In this document: piece by piece, positions 1 to 64,000 of the stretch
Position numbering within the stretch: the first letter of the stretch is position 1
How the letters are laid out: every line of letters starts with the position of its first letter
Notes under the pieces: generated by a model
Database searches by the model: none
What the model saw: only the letters and a program-made list of their open reading frames with translations
Told to the model about the DNA's origin: nothing
Translations under genes and position numbers: made by a program
Assembly (NCBI GenBank): GCA_038049695.1
Contig: CP142452.1
Location: forward strand, 50,364,501-50,428,500
Origin: Cinnamomum chago
Taxonomy: Eukaryota > Streptophyta > Magnoliopsida > Laurales > Lauraceae
Direction of reading: 5' to 3'
Length of the DNA: 64,000 nt

Positions 1-269
1 TAGTAAAAAGCATAAATAGTGGAATCCGGTGGGGTGTTGGATACACAAGCCGGTAGTGGATGTAGGCACGTTGGCCGAACCACTATAAATATTGTGTTGT
101 GGTGATTGCAATGTGGTGTTTGTTTTTGTATTAGCTTCCGCATATTGTATGACAATTCATCACATGTGACTAGTTTAGTTTGAGAAATTAAAATTGGTCT
201 AAATTGGTCATAGTTGTAGCTCACCCTATTCACCCCCCCCTCTAGGGTTAGGATCCTCGTGGACTTTCA
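1..269 (+). mobile_element. Partial Sirevirus-like (Ty1/copia) LTR, 3' portion
   Basis: This stretch is the reverse complement of the left part of the LTR copies at 14322, 29518 and 42515. Shared landmarks are the phrase around CCACTACCGGCTTGTG, a C-run next to CTCTAGGGTTAGGATCC, and the terminal GGACTTTCA. It ends at 269 with CA, the expected LTR terminus. The bases that follow (ATTGGAAGG) do not continue into a primer binding site, so this is the end of a 3' LTR or of a solo LTR. The left part lies outside the window. Confidence 0.8.
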
Positions 270-558
270 ATTGGAAGGCCGTGGGGTTTTTCCAAACCCC
301 TCTCCCACTTGATTATTTAACACTAGGGTTTTGAAAAACACTTTTGATCGTTACTCAAACCTTGTTTAAATCTAGCAAACTTGGTTAACAATTTTCATGA
401 CTCAATTGCTTAAGTCATCTCAAAAAAATAACCTTTGCTTTAAAACATATTGAGTAAAGATCCTGGGACCAATGGGTTATGGGCCCACTAAGGTATCAAC
501 ATATTGGATTTTAAGTTGGCCTCTTATGGAAACTAAGGGTACCAAGGTAAACTAAACC
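270..558. other. Unassigned flank, probably copia leader DNA
   Basis: No coding signal. It is the left flank of the Ty3-type element inserted at 564 and was therefore continuous with the DNA after 5062 before that insertion. I recognise nothing specific in it. Confidence 0.4.
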
Positions 559-563
559 CTATC

Positions 564-3500
564 TGTGAGAACCCGACCCCTAATCTCTTGGATTAGTGTT
601 GTTTTATTTGTGGATTAGTTCTTTTAGTGGGATTAGTAGTTGTTGGGTTGAGTTTGTGAGCTAGAATGAGTTTTCTTCTAGTTTTGGGCTTTTGAGTGCT
701 TTGGTAGCTTGTGGGGCCCTTTGGGGGTTCCCTTTTCGGCTTTGCATTTTCTTGTGAGATTTTCCCGATTGGTTTCGTATCGTGTTTTTGGCCCGTTGCA
801 TTCATCTTGAGGAATCCTACAACTTTCATGTTGATCTCGTATCCATTTGAGAACCCGAAAACCGATTTCTTGGCCTTGAGGGCAAAACAGTCTTTTCACA
901 CCAAATCTGTACCCAAAACTCGATATTCTCGAAATTCGTGAAACATATACTTTTTGGAAACTAGATATTTCGACGATCATTTCTTCCTTCTTCGTCGAAT
1001 CCATCCGAGGTCCCGAATTAGATGATTTCAGCCACCCAAGTTCTTTAAGTTGTGGGACCCCTTCTCACTTGCTATAAGAGAACCCACCTCCCTTCTTCCC
1101 CATCTTCATTTCCAGCACAAATCAGCAACTATTGAGCCTAGGGTTCCTTGTGCTCTCTTCTTCTTCTTGCTTTTTTCATCTCCAAGCCACACCAATAGTC
1201 CACCAAACTCGAAATGGAGACCGTCTTCTTCTTCCTCATCTTACAAGCTTTCCATTGGTACCATTTGTGAAGAGAACCCTCCATCACAAGACTTCCCTTG
1301 AGCTTGTTCTTCTCATTTGAAGGTCATCCAAGTAAGTGATTCTTCCCATCTTCTAGAATTGTGATCTACTAGCCTTAGAGAAGCTCCACCTTGATTATTG
1401 AAAGGTTTCATTGTCATTTCATTGTTTAACCCATTTTAGGGTTGTTTTGGGGGTTTTTGTAGAGATTGTGGATCTTGAGCTTGAGAGGTGATTAGGAGCT
1501 TGATTTGCTTGATTAGAGTCAAAGGCAAGTGGTTGATTGGATCGTTTTGATTATTAACATGTTTTGGTGAAAATCTTGATTTCATTGATGGTTTTGGTAA
1601 TTTTAATAGTTGTTTTTGATATGATAAATATTGATTATGAGATGTGCTTATTGATGAGTTATTCTTTCTTGTTAAGCTCTTGAAAGTGCATGCATCCTAT
1701 TGTCAAAATTTCAAATGGTTTCACATGAATGAGTTTTCTCCACTTTGAGTTTTATTGTGGATGGAATGGATGGATAGGATGGAAATGGAGGAACTTGGAA
1801 TGAGGAGCTCTTTAGCTCATTTTAATGTCTTGGAAACATGTGATTAAGTTCCCTTGTTTATAGTTTTATGTGATTGATTATATGTTGGAAGGAAAGGAAA
1901 GAAAAATGAAGAAAATCCAAGTCCCGGACCTGCACTGCGCCCAGGACCGATCGATCGGACGTGCAGACCGATCGATCGGTCTGTCAGTAACTGTAAGGGT
2001 TTTTGGATCGATCGGTGGACTCAGTTTGAGTCCGGTGGATTTTGAGAATTTTATTTTTTTTCCTTAGAGCTAGGTGGGACCTTGGCTACCCTTTTTGGAC
2101 TAATTGGACTATGGGTGAGATGTCTTGTGCCGACGCTTCTCACGGTTAATTTAGTGGCATCGAAGTTCAATCCGTTTCAATCTTGAATGGGATGGAATGA
2201 CGCGATAACTCCTTTATATCCAAATATAAGTCTTTTGCCTTGGTTATCGCGAATTCCATTCCTTTCGATGACTGAATAGGTTGGTCGATGTTTCCGAATT
2301 AACGTCATGCCTAGGATGGACCGTCTATAACCTTGATTTTTCCTAGTATGAAATCTAGTACTACCCACAAGCTCATTTTAAGTTGTGAAAATAGTAAAAG
2401 TGCATGAGGAGCCCGGAATGTCTTCAAACTCAAGGAGTACCAAGTAATTATCATAATCGACATACGGGACCCCTATTCACTTAAGTAGATCTTGCAATCA
2501 ATATTTTTCCCGAAATGGTATAGTGCATTATATTTCCTCATTTCCCGAGATTTGCATCACATGATATGAAATGAAAGTGTGCCCTTGAGCACCCCGTTTT
2601 ACCCGTTTATTTATTGTACTTGATTTACTTGTTTCCCCGAAAGCATTGGAGTTACTTTAGTAACAATTATTGTCCCGAAATGTATTGCCCGATATGATAT
2701 GACAGTGTGCCCTTGAGCACCCCCGTTTACCCGTTTATTTACGTGCCCTTGAGCACCCCCGTTTTACCCGTTTATTACTGTACTTGATTACTTGCATATG
2801 TCTCGATTGGTTTTAACCTATGAGTCGGCATCACTAAGCTTGGATACCTTGTCAGTCTGATCCACTGACTTGGAGATCCCTCTCCCGTCCCGCCAGCTGC
2901 AGTTTGGATCCCGATACCCGGTTATTGCCGTGGTCCCGTCCCGATACCCGGTTCGCTACCGTGGTCCCGTTCCCGTATATTTATTATTGTATATGATTTA
3001 CGTTGAGTCTCCTCACCTTGTGTGACTGAGACCAACGTCCCGCTCTTGTCACTTCGGTGATAGAGGACTTAGCTTCTTGTGATTGCCATCTTGCCAGTTC
3101 CCGATTCCTTGGACACCCGACATGGTTTATATTGCTTACTTGTTTTCAGTTAAATGATTCATTGCTTTTATGAAAGTTGTTATTTAGATAAGTGTTAATG
3201 CTCTCCATTGTAAATTCAGTCACTATTATATTGTTTTATGTCCTTTGTACACGCACATGTTTTACATGAATATCGGTTGGGTGAATACCCGTGCTTTTAC
3301 ATATGTTTCTAACGATCGATGGCTTTTGCTAGATTTATATGATTTCACATGTCTTAAACGAAAACCCGAATTGTTAAATAGCCGTGCTTTGTTTTAAATG
3401 ACATTTGACTTGTGAGATTCCCATGTTTATACACGTTTTAAACGATTACCCGATTTGTCAATATCCATGGTTTGAAATATATTTTTGATGACACATGTTT

Positions 3501-4530
3501 TGCCAGATTCCTATGTTTATACCTATTCTACATGATACCCGATTTGTTTAAATATCCATATCTTGGAATAGGTTTAAACGAACATTAGTCTTGTCAGATT
3601 TCTTGGGTTACACTTGTTTTAAATGAACACCCGGTTTGTTAAATATCCGTATTTTCACATATGTTTCAAAGGGACATTGGTTTTTGCTAGACTGCTATGA
3701 ATACCTGGTTTGTTGTATACTTGTGTTTGTACTTAAGTTTCAAATGAACGTTGTTTTGCCATACCGCTATATTTATACATGTTTTAGACGAATACCCGAT
3801 TGTCAAATATCTATGAATGTAGATGATGTAAATGAATACATGTTTTATTAGATGTTCATGTTTTACCCGTGCTTGAAATGAATACAAGTTTTCCCCGAGA
3901 TTCCCGACTTTGCACCCGTTTAATTATATGCAGTACTTGATCGATTAGCATGATTTATTATATGTTTTACTCTTTAGTATATTTGTGATCTTTTCATCCA
4001 CCTGCCAGACCGTCGTGTCTGACCCACTACTTTTGGTACTCAGGTTCAGATTTATTCGCCCCGAGTTGAGTGTTTTGTTGGCTTTGGAGCCATGCCTTGC
4101 AGGTTGTTTTGTCGGCTATGTCATGTAGACATTGAGTCTGACATCGGAGCTCCGTCACATTTGGGTAGTAGTTTATAGCTTATTGTTGTATGGCTTTTAT
4201 TAGCCTTTTTCTTGGGATTCTTAATTAATGTACATTGATAATTGTAACTTGAACATATTCGGGAATGTAATATCCTGTTACTGACAGCTCTGTAATTTAT
4301 TGTGATGTTTACTCCAGTCTGGTATGATTCTTGATATAATAGCTATGGGCTAAAGGTTGAGTGCGACGCGGAATCCGATGGCCACGGACTTCGGGTCGCA
4401 ACGCCACAAATGCTTCCGCAAAATATTCAGAATGTGTTGTCTTCACACACGCGGATCTTGGGAGAAGTAAAAATACATTTATCCTTAATCCCATCTCCCG
4501 CCCCCGAGGTTCTGGTTCGGGGGCGTGACA
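564..4530 (+). repeat. 5' LTR of the Ty3-type element (copy A)
   Basis: This is a 3967 bp LTR bounded by TG and CA. Much of it matches the solo LTR at 21276-25516 and, reversed, the one at 53806-56762. Landmarks are the repeated phrase around CCCGATACCCGGTT (~2900-2970) and a degenerate array of Y-rich segments with ATGTTTTA-like words between about 3220 and 3900. A cluster of CCGATCGATCGG palindromes lies at 1947-2015. Confidence 0.85.
1947..2015. repeat. Cluster of GATCGATC palindromes in LTR copy A
   Basis: Two perfect 12 bp palindromes, CCGATCGATCGG, sit at 1947-1958 and 1968-1979. A third site, GATCGATCGG, lies at 2006-2015. The centre is ATCGAT. The homologous position in sister LTRs holds different palindromes (see 23028, 18738 and 55464). 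No function is known to me; candidates are binding sites for a dimeric protein or self-pairing RNA loops. Confidence 0.85.
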
Positions 4531-4533
4531 GAC

Positions 4534-4545
4534 TGGTATCAGAGC
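4534..4545 (+). promoter_or_regulatory. Primer binding site (initiator Met-tRNA)
   Basis: TGGTATCAGAGC lies 3 bases downstream of the LTR end (CGTGACA, 4530). This is the common plant LTR-retrotransposon primer site, complementary to the 3' end of initiator Met-tRNA. It sets the orientation of the element as plus. Confidence 0.85.
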
Positions 4546-5062
4546 GGGCAGGTTTCTAGGAAATAAAACACTCTAGGAACCTTAAGACGTGTGGTGAGGA
4601 CTCGTTTTCTTTTCTTTAGTTGTTGTTTTTGTGAGTTTGTGCCTGTTTTTCTTCTAGTGGGGGAGACTATTTTTGTCTCCTTTTTCTTGTCCTTGTTTTT
4701 AGTGAATTTGGGGGACCAAATTCTTTCTAGTGGGGGAGAATTTAGTGTCTCCGCACCCACATTTAGTTCCTTTTCTTTGTTTTCGCGCCAGAGAGTCAGA
4801 GTTTATGGACCTAGCAGGTGTTTCTCGAAGGACTTTGGCAGAATTTTCTCGAAGGACTTGATATAATAGCTATGGGCTAAAGGTTGAGTGCGACGCGGAA
4901 TCCGATGGCCACGGACTTCGGGTCGCAACGCCACAAATGCTTCCGCAAAATATTCAGAATGTGTTGTCTTCACACACGCGGATCTTGGGAGAAGTAAAAA
5001 TACATTTATCCTTAATCCCATCTCCCGCCCCCGAGGTTCTGGTTCGGGGGCGTGACACTATC

Positions 5063-6080
5063 CAATTTTAAACCTTAGACAAATAGAAGGTGCTGGTCTA
5101 AGAGCCGTTTAAAAACAATTTGCCAATTAAAACCAATCCAATATAGAAAGATGCCAATTTTAAGACCTAGTGGTGGCCATGTTTCTAGGTGATAAACATA
5201 GCAATTATATAAAGCATTAAACATGCATTCCATATATAAAAGCTAATTAAAGAAAGCAATCCTTGATGGCTCCCTGCTCTTCAGACTTCAAATCCTTTTC
5301 CAATTAGGAAACTTGGTAAAGAGTCCTTCCCGCACTAGGAAACCTCCATTGCCTCCATCACCATGGGACCCGGTTTGTTGCAACCTTCCTTGCTTGAAAC
5401 TTTCCTTTTGTTGCTTGTTACAATAAATCAAATTTATACAAGCAACTCAATGAAAAACAAAAACCCAAAATTACATTGGAGATTCCTATGCTTTTCAAGA
5501 AAGCTTACATCAAGACTAATTGAAATAAAGACAAGGAAATAATTACAACTTCCTATGATTGCTATCCGCGCAATCGTACATATTTCAACTAATAAAATCA
5601 CATCCAAATCCACACAAACATGCGAACCATCAAGGATGCAATATATGGCTGCAAACAAAGAGGTTAATTCATGCAATTGTGCTTGGAACAGCACTATTCA
5701 TCATCTTGAAAAAATCTGCACACTACTAAATAAATTCCAGCATCATAGAACAGATTTCTGCACACTGTTTTTCAAATCCAACAGCCCAGAATTTTGTTCT
5801 GCACACTGGATTTTCAATTCCAGTAGCCCAGAATTTTTTCTGCACACTGAATCAGCCCAGAATATTTTTTCTGCACACTGCTAAAACAATTCCAGCAACC
5901 TAGAATAGATTTCTGCACTACTAATGTGCAGAAATCTGCACTTTGAAATTCCTGCACTAGAACTCATGCAATTCCAGCAGCATAAAAGAAAACTCTGCAC
6001 TCCTAATAGGCAGCCACCATGCCCTTAATAATTCTAGGAATGTAAAAAACACAACATGGGATCATGATCTCACATGGTTA
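5063..6080 (-). other. Leader-like DNA of a reverse-strand copia element
   Basis: No ORF with coding character. The stretch 5700-6000 repeats words such as CTGCACACT and CCAGCA. It ends at a primer-binding-site-like sequence next to the LTR at 6095, so it is probably the untranslated leader of a copia element read on the minus strand. The leader beside the LTR at 58754 has a similar layout. Confidence 0.4.
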
Positions 6081-6093
6081 GTCTCTGATACCA
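6081..6093 (-). promoter_or_regulatory. Primer-binding-site-like sequence (minus strand)
   Basis: GTCTCTGATACCA reads TGGTATCAGAGAC on the minus strand and ends two bases before the LTR that starts TGAAAGATAATG at 6095. It matches the initiator-Met-tRNA primer site apart from the outermost bases. Confidence 0.6.
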
Positions 6094-6094
6094 T

Positions 6095-8089
6095 TGAAAG
6101 ATAATGCATATCAGGTCTGGAAAGAGATATACATGGCTGATTTGTGCTAAACCAGAGTTTTAAAAACTTAAAAACAGATTTGAAATCAGCCATTAAACCA
6201 TGCATTAAAACCCATGAAATCATGACCAACATGTTCCTAAATCAAGGAGTAGATAGTAATCTATTACCTTGATGATTTGTGTGCTCTGAAACTTTGAAAA
6301 GAGAAGCTTTAAGGCTCTGAAATCCTCCTGCAATCTACAACCCAGGTGCAGGAATTTGTGCAGAATTTCTTCCTATGGTCTTCTCTCCTATTCCACTCCC
6401 AAATCTAATTGGTGATGATGGTGGGATCAAAGTATGGAATCCAAAGAAGGGTTTCTGAATCTCTCTTTGTGGAGAAGGACGTTGCTGATCTTCTCTCTCC
6501 TAAGATGAAGGAGAAGGCAGCCAACAAGAGGGCTGGGCGTGAATGGTGTTCTGTTCAAAGTGGACGGCCAAGGGGTTTTATATAGTCATGCACGTCCACT
6601 AGGGTATTCCTCTTTCTATTAGTACTCATGTGTTGCACGCCCAAGGTAGTTTCCTTCTTATAAAGAGTGTACATTCCTATTTCTAATAGGAAACACCTTT
6701 CCATAAAAATTAGTAACTAGTCTCCTTAGTTGTGCAACACTTACTAAATTAGGAAACTAAAATTAGTAACCTTTAATGAGAGGAATTCTTACCCAAAGAG
6801 GAGTCTTGCCTTCCAAGTAAAGATGCCTAATCAAACTTGGAAACCTCACTCATGTGACCCCACTTATGGCTGGCCCACAATATTAGCTAAACACACCATG
6901 GCCCACAAGACAATAATTTAGCTAGAGTTAAATTCATGTATGCCTCATAGAGCCTATTAGAATTAAACTCAAAATTATTATTATTCCACAAAATTAATTC
7001 AACCACAAATCTTCCAATTAGGAAACCATGCCAATATAGGAAAGCGGCTAGAAGAGGGACCAAAAGACATATTTGCCCATGGCTCCTAAAATGACCAAAA
7101 TGTCCATGCTAACCCCATAGCAACATTAAGATCATTTTAACCCTAACTCATTCCACTAAAGAGTTATGGTTGCACTCCAGGGACAAATATTAAATGCACA
7201 ATAAGCTCGTCATAAAATGACGATTGTCTTTGACCTACCAAGTACAATGACCACAATGCCCCTCTATGTAACATCCATAATCAAGTAGGTTAACCGATGT
7301 ACTATCTACCTTCTCGATTACGTCTTAACCTTAGAACTTCATACCCTTGACCTAATCATCATCCGGATATCATTCTCTTGATCCAGGGAGCGACCCACAA
7401 GTTCAATATCCATATGGAACATCCATATACTAAGATCTTAGATTATGATGATTAATCGGATAATTCTAAGGGGACGATCATTCCATCTCCCGATGGCATA
7501 GATTCCATATTGCATTTGCACGTCCCAACTAATCAAGCCCGAGCACCCAAAACACAGAGCTGTTGACCCATGTACAGGATCTCACCCACAGTGAATTAAA
7601 GCACAAGAACTTGACTTCGTGAGTTCATCCACAAATGCTCAAGATTAAGAGCACCGGTCACTCAGTAGCAAGAGGTGATTTGATCTTTCTCTGTGATAGT
7701 ACTATTTTAGAGATCACACCTACAGATGGTCCGGTTCAATGCATGACACATGCACCAATGAGATAAATCCGGGAAAGACCTCCCGTGACTAAGGTAAGTC
7801 ACCCTGAACATAGGAGAGTTTCTCATTATAACTTATACCAAGATGAAGTGCCCAACTCCACCTTTCAGTTATGAACATATTAGTTGTTTCCAGTATCCAT
7901 GACTCAGACCTTTCTGTGTGCAGCCACTGCACACCTAAGTCATTTACTTGAAAACAATGGGCCTTATACAACCATACATATACACAAGTAATAAGAGAAA
8001 GATGTCATTCCATTAAATAACCAATAAATATCCAGTTACAGAGATGAAAGTGCAGTCAGTGGGCTTTAGGGCATACACCAATCCCAACA
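6095..8089 (-). repeat. Ty1/copia LTR (1995 bp)
   Basis: Bounded by TGAAAGATAATG on the left and CCAATCCCAACA on the right. The bases after 8089 (ATCTCCCACTTGC) read GCAAGTGGGAGAT on the minus strand, a typical copia polypurine tract, so this LTR is the 3' LTR of the reverse-strand remnant at 8220-9527. The text around 6530-6600 (GGACGGCCAAGGGG, then TATATAG) resembles the LTRs at 37723 and 58754, so the families are related. The 60 aa ORF inside it is not a gene. Confidence 0.75.
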
Positions 8090-8102
8090 ATCTCCCACTT
8101 GC
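8090..8102 (-). promoter_or_regulatory. Polypurine tract of the copia element
   Basis: ATCTCCCACTTGC reads GCAAGTGGGAGAT on the minus strand, immediately upstream of the 3' LTR. The same tract lies beside the other copia LTR at 39487. Confidence 0.7.
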
Positions 8103-8129
8103 ACTAAAGATCACTACGACCTAACCTAA

Positions 8130-9527
8130 CTCCCATAGACTCAATATGTGAAGAAAACACTTTCTCAGTAAGAGTCTTAGTAAATGGGTCAGCTAAGTTA
8201 TCTGCTGAGGCAATCTGCTCTACCAGCTAAGAATGTACTGCTTCCATGGTATAGCCCCTCCTGATTGAGTAAAGACGTATCCCGAGGTAGACTTTCTGCT
8301 ATCTACATCCGTCTGGAAATCAGAATCTGTATACGCCTGTGGCGTTAGATCATCTGCTTGGTAGGTTAGCATATAATCTTTCGTTCTCCGAAGATACTTG
8401 AATATATGCTTAACTGCTGTCCAGTGCATTGGTCCAGGGTTTGACTGATATCTACTAACCATGCCAACGGCAAAGCAGATATCTGGTCTAGTACACAACA
8501 TTGCATACATGAGGCTTCCAACAGCTGAAGCATATGGTACTCTCCTCATGCTTTCTATCTCCTCGGGTGTCTTCGGACATTGATTCCGAGATAGTGGTAC
8601 TCCATGTCCAGAAGGTAGCAAGCCCTTCTTGGAGTCATGCATGTTATACTTGACCAATATCTTCTCAATATACGAAGATTGTGATAAGGCTAACATCTTG
8701 TTCTTGCGATCTCGCATAAGCTTGATCCCTAAGACATAGCTTGCCTCACCTAAATCCTTCATCTGAAATTGAGATGATAACCAAACCTTTGTAGACGACA
8801 TCATGCCAACATCATTTCCAATGAGTAATATGTCATCCACATACAGGACTAAAAATGCAACTGCGTTTCCACTCCCTTTCTTATACACGCATGGTTCATC
8901 AATGTTTTGATCACAGCCAAAGGACTTGACTGCCTGATTAAACTTGATGTTCCATGCCCTAGATGCTTGCTTAAGTCCATAAATGGACTTCTTAAGCTTA
9001 CAGACCATGTTCTCTTGGCCACTAGCAATGAATCCCTCTGGTTGCATCATATAGATGCATTCGTCAAGACTTCCATTAAGGAAAGCTGTCTTGACATCCA
9101 TCTGCCATATCTCGTAGTCATAATGACATGCAATGGCTAAGAGAATCCTAATGGATTTAAGCATAGCCACTGGTGAAAAGGTTTCCTCATAATCGATACC
9201 CTCTTTCTGAGTATATCCTTTCGCCACCAGTCTTGCTTTGAGGGTTTCAACCTTCCCATCCACTCCTCTCTTTCTCTTGTAGATCCACTTGCACCCTATG
9301 GGTTTGATCCCTTCAGGTGCATCCACAAGTTCCCAGACTTGATTGGAATACAGAGAATCCAATTCAGATTTCATCGCTTGCTGCCACATGTCAGCATCTA
9401 TATCCGTTACTGCTTCATCGTAACTAGTAGGATCCTCAACCAAATCCTCGGAGTCTGTCATAAAAGACACTCCTAGGTATCTATCTGGTGGTCTAGAAAT
9501 TCTCCCACTACGACGAGGCTCCGGAAA
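8130..9527 (-). pseudogene. Ty1/copia reverse transcriptase / RNase H remnant (fossil)
   Basis: The minus strand encodes a copia RVT_2 reverse transcriptase. Visible blocks are [48 protein letters not shown] and the catalytic-type LYVDDILL. They are followed by the YASAVGSLMYAM...RPDI and SGYVF blocks leading into RNase H, and near 8160-8200 by words of the RNase H tail (ASADNLADPFTK). No gag or integrase is attached, and the 5' end runs into the Sirevirus LTR at about 9527. It is broken. It belongs to the same general copia group as the element at 37723-60328. Confidence 0.85.
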
Positions 9528-10140
9528 TGGTCTCAAAAGTTCATCAATCAAGGCTCTAGAAAGATGGGAAAAGAATGGACTTTAAACCAAAAAACAGTCC
9601 AACGGCTAGTCCCCGGTCGACCTGGAAACAGGGCCTGGTCGACCGGGTACGCACAACGGCTATATTTCTGACCGTTGGTGCTTCAGGAACCCTGTCGGCC
9701 TGCAGTGTGGCGTGTCGACCGGGTCCCCTGGGCCGGTCGACCGGCCACACTGCAGGTCGACCCCCTGGGACCAAAATTCCCATAATTGCATATTTTCAAA
9801 GTATTTCTTTGTGGGGATTTTTAGGCCACTAAACCAAGCTTGGAAACATATTTTAAATCAAACTAAGTGGTTTAAAAACATGAAACATAAAAAGACTAAA
9901 ATGATTCAAAACTTTTAAAACCAAAGGCTTGCTTGATTTCTAAAACTTTCTTTTCTAAAACAAATGCATCCAAGTTTTAAAAACAAATCATGCATAAATC
10001 AATACATTTACAAATCTTAAAAGCAATGCATGTATAAAACAAGATTTCAAGTTTTTATAAATCAATGCATAAGTGTGTAAATCAAATGATGCTAATATGA
10101 TAATGCATCCATCAAATTGCAATATACAAAATTCCTAACA
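9527..10140 (-). repeat. Partial 3' LTR of the Sirevirus-like element
   Basis: Matches 15291-15876 nearly base for base, from AATGGTCTCAAAAG to CAATATACAAAATTCCTAACA. On the minus strand it starts TGTTAGGAATTTTG. It carries GGTCGACC palindromes between 9613 and 9762. Confidence 0.85.
9613..9762. repeat. Cluster of GGTCGACC palindromes in Sirevirus-like LTR
   Basis: GGTCGACC occurs at 9615-9622, 9637-9644 and 9755-9762, and the 12 bp CCGGTCGACCGG at 9733-9744. A related GTCGACCGGG site lies near 9714. They are embedded in sequence that is otherwise not repetitive. Clustered LTR palindromes are a described property of Sireviruses. Confidence 0.85.
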
Positions 10141-10800
10141 ATCTCCCCCTTTGCAATTTGATGGCAACTTACTCATCATTGAATTAACACACCAAGTCTT
10201 CAGCTCCCCCTAAGCTGGACAAGTCTTGAAATCTTCTTGGATGCTCCTTCTCTTAGCTTGGGCTCTTGGGCTCTTTTCTTCATTCTTCTTGATGCTTGGT
10301 GCTTGATCAAACTTCAAGCTTTCTTTTCATCTTCCTCTCTATGGCCAAGCATCTTCTTTAGCTCCAAGCTTTCTTTCTTCTATTAGCTCTCCCCCTTTGA
10401 CCATGCCTCTCTCCCCCTTTGGCAAGATATGCATTCTCTCCCCTCATCATTGAATTAACACACCAAGTCTTCAGCTCCCCCTAAGCTGGAAAGTCTTGAA
10501 ATCTTCTTGGATGCTCCTTCTCTTAGCTTGGGCTCTTGGGCTCTTTTCTTCATTCTTCTTGATGCTTGGTGCTTGAGCAAACTTCAAGCTTTCTTTTCAT
10601 CTTCCTCTCTATGGCCAAGCATCTTCTTTAGCTCCAAGCTTTCTTTCTTCTATTAGCTCTCTCCCTTTGACCATGCCTCTCTCCCCCTTTGGCAAGATAT
10701 GCATTCTCTCCCCCTGTAGAAGATCATACAATATCTCCCCTTAGGAAGCTTGGACAATCTCTTCCCCTTTTGAGAACTAGAATGCTCTCTCCCCCTTTGA
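10141..10800 (-). repeat. Multiple polypurine-tract-like motifs and a 271 bp tandem duplication
   Basis: Next to the 3' LTR, ATCTCCCCCTTTG reads CAAAGGGGGAGAT on the minus strand, the primary polypurine tract. Variants of CTCTCCCCCTTTG then recur many times up to about 10800. Multiple polypurine tracts upstream of the 3' LTR are known for Sireviruses. Segment 10172-10442 is also tandemly duplicated as 10443-10713 with very few differences (starting CTCATCATTGAATTAACACACC). Confidence 0.85.
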
Positions 10801-12800
10801 CATAAAATTGCAAAGGTACCTACACACATGAAATAAGGAAAATACCTTTAGTAGCACCTGTTAACAAAAGAAATCGAAAATGAAATTCATAACATGTTAT
10901 CATGTGTGGAATAAGACTCTAAGGGTTCAAAGGCAATCCAAGGGTCAATTTGATCAAAACTAATACTTCCTATGAAGGTTTACACTCCCCCTCAATCCAT
11001 TCTCTCCTTTTGTCAAACTTTTGACAAAGATATAACTATTTAGGTCAAGAAGAAGATGGTTTTAACCAATTGAGGGTCAACTTCAAAAGAAGGATTAGAT
11101 TCATTTAACTATAAAGCACAATTTGATCAAATTACCAAAAGAGAGTAAGGTCAAGGCGAAAAGCGATCATAGATACCAATTGTAAAAGACAAAGGATACC
11201 AATTGAGATTCAAAGATAAGTCTATTAAAACAATCACTCTAAAATGGAGTTGTAAAGAATATAACTTATTAAGCTAAATCCAAATTAGAGCTATCCATGA
11301 TATATGGGGTTTATTAAACATAGCATCAATCAATTTAACTATGAAAATCATATGCTATGAAAGTTTTGAAATCATTTCATTCAATCAATAAATATGACTA
11401 TTAAGTGCAAGATGAGTGAAATGACATTCAAACATGAAGCCTACCTCAACAATTAACCAACCAATATTATGAACACATAAACATGGTGGTCATGAGATTT
11501 ACCTATTTGAGCAAAAGAGGTGGCAACATGAAAATTATGATGCTAATGGAATGTAAACATATTACTATCAAGTTCAATCCAATGTACACAAGGTCTATCA
11601 CATACACAAGATAAGACATCAATTGGATATGAAATCAATGGAAAATTATACCAAATGAAACCAATTGAATATGACAACATGATTAATAGCAAGGATGTGA
11701 CAAACAAAATTCCATCAAGCATCATAAATGGATATTCATCACTTTTAAAGATATAACTAAAGAGCATAGTGATGAACAAGGTAAATTGCAATGCAAAAGG
11801 ATATTACTTGGTAATGCATGCAATTTCCAAAGTGTCAAAATCATATGAATTCAACATCTAAGATATCCATCAAACATATAGAAATACAATGAATGGATTT
11901 CAAAGAGTTTCATATGATCAAGAACACTACTATGAAGTTGAAACATGTATAAGAATGACGTCTCTTAGAAAATATACATGAATCAACATCATAACCATCT
12001 AAAAAGAAATGACTAGAAGGCATAGAGGATGGATTTGAGTTCTAGTATGGTTTCTACAAATATAACTAATATCACAACCATACATGGAACCAATAGACAT
12101 TTGCATATAAAAAGAATGTAAACAAACAAGCAAATATGCAAACAATATTCATTTCCATTTCTAAGATGATGTAACCAAAAGAAAAAGGAAATGAGAATCA
12201 TGGAACATGCTTAGATGATTATAACTAATGATGTTTAAGAGCATTTCCAATCATACAATCTTCAAATCATTTCAATAAACAAAATCCAACAATAAGCATA
12301 AAAAGTATGAATTTGAAGAACAATTTTCAACATTGTATTTTAAAAGATATAACTTAGTTGAAACACATGCAAGTTGATTTTTCAAAATAATGGTTTTCCA
12401 TATTAAAGTATAACTTTAGAAAACTATGAAAAAACCAAATTTATTCAAATCATTTGTTCAAATAATCTAACTAAGACATCTACACAAATGATTTTGCAAC
12501 AACAATTGATCATGAATACTCTAGCTAAAAAGGCTTTTGAAATCACAATCAATTGATCATGTATAGAAATGCAATGCAAGACATATAACTAAATGAGCAA
12601 AGAGCAAATCTAACATGATGAAATTATAATCAAATGATTTTGAAAACCATGATATGTAACTTAGAATGGTGCATGAAAACAAAATCAATTGATCATAAAG
12701 AAACAATGCATTTTAAGAAATGTAACTAAGAAAGAACAAAATGCAAATGCAACATGACCAACAAAATGATTTAACTATAAAGAAAAGGTTAGTCAAGGAG
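10801..12800. other. AT-rich non-coding internal region of the Sirevirus-like element
   Basis: About 2 kb between the gag region and the purine-tract segment where pol would be expected. It is dominated by loosely repeated words such as ATATAACTAA, ATGATTTTG and CATGAAAT. I find no protease, integrase or reverse transcriptase motif on either strand. The short ORFs here look accidental. Confidence 0.6.
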
Positions 12801-12810
12801 GGTCAAGGCC

Positions 12811-14219
12811 TTAAGGTTTGTCTAAGTATCTAACTTTAGGAATCCACCTAAGGTCTTGGGCTTTGGAGACTATTTTGGAAATTCCACCAACTAAAGGAGA
12901 TAGAGATTGAATTCTTTTAGACTTAACATCAAATCTTTGAGGTTTGACTATTTTAGATTGATGATTAGTCTTAGAAAGTTGGTGAGTGTGTTTCATAGGG
13001 GATTGATTTATTTTCTTTTTATTCTTCTCATTTCTTTTAGCTTTTCCTCCCTCTTTTTGCCTTTTTAACTTTTCAACCTTTTTCAAGAGTTCTTTCATTT
13101 CTAAGGTTAAAGAAGGGAAAGTGAGAAGATTCTTTTTATAGATTTACTTTGATGTTTAGTCTTTTTAAAATCTATCTTGGATGACTCTTTGTGAATTGTT
13201 TTAACTTGTTTGAACTTCTTAGAGTCTTCCTTGTTATTCAAAGTCTTACCCTTCATAAAATTAGATTTAACTTTCTTAGGTTCAAAGATGGGTTTAGACA
13301 TATGATTTTTCCTTAATTTGCACTCAAATTTGAAATGTCCTTCTTTACCACAATAATGACATTTAGTTTTGGACATTTGAGAGAGAGTGCTAGAGAATGA
13401 GGACTCACCTTTCACAAAAGTGTTGGTGAATTTAGGGTCATGTGAAGTATGCTTATTAAAACCAAGACCCGTCCTATCTCCATGAGGTTTACCCAATTTG
13501 AATAATTTTTCAAGTCTCTCTTCACTTTGGGTAAACTTGCACTCATACTTTTGTTTATACCCTTCAAGTTGAGTGACTTTGGTTAGAAGGATTGAATTTT
13601 CATTTTTGACTTTTGAAAGTTCATTTTCAATTTCCTTATATTTGCTTTGCTCTTCATTGTCAAGTTTTAGTTCAAGTTTAAGTTCATTAACAACATTAGA
13701 TCCAAGTTCTAAGGATTTTAACTTACTGTGAACATTTGACATGTTTTCCATAGAAATTGTCAACTTGGATTCTAAATTGATAAAGTCTTTGTCTTGCCTT
13801 TTTAATTGATCTCTTAGGTTTAAATTTCCCTTTTTAAGATCATCATTACTTATCTTAATCTCATTTTGTTCATCTTTGATATTGGATAAGTTATTTAAAG
13901 AGATCATAAACTTAGAGTCTAAACATTTTATAACTTCTTCTTTTTCTCTAAGTTCATCTTTTGAAGAGACTAGCTCTTTGTTTAGTCTTTTAGATTCTTC
14001 TCTTAATTTTTTGTTTTTCTTTTCAAGCTTTAAGGATAATTCATATAATTCCTCAAAGGCTTGTTGAAGATCTTCTCCATTTTCATTATAATCTTCTTCT
14101 TTTATGTCACATTGAGATTCATTAGATTGAGAGTTTGAATCTCCAATAGAGGGAAGAATGAGGGGGCTAGAAGAATCTACAAAGTCTAGCATAGTGGAAT
14201 CCATTCTAATGATTTTCAT
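12811..14219 (-). pseudogene. Sirevirus-like gag region (coiled coil plus CCHC zinc knuckle; fossil)
   Basis: The minus-strand product starts MKIIRMDSTMLDFVDS and continues as a long Glu/Lys/Leu-rich coiled coil. It then has one zinc knuckle, CHYCGKEGHFKFEC (CX2CX4HX4C), and a basic tail. A second minus-strand segment near 12811-13098 (ending near IPKVRYLDKP) resembles the Lys-rich region that precedes protease in Sirevirus polyproteins. In the family, Gag binds and packages the element RNA in the cytoplasm. The region begins about 90 bp inside the primer binding site, where gag is expected. It is incomplete as a polyprotein. Confidence 0.8.
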
Positions 14220-14306
14220 GTAAGCACAACTCTAGGGTTTTGACTCTAGGTTTTTACACCTAATCAAGAGTTCCAAACACACTTGATCCTAAAAGATAGA
14301 GCACTT

Positions 14307-14319
14307 GGCTCTGATACCA
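14307..14319 (-). promoter_or_regulatory. Primer binding site of the Sirevirus-like element
   Basis: GGCTCTGATACCA reads TGGTATCAGAGCC on the minus strand, complementary to initiator Met-tRNA. It sits two bases from the LTR edge (TGAAAGTCC at 14322) and fixes the element on the minus strand. Confidence 0.9.
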
Positions 14320-14321
14320 AT

Positions 14322-15876
14322 TGAAAGTCCTGGGATCCTAACCCTAGAGAGGGGGGGGGGGGGTTGAATAGGGTGTGCTACAAAAATGACTAATTAAGAC
14401 AAAATTTAACTTCTTAAAAATAAACTAGTCATAAGTGATGATAAACAAACAATATGCGGAAGCTAAAACAATCACCACAACACATTCACCACCACACAAT
14501 GTTTTATAGTGGTTCGGCCTCAATGCCTACATCCACTACCGGCTTGTGATCTAATCACCCCACCGGATTTCCACTATTTATGCTTTTCAATAGGCTAAGC
14601 AATAAACCTTACAATGTTGTTTCTCTAGGCTCAACAACAACCTTTACAAGATGCTTTTCTAGGCAAAGTAATAACCTTTACACAATGCTTTTCTTAGGCT
14701 AAGCAATAACCTTTACAAATAAGGATTTCTCTAAGAAGGTGTCTTCACAAAAGAACACTCTAAGAGATACAATTTAAAGTTCAATTGAATTGCCTCTAAA
14801 TAGGCTTATATGAAAGTGAAATTCAAATTACAAACATACACTAGAATAAGCTAAAGTGTGTGCACAAGTGTATGAATGTTTTACTTCAATCAATTTCAAC
14901 AATGAAGCTCTTAAATGAACGTATCATGCATTTTAAAATCAAAGCTTAGAAAAATGTTGATTGAAGGTAAATGCTAATCACATGAAAGATTCACACAACT
15001 TAAGGAAATGAGCTAAAACAAGTTGTATGAATATTAAAGTCTAAGAACACATGTGATTTTGACATGAGTGATTGCAAACCATTCTAATATTCCAAAGATA
15101 ATAATGAGTTTGCAAAACAACTCTTTAAAAGCTAGAAATCATGCATAAATGAAAATACAAAGATTTAAACATGCATTGATTCTACTTTGAATGAAAATCA
15201 AAATAACTAGTAAGATGTACCTTTTAAAAACTCAAGCATTTGATTTCCAAAAAGCTCTCTAGCCTTTACAACTTCATCCCCTTTCTTTGGCTCCAAAATG
15301 GTCTCAAAAGTTCATCAATCAAGCCTCTAGAAAGATGGGAAAAGAATGGACTTTAAACCAAAAAACAGTCCAACGGCTAGTCCCCGGTCGACCTGGAAAC
15401 AGGGCCCGATCGACCGGGTACACACAACGGCTATATTTCTGACCGTTGGTGCTTCAGGAACCCTGTCGGCCTGCAGTGTGGCCGGTCGAAAGTTGAGACC
15501 CTGGGACCAAAATTCCCATAATTGCATATTTTCAAAGTATTTCTTTGTGGGGATTTTTGGGCCACTAAACCAAGCTTGGAAACATGTTTTAAATCAAACT
15601 AAGTGGTTTAAAAACAAGAAACATAAAAAGCCTAAAATGATTCAAAGCTTTTAAAACCAAAGGCTTGCTTGATTTCTAAAACTTTCTTTTCTAAAACAAA
15701 TGCATCCAAGTTTTAAAAAGAAATCATGCATAAATCAATACATTTACAAATCTTAAAAGCAATGCATGTATAAAACAAGATTTCAAGTTTTTATAAATCA
15801 ATGCATAAGTGTGTAAATCAAATGATGCTAATATGATAATGCATCCATCAAATTGCAATATACAAAATTCCTAACA
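14322..15876 (-). repeat. 5' LTR of the Sirevirus-like element (1555 bp)
   Basis: Bounded by TGAAAGTCC and CCTAACA. On the plus strand it begins with the G-run phrase GGATCCTAACCCTAGAG and then the CCACTACCGGCTTGTG block. It contains GGTCGACC-type sites at 15384-15490, including variants GATCGACC and GGTCGAAA. The same family occurs as solo copies at 29518-31719 and 42515-44388 and as a fragment at 1-269. Confidence 0.9.
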
Positions 15877-16585
15877 CGATCTTCCTCATCGAGTAAATAC
15901 TCCTGGCTGGATATAAAGCAACGAAGATCGGCCCCCAAAAAAATCTATCATCTAGGGTTTTCTCTCGAGCTCTTCGTCTTTTGTTTCAGGTATGCTTTCT
16001 ATGCTACTCGATCGCATCTCATTGCTCATCCTTTCAACGATAGATTCCGGTTTTCGTTCTTTCTCTTATTTCTATTGCTGTGGATCGATTTCCCACATTG
16101 TTTGATTCGTATGCCTAGGGTATTTTTTGTAAATCTCGTTGAAAAGTTCTGTCAAGATTTGTCAATCTTCGAGCTATATGTGTAATGAAATTAGCTTTTC
16201 CTATTACATTGTAAAGACCAAAGTGAATGTGAGCACATTGGTGAGTGCGCACCTTTTTATATGTGTTCATCAATTTTCTGGCATTTACAGGGAAGGAGGA
16301 AATGTTACCGATTCCTGAAGGTATTTGATTTGAAGGTATTCAATCAAATGATGCTTTATTACAAAAGGATATGGGCAATTCCATTCAGACCGCTCTCTCA
16401 AAGGTACGAACCCATTTTGTATCTTCTGATCACTTGTGATATGTTTTTTTTTTGTTTCCTCGTTGATTTTGCATTTGATTGTTAAAGTCTTGAGCCCAGA
16501 TAATCTGAATAGATAACTGAGCAATAAAAATTGTCCTGACCTATTCTTGTTATTTCCAACTCAAAACATATAATCTTTGAGATCT
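15877..16585 (+). other. Exon-like scraps of an unrecognised plus-strand gene
   Basis: The start looks like a 5' leader: CTAGGGTTTTCTCTCGAGC, then TTTGTTTCAG next to GTATGC, a splice-like junction at about 15989. A second exon-like stretch lies at about 16290-16400: an acceptor-like TTTACAG, a short ORF containing NDALLQKDMGNS and a donor-like AAAGGTACGA. I do not recognise the protein. It could be a remnant of a host gene or DNA captured by a transposon. Confidence 0.3.
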
Positions 16586-17084
16586 TCAGTGGCCAGATAT
16601 ATATCGGGTCATCTCATCCATGTTCCATAGATTCTCTTCCATGCCATCAACCCAATTAATCTCAGACATTGTGGTTGGATTCAACGATTGTAAGTCATAG
16701 CTGTTATCAACACAGAAGCCCCTTAGAAAGGGGTCATAGTCAATGTTCCCAAAGGATTGAGGACTACTTGGAAATCTTGAGATTTCAGTGAGTTGGGTGA
16801 TGTTCATGGAATCTAAGGAGATGCTAGAGATGCAATCCTCTGTGATGGACTTGTCTAAATAACCAAACTTGGTGAATGTGTTCTGTTCAATTGTGCTGAG
16901 GGGGTCATTGTTGAGCAAAATTTGAGTTGGGTTTTGAGAGGGGATAGGTGAAGAAGACGAGTCTTGGAACCTAGTGCTATTCACATCGATCTTGAGTTGT
17001 CGCGCTTGTTTCTGTACCCTTGTCCGCCAGTAGTTCTTTATTTCATTATCTGTTCTTTGTCCTTAAGTTGCATGTGGATCAGAC
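16586..17084 (-). pseudogene. R2R3-MYB transcription factor, 3' exon fragment (subgroup 20-like)
   Basis: The minus strand encodes the end of the third DNA-recognition helix and the C-terminal region of an R2R3-[23 protein letters not shown] followed by LKIDVNSTRFQ and a Ser/Asn/Thr-rich tail ending ENLWNMDEMTRYISGH. The RVQKQARQL signature resembles the MYB2/62/78/108/112/116 group of nuclear transcription factors. A splice acceptor (TACAG) may lie at about 17083. Between it and RTDNEI, the expected WSLIA..LPG segment is recognisable only as SLIHMQL with a two-base frame offset, so the gene looks decayed. The R2 repeat and earlier exons are not found. A solo LTR lies directly upstream (17101-19863). 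It may be an old host gene or transposon-captured DNA. Confidence 0.7.
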
Positions 17085-17100
17085 TGTACATAGCAGTGCA

Positions 17101-19863
17101 TGTCACGCCCCCAGAAGTGAAACCAGAGTTATGCGTGAGATTAGGGCCAATTTAAAACTTTTTCCAATGATAATTACATATCACCTGCCCTAATTGTGTC
17201 CCATCTGGATCGAAGACCGCTGTGAGGTATAAACATTCTCCTCGAATAAATCAAACAACAGCGGAAGCTTCATATAACAAAAGGTATCTCATAGATGTAT
17301 AGTTTAAAAGCCATATACTAGTATCAAAGTTAAGATTGAAGTTTAAGACTATTACAAAATATTAATTACAAGTAAAAGGCCAAACTACAACTAGATCTAA
17401 ACAAAAGTATAAGAAAACCAAAAGGTGAAGCTAAAAGAATTTATCGTGAAGCTCTCGCGTACGGGGTCGTCACGGCTATACAATGCCGTCCGTACTATAC
17501 TCTAGGAAGTCATCAGGCTGATCTGCCTGAACCTCCTCCGTCGTCTCCTCTGCCGCGGGGTAGAAGTACTCGGTACCTATGCACCAAGAGTAGCATCATC
17601 AACACAACGGATGGCAAAGCAATAAGTATATAAATCACATAGATATGCAGTACTAAAGAGAATGAACGAGAAACATGATTATAAGATATGCATAGCACTC
17701 CGATCGTAAGAGATGCATTGCATTCGAATCATAAACGAACTATCAAAGTAGGCGATCCACATAAGCTAAACTATATCATCAATTGGGATAAATCCCAATA
17801 TCCAATATCCAGACAACTCGTAGCTCAAATGCTCCGGCTCCGAGAGCTCTGGCACTATCTTGCTTCGAGGACGAACTAAACAAAACAGAACAAAACAGAA
17901 CAGAACAGAACATCTCGAGGAATATATAAATAACTCTCAGCTCAAGTAGCTCGGGCTCCATGAGCTCTGGCTCTATCTTGCATCGAGGTGGTATCGTGTT
18001 CTCCCACGGTCGGTGCCCCAACTGTGTTGAACGTTAACAGCTGAGTGGTGCCTGACACAAAGAATCCTAAACAAAGGTGAAGGGCTAGGTTTCTTGCGCG
18101 AACAAGATTCAATACTAATAGAGAACTACTTATTCCAAAACAAATCAATTTCCAAACCAATACCAATAGTAGTCCTCTCAAAGCTCAACAATCAAAGCTC
18201 CCTAGCCTCAACACTTCAAACCAATAACGAAACGAACGAAACAATACAAGGGGACCCTAAGTCCAACCTCTAAGTTCTCAAAGCAATCCTCTAATAAAAC
18301 AAAGCAAATAGAACTAAAGAACATGCTCATCACATGTAGAAGATAGTACTTAAGGGTACTATTTGAATTCAAAGCGAATAAACAATCCAATCCTAAGTAA
18401 AGTGTAAACCCTGAAGCATCGCACAACCCAGTCAATCAACGAAGGGTTAGGGTTCGCGATACTCGTACGAATAATCCTCGTGCATAGCTTTAAAGAAGAG
18501 TATCCCGACATCCCATACCTTTCGAGATTGAATTCAATTGATTCTCGATACATCCGAATTCACCGTGAGAAATGTCGGCTCAAAACACTCTCACACTAAG
18601 TCAAATGAGTCCTAAAAAGGGGTATCCAAAGTCCACCAAGGTCCAACATAAAACAGGGTAGAAATCCCTTAAAAAGGAAAAGTTGGAAAAATTCCAGTAG
18701 GCTCGGGCGAGTCCCGGGCGAGTGGCCCCCTGTGGTCTCGGTCGACCGACCCACAGGGTCTCGGTCGACCGAGACACCTGCGGAAACTGGGCAGTAGCCC
18801 TGTTCTGGGCTGAAATGGGACTTTTCCCATTTTCTGTTTGGGAAACCTGATGAACACAATATAGGTATAAAAACTAACTTAATAACAACTCCTAAAACCT
18901 ACTAATCAAGCCATAAAGATCTACATCCATTTCATTACAACTATGAGTCCATTTATCATGTTTTCAATCAAATAAAGTATCAATTGAGCCAAAGTAACTA
19001 AAACATGATTTTTATCAACCAAATCAAGGTAGACAAGCATATTAAGCATTAATATAATTATTGACTTGCCTTAGTGATGTGATGACTCAAATCTAAGGAG
19101 AAAGAGAAGAAGATAGACACTTTGGATGCTCCAAATGAGGTGAAACACTTCCAAATCCCAAATGGCTCCTACACATGCATGCCAAGGCCAAGGTAAGCCT
19201 ATCTAATCCATTTCTAACCAAAGAAGAAGATGAAGAGATGGTTTCTAAGCTTGGAGAGCTTACCTCTAAGTGGGTTGTGGGTGAACCAAGGAGAAAAGTG
19301 TATGGCTAGACTCTTGGAAGCTTGGAGAAGAAGATGGGTTGCTTTGTTTCCGTTGCCGGAGCTCCGGTGGTCGTCAACGGAGAAGAAGAAATGAGAGGAA
19401 GAGAGGCCGGCTGCTGTGCTGGGATGTTGAGTTGAGTGAGTGAATGGAATGAATGAAATGAGGTGGGTTGGTGACCTAATTAAATGATGGGTTTTGGGCT
19501 TGGGCTTGAGCTATGGGCTTGGGGCTATGGGTCAAGGTTCGGGTCGGTCCACGCATACAATTAATGGATTTCGGACCTCTTCGATGCGTCCAATCGAAAC
19601 GCGACCGAAGGCTAAAGTTCATGAAACGATGAAACCTACCCAATGCACCCAAACTCACCAAAACTCATAATCTCTTAAATTCCCTAAAAACCCTACCCAC
19701 TAATAAAACGACTCTCTATGCTACCCAAACGCGCTCCGAATCGTGCTAAACTTCGCACGCGCGATTCGTCGATAAACCCAACTATTTAGACTCTAAGCTA
19801 GCTTACTAACTAATCAAGCAATTAATTATAATTAGTAGGCCATTAGGGGGTCGGGGTGTTACA
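17101..19863 (-). mobile_element. Solo Ty3-type LTR (copy D, 2763 bp)
   Basis: On the plus strand it starts TGTCACGCCCCC and ends GGGGTGTTACA, with 5 bp TSD GTGCA at 17096-17100 and 19864-19868. Reversed, the ends read TGTAACACCCCGACCCCC...GGGGGCGTGACA, the same terminal style as copies A, B and C, so it is a related but distinct family on the minus strand. It carries two TCGGTCGACCGA palindromes. No internal domain is present, so it is the product of LTR-LTR recombination. It interrupts the DNA upstream of the MYB fragment. Confidence 0.9.
18738..18772. repeat. Pair of TCGGTCGACCGA palindromes in LTR copy D
   Basis: Perfect 12 bp palindromes at 18738-18749 and 18761-18772. The first is framed by the inverted words CCTGTGG/CCACAGG. 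They lie at the position, relative to the nearby conserved phrase GAGTCC...AAGTCCACC, where copies A and C carry GATCGATC. Confidence 0.85.
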
Positions 19864-19868
19864 GTGCA

Positions 19869-21275
19869 GTTGGGGTGGTGGTTGGGCAATTTACACTTTT
19901 AATAAGCCAGTACATGAGGCCTTTTCCTCTTTCTCAGAGCATGGATGGATACTCAGAAAGAGAGAGGAAATGATCCTTTGCATCCAGCTATACGTTAGAT
20001 TACATAGTATATATCCTTGGATATTTACCCATGGGGTGGGGACCACTTCTCATGAGTACAACCGTTGGATGGGGCACCTTGCCAAATGTGATTTTGGATT
20101 TTACTACCCCTTACACCTTTCCTTATCACCCATCCACTGTTTTTGAGCAGTAGACCCATCAATGCTGTATTTGAATTTTGGACTGTGAGGAGTTGCAATG
20201 TCCTCAGGCCTTCTGTTTCCACATGATGGGAATGCGGTTATGCAATCGAGACTGTATATGTGGTGGGAGCCACATGGATGGATTTCTTGTTAAAGAGCCA
20301 GATTAAAATGCATCCAAGGTTTGGTCTTTTGTTTTGACTCTACCAACAATTGAGCATGTTTTCTTTCTTAACCATCTATTTTGAAAGATATTGATTGAAC
20401 AACTATGAATGATCCAAGTGAAGGAATTTTCTATGATGGCTTTCTAGAGTAGGACATGAGATCAATGGTCTAGATCACCCATCTCTGGATACTGCTTCTT
20501 TTGCAGACTCTAGGCCCACAGTATACCTTCACAAAATAAGAGAAAGGATATGAATGTATAAAGTAATAACTTTAAATATCATTTCTCATTAAATGATCAC
20601 CAACCCCAACCCGAACCAGATTTAGGTTTGTAACAGTTAGAATGTGAGAATCTGGAAAGTATTTATTTGTTTTCATTGATAAGTACTCATGTGATTTGTT
20701 TGAACTTTGACATCAAACAGTTTAATAAATTTTGGATAGAAAATGCAACCATGCAAAAAGCTATGTCCATAATCGATGGTCCATTGAAACATTATTTCCA
20801 CCATCTTTGTCTTCTATTTTGTAAATTCTTTGCACCTAAAGAAAGTTAGAATCAGATTTTTTTTAAAAAGAACTAAAAGGTTCTTATGATTTTTTTTCCT
20901 GAGTTCCGATGTTTTTTCTTGGGTGAATGTTGGCATGAAAATGCAGTAAAAATATATTGAGGGTGTTAGTAAAGAAAAACGTAATGAAATTATAAATAAA
21001 CGATTTAATGTTACTTAAAACAATTGATTCCATATGTTGTTATTATAAATTAACTTGTCTTTGAATCCATTTTCATATCTTCTATTCCCACACTAAATCA
21101 AGGGACTAGCTAAAAAAGATAAAAATAAAGTTTTTCATGGGTCATGCAAAACTATTTTCTTGAGATGAAGATTTTACCACCTCTCGCCTTTGTGTTATTG
21201 GAATTTGTTTTAAATTTACATACCTTTTTAACAAAAAAAACAAAAGAGAAATCTACCTTTTCTTTTGCTCCAAGT
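19869..21275. other. Unassigned DNA between two solo LTRs
   Basis: About 1.4 kb of AT-rich sequence, with no ORF above 100 aa, no recognised domain and no MYB R2 exon on either strand. It ends with the TSD CAAGT (21271-21275) of the next LTR. Confidence 0.5.
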
Positions 21276-24200
21276 TGTGAGAACCCGACCCCTAATCTCT
21301 TGGATTAGTGTTGTTTTATTTGTGGATTAGTTTCTTTTAGTGGGATTAGTATTTGTTGGGTTGAGTTTGTGAGCTAGAATGGTTTTTCTCTAGTTTTGGG
21401 GAATTTTGAGGGCTTTTGTGATTAGTGGGACCCTTTGGGGGTTCTTTTAGTGACTTTGTGTGTGATTGTGAGGTTATTCTAAATTCCTGATAATTCTTGT
21501 TTTAGCCTCATTTGACTTATTTTGTTATTCTCTACCACTTTCGTGTTCACTCCGTACCCATTCGAAGCTCCGAAAATCAGTTTTCCCAGCCCGGAGGACA
21601 AAATCGGTCTTTTCACATTGAATCTGGACCCAAATTTCGAGATCTCAGAACCATGCCAAAATTATACTTTTTGGAAACTAGATTTTATGAGAAACATTTT
21701 TCTCTTCTTCGTCGATCGCATCCGAGGCCCACAAATAGATGTATTACCCTTTGGCAAGTTTTAAGTGTGATGGGGCCCACACCCACCCATTATAACATGT
21801 CTCCACTCTCTCTTCTCCCTCATTTTCTCCACTCCATCGACTGAAACTTCCAAGCTACAGTGCCAGCAGCCCTTCTTCTTCATTTCTTCCATTTCTCTTG
21901 CTCTAATGGAGCCTCCCAGCTACCAATCCGACGAGGCAACTCCGGCAACTTCTTCTCCTTCATCTCCTCTCTTGTTTGACACCATTTTCGTGGGAAACCA
22001 AGGTGGGCAGCCCCTATTGCAAGCTTCTTCTTGTTGATTCATGACTCTAGAGGTAAGGACTCTTTCCCATTTTCCTTGGATGTGCAATGGCTTTCCCTTA
22101 AGTTCTATTTCCTAGCTTGATTTGAGCCCATTCCTTGTCTTTCATTGTTTGACCCATTTTAGGGTTTGTTTTGGGGTCTTTGTAGAGATTGTTGATCTTG
22201 AGCTTGAGAGGTGATTAGAGGCTTGGTTTGCTAGCTTGGAACCCAAGGCAAGTGGATGAATGGATGGTTTGAATGTTATCAAAGTTTTATGAGAAATCCT
22301 AAAATTTATTACTTGTTCTTGATAATTTGATATATGTTTTCACATATGCTTGTTGCCACATTTCTATTGATTTCGAAAAGGCATATTAATGGGTTTTTTC
22401 TCTCTTGCTAAGTCTCTTGGAAATGTATGCATTTCATTTGGTCAAAGTTTGTTCATATGGTTTTATAATGAATGGGGTTGGTTTCTCCACCCATGTTTAT
22501 GTTTACTAGCTTGCATTGATTTGAAATAGATGCTCATTTAATGAGTTTTGCTAAATCATCTATTGTTATGGAAATGTGATCAATAGTCCTTGTTTATCTC
22601 TAGATTTTTGGCTAGCTTGGACATAAGGCAAGTGAATGATTGGTGTATTTTGGGTTTTAAATAGTTGGTGAAACATTAATGATCTTCCCATGCTTTTATT
22701 GATTTATTTTGTCATTGTGAAATAAAGGTTCTTGATGGAGTATTAATGATGTATTTATGATCATAGAGAAGTGGCAGTTCATAGCAGTTAATGTTTCCTT
22801 GTGTTGCCTTGAATATGCCTATTATGTGAAATGGTTCTCTCCTCTCTTTGCTTGTATAGAATGTGATATGGATGGAGGAGAATGGGATGGTTGTGGTTGG
22901 AGATTTGAGGTTATTTGAATGGAGATTTGTACTCCTCATTTGATGTATGAAAGTGGTTAAGAAAGGGTTGTAAAAAGGAAGAGTTGTTGTGGAGCTGAAC
23001 TGGTCCGAACTCAGGTTCTGGACAGTTCGCTCGAGCGACCGTGACAATTTGCTCGAGCGACCTGTCCAGAGAAGGGTTCGGAGCATTCCAGTAGCTTAGT
23101 CGCTTGAGCGAACCCCCTGGTCGCTCGAGCGGACATCCCAGAACTCATTCCAGAGAGTTGTTCGTTCGAACGCATTTAAATATTCGCTCGACCCAATGAG
23201 TTCGCTCAAACGACCTCAAATTCGCTCGAGCGAACCCACCCAGACAACCAATCCAGCGAGCGACTCGCTCGAGCGAACCATCCAGTCCGCTCGAGCGATG
23301 CGGTTCGTCTGGCAAAGGCTATGTTTGGGACGATGTTTAACTATTTCAATGTTGGGGTCTATTCTCGGGGAACCCCTCTATATCAAGGAGATTTATTAAG
23401 CATTGTATGAGGCCATTGGAGGAAGAAACCATCTCACAAAGATTGCATTCGAAGTTTTGAAACTTCAATGTGCATAAGGAGCTCGAAATGTCTTCAAACT
23501 CAAGGAGTACCAAGTATTGACTATAATCGACATACGAGACCCCTATTCACTTAAATAGATCTTGAAATCAATATTTTACCCGAAATTGTAATAGTTCATT
23601 GTTTCACCTCATTTCCAAGATTTGCATCACATGACTTGTTTTCCCGAAAGCATTGAAGTTACACTAGTAACAGTTATTTGTCCCGAAATGTATTGCTCGA
23701 CATGAAATGACAGTGTGCCCTTGAGCACCCCTATTTTACCTATTTATTTATTGTACTTGATTTGCTCGCATATGTCTCGATTTGTTATTTGACCTATGAG
23801 TCGGCATCACTAAGCTTGGGTAACCTTGTCAGTCTGATCCACTGACTTGGAGATCCCCTCCCGTCCCGCCAGCTGCAGTTTGGATCCCGATACCCGGTTA
23901 TTACCGTAGTCCCGTCCCGATACAAGGTTCGCTACCGTGGTCCCGTTCCCGTATATTTATATTGTATATATGATTTGCGTTGAGTCTCCTCACCTTGTGT
24001 GACTGAGACCAACGTCCCGTTATACTCTTTTCACTTCGGTGATAGAGGACTTAGCTTCTTGTGATTGCCATCTTGCCAGTTCCCGATTCCTTGGATACCC
24101 GACATGTTTTATATTGCTTACTTGTTTTCTGATAAATGATTCGTTTCCTTCATGAAAGTTGTTATTTAAACAAGTGTTAATATTCTCCAATGTAAATTCA

Positions 24201-25516
24201 GTTATTATTATATTGTTTTCTGTTCTTTGTACACGCACATGTTTAAATGAATGCCGGTTGGGTGAATACCCATGCTTTTACATATGTTTCAAACGATCAA
24301 TGGTTTTGCTAGATTTACATGATTACACATGTTTTAAATGAATACCCGAATTGTTAAATATCCGTGCTTTGTTTTAAATGACATTTGGTTTGTCAGATTC
24401 CTAGGTTTACCCACATTTTAAATGAATACCCGAATTGTGAAATATCCATGCTTTGAAATATGTTTTAAATGACACGTGTTTTGTCAGATTCCTATGTTTA
24501 TACCTGTTTAAAATGATTACCTGAGTTATTTAATATCCATGCCTTGAAATATGTTTAAATGAACATTAGTTTTGTCAGATTTCTTTGGTTACACCTGTTT
24601 TAAATGAACACCCGGTTTGTTAAATATCCGTATTTTCAAGTATGTTTCAAATGGACATTGGTTTTGCCAGACTGCTATGAATACCTGGTTTGTTGTATAC
24701 TTATGTTTTTACCTAAGTCTCAAATGAACGTTTGTTTTGTCAAAGCACTATATTTATACATGTTTTAGACGAACACCCGATTGTCAAATATCTATGATTA
24801 TAGATGATGTAAATGAACACATGTTTTATTAGATCTTCATGTTTTACCCATGCTTGAAACGAATACATGTCTTGCCCGAGATCCACGATTTTGCACTCGT
24901 TTAATTATATGCAGCATTTGATCGAATAACATGATTTATCATATGTTTTATTCTTCAGTACATTATTATCTTTTCATCCACCTGCCAGACCGTCGTGTCT
25001 GACCCACTACTTTTGGTACTCAGGTTCCGACTTCTTCGTCCCGAGTTGAGTGCTTGGGTTGGCTGTGGAGTCATGTCTTGCAGGTTGTTTTGTTGGCTAT
25101 GTCATGTAGACATTGGGCTTGACATCGGAGCTACGTCATATATGGGGTAGTGGTTATAGCTTATTGTTGTATGGCTTTTATTAGCCTTTTTCTTGGGATT
25201 CTTAATTAATGTACATCGATAATTGTAACTGGAACATATTTGGGAATGTAATATCCTGTTACTGTCAGCTATGTACTTGTTGTGATAGTTATTTCCAGTC
25301 TGAGATGATTATTGATATTATAGCTATATGCTAAAGGTTGAGTGCGACGCGGAATCCGATGGCCACGGATTCCGGGTCGCAACACCACGAAAGCTTCCGC
25401 AAATATTCAGAAGGTGTTGGAATGTGTTGTCTTCAGACACGCGGATCTTGGGAGAAAAATATATTTATGCTTAAATCCCATTCGCGCCCCCGAGGTTTCG
25501 GTTTGGGGGCATGACA
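21276..25516 (+). mobile_element. Solo Ty3-type LTR (copy B, 4241 bp)
   Basis: Starts TGTGAGAACCCGACCCCTAATC and ends GGGGGCATGACA, with TSD CAAGT at 21271-21275 and 25517-25521. It is collinear with copy A (564-4530) through most of its length, including the CCCGATACCCGGTT block and the 3' array. There is no internal domain. Instead of GATCGATC it carries about nine CGCTCGAGCG-type palindromes in a longer cluster at 23028-23297. Confidence 0.9.
23028..23297. repeat. Cluster of CGCTCGAGCG palindromes in LTR copy B
   Basis: Perfect CGCTCGAGCG occurs at 23028, 23122, 23223, 23266 and 23288. GCTCGAGCG lies at 23051, CGCTTGAGCG at 23101, and a differently composed but still perfect palindrome, CGTTCGAACG, at 23163. 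Two degenerate sites (near 23184 and 23202) complete the series. Spacing is irregular, about 20-60 bp, so this is not a simple tandem repeat. Confidence 0.9.
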
Positions 25517-25521
25517 CAAGT

Positions 25522-27390
25522 CGTGATGATGTTATCGGTCATGATAACTGAGAAAAATAAAAGCCTTATAACCATGATAATATAACTATGTGTGTTGTTT
25601 TCAGCTGAATAAAATTCTGAACAATATAGTGTGGGTGACTGTAGTTCTGTTTGCATTCTGAACTCAGTTGCACAATTGCTCTGCACTTTATTTACATGTA
25701 AATGTAATCATCTGTAACTTTGTTTGACTATAAATGGATATGGAGAACAAAACAACTGTCACTTGCTGGTAGGTTCTCTAAATCTATGCTTTATTAGCTC
25801 ATTGCCAATTGATTGGGTTAAATTGTTGGAATTCTAAGGGGAGCATTTCCAATGGAGGATGGTGATCTTTACACACAGTGGCAATCGTGTAGCAAAAGAC
25901 TGATGGATAGTCAACAGTGCATTATGATCCCCATCGGCAGCCTGACAATGGGACTCTGCAGGCATTGTGCCATTCTATTCAAGGTCTGTAATTTTGCTAG
26001 GCATCATGCATGCAACTTATTCGAGTCATCTTTGTTATTATTTGGTTTTGTTGTCTTATTTTTTCACTTTTATTTTCCAGTTGTTTGGTAACCTCAAATG
26101 CTATTTGGTTCTGTAATTTTAGATCCACATTGTGCAGTTTTAACTTCTCACTTGTGCGTCCATAATATTTAGTTTCCTTGACAGCTAATTCTATACTTGT
26201 GAGATCATGGTAAATTTGATGCTTCTAAGAGAAATGAAATAAAAAAAATACAAAGTTGTTAACTTCACCATTTTAGGCTTTGTTACTTATCTAACCCATT
26301 AAACATGGGTCTCACTTCAGATGACACATAGCCAAAAGATTCTACCTAATTTTGAATAAAACCTGGTGAGGAGGAGTCATCAAATAGATGGTTAAAAAAA
26401 AATACAACCTTCTAACTTCAATGAAGGATGGGATGGTAAAAATTTGTGCAAAAGTTTTTTTCCCATAATCTCCATGCTCTTGAGGTCGTAATGGTGAATG
26501 CTTTGTGTTGGAACTTGGAACTAGTAATTAATTGGCATCAGCTTCAATATATACAAGACTTTTGCTTTATCAATCATTTGTTAGAAGATCATACCACTAT
26601 AATACCTTATCAATCATATGTTAGAAAATCCTATTATTTTTTGCTGTGAGAGTTTTTATTTTTATTTTTGGGTAAAAACGTGTGGAAAAAAGACTCTATG
26701 ACAGTTGCCTTTTATCTTCTTAGTTCACCCTGTTCTCATATAAGTTGAATAGGAGAAATGGTCGAGTGAATTTAGGTACAGTACAAGTACTCGTGAGAAG
26801 TCTCTGTTGTGGTTGTTTACTTCTTCACAATCAAATGATGCTTATTGGAATAGATACTAGTCACATTGTTGTTTTAATTGTATTTTCTTTTTCAAAATTT
26901 CAGGTACTCAAGAGGTAGTAAAATTAGATCAAAGACGTGCAACTTATCCAATGATTTGACTCAAGATAAATCGGAATGGAGAAACACAATTCATGTAGCC
27001 GACCCCAACATAGGTGCGACAAGTATTTGATGATGGTGATGATGAAATAACTCTGAGGAAGTAGATCGTAGCTGCGTCATTGTAGCGTGTAAAAGATTAT
27101 GGGCATAAATTTGGAACTGTTAATATTGTTTTTATATTTTTAATTTGAATGGAATTTTGAAGTGAAGATTTTATAGTTTTCCTCTTAGGGATTACCTTGT
27201 TTATTTCGATCACAGACATTTGTGGATGTTAAAGATTTTTGGAAATGATCAAATAATAATATTTGTGTATTTTAGAGATTTGTGGGTTTATTTTGGTTTA
27301 TGGATGTACGATATTTGGTTGTGGATGTTATTTTGGAATTGTTGGTGAACCTATTTTAATTTGGGTTGTGCATCAAGTTTTTGTTTGAAT
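25522..27390. other. Mostly unassigned DNA with exon-like fragments
   Basis: AT-rich sequence between solo LTR B and the CACTA terminal repeats. A short plus-strand stretch at 25840-25983 is open and ends at a donor-like AAGGTCTG; its product (with the word MEDGDLYTQWQSC) is not recognised. A LINE-like scrap is listed separately. Nothing else is supported. Confidence 0.4.
26923..27030 (+). pseudogene. Possible LINE reverse-transcriptase C-terminal scrap
   Basis: One frame reads NDLTQDKSEWRNTIHVADPN followed by IGATSI and a stop, then GATGATGG-type simple sequence. The words DKSEWR...IHVADPN resemble the conserved tail seen at the 3' end of many plant LINE-like fragments. The piece is very short and the call rests on recall of that tail only. 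Confidence 0.35.
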
Positions 27391-27439
27391 AGGTATTAGA
27401 TTCTTATTTGTGATATACAGGGAGAAATGAAAATTTAAT

Positions 27440-28389
27440 TTAAAAATAATAATATGTATAACCAGCGCTATGTATGCATCGTCAAATATGTACACCGACG
27501 CTAGTATGTGCGTGGACAATTGTATAACCGACGTTATTATGCGTCCCAGTGAGGTAAATCTATTTCCCAACACACTCACTGCATCACCAAACGTAATTTT
27601 CATACATCGTTGAATACATTTTCGGACGCTTCAACACGTCGTGATATGTATTACCGGCGTTGTATATGCGTCGTCAAATATGTATTCCAACGTTAGTATG
27701 TGCGTTGGCAAATGTATAACCAATGTTATTATGCGTCGGCAGTGGGTTAAATCTATTTCCAGACGCACTCTCTGACGTCGCCAAAAGTAATTTTCCTGCA
27801 TCATTGAAGACATTTCCCGACGCTTCAACATGTCAGGATATGTATTACCGACGTTGTATATGCGTCGTCAAATATGTATTTCGACATTAGTATGTGCGTT
27901 GGCAATTGTATAACCGACGTTATTATGCGTTGGCAGTGAGGTAAATCTATTTCCCGACGCACTCTCTTCATTGCCAAAAGTAATTTTCCTGCGTCATTGA
28001 AGACATTTCCCGACGCTTCAACACGTCGGGATATGTATTACCAGCGTTGTATATGCGCCGTCAAATATGTATTCCGACGTTAATATGTGCGTTGGCAAAT
28101 GTATAACCGACGTTGTTATGCGTCAACAGTGAGGTGAGGTTGACCACTAAGTTTGATTTTTTCCCAACGCAGTTGACATTGCCGACGTTTGGGACGACGC
28201 ACCATTGCGTCTGTGAATGGCTCTTTTTAGCCGACGCTAAACATTATTACGTCGAGAATGGTTTTCCAGGCATTAGGTTACCGACGTGGTGCCTACGCAT
28301 TGTACTACGTCGGTAAAGCCTGTCCTGACGCAATTCTGATTTTTCAAGATGCGGTGACTGCGTTGGCAAAACTGTATTTTGTTGTAGTG
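27440..28389 (-). mobile_element. Right end of a CACTA transposon with ~193 bp subterminal repeats
   Basis: The terminus TTTTGTTGTAGTG (ending 28389) is the reverse complement of CACTACAACAAAA, a typical plant CACTA end. Inside it, a unit containing GTCAAATATGTA, CCGACGTT, ATTATGCGT and CTTCAACACGTCGG recurs about every 193 bp (starts near 27479, 27673, 27867 and 28059). Subterminal arrays of short CG-rich motifs are the usual transposase-binding regions of CACTA elements. No matching left terminus or transposase was found, so the element is incomplete or its left end has been displaced. Confidence 0.75.
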
Positions 28390-29517
28390 CTACTTCTTGT
28401 TCAACTGTAGGCATCCGCTGCTCTGGCCCTAAAAAGATGGGGGAACTTCTCCTGTTACTTCACGACCTACCAGCAAAACAAAACAAAACAAAAAAAAGAA
28501 GGTATGAATATGATCCTGTTAAAAAAATCATCAAGGTTATTGCTACAAATACCTTCATCGATGACCGGCGGAATACTCTCTGCCTCCATGAGTTCATCCG
28601 AAGCATCGTCAAAGGTCGCGTCCATGGATGGCTTGAAATCGTCAGAATCCTGTGGCAAGTCAGCTGACAAGAAAACAAGCGACATGCTAGCAAATGACAG
28701 CACAGCCAAAAAAAGAAAGAAAACGCAAATACGTCATACAAGGTGAAGTATCTGGAATCACTCCAGAGTCCCTCGGTTCTTCTTCAGATGCCGCAATCGG
28801 ATCCGTCACTGCTTCATCAGCCAGAACCTCAGGCATCACCAAATCATCATCTCCCACTGAAAAGGGAGAGAAGACAAATCAAAACAAGAAAATCTCAACA
28901 GAAAGAGAAAGAGGAGGAATTCATATCCTAATGGTCTCTTCCTCTCGGCTCCTCTTTTCCGAAGGCTCATCTGCGTCCCCTGACATCTCTTCAGCAATGG
29001 TGAGAGGGACTTTTGGATCAGGAGAGTCTTTGTGTAGCCCCTTATTACGGCGCTGCCCTCTCTTCCTCTTGCTTCTATGGGTCGGTTTGCTTGAAGTACC
29101 CACCCCATCGCCAACGTCAAGACCTTTGCTTGACTCCTCGCCGGACGATCTGCTCCTCCCAGTAGACTCCAATGAAGCCTTCGTTCGTTCCGCTTGCATC
29201 CAAGTGTCGATCTCGGCCTCCTCCTCTGCTAGCCGTTTCAAGACCTCACCAGGTATATCTTGTACAACTCCTAATCTGATGACGTCCTGTTCACCGAGAA
29301 AGCCTATCTTGTGCTTCTCTCCAGAAAGGAAAGTCAGAACTTCCTCTCGTCGGACTCTATCTGATCTGCCAAAACCCTTCCCAAAAGATTGCTTCACATT
29401 GAGCTTGTTTTTGGAAAGCCCTCGGTACACTAAAAAGCTCTCTACGAACCATTTCGTAAAACTAGCAGTCCGGAAAGTGGGCAACTCAGGATAGGAAATC
29501 ATGGCGGTAGTGTCCTC

Positions 29518-31719
29518 TGTAAGTCCTGGGGATCCGAACCCTAGAGGGGGGGTGAATAGGGTGAGCTTCATTTATGACCAATTATAACCAATTTTAACTT
29601 CTTTAAAACAAACTAGTCACATGTGATGATTAATCATACAAGATGCGGAAACCAACAAAAGAATCACCACAAAGCAATCACCATCACACAAGGATTTATA
29701 GTGGTTCGGCCTCAATGCCTACATCCACTACCGGCTTGTGATCCAACACCCCACCGGATTTCCACTATTTATGCTTTTCAATAGGCTAAGCAATAACCTT
29801 TACAATATGCTTTCCAAGGCTAAGCAATAACCTTTACATTGATGTTTTTCAAGGCTTAACATCAACCTATACATTATGCTTTTATAGGCTAAGCAATAAC
29901 CTCTTCAACCACAAGGTTGGTTATCTCACTAAGTTAGTGTCTAACATACACTAGATGGAGATTCTATTTAGCTCATTACATTGCCTCTTAATTAGGCGGA
30001 TATGGAAGTGTAAAACTAATACACACTCACACTATGAATGCAAAGATGAACGTACATGAAGTGTGTGTGTGTGGTCCTCAATCATTTTGAGAATGAAAGC
30101 TCATAAATGTATGCCTAAGGCTTTTGAAAGTTTTAGCTCATAAAACATTTATGATTGAGGATAGAATGCAAGTCACATGTTAAAAGAAACAACTTGTTAA
30201 TGATGTCAAAGATACACAAGTTGTATGAAATTAATTAGTTCTAAACATGTGATGCATAGGGATGTCAATCAAATCAACAATGAAGCTCAAAACATAAAAA
30301 TAGATTTGATTGAAAAGAGGGGACAAATCATATGTAATTATAAATACAACTTGAAAGTGATATACCTATCAAAGTAAGGCAAGTTGTGAAACTTTAAAAC
30401 AATAATACACATATGATTTGTAAAGATGTTGAATCCAAAACATAAGATACATTTGAAAGAGATTTTCTTATGATGGAAAAACAACAACCAAAGATTCAAC
30501 CAAGTATATGAATCATGTTACATATTTCATTAACATGATCTACTTAGATTTACCAAAGATAAAGGACTACTTGGATTGAATCAAATGGTGATGTATCCAA
30601 AACAATAGATCTATTCAAAGTATAAAACATGCTAAGGATACAACACATCATAGGTTAACATGCTGCTAAAGATTTATCAAAGAAAAAACAAAAACATGAA
30701 AACATATGATATGAAAAGATGTTGAATCCAAAACATAAGATAGTTTTGAAAGTGATTTTCTTATGTTGAAAAACAACAACCATAGATTCAACCAAGTATA
30801 TGGATCATGTTACATATAATTTCAAAGATGTTTTCATTAACATGATCTACTTAGATTTACCAATTCAAGTACTACTTGGATTGAATCAAATGGTGTTGTA
30901 TCCAAAACAATAAATCAACTCAAAACATAAAACATGTTAAGGACACAACACTTCATACATAGTTTATCATGCTACACAAGATTTACCAAAAATAAAACAA
31001 AGCATGAAAACATATGATTAAGGAAAGTAGAGCCTACTTGGAGATTTAACTTCATTAATCCAAGCTTTAGCTTTCCTAATGATCCCCTTCATCCCTTGGT
31101 TCATTTCCCTTGAATGTGCCTCAAAACCTCTCAAGGAGGGGCTTAAAATTCCAACTTTTGGCAAAGGAAAGAACTCATATTTATAGCAAAAAGTGCCCAA
31201 CGGCTAGTCCTCGGTCGACTTGCAAACAGGTCTCGGTCGACCGGGATCACACAACGGTCAGAAAAATGACCGTTGGTGCGCCAGGCCACTTTCTGCCTGC
31301 AGTGTTCCCAGTCGACCGGGACCCCTAGGCCGGTCGACCGGCGACACTGCCTGATCACCAAAAATTCCACCTTTGCATAATTGAAGGTTTTCTTTGTGGA
31401 ACTTTTTGGGCCACTTAATCAAGCTTGAATACATGTTTTAAATCATTCTAAGAGGTTTAAAAACATGAAACACACAAAACCTAAAAATGATTCAAAACTT
31501 TAAAACAAAGGCTAGCTTGATTTCTAAAACTTTTTCCAAAAACAAATGCATCCAAGATTGAAAACAAATCATGCATAAATCAATGCTTTTTCAAGTCTAA
31601 AAACCATGCATGTATAAAACAAGATTTCAAGTTTTCTTAAACAATGCAAGTGTGTGTAAATCAAATGATGCTAGAATGATAATGCATCCATCAAATTGCA
31701 ATCTACAAAATCCCTAACA
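29518..31719 (-). mobile_element. Solo Sirevirus-like LTR (2202 bp)
   Basis: Starts TGTAAGTCCTGGGGATCC and ends CAAAATCCCTAACA, with TSD TCCTC at 29513-29517 and 31720-31724. It is collinear with the LTR at 14322-15876 but longer, with extra AT-rich internal sequence that itself repeats (30420-30660 resembles 30720-30960). GGTCGACC-type palindromes lie at 31212-31342. It splits the PMD-like antisense ORF and is therefore younger than it. Confidence 0.9.
31212..31342. repeat. Palindrome cluster in solo Sirevirus LTR
   Basis: Sites TCGGTCGACTTG, TCGGTCGACCGG, AGTCGACCGGG and CCGGTCGACCGG lie between 31212 and 31342. The last is a perfect 12-mer. The layout matches 9613-9762. Confidence 0.85.
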
Positions 31720-34700
31720 TCCTCCTCACTGTAAAAAGCTCATGCATTCCTCCCATCCTGCAAACCTCCAAAGCGCTTCACCATGCTCGAAGGCGCTCCA
31801 ACAACGCCTTGAGAGAAGCCCAACTATAACACAAAACGCGAGGGGACATACGGTTGGATATCAACAAACAGATGTCTACGGTATACCATCGTACCAACGC
31901 GTACATTGAAAAGTCACCTCTTTTCTGCGTTTGTCAAAGAATAGTGTCTTCCCGACCCTGCCCTGGTGGAATCACGAGAGACACCAAAATCAAAAGCCTT
32001 CTTCTACAAACCTGGAGAAAGCTTCATTGAAGATTGCCCAATCTCGACGTCCCTGAACCGTCGGATCCTCAAACGGGCAGACAAAAAAGATTCGGAAACA
32101 GCTGTCCCTTTGGCCAATTGAATCATGAAAGGGTCATCATCCTGTGCAGCTCCTAATCGATGGAAACTAGGACAGTGATACACATACCACGAATAAAATA
32201 TATGGGTTGAAAATAACCTGTTCATAGGGAGCCCAAGCCTAACTAGGAAAGCAGCAGCCTGCAGTTCAATACACAAATAGGAGTAAAGAGCAGGCACCAA
32301 AGCAAGCCGCTCTCCAAATGCCATCTGACAAGCTAGAAAAATACAATGTGGCCTGATGTGCGTTCCATCTCCTCCAACAAAAACAGCCTCACTCAGCCAG
32401 TAGGTGGGGTAAATAGCGAGATCCCTCCGCAACAAAATGTCAGAATAAATGGCATCTATGCTCATGAAGAAGTCCTTCAAGTCTCATAGCTTGACAGAAG
32501 TCTTCTTCGAACCCGGTATCTTCGCTCTGGTTTCCCGGGTCATGCTATCAGAAGACTCTCTGCTGTTAAAGAAGTTAGGGAACAAAGAACCAAAACTCCT
32601 CTAACTGCTGGACCTGACTTTCGAGCCCTCCTTCTCCTTCAAAAAATCGTAGAAGGCGACGAGCTAAATGTACAAAAGCCCGAACTCCTCAGACTGCTCC
32701 TCAAGGACGCTGTCAATAGACATGAACTCCTCATAAAGTTTGTCGAGGACAGGCAGCCCGGTGATGGCGCTCAATTCCTTCAAAGTAAAACCAATCTCAC
32801 CATTAGTGACAATGAAGGTGTTGGTTTGTGGAAGGAATGACTCTAACATGGCCATAAAGGCTTCATCGGAGAAAACCACGGTTTGCCAAAAAGTGCGAAC
32901 CGTATCGACGATCTCGGCCTCCTTCAAAATGGCCCCACCAACCTGCAAGACGTGATAAGTCCATGACTCCCAGCTTGAGTCAGCGCTAAAACGGCCACGA
33001 AGCGGAAAAGGCTTCACCCAATTGCTGTCGTCACCCTGGAAAATACCAAGGCCCACCAGTCTCAAATCGACTGATGGATGATCATAACCTTGGTAACCGC
33101 TGGCTGACATCAACATGTCCATCCGGACAGGCAACTTCTCTGCATAACCGGAAGGGCCGCCAACAAAAACCCGGTCTTGATCACATTAGTCCTCTTCACC
33201 CAGCTCGGAGGATCTTCCCCCATAGGGCATGTATGAGAAAGGCTCATGATCGAGATAGTACGATCAAAGGTAGACAAGGTAGAAATAGTTCTCTCCTCAC
33301 CATCTGCCATGTAAGAGAACTGAAAACATCTCCTTTGGTATGTCAAGTCATCAGGGACTACATCGCCAAAGAAAAGGGTAGGCTTAGGCACAATGCTCCG
33401 ATCGTCCATGACCCAAGGACGGTTGCTTACCATAATCCTATTAAACTTCTTATCCTTGAGAGCGATTAATCGTTGTTTCATCTCATTGCGGTTAAGGGAG
33501 TCGTACACTTCCAAGTTTCTCTCCACAAACTAGACCTTCTCCCATGCTTGTTGTACGGCCACATTAGGAGACTTGGTAGACCGGCGAGGTGCATCAGTAA
33601 CAGGCTCTTTGCCTTTGTTCGTTCTGGAGGAACTACCTGCAAAGGATGGAAAAGAAAAGATCAATCACCACCAAAGTGACAGAATTTTGCTAAAAAAATT
33701 TCTAGCGAAATTTTGGCATGGTTCCGGGACAATTCTGAAGAAAAGGAAACACCCCGAAAAAGATAGGAAGCTTGAAGATGAGCTCAGCACCACTGTAAGC
33801 TCATGGTCAATGAAGCATTCTCAAAGAAGGTTTGAACTCAAACATTGCTGCGAGATCAAACCGGTCTTATCAAATCTCCACAAGCTTGAAGAAGGGCTCA
33901 ACAGTGCTGCGTGCACCAAACTCTAAAACTTGCAAAACTCCTCAAAATCCCGCAAGATTAAGAAAGGGCTCAACATTGCTGCGAGCTCCAAATCCCAAAA
34001 CTTGCAAAAGATTTGCAAGTATGCATCATCATGCTCACAATCAATTTACTAAAAATCATGCATCAAAGAAAATCATCATGCATTAGATGCTAGGAAAACC
34101 TTAACCAAAGTTTGACCAATTCCAACCCAACTTGGTCAAAACCAATCAAACTTTGTCCAAGTCAAAAATCATGTTGGCTTGACCTAGAGATTCTAGCCTT
34201 CTATCTTGATGCATAAAAGAAAGGAAAAAAATGCATGAACATCTTGGATTGCGTAAACCTCATTATCATGGTGAGCAAAACAGGGAAAGCAAAAAAAAAA
34301 AAAAAAAACAAGAAGAAGGAAGAAGAGAGAAAAGAGATAAATCTCTTAAAAAAAAAATTTTGGTTGACAGGCCATGGCCCACTGCCACATGGCAGTACGA
34401 CCAGGTCCGTACGGACCTATCTGTACAGCCAGAAAAGAAAACGTGCAAAAAAAAAAAAAAAAAGAGAAAATGTTAGCAAAAGAAAGAAAAAAAAGAGCAC
34501 GTGTAAGAAAGAAAAAAAATAGAGAGAAAAGAAAAGAAAAGAAAAGGAAAGAAAGAAAAAAAGAGGAAAAGAAACAAAAAGAAAAGAAAAGTTACTTCTA
34601 CATGGAGTTTCTTGTGAAGGAAGAAAACTTACTTGAAGCCATGAATGGAGAAGAAGAAAGGGAACTTGAAGATTCTTGAAGAAGAGGAGAAATTCTTGAT

Positions 34701-34944
34701 CTTGGAGCACTCTTGAAGACTTTTTCAAAAAGAAAGCAATAAGGGCGAGAGATCCAACGTCCCCTGCTTTTATAGAGGAGCGTAAACCAAAAGAGGAAAC
34801 AAGGAGAAAACCAAGGAGGTAAAGTGCTAAAAATAAGCAACTTTCCCAAAAGAAAGGAGATTTGAGATATTCTCTCCTAAAGAGAAGATTCTTTGAGAAA
34901 TTCTCTCAAAAAAGAAAGGGAATGAGAAATATTCTCTCTAACCT

Positions 34945-35385
34945 ACCGTTTGGGAAGCGGGGGGGGGGGAGGAAAAAACGGGGGGGGTTTAAATGGGGGG
35001 GAAATTTCTTTTTAGGGTGTTTGGGAAAGGAGGGGGGAGGGAAAATGGGGGAAGGGTGGGGGGGGGGGGGGGAGTGTGCAAAAGTTTCCCCCCCAAAACA
35101 AGGCGGGAGAAATGGGGGGAAAGGAGGGGAAAAAGTTCAAATTTACTAAACTGCCCTTTATTTGTAAAATATAATTTTAATTTTTTTGTAAAAGTAAGGA
35201 TAAAATGGTAATTTTATCTCTATCTCACAAACAAACAAAACCCTACTTTTTTACTTTTCTTCCCCCTACTTTTTGACTTCCTAAACAAGAGAAGGTGAAA
35301 TTAATTTTCCCTCCCCTCCCTTTCATTTTCCTTCCCCCACAAATTTTCCCTCCCCTCCCCTCTCCCCTTCCCAAACACAGGGTAA
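34945..35385. repeat. G-rich inverted repeat, MITE-like
   Basis: The left arm starts near CCGTTTGGGAAG and is crowded with G-runs of 5-15 bases. The right arm is pyrimidine-rich and ends CTCCCCTTCCCAAACACAGGG, an approximate inverted copy. The centre (about 35150-35230) is AT-rich. The flanks on both sides continue the same GAGAAATTCTCTC-type sequence, as if the segment had been inserted. The superfamily is unknown and no TSD could be settled. Confidence 0.5.
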
Positions 35386-35765
35386 AAGAAAGATACTTTG
35401 AGAAAATCTCTCCCAAAAACAAGGAAGCATGAGAGATTCTCTCCAAGTAAGGATATTTTTAGATATTATCTACCCAAAGGAGATATTTTTAGATATTCTT
35501 TACAAAATGGCACCATATGAGATCTAAGCCATATTTAAAAGCTTAAGATCCCATGAGTTAGCCCACTGAGCCAAGTTTGACCACCTAGGTGTTAAAAGGG
35601 GCTTCCTATCGAAAATCTCCTTTACTAAGAGCATACAAAAGGCTCCATGCCTCTTTTGAGTTGATTGAACCATTCAAAAAAAAAAAAAGACTCATGAGTT
35701 TCCAAAAATCCAAACCATCCAACCTCATGTACCAAATTAAGCCAAAATCTTGAAATTGACATTCC

Positions 35766-36015
35766 ATAAAAAACCCAACACTGGTCCCCTAACTTGCCAC
35801 ATAACAGCTTGTTAGGTCACAAAGTCAAAACCAAAACCAAATCTGACCCCCCCAACTCGCCACATACAACTTCTTGGGTCACAAGGTCAAAATAAAAAAT
35901 CAAACCCCGACCCCCCTAACCTGCCACATACAGCTTGTTAGGTCACAAGGTCAAAAATTCCTCTTGACCACCTAATGTGCCACATAAAGCCCTTAGGGTC
36001 ACAAGGTCAAAAGGA
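35766..36015. repeat. Four-copy ~62 bp tandem repeat
   Basis: The unit is roughly CCCCTAACTTGCCACATA...CAGCTTGTTAGGTCACAAGGTCAAAA, with four diverged copies starting near 35775, 35845, 35912 and 35968. It lies just upstream of the polypurine tract of the Tat-like element. Confidence 0.75.
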
Positions 36016-36230
36016 AAACCCAAAATCCAAAATCCAAAAGTCCACTCCCTATGTCATTTTCAAAACTTTGACTTAAGACGGTACGTGATCCCTCTCACTA
36101 CCATGAAATCCCCTTGGAAACCCAAAAGGCTATTAAAAAAAATGCTAAAAGACTCTTGGTCAAGTCAAAAGCTCTCCTTCAAGTTTCTTTTCGAGGCACA
36201 TCGACTCCGAAAGCTACTCGTTGATATACC

Positions 36231-36243
36231 TCAAGGGGGCATC
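36231..36243 (+). promoter_or_regulatory. Polypurine tract of the Tat-like element
   Basis: CAAGGGGGCATC directly precedes TGTTGAAACC, a common start of Tat/Ogre-type LTRs. It sets the element on the plus strand, opposite to the antisense ORF upstream. Confidence 0.65.
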
Positions 36244-36390
36244 TGTTGAAACCAAAAATGTCACTTTGCCTCTTCAACATCAAGAACTACATGAAGCCGC
36301 ATCCCACTACAAACCGGTAATGCTACTGTAAGCATCAGATATTGTCAGAATCAAACAAAAACAGTAAGATCCTTCAAAACAGCCAAAAGA

Positions 36391-37190
36391 GGGGTACACA
36401 TGAAGTTTCAGGCCATTTTAACATCATTTGGCCAACTTCATTCCTCCAGCAGCTGAGCAGGTGCTCACGGCAGCGGTGAAGCCAGAGACCTTGACACACA
36501 AAACAGAGCACACAGCTGACCCCAAGATGCCACTAGGAGGCTCTACATTAAGTTTCAGGCCATTCCGACATCATTTGGCCTAACTGCACTCCTCCGGCAG
36601 CCAAACAGGCGCTCCTGGCGGCAACAGCGTTGAAGACATCAAAACTTCAATCAGAGCCTACGGATGGTCACAAAATACCTCCAAAAGGCTCCATGTCAAA
36701 TTTCAAGTCAAACCGACAACGTTTGACCCTTCATCAACCCTCGAGCAGTAGAATTAAACATCTCAGCGGCGAGAATCACTGAGGCCATCACTCATGAAAC
36801 AGAGCACATGGGTGGCTTCAACATGATTCTAAAGGATTGCACGTCAAATTTCAGGTCATTCCGACAATGTTTGACCCGACTTTGACGCTCCAAAACAAAA
36901 TCAAGGCTACCTGCGGCGGAGCTTCTCGGGACCACAACATCCAAATCGGAGCTAATGGATTGTCTCAAAATGACTCCAAAAGGCTCCCTGTCAATTTTCA
37001 AGTCAATCAGACATCGACTGACTGTACGTTAAAGCGCGGCATCTTCCTCGCTGCAAAATCAAGTCTATTGGCAACGGGACCCCACACGGCTTCAAAACTC
37101 GAATAAAAACCCATGGTTGGTCCTATCTATTGCTTAGGAGGCTTCATCTCAAATTTTAGGTCATTCCGACATCGTTTGACCTAGTTTTGA
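36391..37190. repeat. ~145 bp degenerate tandem repeat in the Tat-like LTR
   Basis: Six copies of a unit with AGGCTCCATGTCAAATTTCA, GGTCATTCCGACAT and GTTTGACC start near 36391, 36535, 36680, 36830, 36978 and 37135. Copies differ at many positions, so the array is not recent. Confidence 0.75.
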
Positions 37191-37386
37191 CTCTTGACGA
37201 AAAATCGGCTACAAAGTCTTCGGCTTTTCCAAATAATAGGAAACTTTGTACTCCAATTTGCATGGCTTCTCGTTAGGTTTTCTTCAGGAGAATCAAGCCA
37301 ATAAATAAGGAGAAATGTCAAGAAAAATACAATAGAAAAAAAGAATCAAAAAGATAAAAAAACGGCGACCAGATGGGGAAAAAAAC

Positions 37387-37408
37387 CCATGGTCGCCGGC
37401 GACCATGG
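37387..37408. repeat. Perfect 22 bp palindrome in the Tat-like LTR
   Basis: The half-site CCATGGTCGCC is followed immediately by its exact reverse complement with no spacer. A related half-site GGCGACCA lies 18 bases upstream (near 37363), and CATGGTGACC directly downstream. Such a site could bind a dimer or form a cruciform or RNA hairpin. Confidence 0.9.
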
Positions 37409-37722
37409 TGACCCTGGAAATTTGGGTCGCCGGATTTTCCTCCGGATAGCCCGTTTGCATACCCTTTTTGTGTTTTGGGAATTCAAGCCTCTATGGTTTT
37501 CCGAAAATCAGATCCTTGATGCTTGAGATTGACTAATCTTCATCAACATTTTGGATACGTCGTCAAGAGCATGAAATCATCATTTATCGCTCCAAGATCA
37601 TTAATCGGCTGACCAAGAAAGTACACTTTCTGACCGACCGATCGAAAAATCGACAAGACAGATGTCACCGGCCCACTGGCACCAATCAATTTCTGAAGTT
37701 GCATCGCCATCCGACATCAAAC

Positions 37723-39486
37723 TATTGGAAACTAGGTTGGCCTTTTAGATAAGTTTCAAAAACTTTTGACCCACTTAATGCAGGGATCAATTATCTAGAA
37801 GGCAACAAACCCAATCCAGGATGCATTCCCTCAAACTCATAAATCATGTACAGCAATATATACTATCTAGAAGATAGAAAACAACACCTAAACATGCAAC
37901 CACGAAATCTACAACATACAAGGATGTAGATTTATACCTTTGGAGCTTTGTAGTGCTCTAATGGAGAATTTGAGTTCTTTATTTGATGATGAACACCTTC
38001 TCTTAATCAAATCAGAATCTCCAACACCTTTTGATCTTCCATGCTATGTCCCGTATTAGATCTCTTTTCTCAAGAAGATAGTGGAATCTCCAAGAGAAAA
38101 CCCAACTAGAAACTCCAAGGAACTAAAGGAGAAAGAGAGGAGAACTTAGAGAGGAAGAGAAGTTGTGCAACACTTGCACAAAGGGGCTGGAATTGCACTC
38201 TCTATTATGGACGTCCAAGAGGGGATATCTCCCCTATTTGTAGTCCTCCATTCCACCTCTTTACCTATTTGAAATAGAAGTTTAACTCCCATTACAAAAT
38301 CGTAACCTTCTCCCTTGCTAATTGCCATAAAAGTCTTACTTCCACAACAATTAGTAGCATTCTCCTTTCTAATTAATATAGAAGTCCTATTTCCATTAAT
38401 AATTAGTAACTTACCATTACCACTATTAGAAGTTTCACTTCAAATAGAAATAGTAACCTTCCTATTAGAGTTCAAGTAGAATCAGTATCTTTCTAATAAC
38501 TTGGGCTAGCGTGGGGACCACTAGGGATTCCTTAGAAAGCTGGCTTCAACTGGGTCACCCGACCCCACATCTCATGTGCAATCCGGGCCCACAGTTAATT
38601 GCAAATAAGTCCACTATATAAATGCAATTGCACTCCAGTCTTAGGAATATATTACAATGAAGACCCTAAACTTCCCAATTACCATAAGTAGGCCCCTCCA
38701 TCTATATCAATGGATCAATTGGACATGTCCACCAAAATAGATTCATATCTTATTATCCTTGAGCCCCAATCAATTATAATGATCATATGGTACCGATCTA
38801 ATTAACTCTTAATTGGAATGGGTGCGCACTTACAATTGATAAATCCATTAATTGGCACAAGGGGATACTAAAGATAGATTCCATCTTGACCATTGAATGT
38901 TCCCACAGCTCTACTACCACGTACCCAAATCACCGAGGTGTTGACCTACAATTGGCCTCACTCATTGGTGACTCACAGCAAATGAATAGATAGAAACTTG
39001 AGTTCATTAATGTCTCAGGATTATGAGCCTATTGCTAGGGAATTATGAGAGCAGACCTTAAAGTAAAGACAGTGTATATAAGGTGCTTCTCATGGTCCTT
39101 CAATACATCTTATGTACCAACACCATGATCCAGAATCTTACATTCCGATGATCGAGACAAATCACACTATTTCATAGCGATCAAAATGTTGCAATCTTGT
39201 CAGATGAGATGCCCAATCTCATCACTGGTTGTGAAGATATTTAAGTATAAGATTTGCAATACATGTCTCCTGTATGTGGATCTCATCCATACACAGGTAT
39301 TACATCTAGTATACTTGTGGACTCCGGTTCATCTCATGAACCATTATGTCATTCGTATTGGTTATGTGCAAGTATATAATTAAACACCATTCATCTCATG
39401 AAAGGAAAGCATGATTGTATTGATAAATAAAGAAATTAATCCGTTTATTACATCATATAATTGGTATTGAGACCATAAAACTAACA
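37723..39486 (-). repeat. 3' LTR of the nested-host copia element (1764 bp)
   Basis: Runs from TATTGGAAACTAGG to CCATAAAACTAACA. It is followed on the right by ATCTCCCACTTGGG, the polypurine tract read on the minus strand. Collinear with 58754-60328 except that it holds about 190 bp more near 38720-38910. Confidence 0.92.
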
Positions 39487-39501
39487 ATCTCCCACTTGGG
39501 C

Positions 39502-41223
39502 TCAATGCCAATCAGGATTGCATCTCATGCTCATCCCATCTACATGCTGCTCAAAGACTTTGGTGGTCAAAGGCTTAGTAAAAGGATCTGCCAGATTGTC
39601 TGCAGAGGCTATCTTGGTGATTACATTATCACCTCTCTGCACAATCTCTCTGACCAAGTGATACTTCCTCTGTACGTGCTTTTGGCTTTTATGGCTCCTG
39701 GGTTCCTTGGACTGAGCGACTACCCCACTGCTGTCACAGTAAACTGTGAGCGGCTGTCGTGCCAAAGGTACCACTCCAAGTTCCAAAAGGAATCTTTTGA
39801 GCCATACTGCTTCCTTAGCTGCTTCACAAGCCGCTACATATTCAGCTTCAAAAGTGGAATCAACGGTACATTCCTATTTAATACTCCTCCAGCAAATGGC
39901 TCCTCCGCCAAGCATAAACACATAACCAGAGGTAGATTTCTTGGAATCCTTATCTGACATAAAGTCAGAATTTGTGTACCCAACTGGAATCAGCTCATTA
40001 CTGCCGTAAATCAACATGTAATCTCTAGTTCTTCTCAAGTACTTTAGGATACATTTTACAGCAGTCCAATGGTCAGGACCTAGGTTAGACCGATATCTAC
40101 TGACTAAGCCCACTGCATGATAGATATCCAGTCTAGTACATAGCATATCATACATGAGGATACCAATAGCCGAAGCGTATGGAATTGCTCTCATTTGCTC
40201 CTTTTCCTCCGGGGTCTTGGGACCCTGATCCTTAGAAAGGTGCACTCCATGCCTAAAAGGTGTGATGCCCTTCTTGGAGTCCTGCATAGCAAACCGTACC
40301 AGTACATTATCTATGTAAGCAGCTTGAGATAAGCCAATCATCCTATTTTTCCTGTCACGATGAAGTTTGATTCCTAGGATGTAACTAGCTTCTCCCAAGT
40401 CCTTCATAACAAAAATCTTTGCTAATCAAACTTTTACTGTTGACAACATTCCTATATCTTTCCCGAGGAGAAGGATGTCGTGGACTTATAAAATCAGAAA
40501 AACTACCCTGTCACCTTCATTTTTCATGTACACACATGACTCATCCGGATTTTGACTAAAACCAAATGATTTGATTGCCCGGTCAAAACGGATGTTCCAG
40601 CTTCGGGATGCCTGCTTCAGTCCATAAATGGACTTCTGGAGCTTGCAAACTGTTTGCTTTTGGTTACTTGCTATAAAACCGTCTTGCTACATCATATAGA
40701 TGTCTTCCTCAAGATGGCCGTTGAGAAACGCCGTCTTGACATCCATTTGCCAAATCTCGTAATCAAGATGAGCCGCAATGGATAAGAGTATCCAGATGGA
40801 TTTGAGCATGGCTACCGGCGAGAAGGTTTCCTCATAGTCGATACCCTCTTTCTGAGTATACCCTTGCGCAACAAGCCTGGCCTTAAAGGTCTCAACTCTT
40901 CCATCTGGTCCTCTTTTTCTCTTGTAGACCCACTTGCACCCAATAGGTTTGATATTGGCAGGCAAGTCCACAAGTGTCCATACTTGATTAGAGTACATAG
41001 ACTCCATCTCAGCTTTCATAGCATCTTGCCAATGTCCCAAATCTATTTCATTTATTGCTTCATCATAGTTATAGGGATCCTGTTCCAGTTCTTCCGGGAT
41101 TGCCTCGTAAGACTCTCCCAAGAACGAGAACCTATCAGGGGGCCTGATTATTCTCCCACTACGACGAGGCACTGGTGTAACTACTGGGTCTGGTAGGGGC
41201 GGTTCTTCCTCATGTTCGGTCAT
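39502..41223 (-). pseudogene. Copia reverse transcriptase and RNase H region (fossil)
   Basis: Minus-strand RVT_2 blocks: [47 protein letters not shown], then SKKSTSGYVFMLGGGAI, and the RNase H tail VYCDSSGVVAQSKEPRSHKS with ASADNLADPFTKPL. In the family this enzyme copies the element RNA into DNA inside cytoplasmic particles. The N-terminal edge carries RRSGR.IRPPDRF, the usual spacer after integrase. It is broken. Confidence 0.88.
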
Positions 41224-41244
41224 ACTTGGATTTGGAATTGATTG

Positions 41245-42514
41245 TTATTGAATCTCTTCTAAGATCACCTTTTCTAAAGATTTTTGGTCAATCATATAAT
41301 CTTCCTCCAGAAAAACCGCATTGGTGCTTACCAGCACTTTCTGCTCTCTGGGATTATAGAATAACCAACATTTAGTTCCTTTAGGATATCCTACAAACGT
41401 GCATACTTCCGACTTCGTTTCCAACTTATCCGTCTTTACCTTTAACACGTGTGCCAGACAACCCCAAATGTGTAAATGTTGTAGACTAGGCTTTGGCCCA
41501 GACCATAACTCCCGGGGAGTCTTAGGTACAGACTTAGATGGTACGAGGTTTAGTATGTACATCGCAGTATCCAAGGCATATCCCCAAAAGGATATAGGTA
41601 ATCCTGAGAAACTCAACATAGACCTAATCATATCTAAAAGAGTCTGGTTCCTTCTTTCCGCTACTCCATTCTGTTGAGGCATACCAGGAGCAGACAACTA
41701 GGATAGAATCCCATTTTCTGATAAGTATCCTATAAAATCACCAGAGAGATATTCCCCTCCTCGATCTGATCGAAGAGTCTTGATACTTTTACCTAATTGC
41801 TTTTCCGCTTCCGCTCGAAACTCTTTGAACTTTTCAAAAGCCTCGGACTTATGGTGCATAAGGTATATGTATCCATATCTTGAGTAGTCATCTGTGAAAG
41901 TGATGAAGTACTCATATCCTCCTCTGGCTCTGACATTAATGTGTCCACAGACATCAGTATGCACTAATTCCAATTAATCTTTGGCCCTATTGCCCTTGGA
42001 TGAAAATGGTCTTTTGGTCATTTTGCCTTCCTGACAGGACTCACAGACAGGCATTGGTTATATAACGAATAAAGGCAAGATACCATCTTTCACTAGCCTG
42101 TCAATTCTATTTAGGTTTATATGACCTAGCCTCAAGTGCCAAAGTTTTGTTGGATTAGATGAAGGTGACCTTCTCTTTAATGATGGCCTATTAATTATTT
42201 CGGTATCATGTATCTCATACATTGTGGGAGTTAACAGATAAAGCTCATTGGTTACCTTGCCAGAACATATAAAAGTACCGTTTCTCTTTATGACAACTTC
42301 AGTACCAAAAGTAATAGAATAACTTTTATTCACCAAACTAGAAACTGAAATTAAATTCTGTCTTAAAGACGGTACATATAGAGTGTCTGACAAAACCAAC
42401 TTATTATCTTGAAAACATAAAGTAATAACTCCTACTGAGACCGCATCCGCCTTAGCATCAGATCCTAGGTTGACAATGATTTCGCCGTCACTGAGTCTCC
42501 TGGTTTCCCGGAAC
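41245..42514 (-). pseudogene. Copia GAG-pre-integrase and integrase region (fossil)
   Basis: From the 5' side, the minus strand shows the end of the protease region (LSDTLYVPSLRQNLISVSSL), the pre-integrase motif LWHLRLGHINLNRIDRLV, and the integrase core with VHTDVCGHI, FITFTDDYSRYGYIYLM and LRSDRGGEY. Then come [17 protein letters not shown] and the C-terminal domain ([14 protein letters not shown]). This enzyme family inserts the cDNA with a 5 bp TSD, as seen here. It is broken. Confidence 0.88.
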
Positions 42515-44388
42515 TGAAAGTCCACGAGGATCCTAACCCTAGAGGGGGGGGTGAATAGGGTGAGCTACAATTATGACCAATTTAAATCAATTTTAATTTC
42601 TTAAACTAAACTAGTCACAAGTGATGAATTGTCATACAATATGCGGAAGCTAATACAAAAACAAACACCACATAGCAATCACCACAACACAATATTTATA
42701 GTGGTTCGGCCAACGTGCCTACATCCACTACCGGCTTGTGTATCCAACACCCCACCGGATTTCCACTATGTATGCTTTTTACTAGGCTAAGCAATAACCC
42801 TTACAATGTGCTTTTCTAGGCTAAGCAATAACCTTACAATATGCTTTTCTTAGGCTAAGCAATAACCTTACACAATGCTTTTCTTAGGCTAAGCAATAAC
42901 CTTTACAAATCAATATTTCTCTAAGAAAGTGTTTACTCAACACTCTAAGAGATTACAATTTAAGCTCAAATAAATTGCCTCTAAATAGGCGGATATGAAA
43001 GTTTAAACCAAACTCACACAAACACTCTATGAATGCAAAGTTGTATGCTTATGAGGTGTGTGTGTGATGACTCCAATCAAGTTTAAAAAGAAGGCTCACT
43101 CAATATATTGCTTAAAGCAATTCAAAGTTAAAAGCTCATAAAAGGTTTGATTGAAGTCTTATGCAAATCACATGTATGAAATTCAACTTGTTTATGACAT
43201 GAAAATCAAGGACTAACAAGTTGTGTGAAAATGGCTAATTTAGAACATGTGATACATGTGCATGTTGTTTTCAAAACCAAATTAATTTAACTAAAGTTTA
43301 AATGTATGAAAACAACAAAGGAAGTTTCAACCAAGACAAAGAATCATGCATTAAAGGAAATCAAAGATTTTAGGCTAAGCATGATTAAGAAAGTTTAAAA
43401 CAAAACTTGGGTTGAAATCAAAGTGATGAATCCAATCTTGAATATCAAAGATGGAGGGAAGAAAGGATTCAACACATCATTGTTATCATGCTTGAAATCA
43501 TTTTCCAAAGTTTCAAATAAAGCACATAACAAATGATTAATAAAAGTAAAACTTACTTGGAGATTTAACTTAGTTGATCCAAGCTTAAGCTTCACTTAAT
43601 GACCCCTTGATGTCTCTTAGATCATCCCCTTTGTCTTCTCTCAAAGCTCCTCAAAGAGGGTTTCAAAAATCTCCAACAAAAGACAAAGGAAAGAACTCAT
43701 TTATATCCCCAAAACAGCCCAACGGCTATATCCCCGGTTGACCGGCCATGACATGGCAGGTTGACCGGCCAAACACAACGGTCATAAAAAGAGCCGTTTG
43801 GCTTCAGGAGCCCGGTTGACCGGCCAGTGTGTGGCAGGTTGACCGGGCCTCTTGGCCGGTTGACCGGCCACACATGGCCGGTTGACCGGGCCTGCCCAGA
43901 TTTTCCCATTTTTTGGGTTTCTTGAAGATTTTCTTTGGGGATCTTTTGGGCCAATAAAATCAAGCTTTTTCACATGTTTTAAATCATCCAAAGAAGTATA
44001 AAAACATGAAACATCCAAAGCCTAAAATGATTTGAAACTTTAAACCATAGGCTAGCTTGATTTCTAAAAACTCCTTTTTCAAAAACAATGCATACACATA
44101 TGATTATGAAGGGATGAATGTATGCAAAGTTCAAACCTAAATTGTCAAGATGATTTTCCAAATATAATGCACAAGGAAATAGGTTTTCAAAAGAGTTTGG
44201 GTTTCAAAACTAATGCATCCAAGTTTAAAACCAAACCATGCATAAAACAAAAGCTTTTCCAAATCTTAAAAGCTATGCATGAATAAAACTAGATTTCAAG
44301 GTTTCTAAAAACAATGCTAGTGTGTGAATTCAAATGATGCTAAAGTGCAAATGCATCCACCAAATTTCAAATTACAAAATCCCTAACA
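42515..44388 (-). mobile_element. Solo Sirevirus-like LTR inside the copia element (1874 bp)
   Basis: Runs from TGAAAGTCCACGAGG to CAAAATCCCTAACA with TSD GGAAC at 42510-42514 and 44389-44393. Same family as 14322-15876. It lies between the gag zinc-knuckle segment and the protease/integrase region of the copia host. In this copy every palindrome-cluster site reads GGTTGACC instead of GGTCGACC. Confidence 0.93.
43734..43890. repeat. Cluster of CCGGTTGACCGG sites in solo LTR
   Basis: Six GGTTGACC sites, mostly extended to CCGGTTGACCGG, occur in the positions held by GGTCGACC in sister copies. All six carry the same single-base difference in the same orientation, so none is a perfect palindrome. 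Confidence 0.9.
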
Positions 44389-44393
44389 GGAAC

Positions 44394-44742
44394 CCCTGCA
44401 ACAAATTACATATGTGATTAGTTGCCCCGGAGTCCACACACCAAGATTCTGAAATACCAGTTGCAAAACTAACTTAAGAAACAAGTGACTCAATCATACC
44501 TGAGGTCTTCTTCTTAGACAGATAATCTGGGCAATTCCTTTTCCAATGTCCTGTCATACCACAATGGAAACACTTTCCTTTTGTCCTCGGCCCCTTAGCT
44601 TTGCCAACACCACCATTAGGACCATTCTTCACCTTAGGACCCTTCAGAACTGATTTCTTCTTGCCTTTCCACCCTTTGCCTTTCGGTTTGGACTTAGCAA
44701 ATGACTTTTCTGTCATCAAGGCAGTTGGCTTCTTCTTCTTCA
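44394..44742 (-). pseudogene. Copia gag, zinc-knuckle segment (fossil)
   Basis: A Lys/Gly-rich basic stretch is followed by one CCHC knuckle, CFHCGMTGHWKRNC, then PDYLSKKK. This is the nucleic-acid-binding end of copia Gag. It is bounded on one side by the CACTA transposon and on the other by the solo LTR at 42515. Confidence 0.88.
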
Positions 44743-45360
44743 CACTACAAGAAAAGTGACAATTAGTGGCAGTTTATAGTGGCGGTTTATGTATCCGTCA
44801 CTACATCTAAGTATTATTATACATTCAGCGGCTGAAATTGTATTTTGCTGCTATAACCGTATTCATACATACATATAGCAGCGGAAAATGTATTATGCCA
44901 CTATAAACGCTTACGTATAGCAGCGGAACGTATATTTCGTCGCTACATCTATATCTAAATACATACGTATAGCAGCGGAAAATGTATTATGCCACTATAA
45001 ACACTTACGTATAGCAGCGTACTGTATATTCCGTCGCCACATCTACATCTAAGTACATATGTATAACAACGGAAAATATATTATGCCACTGTAAACACAT
45101 ATACATTTATTAATGTATAGCAGTGGAAAGTATAGTCCGTCACTACATCTAAATATATAATACATATAGCAGTAGAAAATATATTATACCACTATAAATG
45201 TATAGGAAATACATATACATAGATACAAATAGTAGCAGAAAATATATTATGCCACTATACATAATATGTATTATACCATTATACATAATACATATAGCAG
45301 TAGAAAATATATTATGTCACTATACATAATACATATAGCAGAAATTATATTATACACATA
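44743..45360 (+). repeat. Left CACTA terminus and subterminal repeats
   Basis: After the CACTACAAGAAAA terminus, variants of ATAGCAGCGGAAAATGTATTATGCCACTATAA recur about every 60-130 bp, grading into ATACATATAGCAG-type repeats. This is the usual layout of CACTA transposase-binding ends. Confidence 0.85.
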
Positions 45361-45379
45361 TAACCCACATCCAGTGCCA

Positions 45380-45985
45380 AAACCCACGCCTCATCGTCGT
45401 CCAGTCCCAAAGCCTCTTTTCTTCTTCCCCAAAACCCTAATCTCTGAGATCTCTCTTCCCCAGAACCCTAATCTACACATTGGTTGATTTGTTTGGAGCT
45501 TCCAGCAGCTTTGAGGTTTTAGACCTGATCGACATCGGAGAAGAAGGAAGCAAAAGCTAGAGCAGCGAGCAGGTAAGACCTACTTCGATGCATTTTCCGA
45601 TCTTCGATCTTCCATCATCTCTGAGATCTCTCTTCCCCAAAACCCTAATCTTTGTTTGGAGCTTCCAGCAACTTTGAGGTATCAGCTTCTCGATCTCGAT
45701 CTGTTCCAATGCTCGTCGTTGATGAAACCTCCTCGGGAAAATCTCAGATTCTCGCGGTATTTTCTTCGATCCAGATCTCTTTTCGCTGCAGAAGCCGAGA
45801 TTCCAATGTTGTTGTTGAGAAAATCTGGTTCAGGTGTCGAATTTGATTTCTCGAAAAGACTCATTTGATTTCTTGATTTGCGTTTTAGCTTGATTTGGAT
45901 TCATGGTCCCTGTTTTCTGAAAGAAATCAGGTGCGAAAGCTACTGTTTTGTTAAATGACAGCTTCCTTCTATGGTGATATTGCAG
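45380..45985 (+). other. Captured 5'-leader-like DNA with telo-box words and a partial duplication
   Basis: The phrase CTCTGAGATCTCTCTTCCCC, AAACCCTAATC and TTGTTTGGAGCTTCCAGCA occurs twice (about 45441-45517 and 45619-45682). AAACCCTAA words are typical of promoters and leaders of translation-related plant genes. A donor-like GCAGGTAAGA lies at about 45571. No first MYB exon is visible, so this is either that gene's leader or DNA from another gene. Confidence 0.5.
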
Positions 45986-46972
45986 GTCTTCAAAGGTGTG
46001 GAAAGAGCTGCAGGCTAAGGTGGATAAACTACTTAAGGCCTGACTTGAAAAGGAGTACATTTTCACCGCAAGAAGAGAACCTGATAATCGAACTCCGTGC
46101 GTTCTTAGGCAACAGGTAATCTTTGTTTCCCTATCTCATGACCAGAAAAAAAAATTACAAGTTATTTTCTGAAGATTAAGTCTGCATTGTTCCTTGAATG
46201 TATCCCTCAGCGAATGGAATGAGAAGCTAATGCTTTTGCAAAAGCAGCAGTGACTAGATCAAGTGCCGTGATTGGAATTTGGAAACACAGTACAGTTGTA
46301 ACATGTTCTCTACTTGTTTGAGGTTGCGGTCTTATCTTGATTGACTCTTCCTATTTTTGATGTTTTTTTTTATCAATGAACCTTCTATTTGCTTCTAAGA
46401 AAAAGAAAATTCTTTTTCTCATGATCTGAAAGCAGTCGACAAGATTTTGTTGTATTAGAATTTCTACAAATTTCTGAGGTCTTTTCCTTTGTTTTAACTT
46501 CCTCAGGTGGTCTCAGATTGCTACACAACTTCCTGGAAGAACTGATAATGAAATCAAGAACCTGTGGAATTCATGCATTAAAAAGAAGCTGAGGCAGAGA
46601 AGCATTGACCCAAACAAACATAAACAGTTATCGAAGGTCAAGAATAGAGAGGATAAGCCACCTATCAAAACTGAGAAAGCATCAGGATCTAGGGAACTGA
46701 AACTCCTAGCCTCAACTTCCACTACAGAGGATTCCAAGCTGGGGGTCCCAGAGCAGAAGCCTTCACTGATGGCAGTTGACCCAAATCCATTTGATTGTTT
46801 CACCTCCAAGATCAACACTAGTGTGGGTAATTCAACTACGCCCACCAAGGAATTCCTCCTGGAGAGGTTCTTAACAAGCCATGAAAGCTCAACCAGCAAC
46901 AGGCCTTCAGATTCCAACATGGGGTCAAGAGCTTTGTGGAAAATGGTCTCCCTCCCAGGTTTCTCATCATAG
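45986..46972 (+). pseudogene. Captured R2R3-MYB fragment, exons 2 and 3 (subgroup 13-like, MYB50/55/61/86)
   Basis: Exon 2 (45986-46115) follows TATTGCAG and ends at CAACAG before GTAATC. Its 130 nt is the classic length of R2R3-MYB exon 2. It encodes the end of R2 ([16 protein letters not shown]) and the start of R3 ([19 protein letters not shown]). Exon 3 (46507-46972) follows CCTCAG and encodes [20 protein letters not shown], then [16 protein letters not shown] and a long open C-terminal region with [15 protein letters not shown], stopping at TAG. The SIDPNKHK and KEFLLERF words point to the MYB50/55/61/86 group of nuclear regulators of wall and lignin genes. The first exon (start codon and R2 helix 1) is absent, so no full protein can be made from this copy. 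Splice sites look usable. Confidence 0.85.
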
Positions 46973-47423
46973 ATGATGGATGGCAGAGCATCAACCATGA
47001 CCAGGAGAATCCATTTGAAGACTCCAAGGATCTAACAGGTTGGTTACTTTCAAATGAGTACTACATTGCGTAGTAGAATTTACAATGGCTTTATTACCAA
47101 ACTACATCTCATACAATGACTTTATTACTGAACTGCTTCTCAATTTATACAAGAAAAAGAATATGATAGAGAATTACTCAGTTTGATGATAACTTTTAAA
47201 TGACTGCATTGCATATCATTCAGTTACTCTGATTCATGATAACATCCCATTGACTATGTTGCATAGAATTCACCATGACTCTTTCCAGAAAACACATCTA
47301 AATTTATACAAGAACAAGAATATGAGTATATGGCAAGGAATCACTCATCTTACATCTTCATTCAACAACCAAAAGCTTATCCTCTCTGACCTCTCTAAAA
47401 TTCTTCACATATTCAAAATAGGT

Positions 47424-47606
47424 CTGGGGTCGCAGATGCTCTGCAGGCTCCATCGATTTGAAGAGAATGACAAGTTTGCCAAGTACAGGAAAGGGATGAT
47501 GCTGGGTCCAGATGCACTAGGGTTCGACCAGGAGGCTCATTACAAGATGTTTAAAGAGAGGGTGGCTTTCAAATATGAAAATGCTTCAAGTGAATTAACT
47601 TTGTAG
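47424..47606 (+). other. Exon-like open stretch inside the CACTA element, unrecognised
   Basis: After AAAATAG, an open frame contains the words LHRFEENDKFAKYRKGMM and GPDALGFDQEAHYKMF and ends at a TAG. The amino-acid make-up looks coding, but I do not recognise a family. It lies between the MYB and hydrolase fragments and could be a fourth captured piece or an intron ORF. Confidence 0.35.
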
Positions 47607-48112
47607 TCTTGTTTGCAGGCTTGAGCAAATATGGGCATCATCTGGGGACGTAATTTACTAGCATCCATCTTTGAGAAAACCGAGTAGACACTTGAAAAAT
47701 GCAGGCTTGATTGTTTTGGTATACTGTTATAGTTATTTTCTTTTTTCCCCCCTTGTGTTGTGTTCGACATTTTCCCACATGCAATGTGGTGATCTTGTTC
47801 TTTTTTCTATAGGGACTTGAAATCGTTGTGAGTTGGCTTGGAAGTTAGTTTCCATGCTTTTTAATGTTTGAATGATTATATTGAGTATGTCATTCTGGGG
47901 TTTGAGTTGGGCTTGGCCCAACTTGTATTGCTACGGGGAAGCTTAGGACTGTCTCCAGTCTTCTATAAGCTTTCAACTTATTGATGATAGGGTGAGTCCT
48001 TGTTATTATAGAATTTCTGGCTCAGTCCAAAACTGGCTTGTTGTTGGTGTATTGGGAGTTATGATATGAGTGGAGAGGTGAGGTTGGTTTTGGATTTGTG
48101 TGTTTTGGGTAG

Positions 48113-48923
48113 GTGATGTGTACAGAGTATATTCATGAGAAAAAGGAGTTGATCCAGGAAATACTCAGAGACACGAAACACCTACAGCTTCCCAAGATTA
48201 CTCAGGTATTTGCTTCTCTTATTAGGCCTTTTAGTGTTTTAAAACTGAGACTGATCTGAGGGTAATACAACTTTCTGATTCTGCTGCTGACATTTTAGTA
48301 GCTAAAGACACTAAAAAAGGAATGAAGAAGTGGGAAAACTAATCAAATGTATAGCAACAATTGAAGTAGCTGTCTTTTTTATGACTGTTTTGTCACAACT
48401 CTAGCCTACCAACATTTAAAACTTCCATCCATCCAGTTTTCATAAACCTAAAACAAACACTCAGAACCCAATTTATATTTGTTGTTTATATAGTGATAAT
48501 GTTCCTATTGCCTACTGTCAGTTGTCACGACCATTTTTATATTGGTAATTATGGTTGTTTTTTTGAAGATTGAGGTTAAAATGATTGGGCTTTTAAATTA
48601 TATTTTTTTCTTATTGCAACCGACCTTAATAATATGGGGAGAGCAAGACCAGATATTCCCCTTGGAACTAGGGCACAGATAAAAAAGGTTTGGTGTTTAA
48701 TGTTTGAGCTGAAATGCGTTTGTTTTAAATGTTTTTGATTTGTTTGCTCTCCTTAATTTTGTATCTAAGTTGGGACCTTTGTAGGCATCTGGAAGAGAAT
48801 TCACAACTCGTGGTCATCAAGCACGCAGGTCATGCTGTCAATCTTGAAAAACCTAGGGAGTTTGGGAAGCAACTGAAGGCCTTCCTCATTGATTCTCCAC
48901 CCATTAGCGACATAGTACACTGA
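48113..48923 (+). pseudogene. Captured alpha/beta-hydrolase fragment, last three exons
   Basis: Exon a (48113-48205) encodes MCTEYIHEKKELIQEILRD then LQLPKITQ. Exon b (48620-48687) encodes TLIIWGEQDQIFPLELGHR, containing the Asp region of the catalytic triad. Exon c (48785-48923) encodes HLEENSQLVVIKHAGHAVNL then EKPREFGKQLKAFL, with the catalytic His in AGHA. The pattern matches plant cytosolic esterase/lipase-like hydrolases of the monoacylglycerol-lipase type. Decay is visible: exon b ends in an in-frame TAA where the family has a Leu codon, and its acceptor reads GCAA instead of GCAG. Upstream exons carrying the nucleophile Ser were not found. The substrate cannot be told. Confidence 0.8.
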
Positions 48924-49612
48924 TCTGATCTCTCTTTCTGTAACTTCATTTGTTAAAGTGCATCCCTTTCTCCCGAAACAAAATTCCCTTCCGTGCACAT
49001 TTTGATGAGCAAAGTTTGGCAAATCAAGAATGTTCTGGGCATTGATGAGGCAAACTTGTAACAACCGAAGACAAGATATACTCCCCAGTTCGCATCACCA
49101 CTAAAAGGAGGATGTGCAGAGTTGTTGAATTGTAGGCATGTGTGGAAAAGATCAAGGAGCTTGTTGATCAAAGACACCGGCTGATCTCCACCTGAGTCCT
49201 TGTAGATAATTCAGATCAGTATACCAATTGATTGAGTTGTAATTTCCTCCATTGCTTTGAAGAACAGAGTTTTATCACTTGTTCTGAAAGACAATTGAGT
49301 AATAGAATAACTAACCATAGAAACAAATAGAAGCAAGTGTTGAACACACTACAATATAGTGAATGCCTTTGTGATTAGTGGATGTAAGGTTTTGCATAAA
49401 ATTTATACAAAAAGGATGAGAAGATATCAATGTATGATGTCTGATTAGTCAATTCATACACATTGGATGGTAATGTGTATGAATTAATACATATGTATTT
49501 ATGACGACCTCATAACACTGTTGGAAGGTGCTTGTTGTTGCAGTCACAAGGTTGTTAGAGTTACGCTAACCATATTCATTGCCTGAAAGCTCTTTGTATT
49601 TTACACACACAG

Positions 49613-52407
49613 GATCTACATATGGTTTACCTAAGATGCAAGACAAGGTTGTTGGTGAACCAATCGGCATTCCATCCTTACTTGTTATGCAGATAGGCAC
49701 AGGGGTTCAAATTAGACCAGCTACCAGTGAGTCATCCAGAGAACAGTCAAATGATGATGATATGGAAGGAGAAACAGAAATAACTGAGAATATGGATCCT
49801 GCAGATGTAAAACGTTCAAGGAGGTAATCATATACTCTAGTGTTTTTAACGCAGCTGAAAAGTGTTTTAATTTTAAATTTGAGAAATTAATTGCATAAAT
49901 AGTTTTGGCATCAAGTTTTTATTGATTTTCCTCTATTTTAGGAGGTTGAAGCATGCACCTGAGAAAAACTCAAATTTTAAATGCAGGGAATTAATGCATA
50001 AATATTTTTGCATCATGTGTTTGTGAAGGAAAGCTTTTTAGCCATGGCTTGCATCTATGTGCCATCTAAAACTCATGGCTGTTTGGATACATGGAATCTT
50101 GGTGCCGATTGAATTCTAGAGTTGCCACCTTTTCTTTTGACAGGAGGATTCCTCTAGAAGATGCAATTAACCAAAAGTAGTATTTTACGCATCCAGACAA
50201 GCCCGAAGGTGGGCTCAACCATTCTTTTGATGGACTATAGGATATCTTTTTACCAAACGACTGTTTTCGTTTTTCGTTTTTCATTTTTTTTTTTTTTTTT
50301 GCTTTGTATTGTTGTTCACTTCCATTCTAGCACAGCTCCTACTTCCCTTGTAAAAAGTGATTTCTATATAGCCAAACATGGCATAACCGAGTGACATTCA
50401 CTACTCTTGATGTCATATTGCTGGTTTTGATATCCTGTTGACTGTTAATCCAGTTTTAGTGGCTCCTCCTTCTTGCTGTTCTTCTTCTTCTTCTTAACAC
50501 AATTACTTGAGAGGGAGGGGAAGGGGGGCTGAAGTGAAGGTCTTCTAGTGATGCTTCCTTAACTTGGAAATTTATTGCATCATTTGTGGAAGAAATAAAC
50601 CTCTCTCTCCACTATTTGTCATGTCTCTATGAAATTCTTAGAAATTTATTACATTATTTCTGGAAAGAGAGCTTTTCTTTTCTTTTTTATTTTTTCTTTT
50701 CCCTCACTATTTTCATGTTTTACGAAACTGCTTCCTTAACTTGGAAATTTATTGCATCATTTGTGGAAAAAGAACTTCACTCTTTCTTTTTCCTCACTAT
50801 TTGTCATGACTTTATGAAACAGAATGCCAACATTGGCCAGAAATGCCAAAGATTCCATCTCAGTAAGAGCGACAAAACTCCCAAAATGCAATTGACAATA
50901 ATAATTTGCATTGTATCCATATTTTGTATCATATAGTTGGACCAAAATATTTAGAAGAAAATTATGTCCAATGGGTGCTTTACCCACTGTATGTGCACCA
51001 TTGATGTATGTTTGTACATTTCACCCTTGAAAATCATCATTTTTGTTCTGATATCCATTTGTGTCTTTCAAATGATCCATTTGGTGTTCTTAGGATGCTC
51101 TCAAATAGAGAGTCTGCTAGGCGTTCCAGAAGAAGGAAGCAAGCACATTTGAGTGAGCTTGAGCAACAGGCATGGCCCCTTAACTCTGCTTTCTACTCGA
51201 GCTTGTCGTATTTATTCATTGACATAAAGTTTTGATGAATTCCAGTGACATTATCTTAATAGGTTGCACAATTGAGATTTGAAAAGTCTTCATCAGTAAA
51301 GCGTCTTACGGACGTTAGTCAAAAGTATAATGAAGCTTCTGTGGACAATAGAATTCTGAAAGCAAATGTTGAAACACTTAGAGCCAAGGTGAGCCATTGT
51401 TATTTTATGAGAAAAGATAAAATCATTGTTAAATCTACTTGAGTACTTTTAGTTTATTCGATCACGCCTACAGGAAGCGTTACTCCACAAGCTTCATATA
51501 AAAGATCTTTACTTTGTCCTGGGACTTTCTATTCATTAATGAGAGAGCTGGGTCCAATTTGTCATGAGATCAGCGAGTGTTGACCAATGTTTAGAAACCA
51601 GACTGAACTGATGGCTGATCCAGTTGAATCTGTACCACCACATGTTACATTTTGGTTTAACCAAAAGCTCATGCTCTTAATTGAACCATGTAGTTCAACC
51701 ATTGAACCATTCAAACCGTTTGGTATTTTAGGAATGGGTTTACAAGTGAACTTGGAAAAACAAAACATGAAACAATATTTAAAAGCTTATCATGTTATTA
51801 TTATTTTTTTAATTTTAAAAGTGTTATATTGAAAATGTCTTTTTTAACTTGAACTATTATTTTAAGAGAATTTTCTAAGAGCATTACTGTTAAAACCTTG
51901 ATGCAAGTGCTGTTGTTGCTAGACTTGTGCTATTGTAACTCCCAAGTGAATATGCCTTTCTGTGGAGACCTTTCTCCTAGCATTTTACGCTTACATTGCT
52001 AATTTCAGGTGAAGATGGCTGAGGATACAGTTAAGAGAGTGACAGGGGTGAATACCCTGTTTCAAACCATGTCTGACATATCCATCAGCATACCATTCTC
52101 CAGCAGCCCATCTGATGCAACTGATGCTGCTGTACCTATACAAGAAAATCCGAGTCACTTCTTTCAGCCGACTCATGACCATAGAATAAACACTGGTCCT
52201 GAGATCATTCCTGGTCCTGTTGAAGACATGCACAACCCTGGAGGCAAGATGTGCCGAACTACTTCCATGCAGCGAGTGGCTAGCTTGGAACATCTGCAAA
52301 AGCGGATTTGTGGGGAGCAAATCCTTGTGGGCCTGTCATGCACTGAGTTGCTTTCCCTTCTCCAGTATTGCCTTTATGTTTGGCGGACCCCCCAGCGCCA
52401 GAGATGA
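49613..52407 (+). pseudogene. Captured group C bZIP fragment (CPRF2/bZIP10/25-like)
   Basis: Four exons: 49613-49823 (GVQIRPATSESSREQSNDDD, then DPADVKRSR), 51094-51169 (basic region [19 protein letters not shown]), 51263-51388 (leucine zipper, VAQLRFEK...[25 protein letters not shown]) and 52009-52407 (VKMAEDTVKRVTG... RVASLEHLQKRI). The family binds ACGT-core promoter elements as dimers in the nucleus. The second intron has a GC donor (CAG|GCATGG) in place of GT. Near 52313 one G fewer than in the family shifts the frame: the expected ending ANPCGPVMH lies one frame away, and this copy continues about 27 residues. N-terminal exons are missing. The basic region and zipper remain open. Confidence 0.85.
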
Positions 52408-53219
52408 TCTCTGCCCCATTGCTGTTCTAATGGCCAATGCCAAGAATAACATGTAGTAGCAGAAGTTGAAGGAGAGACGGCTCATGGTCGACTTCTTTTC
52501 AGCTCAGCGAGAGAGAGAGAAGTGATGTGTGTGTGTTTTTTTTTCTTTGGGGGTGTTTTTGTTTTGTGTGCTTGAAATGAGTTGCTTTGGAGAGGGTTAT
52601 ATGGGAGAGGAGTAAGGTAGAAAGATGCAATATCATATCAGATTAGGGGGTTCCAAGGAGACATTTTACATTTTTCGGGGATAATCTTTTTTTTTTAATT
52701 TTAATTCCTACATTGGAGACTCAAAATTTTTTTAATTCCTAACTTGGAGAAATTCTTTTTTTTTCCTTAGAGTATTGTTTTTTAATTTTAATTCCTAACC
52801 AATGCAAGAATATTTTATGAATAAGTGGTATGGACAATTTAGAGGGCATCAAAGAACATATCTAGGCTTATACATCAAAGAATGAAGCCCAATGTGAACT
52901 AGGCTCCAGCTTTAAAGTTTTGTTGACAAGGTTTGATCATAGGGATGCAAATGGGTCGACCCAAATCTATAAGCCCGGACTTGTCTTCATAGATACAATT
53001 TCTAGATTCGGAGCCAGATTCGGTACAAAACCTATGTAAAAAAAGATTACTAATTCTATCTTACTGAATCTTTAGTATGCTATTCAATTCTTCTTCATAA
53101 GCTTACAAATACAATTGTAAAAGAAAAATTAAAGCAAAGCTGAGTTTGATATAAAAAAAATCAGTACAGGAATTATAATCAATAAAATGGGAGATAAATG
53201 CGTGATGTTTTCAGCAGCA

Positions 53220-53451
53220 GTTTGTGAAGTTTGTTGCTATAAAGCAAGCTAATTAGTGGCGGTTTACAAGCGCCACTATTGATAGTCTCTTTTGCAGCAG
53301 CTCCAATTCTACTACAAATACAATCAGTGATGGGATTTTCTACGACAAAAGTGGCGGCGGACATTTTTCCGCCGCAAAAGGTATTAGCGGTGGTTATTAT
53401 ACATATAGCGGCGGTTTTTATCCGTCACTAAATGTGATTTTTCTTGTAGTG
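53220..53451 (-). repeat. Right CACTA terminus and subterminal repeats
   Basis: Contains TTAGTGGCGGTTTACAAGCG, TTAGCGGTGG and ATAGCGGCGGTTTTTATCC, then CGTCACTAAATGTG and the terminus TTTTTCTTGTAGTG. It mirrors the left end. Confidence 0.85.
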
Positions 53452-53454
53452 TCA

Positions 53455-53800
53455 TAATCCCTTCAGTCACCACCAGCTGGCTAGAAAGTTCAGCTAGAGT
53501 CAAATTCATCTTATTCATATTATAACTGACCTTGAAACTGTTGAATGACTCTGGTAGTGACTCAAGATTATGTCAATTTGCGATTCTGCATCAATCGTAA
53601 CCCCCAGTACATCTAACTCATTCAATGAGTCCATCATTTTCAACATGTGGTCCTGTATTGGTGTGCCTTTAGCCATCTTGGTGCTTATAAGCACCCTCAT
53701 AGTAGCCTGTCTACTAGGCCTGCCCTGTTCCGCAAACATCTCCTTTAAGTTTCATATAATATCATATGCAGTCTTATAGGATTGATGTTGGTGTTGCAAA
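53455..53800 (-). pseudogene. Copia gag, middle segment (fossil)
   Basis: The minus strand reads MFAEQGRPSRQATMRVLIST, then KMAKGTPIQDHMLKMMDSLN and ESQIDIIL, followed toward the CACTA border by YNMNKMNLTLAELSSQL. These are the conserved words of the copia Gag (UBN2) domain. It is bounded by the CACTA transposon and by the solo Ty3-type LTR at 53806. Confidence 0.85.
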
Positions 53801-53805
53801 ACACT

Positions 53806-56762
53806 TGTCGCGACCCCGGACCGGGAATCCGGGATCAGGACTAAAGGTGGTTAATGATTAATGAGGATTATCTACATCAACAATATACAACTTATTTAAT
53901 TTCCCATAGGTGTCCGGGGTGAGGATATCACAACCTTGCATGAATATTTCTTTTGAGTGCGGAAGCGTGTAGCAAATCAAATAGTAGACTATCTCTAATC
54001 ATGCAAGCATTAACATTCAATATCAAAACTGTATCAGAATGAGCAATGATCTATAGCATGTTTCCCAAAAGTTGTTAAAGTTAGACAAAATATCATTTAG
54101 TTACATTCCCCAAAATTAGAGGCCAACAAAGGCCAATATAAACAAAACAATAACCCAAAAGAATGGTTAAATAGTTCTCCACAAAATGTTACGCCTCTTG
54201 TAGCAACCCGATGTCTACATGACATCGTCAGCACCCCACTCAACTAGAGGTTGCGGCTCACCTACCGCCTCATCTGGCTCCTCCTCAAGGAAACCGGCAA
54301 CGGGACCTGAGTACCAAAGTAAAGGATCAGACACGACGGTCTAGCAAGAGAGTGAAAAGATACAACAACCCATAATAGATGAAATATCTCGAAAAGCAAG
54401 GAAATCTGTTTAAGCAAGAACTCTCACAAAATAGATAAATCATTTGCTAGAAAACATGTAAACAAGATAAAACATATGAGGTAACCAAGGGATCGGGAAC
54501 TCACGAGATGACAATCACATAAAGCTAAGTCCTCTGTCACTAGAGTGACAACAGTATCATGGGACGTTGATCTCAGTCACACAAGGTGAGGAGAATCAAC
54601 GTAAATCATATATACAATATAAATATACGGGACGGGACCACGGTAGCGAACCGGGTATCGGGATGGGACCACGGTAATGACCGGGTATCGGGATCCAAAC
54701 TGCAGCTGGCGGGACGGGAGAGGGATTTCCAAGTCGGTGGATCAAACCGACAAGGTATCCAAGCTTAGTGATGCCGACTCATAGGTTAAATAACACATCG
54801 AGGCATATGCAAGTAAATCAAGTACAAGTAAATCAATGAACGGGCAAGAATATTCAAATGCATAACTTTCATTTCATATCGGGCAATACTCTTCGGGACA
54901 AGTCAATGTTACTAGTGTAACCATCAAGCTTTCGGGAAAACAGATCATGTAAAGTAAATCTTGGAAATGAAGAAATAAAATGAACTATTACAATTCCGGG
55001 AAAATATTGATTTCAAGATCTATTTAAGTGAATAGGGGTCCCGTATGTCGATTATTGAAATGATTTGGTACTCCTTGAGTTTGAAGACATTCCGGGCTCC
55101 TTATGCACTTTTACGATTTTTAAAACTTAATATGAGCTTATGGTTAGAACTAGGTATTACCATAGAAGATCAAGACTATAAACGGTCCGTCCTAAGTATG
55201 ATGTCAACCCGGAACCATCGAGCAACCTACTCAGTCACCGAAAGGAATAGAATTCGCGATACCCAAGGAAATAGACTTTGCATTTAGGTATGAAGAAGAT
55301 ATCGTGTCGTTCCATCCCATTTAAGATTGAAATAGATTGAACTTCGATGCATCCGAACCAACCGTGAAGAGCATTGGCTCAAGACGCCCTCACATATGGT
55401 CAAGTGAGTCCAAGGAGGGTAGCCAAGGTCCACAAAAAAAATAATAGCAAAACCCACTTTCCTCCGATCGATCGGCCGAAATTTCTGTCCCAGTTATGGA
55501 CAAGGTCCGATCGATCGGCCTGCACGTCCGATCGATCGGACCTGGGCGTGTAGCAGGTTCGGGAACTTGATTTTTTTCGTTTTTGTTTCCTTTCCTTCCA
55601 ACACATCAACAACCACATAGAGCTATAAACACATGTTTCCAAGACATTAAATGAGGCTATCAAGATGCATAAAGATCATTTATTTCAACCATAAAAAGGA
55701 AATCAATGAAAGCATGAAAATCCATAAATGCTTCACCAAACCATTTGAAACTTAAAACCACTTCATCATTCACTTGCCTCAAGTCCAAGCTAGCCAAAAT
55801 CAAGCCTCTACTCACTTCTTAAGCTCACTTCCAAGCTACAATCAAAAACCCCCAAAACAAACCCTAAAATGGGTCAAAAAATGAAATGACAAGGAAACCT
55901 TTCAATAATAAAGGTGGAGCTTCTCTAAGGCTATAGGAACACAAATCTAGAAGATGAAGAAGAACACTTACTTGGATGACCTTCAAATGAAGAGAGCTAT
56001 CTCAAAGGGAGTCTCAAAGTTGATGGATTCTTCTACAAAAGGTATCAAAGTGAAGCTTGCTAGATGAGGAAGAGGTTGGTGATCTCCATTTCGAGTTTGG
56101 TGCAAGATTGGTGAGGATTGGAGAAGGAGAAGCAAGAAGAAGTGAGGATTGGAGAAGGAGAAGCAAGAAGAAGAAAGAGTTGCTCACCAAAACCCTAGAC
56201 TCTCCTCTTGTGCTGGAAAATGAAAATGGAAAAAGAAGGGGAAGGGTCTCCTTTGTTAACAATGAGAGGTTGGGTCCCACAACTTAAGGAACTAGTTTAG
56301 CTGAAATCATCTATTTCGGTATCTCGGACGAAGTCGACGAAGAAGGAAGAAATGATCGTCGAAATATCTAGTTTCCAAAAAGTATATGTTTCGCCGGTTT
56401 CTGGAATATCAAGTTTTGGATACAGATTTTGTGTGCAATGACTGTTTTACCCTCAAGGCTATGAAATCAGGTTTCGGGATCTCAAACAGGGACGGGATCA
56501 ACATGAAAGTTGTAGGGATCATCAAAACGAGTAAAACGGGATTAAAATCATGAATGTAAAAACCTCCGATAAATCTTCAAACATATGCAATGTCATGAAA
56601 GGGAACCCCCAAAGGGCCCTACTAACACAAAGCAAATCAAAATCCCCAAAACTATATCAAAAGCTATTCCAAACCCAACTTATCCAAAAACACTAATCAA
56701 GCTTAGCACTAACACGCAACTTAATTAGCACTAATCGGGTTCACTCGGGTCGGGGTCTTACA
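53806..56762 (-). mobile_element. Solo Ty3-type LTR (copy C, 2957 bp) inside copia gag
   Basis: The plus strand starts TGTCGCGACCCCGG and ends GGGTCGGGGTCTTACA, with TSD ACACT at 53801-53805 and 56763-56767. Reversed, it is collinear with parts of copies A and B (CCCGATACCCGGTT block near 54630-54690, CGAAATATCTAGTTTCC near 56360). It carries three CCGATCGATCGG palindromes. No internal domain. Confidence 0.92.
55464..55539. repeat. Cluster of CCGATCGATCGG palindromes in LTR copy C
   Basis: Three perfect 12 bp palindromes at 55464-55475, 55507-55518 and 55528-55539. Their flanking text (GAGTCC...GGTAGCCAAGGTCCAC) matches copy A, so the site is homologous to 1947-2015. Confidence 0.9.
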
Positions 56763-56767
56763 ACACT

Positions 56768-57020
56768 AGACATGGATGCCTGTATGTAACATCTGGCCAT
56801 CTCATCGTCTTTGGCCCACTTGGTGTAAAGTTCCTTTTCTCCCTCTGATGCTTCCGACACTGGCTCATCAAGGGGGGGGGGGGGGTTTGGTAAGGACATA
56901 TTTATATCCTGAAGCTGTCAGGACTATATCCAGGTTCCATTTCCAGTCTACATAATTGGATCCCACCAACTTATTCTGGTTGAGGATGGTTGCAAGTGGA
57001 TTGAAAGTATTTGAATTCAT
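56768..57020 (-). pseudogene. Copia gag, N-terminal segment (fossil)
   Basis: The minus strand begins at an ATG (57018-57020) with MNSNTFNPLATILNQNKLVG and then YVDWKWNLDIVLTASGYKYV, the standard N-terminus of copia Gag (DUF4219/UBN2 type). It continues to the border of the solo LTR at 56762. Confidence 0.85.
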
Positions 57021-58740
57021 GCTTGAAATACTATAGCACATAACCGTACATTCAATTTAATGAATTTAAATGACATTAGGGTTTAGTATTCTACCAAATT
57101 TATATGGAATCCTCATAACTACTAAATTCAAAATACATCGGAATTCCAATCCCCGGGGTATGCCTCCTTGGGGAGTGCGAATACCACCTAGATTGGTGCG
57201 GATCAAAGTTGGTCAAAATTAGGATTAAGACTAACGTTCCATGATCCCCTTCATTCATTATTATCTAGGTATCTCATACCAAATAATGAATGACTCCCGA
57301 TTAGCTTCGGTTTCTAAAATAAATGAGGCAAATCCTTGGGGATTCTACATCATTATTTTAGTTAAGTGTGACCCACCAACTAGCATTGCATGACAACTGT
57401 TGCGAGCAGCTCCTCCTTGGGGAGTGGGCCCCGCCCCGTCTCACCAACACTATCCATAGGAGATCCATATGTAGTAACCAGACAAGTAAAAGCCCTCCGT
57501 GGGGAACGGCCATTCTCAAGATGGCGCGAGGCTAATACTTTCCTTACAATGGACTTATGGTGGGAAACCATGGGGATTTCCAAATATAAATGCCCTGCTC
57601 CCACTTAATATTTTAGAATTGAGGATTTCCTTGTAAGGTATTAGGGCCCACATACATATAAATGAACATCAAATCATCTCATGATATGATCAAAGATTGG
57701 TTCCAAGTCAAGTTATTTTAAGGAAAGTCCAGTTTCTAAATTAGTGTTACCAATGTGTCCATCTCATGGGTCATCAACACTAATTAGAACTCTTTCCAAA
57801 AATTAATTTGATTTGACCAATTTTAGTAACTTTCTATATTTGGATTAGATTTGGAAACATTCTAAATTAAGCATTCATCCATGAATAGAAAGTGCTAAAA
57901 TTAGAAACTAGTCCTCTCCTCCACATGGCCCTAGCGGAATAGACTTTCCAAAACACTCTTTGGGCAACTCCAAAACTCTTTTGGTAATCTTCAAGCTCGT
58001 TGATTATGAGTTCAACATCGCTTTCCTTCTTCGTCTCGGACATCACCAGAATTTACAAATTTAGAAAAATTACAAAAATTCCTATGCTTGGATTATGAGA
58101 CTTACATGGTAATCTAAACATGGGAAAAAAGGGCTATATGGAAATTCATCATGCCTTGCCCTTTCACGGGAAAGCAAGGAAACCATGATGCCCTTTACAC
58201 TTAGCCTCAAATAAACCAATAACCATAAATAGAAAGCAAAAGACTTATGGGCCATATGGAGAGGACATGATCATCTGCAAGTTAGTATCTCATACAACCA
58301 TACAAATCACAAAAACATGCTGCCAAATAATGCTGGAAAAATAGGATGTAAAAGAAGACCCGAAACTGAAGAACCTAGTTTTTGCAACATGCTGTGTAGT
58401 GTGCTCGGTCGACCGCCCAGAAGGCTCGGTCAACCGACCTGCAAGTCACCCGGTCGACCGATCACGGGGCCAGGTCGACCGGACTGACGAAAACCTGCAA
58501 CTTGGGTTTTCTATTTCGTGTCCATTCTTCACCAAATCACTTCCAAAGTGTTCCAATGGCTTCCTACCATCCTTCCATCATTATTAAACCCTTTTATGAC
58601 TATCCAAACATGAATCTACTATCTTACCAAGTAAATTCATCAAAACTGATCCTAACATAGTCCTCGCTTCATCTTCTTCGCATCTCATACAAAGATTAGA
58701 GCAAGCTTACTGATCTAACATGATTAGAGATGAGGTATGG
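57021..58740 (-). other. Long leader of the copia element
   Basis: About 1.7 kb between the primer binding site and the gag start, with no supported ORF. Two related phrases (GGTATGCCTCCTTGGGGAGTG near 57160 and GCAGCTCCTCCTTGGGGAGTG near 57405) repeat. A cluster of TCGGTCGACCG-type palindromes lies at 58405-58482, inside what would be the element's RNA leader. Confidence 0.6.
58405..58482. repeat. GGTCGACC palindrome cluster in the copia leader
   Basis: Sites TCGGTCGACCGC, TCGGTCAACCGA, CCGGTCGACCGA and AGGTCGACCGG lie within 80 bp. They resemble the Sirevirus LTR clusters but belong to a different copia family and lie in its leader rather than in an LTR. Confidence 0.88.
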
Positions 58741-58752
58741 CTCTAATACCAA
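58740..58752 (-). promoter_or_regulatory. Primer binding site of the nested-host copia element
   Basis: GCTCTAATACCAA reads TTGGTATTAGAGC on the minus strand, a one-base variant of the initiator-Met-tRNA site. It sits next to the LTR edge TGTTGGAAAC at 58754. Confidence 0.8.
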
Positions 58753-58753
58753 T

Positions 58754-60328
58754 TGTTGGAAACTAGGTTGGCCTTTCAGATACGTTTCAAAAACTTTTGA
58801 CCCACTTGATGCAGGGATCAATTATCTAGAAGGCAACAAACCCAATCCAGGATGCATTCCCTCAAACTCATAAATCATGTACAACAATATATACTATCTA
58901 GAAGATAGAAAACAACACCTAAACATGCAACCACGAAATCTACAACATACAAGGATGTAGATTTATACCTTTGGAGCTTTGTAGTGCTCTGATGGAGAAT
59001 TTGAGTTCTTTCTTTGATGATGAACACCTTCTCTTAATCAAATCAGAATCTCCAACACCTTTTGATCTTCCACGTTATGACCCGTATTAGATCTCTTTTC
59101 TTAAGAAGATGGTGGAATCTCCAAGAGAAAACCCAACTAGAAACTCCAAGGAACTAAAGGAGAGAGAGGAGAACTTAGAGAGGAAGAGAAGTTGTGCAAC
59201 ACTTGCACAAAGGGGCCGGAATTGCACTCTCTATTATGGACGGCCAAGCGGGGATATCTCCCCTATTTGTAGTCCTCCATTCCACCTCTTTACCTATTTG
59301 AAATAGAAGTTTAACTCCCATTACAAAATAGTAACCTTCTCCCTTGCTAATTGCCATAAAAGTCTTACTTTCACAACAATTAGTAGCATTCTCCTTTCTA
59401 ATTAAAATAGAAGTCATACTTCCATTAATAATCAGTAACTTTCCATTACCACTATTAGAAGTCTCACTTTAAATAGAAATAGTAACCTTCCTATTAGAGT
59501 TCAAGTAGAATTAGTATCTTTCTAATAACTTGGGCTAGCGTGGGGACAACTAGGGATTCCTTAGAAAGCTGGCTCCAACTGGGACACCCGACCCCACATC
59601 TCATGTGCAATCCGGGCCCACAGTTAATTGCAAATAACTCCACTATATAAATACAATTGCACTTCAGTCTTAGGAATATATTACAATGAAGACCATAAAC
59701 TTCTCAATTACCACAAGTAGGCCCCTCCATCTATATCCATGTTCCCACAGCTCTACTACCACGTACCCAAATCACCGAGGTGTTGACCTACAATTGGCCT
59801 CACTCATTGGTGACTCAAAGCAAATGAATAGATAGAAACTTGAGTTCATTAATGTCTCAGGATTATGAGCCTATTGCTAGGGAATTATGAGAGCAGACCT
59901 TAAAGTAAAGACAGTGTATATAAGGTGATTCTCATGGTCCTTCAATACATCCAATGTACCAACACCATGATCCAGAATCTTACATTCCGATGATCGAGAC
60001 AAATCACACTATTTCATAGCGATCAAAGTGTTACAACCTTGTCAGATGAGATGCCCAATCTCATCACTGGTTGTGAAGATATTTAAGTATAAGATTTGCA
60101 ATACATGTCTCCTGTATGTAGATCTCATCCATACACATGTATTACATCTAGTATACTTGTGGACTCCGGTTCATCTCATGAACCATTATGTCATTCGTAT
60201 TGGTTATGTGCAAGTATATAATTAAACACCATTCATCTCATGAAAGGAAAGCATGATTGTATTGATAAATAAAGAAATTAATCAATTTATTACATTATAT
60301 AATTGGTATTGAGACCATAAAACTAACA
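58754..60328 (-). repeat. 5' LTR of the nested-host copia element (1575 bp)
   Basis: Runs from TGTTGGAAACTAGG to CCATAAAACTAACA and is followed by TSD CAAAC. It matches 37723-39486 at roughly 97% over the first 420 bases. Confidence 0.92.
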
Positions 60329-60333
60329 CAAAC

Positions 60334-61500
60334 AACATGTGAATCCATCGGCGATCATCACGAGAAGAATCCCAAAAGACGCGGCACGGCCTGCGACTCT
60401 TCAAATGCCCTAGCAACCACTTAATGCAATTAATTGACCCTTTTTATGACAACTTAATGCGGTCACTAACCCATTATTTTGGACAGCCCGATCAAAATCA
60501 AACAAATGGGAGTTACAAGTCGAAGTAATCATGGCAATAAATCATGAAACTCCCCTCATCATGGAGATTAAGGGCGATTAAATGCCCATCATTCTCCATC
60601 AGCCAATCATATTCAAGGAAAAGGAGTTACAAAATCGAAGAATTAAAACTTGTAACTCCCCTCATCATGGAGCATCAATACCATCAATGCTCATAAACCC
60701 ACCTTTTGGTCACCAAAAGCCTATAAAAGGGGGGGGGGTCATTCCAAGATGGAAAGTCTAGAAAAATTCAAGAAAAATCCCGAAGAATTCTCGAAGAAAC
60801 CTTGCTACTCTGCTGTAAAAGAAAAACCACAAGGTGATCGAAGTCCCATGGGGGGCCCATCTCTCCAAGGTCTCCTCTCTCCTTCTATCCAACATGGCCT
60901 AAACGCGGCTCTTCAGCCCGTTTTCTCTTTTTTTTATTGGATATAGGACCTCCCCTCGGTCTTCATCCTCTAAAAAACTGAGGTCCAAGCCAAGCCAAAG
61001 AATCAAAGCATCAAGCATTCTCATCTGAAGGACGATGGCGAAGTCCATACATGACTTGCGACCGTTGATCTAAACGAGTCCCCATAATCTCCTGAGAAGT
61101 CAGATCTCTTTTCTCACTTTTCTGTTGTATTTTGTATTCTTTGTAAAGAGACAAAAAAAAGTCACATTTCTTGTCTTTCATTATTGATGAGATTTGTAAA
61201 TCGCTTTTCACTGCACAAATCGCCTTTCGGGGCACAAAACCGCCTTTCAAGACAAACAAAATGAAATCGCCTCTTACGGCATTTAAAAAATTGTGTCTCT
61301 TTCTTAAAATATATGTGCAATAGAAAGTTAGAAAGAAGAATTGATTTCCTTTCTACTTGTGAAGGTGAATCTCCGGATCACCACTTCAAATTCCAAGTAG
61401 AATAGAAAATCTGGCATACCCGTACAAAAAATGTTGATGACTCGCTTTTCCTCCTCCGCCGGACCCCGGCAGCCCCTGGGGCGGAAGGAAAGGACGAAAG
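60334..61500 (+). repeat. Tat-like Ty3 LTR, second part, and following leader
   Basis: Resumes the LTR interrupted at 37718. It contains a TATA box (TATAAAA, 60722-60728) followed by a G-run, a region with polyadenylation-like TTTGTATTCTTTGTAAAG near 61130, and repeated CGCCTTTC words at 61200-61285. The LTR end and primer site could not be fixed; the GC-rich stretch near 61450-61500 may already be internal DNA. Confidence 0.55.
60722..60728 (+). promoter_or_regulatory. TATA box of the Tat-like LTR
   Basis: TATAAAA, within CCTATAAAAGGGG, lies in the downstream half of the LTR on the element's coding strand. No other core promoter element is clear. Confidence 0.5.
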
Positions 61501-61522
61501 GCCTGGCCCCCATCGGGGTCAT

Positions 61523-62330
61523 AGGTTCAATTCACCACTACCGACTATTTCAGCAAATGGGCCGAGGCTATCCCGCTCGGTGAAGTGAAAGCAACGAATC
61601 TTATGGATTTTGTAAAGAAAAACTTGGTATACAAGTTTGGAATACCCAGGAGAATCATCCATGACAATGGTCCCCAGTTCCGGCACTACCGTTTCCAAAG
61701 GTTGTGCAAGAAACTTGGAATCGAAAGTCATCGCTCCCCCCCATTAACCCAGTAGAGAATGGCCCAGTGAAGGCTTTTAACAAAATGATATGCAAAATCC
61801 TGAAGAAGATGGTATCTAGGATAGGAGGGAGCGGAGCGAGCGGCTACCAAAAGTACTATGGGAATATCCCACGACAGTCAGGGGCCCAACGGGGTCAACC
61901 CCGTTCTCTCTGGTGTATGGAGAGAGGCAGTGCTCCCTGTTGAAATACGGCTACCGAGCATACGTGTAACCATAAACGATCGCCTACCAGAGGGAACTAA
62001 GGATATGCTGAGGATAAGAGAACTCAAGTCTCTAGATGAAAAACGATTGGAGGCCAGGCAAAACATCGAGCTGTATCAGCCAGGAATCTCTGCCTCTTTT
62101 GATAAGATGGTCAGGTAGAAATACTTCAAAAAAAGCGATCTTGTCCTTGTAGTCAGGAAACCCATGAAAACCACTTTCAAATCGACCGGAAAGTTTGAGA
62201 CTAAGTGGGAAGGACCCTACGTGGTAGTTACCATCTATACGAACGGTGTTTATCACTTAAGGGATGTAAAAGGGACCAAGCAAGAATTGTCGATCAACAA
62301 CAAGTTCCTCAAGAAATATTATCGGTAAAA
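61523..62330 (+). pseudogene. Tat-like Ty3/gypsy integrase remnant (fossil)
   Basis: The plus strand shows the integrase core words DYFSKWAEAIPL, VYKFGIPRRIIHDNGPQF and PVENGPV. After an intermediate stretch comes the C-terminal domain with SDLVLVVRKP, TGKFETKWEGPYVV and NNKFLKKYY. The DYFSKW...HDNG pattern and the KWEGPY..V tail are those of the Tat/Athila-type branch. No gag, protease or reverse transcriptase precedes it here, and it is broken in several places. Confidence 0.8.
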
Positions 62331-62899
62331 AAAAAAAAAGAACGAGTGCTTTCAAAGGCCCATTTATCCATTAGCTTGATGCTCCCATTTTTACTCTTTT
62401 TGTTAGAACTAACCCCCTCAAATAGAGGACATGGGTTGATCAAACCCAATAACACACATGAAAAAGGCACTCGCCTGAATTAGGCACACGCCTGAGAAAG
62501 GCGCATGCCTGAAGAAGGCTAACAGCCTGCAAAAGGGTGACCAGCCTGAAAAAGGCGCCCCGTCTGATAAGGACAAAGGAGATAATGTAAAACCACAAAA
62601 TGAGCAGAGAACCTGATAATAGCCAGAGTAGACAATACCCAAACCCAATGAGGGTAATACTTCAAAACTAACCAAAAAGTCGAACCTTAAAGGCACGACC
62701 CACTCAGGAGCAAATGACTCTGAACAATGGTATTTCCAAAAGAGAGAGAGAGAGAAAGAAAGAGAGAACAAGATATGACAAACAAAAAGAAAGTACAAAG
62801 TGTGTATTTCATTACAAAAAAAATGAAGAGGGGGCAACGAGCACTTGTACAATTATTAAAAAAAACACACCTAGAAAAAGGAGAATTGCAAGAAAAAAA
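62331..62899. other. Spacer with GCCTGA/AAGGC minisatellite
   Basis: No gene. 62465-62570 repeats a ~16-18 bp unit (GCCTGA...AAAGGC) about six times. 62740-62900 is purine-rich, and the AAAGAGAGAGAGA tract there produces spurious Arg/Lys-rich ORFs. Confidence 0.6.
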
Positions 62900-63640
62900 A
62901 ACAGGAAGAAAAGGAGCAACAACAAGCACAACTGAAGCAACCGGCGATGGTCAAAGGATCTGACTAGCCCGATCAAGGAGAACCCTCAAACTCCTCTCAG
63001 CATTTAGCCGAAAACCCCAACCGACGGTAGTATCAACGCCAGATCCAACTAGCGGCCCAAGAGGAACACCACGGGACGTGGAACAACGCATTCCGTCAGC
63101 ACGCAAAAGCAACCCATCAATCTGCATAGCCATCTCCCACTCCTAGTTCTCTTCCTCGGCAAGACGTCCATCACGCTCATTTCGACCCTGCAGAAGGCCA
63201 CAAAGTCTGCGAAGTGCCTCAGTCAATTGTCGCTCCGCAATCATGAGGGTACAATTCAGCTCCACCAACTCAAAATGGGAGTTTAGGGACTCCCACTGGA
63301 TTATATGGACTGCCAGTAGCTCGTCCGACATCCCTCCCATCATCCCGACCACGCTGGCCCAATAACTGAGCAGCCAAAGCAGGTTCTCAACATGAAGGGT
63401 GGGGTACCCGGTTCTCCTCAAAAGGCCGAGATAGGGGACCAGATACTCAGGCGCCCAACGAAGCTCGCCTGTGGACCAATCAACCATATTGCGAAAGTGA
63501 ACCAACATATGGTCGAGTAAAAATTCCCGACGAGTGTATCCTAGAGGGGGAGTGATCTGAGCCACACGGTGTTCCGTCACCTCAGGAGGGAGTTGATCCA
63601 CTCTCAAAATAAGTGTGTTGTTCCTGGTACCAAACATCAG
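62900..63640 (-). pseudogene. Antisense ORF downstream of the Tat-like integrase (fossil)
   Basis: The main minus-strand frame is 164 codons (63143-63637). It starts MFGTRNNTLILRVDQLPPEV and includes RREFLLDHMLVHFRNMVDW, LVPYLGLLRRTGYPTLHVEN and LLWLLSYWASVVGMMGGM. A further short frame lies downstream. I recognise no enzyme domain. Its position after integrase on the opposite strand matches the antisense ORF known in Tat/Grande-type elements. It shows no obvious similarity to the PMD-like ORF at 28440-33680. Confidence 0.55.
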
Positions 63641-64000
63641 GTGAGGGCGAAAGCAGCGGATGACTGAAAGGAGAGAATTTCGTTTCTCTTTCTTCTTTTC
63701 TTATCAGAGAAGGGAGGAGACACTGGTTTCTTTTTTTTTTCTCTGAACACAGAAGGAGTGAAACCCCCCCCCCCCTTTTATAGAAGCTGCGACTACAGAG
63801 GCAAACTCTCTGGGGTAATACTAATCGAGCCCTCAAAAGCACAACCTCCTCGAACTACATGCATAAAGACAATTTAGAAAGAGAGTACGAAGCGATTTTC
63901 CGCCTACGCACGATCAAGGCAACCGTGAAAGCAACTCCAACTGGACACCGGCAGAACATGAACAGTCTCATCAATGTTAGAATTCCTAGAAACGGGGGCC
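63641..64000. other. Non-coding end of window
   Basis: Upstream side of the antisense ORF: a pyrimidine-rich stretch (TTTCTTTTTTTTTTCTC, a C-run near 63765) then TTTTATAGAAG. It could be the promoter or leader of the antisense transcript, but nothing firm is visible. Confidence 0.3.

Follow-up and report, generated by a model that had tools for sequence, protein, structure and literature searches.

Palindrome arrays and the elements that carry them

The window, by which we mean the whole 64,000-nt stretch of Cinnamomum chago DNA analysed here, contains clusters of palindromic sites in three kinds of carrier, as the initial annotation had proposed: the LTRs of Sireviruses, those of Ty3 type, and the leader of a further copia element, X, where the sites lie between the primer-binding site (PBS) and gag. 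Both SireC and Ty3-3 are nested inside copia X (Table 1).

Table 1. LTR elements of the window and the palindromic sites that they carry
Feature	Position	Strand	Details	Perfect TCGA-centred palindromes
Ty3-1, Ty3-type long LTR	564..4530	+	TGTGAGAACCC...GACA ends; PBS TGGTATCAGAGC at 4534	
CGATCGATCG array in Ty3-1	1947..2013		centres 1952.5, 1973.5, 2009.5; spacings 21, 36	1947 (12 bp), 1964 (20 bp)
SireA 3' LTR, Sirevirus, truncated	9517..10140	-	polypurine tracts and inverted repeat around the tract/LTR junction, 10100-10780	
GGTCGACC array, SireA 3' LTR	9613..9764		two pairs; spacings 22, 98, 20	9615, 9637, 9731 (16 bp), 9755
SireA 5' LTR, Sirevirus	14322..15876	-	PBS at 14319	
SireA 5' LTR sites	15384..15416		perfect GGTCGACC and degenerate CGATCGACCG; spacing 22	15386
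CGGTCGACCG pair in Ty3-type LTR	18738..18775		spacing 23; homologous stretch 17943-19863	18738 (12 bp), 18758 (18 bp)
Ty3-2, Ty3-type solo LTR	21276..25516	+	5-bp target duplication CAAGT	
CGCTCGAGCG / CGTTCGAACG array in Ty3-2	23027..23297		nine sites, some degenerate; spacings 22, 51, 21, 41, 40, 20, 43, 22	seven, 23027-23288
SireB, Sirevirus solo LTR	29518..31719	-	target duplication GAGGA	
CGGTCGACCG array in SireB	31212..31342		upstream of TATAAATATG box	31234, 31329 (14 bp)
Copia element X	37723..60328	-	LTRs 37723-39486 and 58754-60328; target duplication GTTTG; PBS 58751	
SireC, Sirevirus solo LTR	42515..44388	-	target duplication GTTCC; nested in copia X	
Six GGTTGACC sites (+ strand) in SireC	43735..43888		spacings 23, 55, 23, 21, 22	
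Ty3-3, Ty3-type LTR	54400..56762	-	left end not delimited; nested in copia X	
CGATCGATCG array in Ty3-3	55464..55541		spacings 43, 21	55464, 55507, 55526 (16 bp)
GGTCGACC-type sites in leader of X	58406..58480		four, one GGTCAACC; spacings 21, 24, 21	58406, 58451, 58473

The TCGA palindromes are genuine and occur far above chance. CGNTCGANCG is found 19 times in the window, compared with 0.11 in shuffles; a random sample of 200 kb from the genome has 39, compared with 0.62, and the 1.06-Gb genome has 116,278 places with CGNTCGANCG. TCGA-core palindromes of at least 12 bp number 13 in the window (0.5 expected from dinucleotide shuffles made in 500-bp blocks) and 23 in a random set of 20 stretches of 10 kb (2.1 expected), where only the AT-rich cores TATA (26 against 4.2 expected) and ATAT (23 against 5.8) equal them. 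The enrichment thus survives the dinucleotide-shuffle test that the initial annotation had set. Most of the positions that it listed are perfect palindromes, but 15384 is one perfect site with a degenerate partner and 31212 retains just GTCGAC, its arms decayed; nor does the proposed length of 8-12 bp hold, since lengths reach 20 bp (1964).

SireA encodes a CCHC gag at 13110-14231 (PF00098, 21.5 bits against a cut-off of 20.8), with multiple GGGGGAGA polypurine tracts upstream of the 3' LTR (10140-10780, minus strand) and an inverted repeat, CATCAAATTGCAA ... TTGCAATTTGATGG, around the junction of polypurine tract and 3' LTR near 10140 (minus strand). These three Sirevirus hallmarks are those of SireA; SireB and SireC, as solo LTRs, are assigned to the Sireviruses by LTR similarity. 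Part of a Sirevirus LTR was considered as gag and rejected by the PBS positions. Counted by array and not by whole element, the Sirevirus arrays of the window have 2-6 sites each, and AACGG/CCGTT boxes lie between and beside the two pairs of the SireA 3' LTR. The SireC sites, absent from the earlier list, are each one base off a palindrome.

In copia X, gag starts at 57020, and an RVT_2 match lies in 40690-41244, its frames continuing to 39502. The PBS, the target duplication and reverse-transcriptase frames next to the 3' LTR assign the 58406 cluster to this other copia element; its placement in the 3' linker of a Sirevirus was rejected.

Ty3-1 has related LTRs in the window and at locus L007. 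Ty3-2 is 87% identical to it over 2627-4530 and Ty3-3 is 77% identical over 1816-2568; the 3' flank of the 18738 array is common to Ty3-1 and Ty3-3, and the Ty3-type stretch around that array is 82% identical to L002 329-2285. L007 also carries a Ty3 gag and a PBS, and a Sirevirus-like stretch separates that PBS from the LTR piece; profile matches at L007 are gag and SH3_Tf2-1, the latter adjoining the LTR at 6195-9015, and a chromodomain match of 22 bits fell below the 25.1 cut-off. L012 matches RVT_1, RVP_2, gag and SH3_Tf2-1. The carriers therefore include Ty3 elements, L012 and L007 by their domains and the window LTRs by similarity.

Neighbouring sites are often about two helical turns apart

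The spacing had been described as irregular; instead, 18 of 27 neighbouring centres in the window are 20-24 bp apart. Genome-wide, 32,449 of 42,324 close pairs (gap 0-30) have a gap of 10-13, or about two helical turns, compared with 1 and 8 in reversed-pattern controls, which are lenient since the reversed patterns contain no CpG. The preference withstands de-duplication: in 69 representative arrays, 87 of 197 neighbour spacings fall at 20-24, with 10 at 10-19 and 13 at 25-34, and in 21 family representatives the figure is 25 of 66, a 20-24 bp pair being present in 16 of the 21. SireC has kept its 21-23 bp pairs although the word has lost its symmetry.

Phasing at longer range is a different matter. 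In the raw list, spacings over 41-70 bp are in helical phase with a best period of 10.55 bp (0 of 2,000 simulations), and pairs at 54-60 bp (1,707 of 21,628) lie below a flat spread; the phase is also seen in 36 values de-duplicated by eye. A test on nine arrays of the window gave R = 0.67 at 10.5, above both nulls, with 18.55 as the best-scoring period. Phasing beyond two turns persists at 85% identity de-duplication but is lost at 70% and 60%, and also when distinct spacings per family are counted. Because it fails strict de-duplication, we claim only the two-turn pair.

Arrays are homotypic and can switch words

Arrays are mostly built from one word each, GGTCGACC, GCTCGAGC, GATCGATC, GGTTAACC or GCTATAGC, and CGGTCGACCG is the commonest word among the places listed. 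Neighbours up to 110 bp apart share the same word in 59 of 62 cases (21 representatives), and homotypic pairs among the 42,324 comprise 15,538 GG, 11,348 CC and 7,231 AA. The words may resemble W-box, GT-box and MYB sites. When the pair search left the centre free (CGGTNNACCG, CGCTNNAGCG; gap 10-13), the centres among the places listed first were mostly CG, followed by TA, TG/CA or AT, with few CT and AA. The idea that the centre is obligatorily pyrimidine-purine (T or methyl-C) was dropped because CGCTATAGCG pairs turned up.

Related elements can carry different words at the same position. In related Ty3 LTRs, GATCGATC in one corresponds to GGTCGACC in another; L026 has GCTATAGC and L012 has GGCC-centred palindromes, between outer flanks that are 85-89% identical; and GGTTAACC in L025 is matched by GGTCGACC-type sites in L003. 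In a weak alignment, the GGTCGACC sites of copia X likewise face degenerate sites of the CTCGAG type in L015. Conversely, copia and Ty3 elements have words in common: CGGTCGACCG is not restricted to Sireviruses but also occurs in LTRs of Ty3 type (at 18738 and in L002) and in the leader of copia X.

Several arrays lie near TATA-like boxes

The Sirevirus arrays end about 30-35 bp, as measured by eye, before TATAAA (four of the seven compared) or TTTAAA (three of seven). CGGTCGACCG stands ahead of TATAAA or TTTAAA in SireA, SireB, L006, L019 and L007, with a one-base variant in SireC. The array of copia L023 lies about 100 bp before CTATAAATAG (again by eye), and the L006 Ty3 array straddles TATAAA. 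Altogether, the arrays of the L023 and L009 copia elements, the Sireviruses and the L006 Ty3 element are upstream of or across a TATA-like box, and those of copia X are in the leader. For the window's own Ty3 arrays, no nearby TATA box was identified.

Relation to known systems

The available part of PMC2829016 describes Sirevirus RM boxes as palindromic, repeated and CpG-rich, with a CGG-CCG signature, upstream of the TATA box; they are presented as Sirevirus-specific, absent from classic copia elements and present in at least 8 copies per element. The initial annotation was right that Sirevirus palindromes were already described: CGGTCGACCG is the published Vitis RM motif (PMC2829016, as available), and in the Sireviruses of the window this palindrome, with its CGG-CCG signature, likewise lies ahead of a TATA-like box. 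Unlike the RM boxes of that account, the sites here also occur in Ty3 elements and two other copia families, with other words; the arrays of the window have 2-9 sites each. As judged from sequence, then, the Sirevirus part is known, and the RM idea is extended to Ty3 and other copia elements. The available part of PMC2829016 contains no mention that we found of RM pair spacing, and a non-exhaustive search of partly accessible literature found no description of Ty3 or other copia carriers, two-turn pairs or word switching.

Two further systems share some of these features. The LTRs of Del, a Ty3 lineage, have 5' CpG islands that change fast and have been suggested to present silencing with a moving target (PMC4029996, in part); by description, this resembles the CpG-rich, fast-changing block in our Ty3-type LTRs, but no CpG island was found in the eudicot elements of that study, and 'palindrom' is absent from its main text. 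In Arabidopsis VANDAL elements, as far as the accessible parts of PMC5735166 and PMC10398659 go, the VANC target motif lies in non-coding parts, the units of one repeat diverge together, and the motif is also in the unrelated element AT9TSD1. The likeness is in a repeated short motif that differs between related elements and is shared with an unrelated one; unlike the arrays here, VANC motifs are non-palindromic, tandem and read by an element-encoded protein.

Binding sites, hairpins or neutral repeats

Our best reading, which we think somewhat probable, is that the arrays are paired putative sites through which dimeric DNA-binding proteins would regulate the element promoter. The initial annotation had suggested a shared dimer-binding factor or RNA kissing loops; the factor is better supported because of the two-turn pairing, the promoter position in several families and the words shared by copia and Ty3 elements.

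It is rather unlikely, in our view, that the palindromes act instead as hairpins of RNA (or single-strand DNA) in transcripts of the LTR, for instance by giving rise to small RNAs or being targeted by them, as has been proposed for maize Sireviruses. In 2016 Bousios reportedly described the LTR palindromes of maize Sireviruses as hot spots of small RNAs. In the available parts of PMC10760457 and PMC5311732, those palindromes (CACCGGACNNNGTCCGGTG, with a free centre) are indeed such hot spots, which favours hairpins; as here, they are clustered in the cis-regulatory portion of the LTR, but the words here differ. RNA structure is available to the arrays, since all five that were folded did so far better than dinucleotide shuffles (z -3.1 to -8.3). 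Outside the 10-bp core, the arms of GGTCGACC (61 sites) match each other more often than half-site base preference predicts (39 against 28.5 at positions ±6, 37 against 28.1 at ±7 and 34 against 18.9 at ±8), whereas the symmetry of GCTCGAGC (86 sites) and GATCGATC (55) there is about as predicted, with no clear pairing excess. Moreover, a hairpin does not require two-turn spacing, and a loop centre need not be symmetric, yet the centres listed first in the free-centre search are mostly CG.

Neutral spread, in which local duplication of units near 22 bp multiplies a palindrome and template switching or recombination carries it from family to family, no binding factor being involved, seems to us unlikely. 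It would account for the mostly homotypic arrays, and TRF reports 22-bp tandems at 23021-23062 and 43812-43889. The initial annotation had named recombination of one sequence between families as a second refutation, and a 40-bp stretch of 90% identity between one Sirevirus array and one Ty3 array makes such exchange possible. Spacers resemble their flanks (0.45 and 0.44, against a mean of 0.33 at random places); in 4 of 24 pairs the resemblance exceeds the null's 99% level, which is what recent tandem duplication would produce. However, the other 20 spacers are below that level, yet the 20-24 bp pair is widespread among the family representatives. In nine pairwise alignments, each counted in both directions and some of them not independent, CpG is also better kept inside palindromes (130 of 152) than outside (406 of 556), and neutral spread gives no reason to expect arrays immediately upstream of TATA-like boxes.

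RNA dimerisation or packaging by kissing loops is highly improbable: the copia X sites do lie in the PBS-to-gag leader, the usual place of such signals, but the Sirevirus, L023/L009 copia and L006 Ty3 sites are upstream of or across a TATA-like box, so that the 5' end of genomic RNA would lack most of them, and the centres of the SireC words are not self-complementary.

If the arrays are sites for dimeric proteins, a homodimer of some sequence-specific nuclear protein would occupy each site, and two such dimers, lying on one face of the helix, could cooperate to switch the promoter on or keep it free of silencing. Because copia and Ty3 elements use the same word, the factor is probably host-encoded rather than element-encoded. 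Different words may be read by paralogous factors or by variants of one factor; a word could change if a new site spread across the array or if the array were swapped with that of another element, with selection maintaining the pair geometry. A broader and more tentative proposal, possible but in our judgement doubtful, is that unrelated superfamilies share a cis-regulatory code of two-turn dyad pairs with a small set of interchangeable words, a separate member of one family of dimeric host proteins reading each word, and that by switching the word of the whole array with the geometry kept, elements evade silencing or compete for activators.

The site is short and, with its 116,278 places, extremely abundant. 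If a protein reads the pair geometry, the arrays would offer a handle on the host factors that drive the LTR retrotransposons filling plant genomes or shield them from silencing, and the several words at one position would be a natural experiment on factor specificity.

TCGA-centred palindromes are in excess

The window (C2:50364501-50428500) holds 148 TCGA sites, of which 29, 20 and 13 are centres of perfect palindromes of at least 8, 10 and 12 bp, versus 9.0, 2.2 and 0.5 expected from shuffles that preserved dinucleotides in 500-bp blocks. The same three classes number 66, 40 and 23, versus 32.4, 8.3 and 2.1, in a random set made up of 20 stretches of 10 kb on contigs C1-C4, the first 20 drawn of 120; the enrichment over dinucleotide shuffles that the initial annotation proposed as a check is present in both. 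In the random set, only the AT-rich cores TATA and ATAT match TCGA in palindromes of at least 12 bp, and GCGC and GGCC cores are slightly elevated, with dense or long cases in two further stretches of this genome, L013 and L012. The GCGC-centred palindromes of L013 (1707-5175; 25 listed, all but one with GGGCGCCC) lie in and behind the gag-bearing ORF of a retroelement, a different word in a different place.

There are 19 matches to CGNTCGANCG in the window versus 0.11 in shuffles (18 of 19 palindromic), and the random 200 kb have 39 versus 0.62 (31 of 39 palindromic). The pattern matches 116,278 places across the 1.06-Gb genome, compared to 7,173 for the reversed pattern, which has no CpG and is thus a lenient control; 94 of the first 100 genome-wide matches listed are palindromic. 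If an array is defined by two of six words falling in 250 bp, 7 of the 20 random stretches have one.

Carriers of the arrays

The three proposed kinds of carrier, Sirevirus, Ty3-type LTRs and the leader of another copia element, are borne out. Several polypurine tracts, a CCHC gag and the inverted repeat at its PPT/LTR junction identify SireA as a Sirevirus. Ty3-1, Ty3-2, Ty3-3 and the LTR containing 18738 (together Ty3a) are mutually related long LTRs. Copia X, whose leader contains the 58406 cluster, has an RVT_2 hit at 40690-41244, with frames continuing to 39502 beside the 3′ LTR, and a PPT immediately before that LTR. In L007, an LTR piece akin to the window Ty3 LTRs is followed by a Sirevirus-like stretch, then by a PBS and Ty3 gag. 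Further carriers are copia L023/L009, with 0.9-kb LTRs and an RT 36-45% identical to the window's two RTs, and Ty3c, the Ty3 family of L012 and L026. Transposase_32 ORFs lie near arrays in L026 and L027, possibly a further carrier lineage; arrays were seen ~400-750 bp upstream of these ORFs.

Elsewhere, palindrome pairs repeat every 2,200 bp exactly (C1:3784445, 3786645 and 3788845) and every 6,039 bp exactly (C1:36924991-36943108), which suggests tandem arrays of whole LTR units. A 193-bp unit also stands in tandem in the window (27452-28135, 3.5 copies).

Carrier elements, arrays and boxes, with centre-to-centre spacings of neighbouring sites (window positions unless a locus is named)
Feature	Position	Description	Spacings (bp)
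Ty3-1	564-4530	long LTR; PBS at 4534	21, 36
Ty3-2	21276-25516	solo long LTR	22, 51, 21, 41, 40, 20, 43, 22
Ty3-3			43, 21
18738 pair			23
SireA 5′ LTR pair			22
SireA 3′ LTR			22, 98, 20
SireB	29518-31719	solo LTR; 5-bp target duplication; related to SireA LTR	75, 22
SireC	42515-44388	solo LTR; 5-bp target duplication; related to SireA LTR	23, 55, 23, 21, 22
copia X	37723-39486 and 58754-60328 (LTRs)	target duplication GTTTG; PBS 58751; gag start 57020	21, 24, 21 (leader)
Ty3b (second Ty3 family)	L007 6195-9015; L006 576-3293	adjoins SH3_Tf2-1 integrase end	
GGCC-centred palindromes	L012 1835-1882 and 9825-9872	both LTRs of Ty3 element	
Transposase_32 ORF	L026 1974-2990	array 3538-3736	
Transposase_32 ORF	L027 5080-6234	arrays 4667-4689 and 6723-6785	
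AACGG/CCGTT boxes	9560-9700, 15400-15480, 31170-31290, 43690-43830		
AACGG/CCGTT boxes	L006 6900-7035; L019 2990-3090; L007 3080-3160		

Neighbouring sites favour a distance of about two helical turns

The sites had been described as irregularly spaced within clusters. This does not hold: 18 of the 27 neighbour spacings in the window (a near-word at 23177.5 excluded) are 20-24 bp, about two turns of B-DNA. Genome-wide, 42,324 pairs have a gap of 0-30 (reversed-pattern control 8), and in 32,449 of these the gap is 10-13 (control 1).

An extra sample comprised 60 400-bp stretches around listed pairs and three 10-kb stretches (L025, L026 and L027, the first of which contains L064). All but four of the 60, along with L027, came from the gap 0-30 lists, and those four (with GGTTAACC), L025 and L026 from the gap 10-13 lists only; L001-L004 were retrieved with a pattern of 12-bp spacing. 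Because stretches were selected for containing a listed pair, the sample speaks only to how spacings are distributed between 10 and 40 bp: with one array per family at 85% identity (69 arrays), 87 of 197 spacings are 20-24 bp, 10 are 10-19 bp and 13 are 25-34 bp; the corresponding counts are 25 of 66, 1 and 9 at 70% (21 arrays), and 17 of 48, 0 and 7 at 60% (15 arrays). Since the 20-24-bp peak persists with one representative per family, two-turn pairing stands. Helical phasing at longer range failed strict de-duplication and was dropped.

Words are shared between lineages and switched within them

Same-word pairs account for most of the 42,324 (GG 15,538, CC 11,348, AA 7,231), and among the other 8,207 are different words, mixed pairs and variants that are not palindromic. 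A search with the centre unspecified finds 19,551 pairs at gap 10-13 for CGGTNNACCG (control 3) and 10,467 for CGCTNNAGCG (control 102). Among the matches listed, CGGTNNACCG centres are mostly CG, then TA, TG/CA and one CT, with TA-centred sites forming whole arrays (for example, C1:682140), and CGCTNNAGCG centres are CG, TG/CA, AT and a few AA and CT.

On the basis of the top blastn match (70 bp or longer) against reference LTRs and leaders, 38 of the 60 stretches were assigned a family and 22 were not. The GGTCGACC stretches comprise 12 Sirevirus, two Ty3a, two L025 family and four without family; GCTCGAGC, six Ty3a, one Ty3b, five copia L023 and eight without; GATCGATC, five Ty3a, two Ty3c and nine without; and GGTTAACC, two L025 (one the L025 locus itself), one Sirevirus and one without. 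Thus GGTCGACC is common to Sirevirus, copia X (in the window) and Ty3, and GCTCGAGC to Ty3 and copia L023.

Conversely, related arrays differ in their words. The array 3′ flank of Ty3-1 and Ty3-3 (GATCGATC) aligns with that of 18738 and L002 (GGTCGACC), and L025 and L003, 79% identical, carry GGTTAACC and GGTCGACC-type sites, respectively. Between outer flanks that are 85-89% identical, L026 has GCTATAGC sites where L012 has two GGCC-centred palindromes (22 and 18 bp long, with 27 bp between their centres). The copia X leader carries GGTCGACC in the window copy and degenerate CTCGAG-type sites in L015, where the two copies align poorly. All six SireC sites are GGTTGACC. VANC motif arrays (PMC5735166, PMC10398659) are a parallel for arrays whose motifs change together.

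Several arrays lie near TATA-like boxes

In sense order, the seven Sirevirus-type arrays run from palindrome pairs (in one of the seven, the first pair has decayed) through AACGG/CCGTT boxes, mostly an inverted repeat, to another pair or site, CCGTTGG and a TATA-like box. The boxes may resemble the MSA element, a mitosis-specific motif to which MYB3R proteins bind. TATAAA closes the arrays of SireB, SireC, L006 and L019, and TTTAAA those of SireA (twice) and L007. The copia L023 array lies ~100 bp before CTATAAATAG, and in the L006 Ty3 array, as in its relative in L007, the last palindrome is immediately preceded by TATAAA. No TATA box was assigned to the window Ty3 arrays.

The palindromic motif type is already known: PMC2829016 gives CGGTCGACCG as the Sirevirus RM of a Vitis element, places the RM upstream of TATA and describes it as Sirevirus-specific. 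Del (Ty3) LTRs are reported to have plastic CpG islands, with none in eudicots, and the word palindrome is absent from the main text of that paper (PMC4029996). For the Ty3 and other copia carriers, the paired geometry and the switching of words, the available portions of the literature searched gave no description.

Possible basis of the arrays

Two-turn pairs of symmetric sites near a promoter match the look of cooperative dimer binding, which we regard as somewhat more likely than not. Within the palindromes, CpG is retained in 130 of 152 cases versus 406 of 556 elsewhere (nine alignments, both directions counted and not all independent). We consider it unlikely that the palindromes act instead as RNA (or single-strand DNA) hairpins in the LTR transcript. 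Each of the five arrays that were folded exceeds its own shuffle mean in stability, which favours hairpins, but the symmetry outside the core of GCTCGAGC and GATCGATC is near the value from re-paired half-sites, which argues against simple base pairing. For GGTCGACC, symmetry at ±6 to ±8 exceeds that value, perhaps owing to sub-words (GAGACC, CCGGC arms) or to pairing. Slightly more doubtful still is neutral spread without a binding factor, by local duplication of ~22-bp units and transfer between families, although 4 of 24 spacers resemble a flank more closely than the 99% threshold of the null and mean spacer-flank resemblance exceeds the null. Arrays may also have been exchanged between superfamilies: Sirevirus L006 and Ty3 18738 are 90% identical over a 40-bp stretch that runs across the array. 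Under cooperative binding, dimers would occupy symmetric sites two turns apart, beside the promoter.
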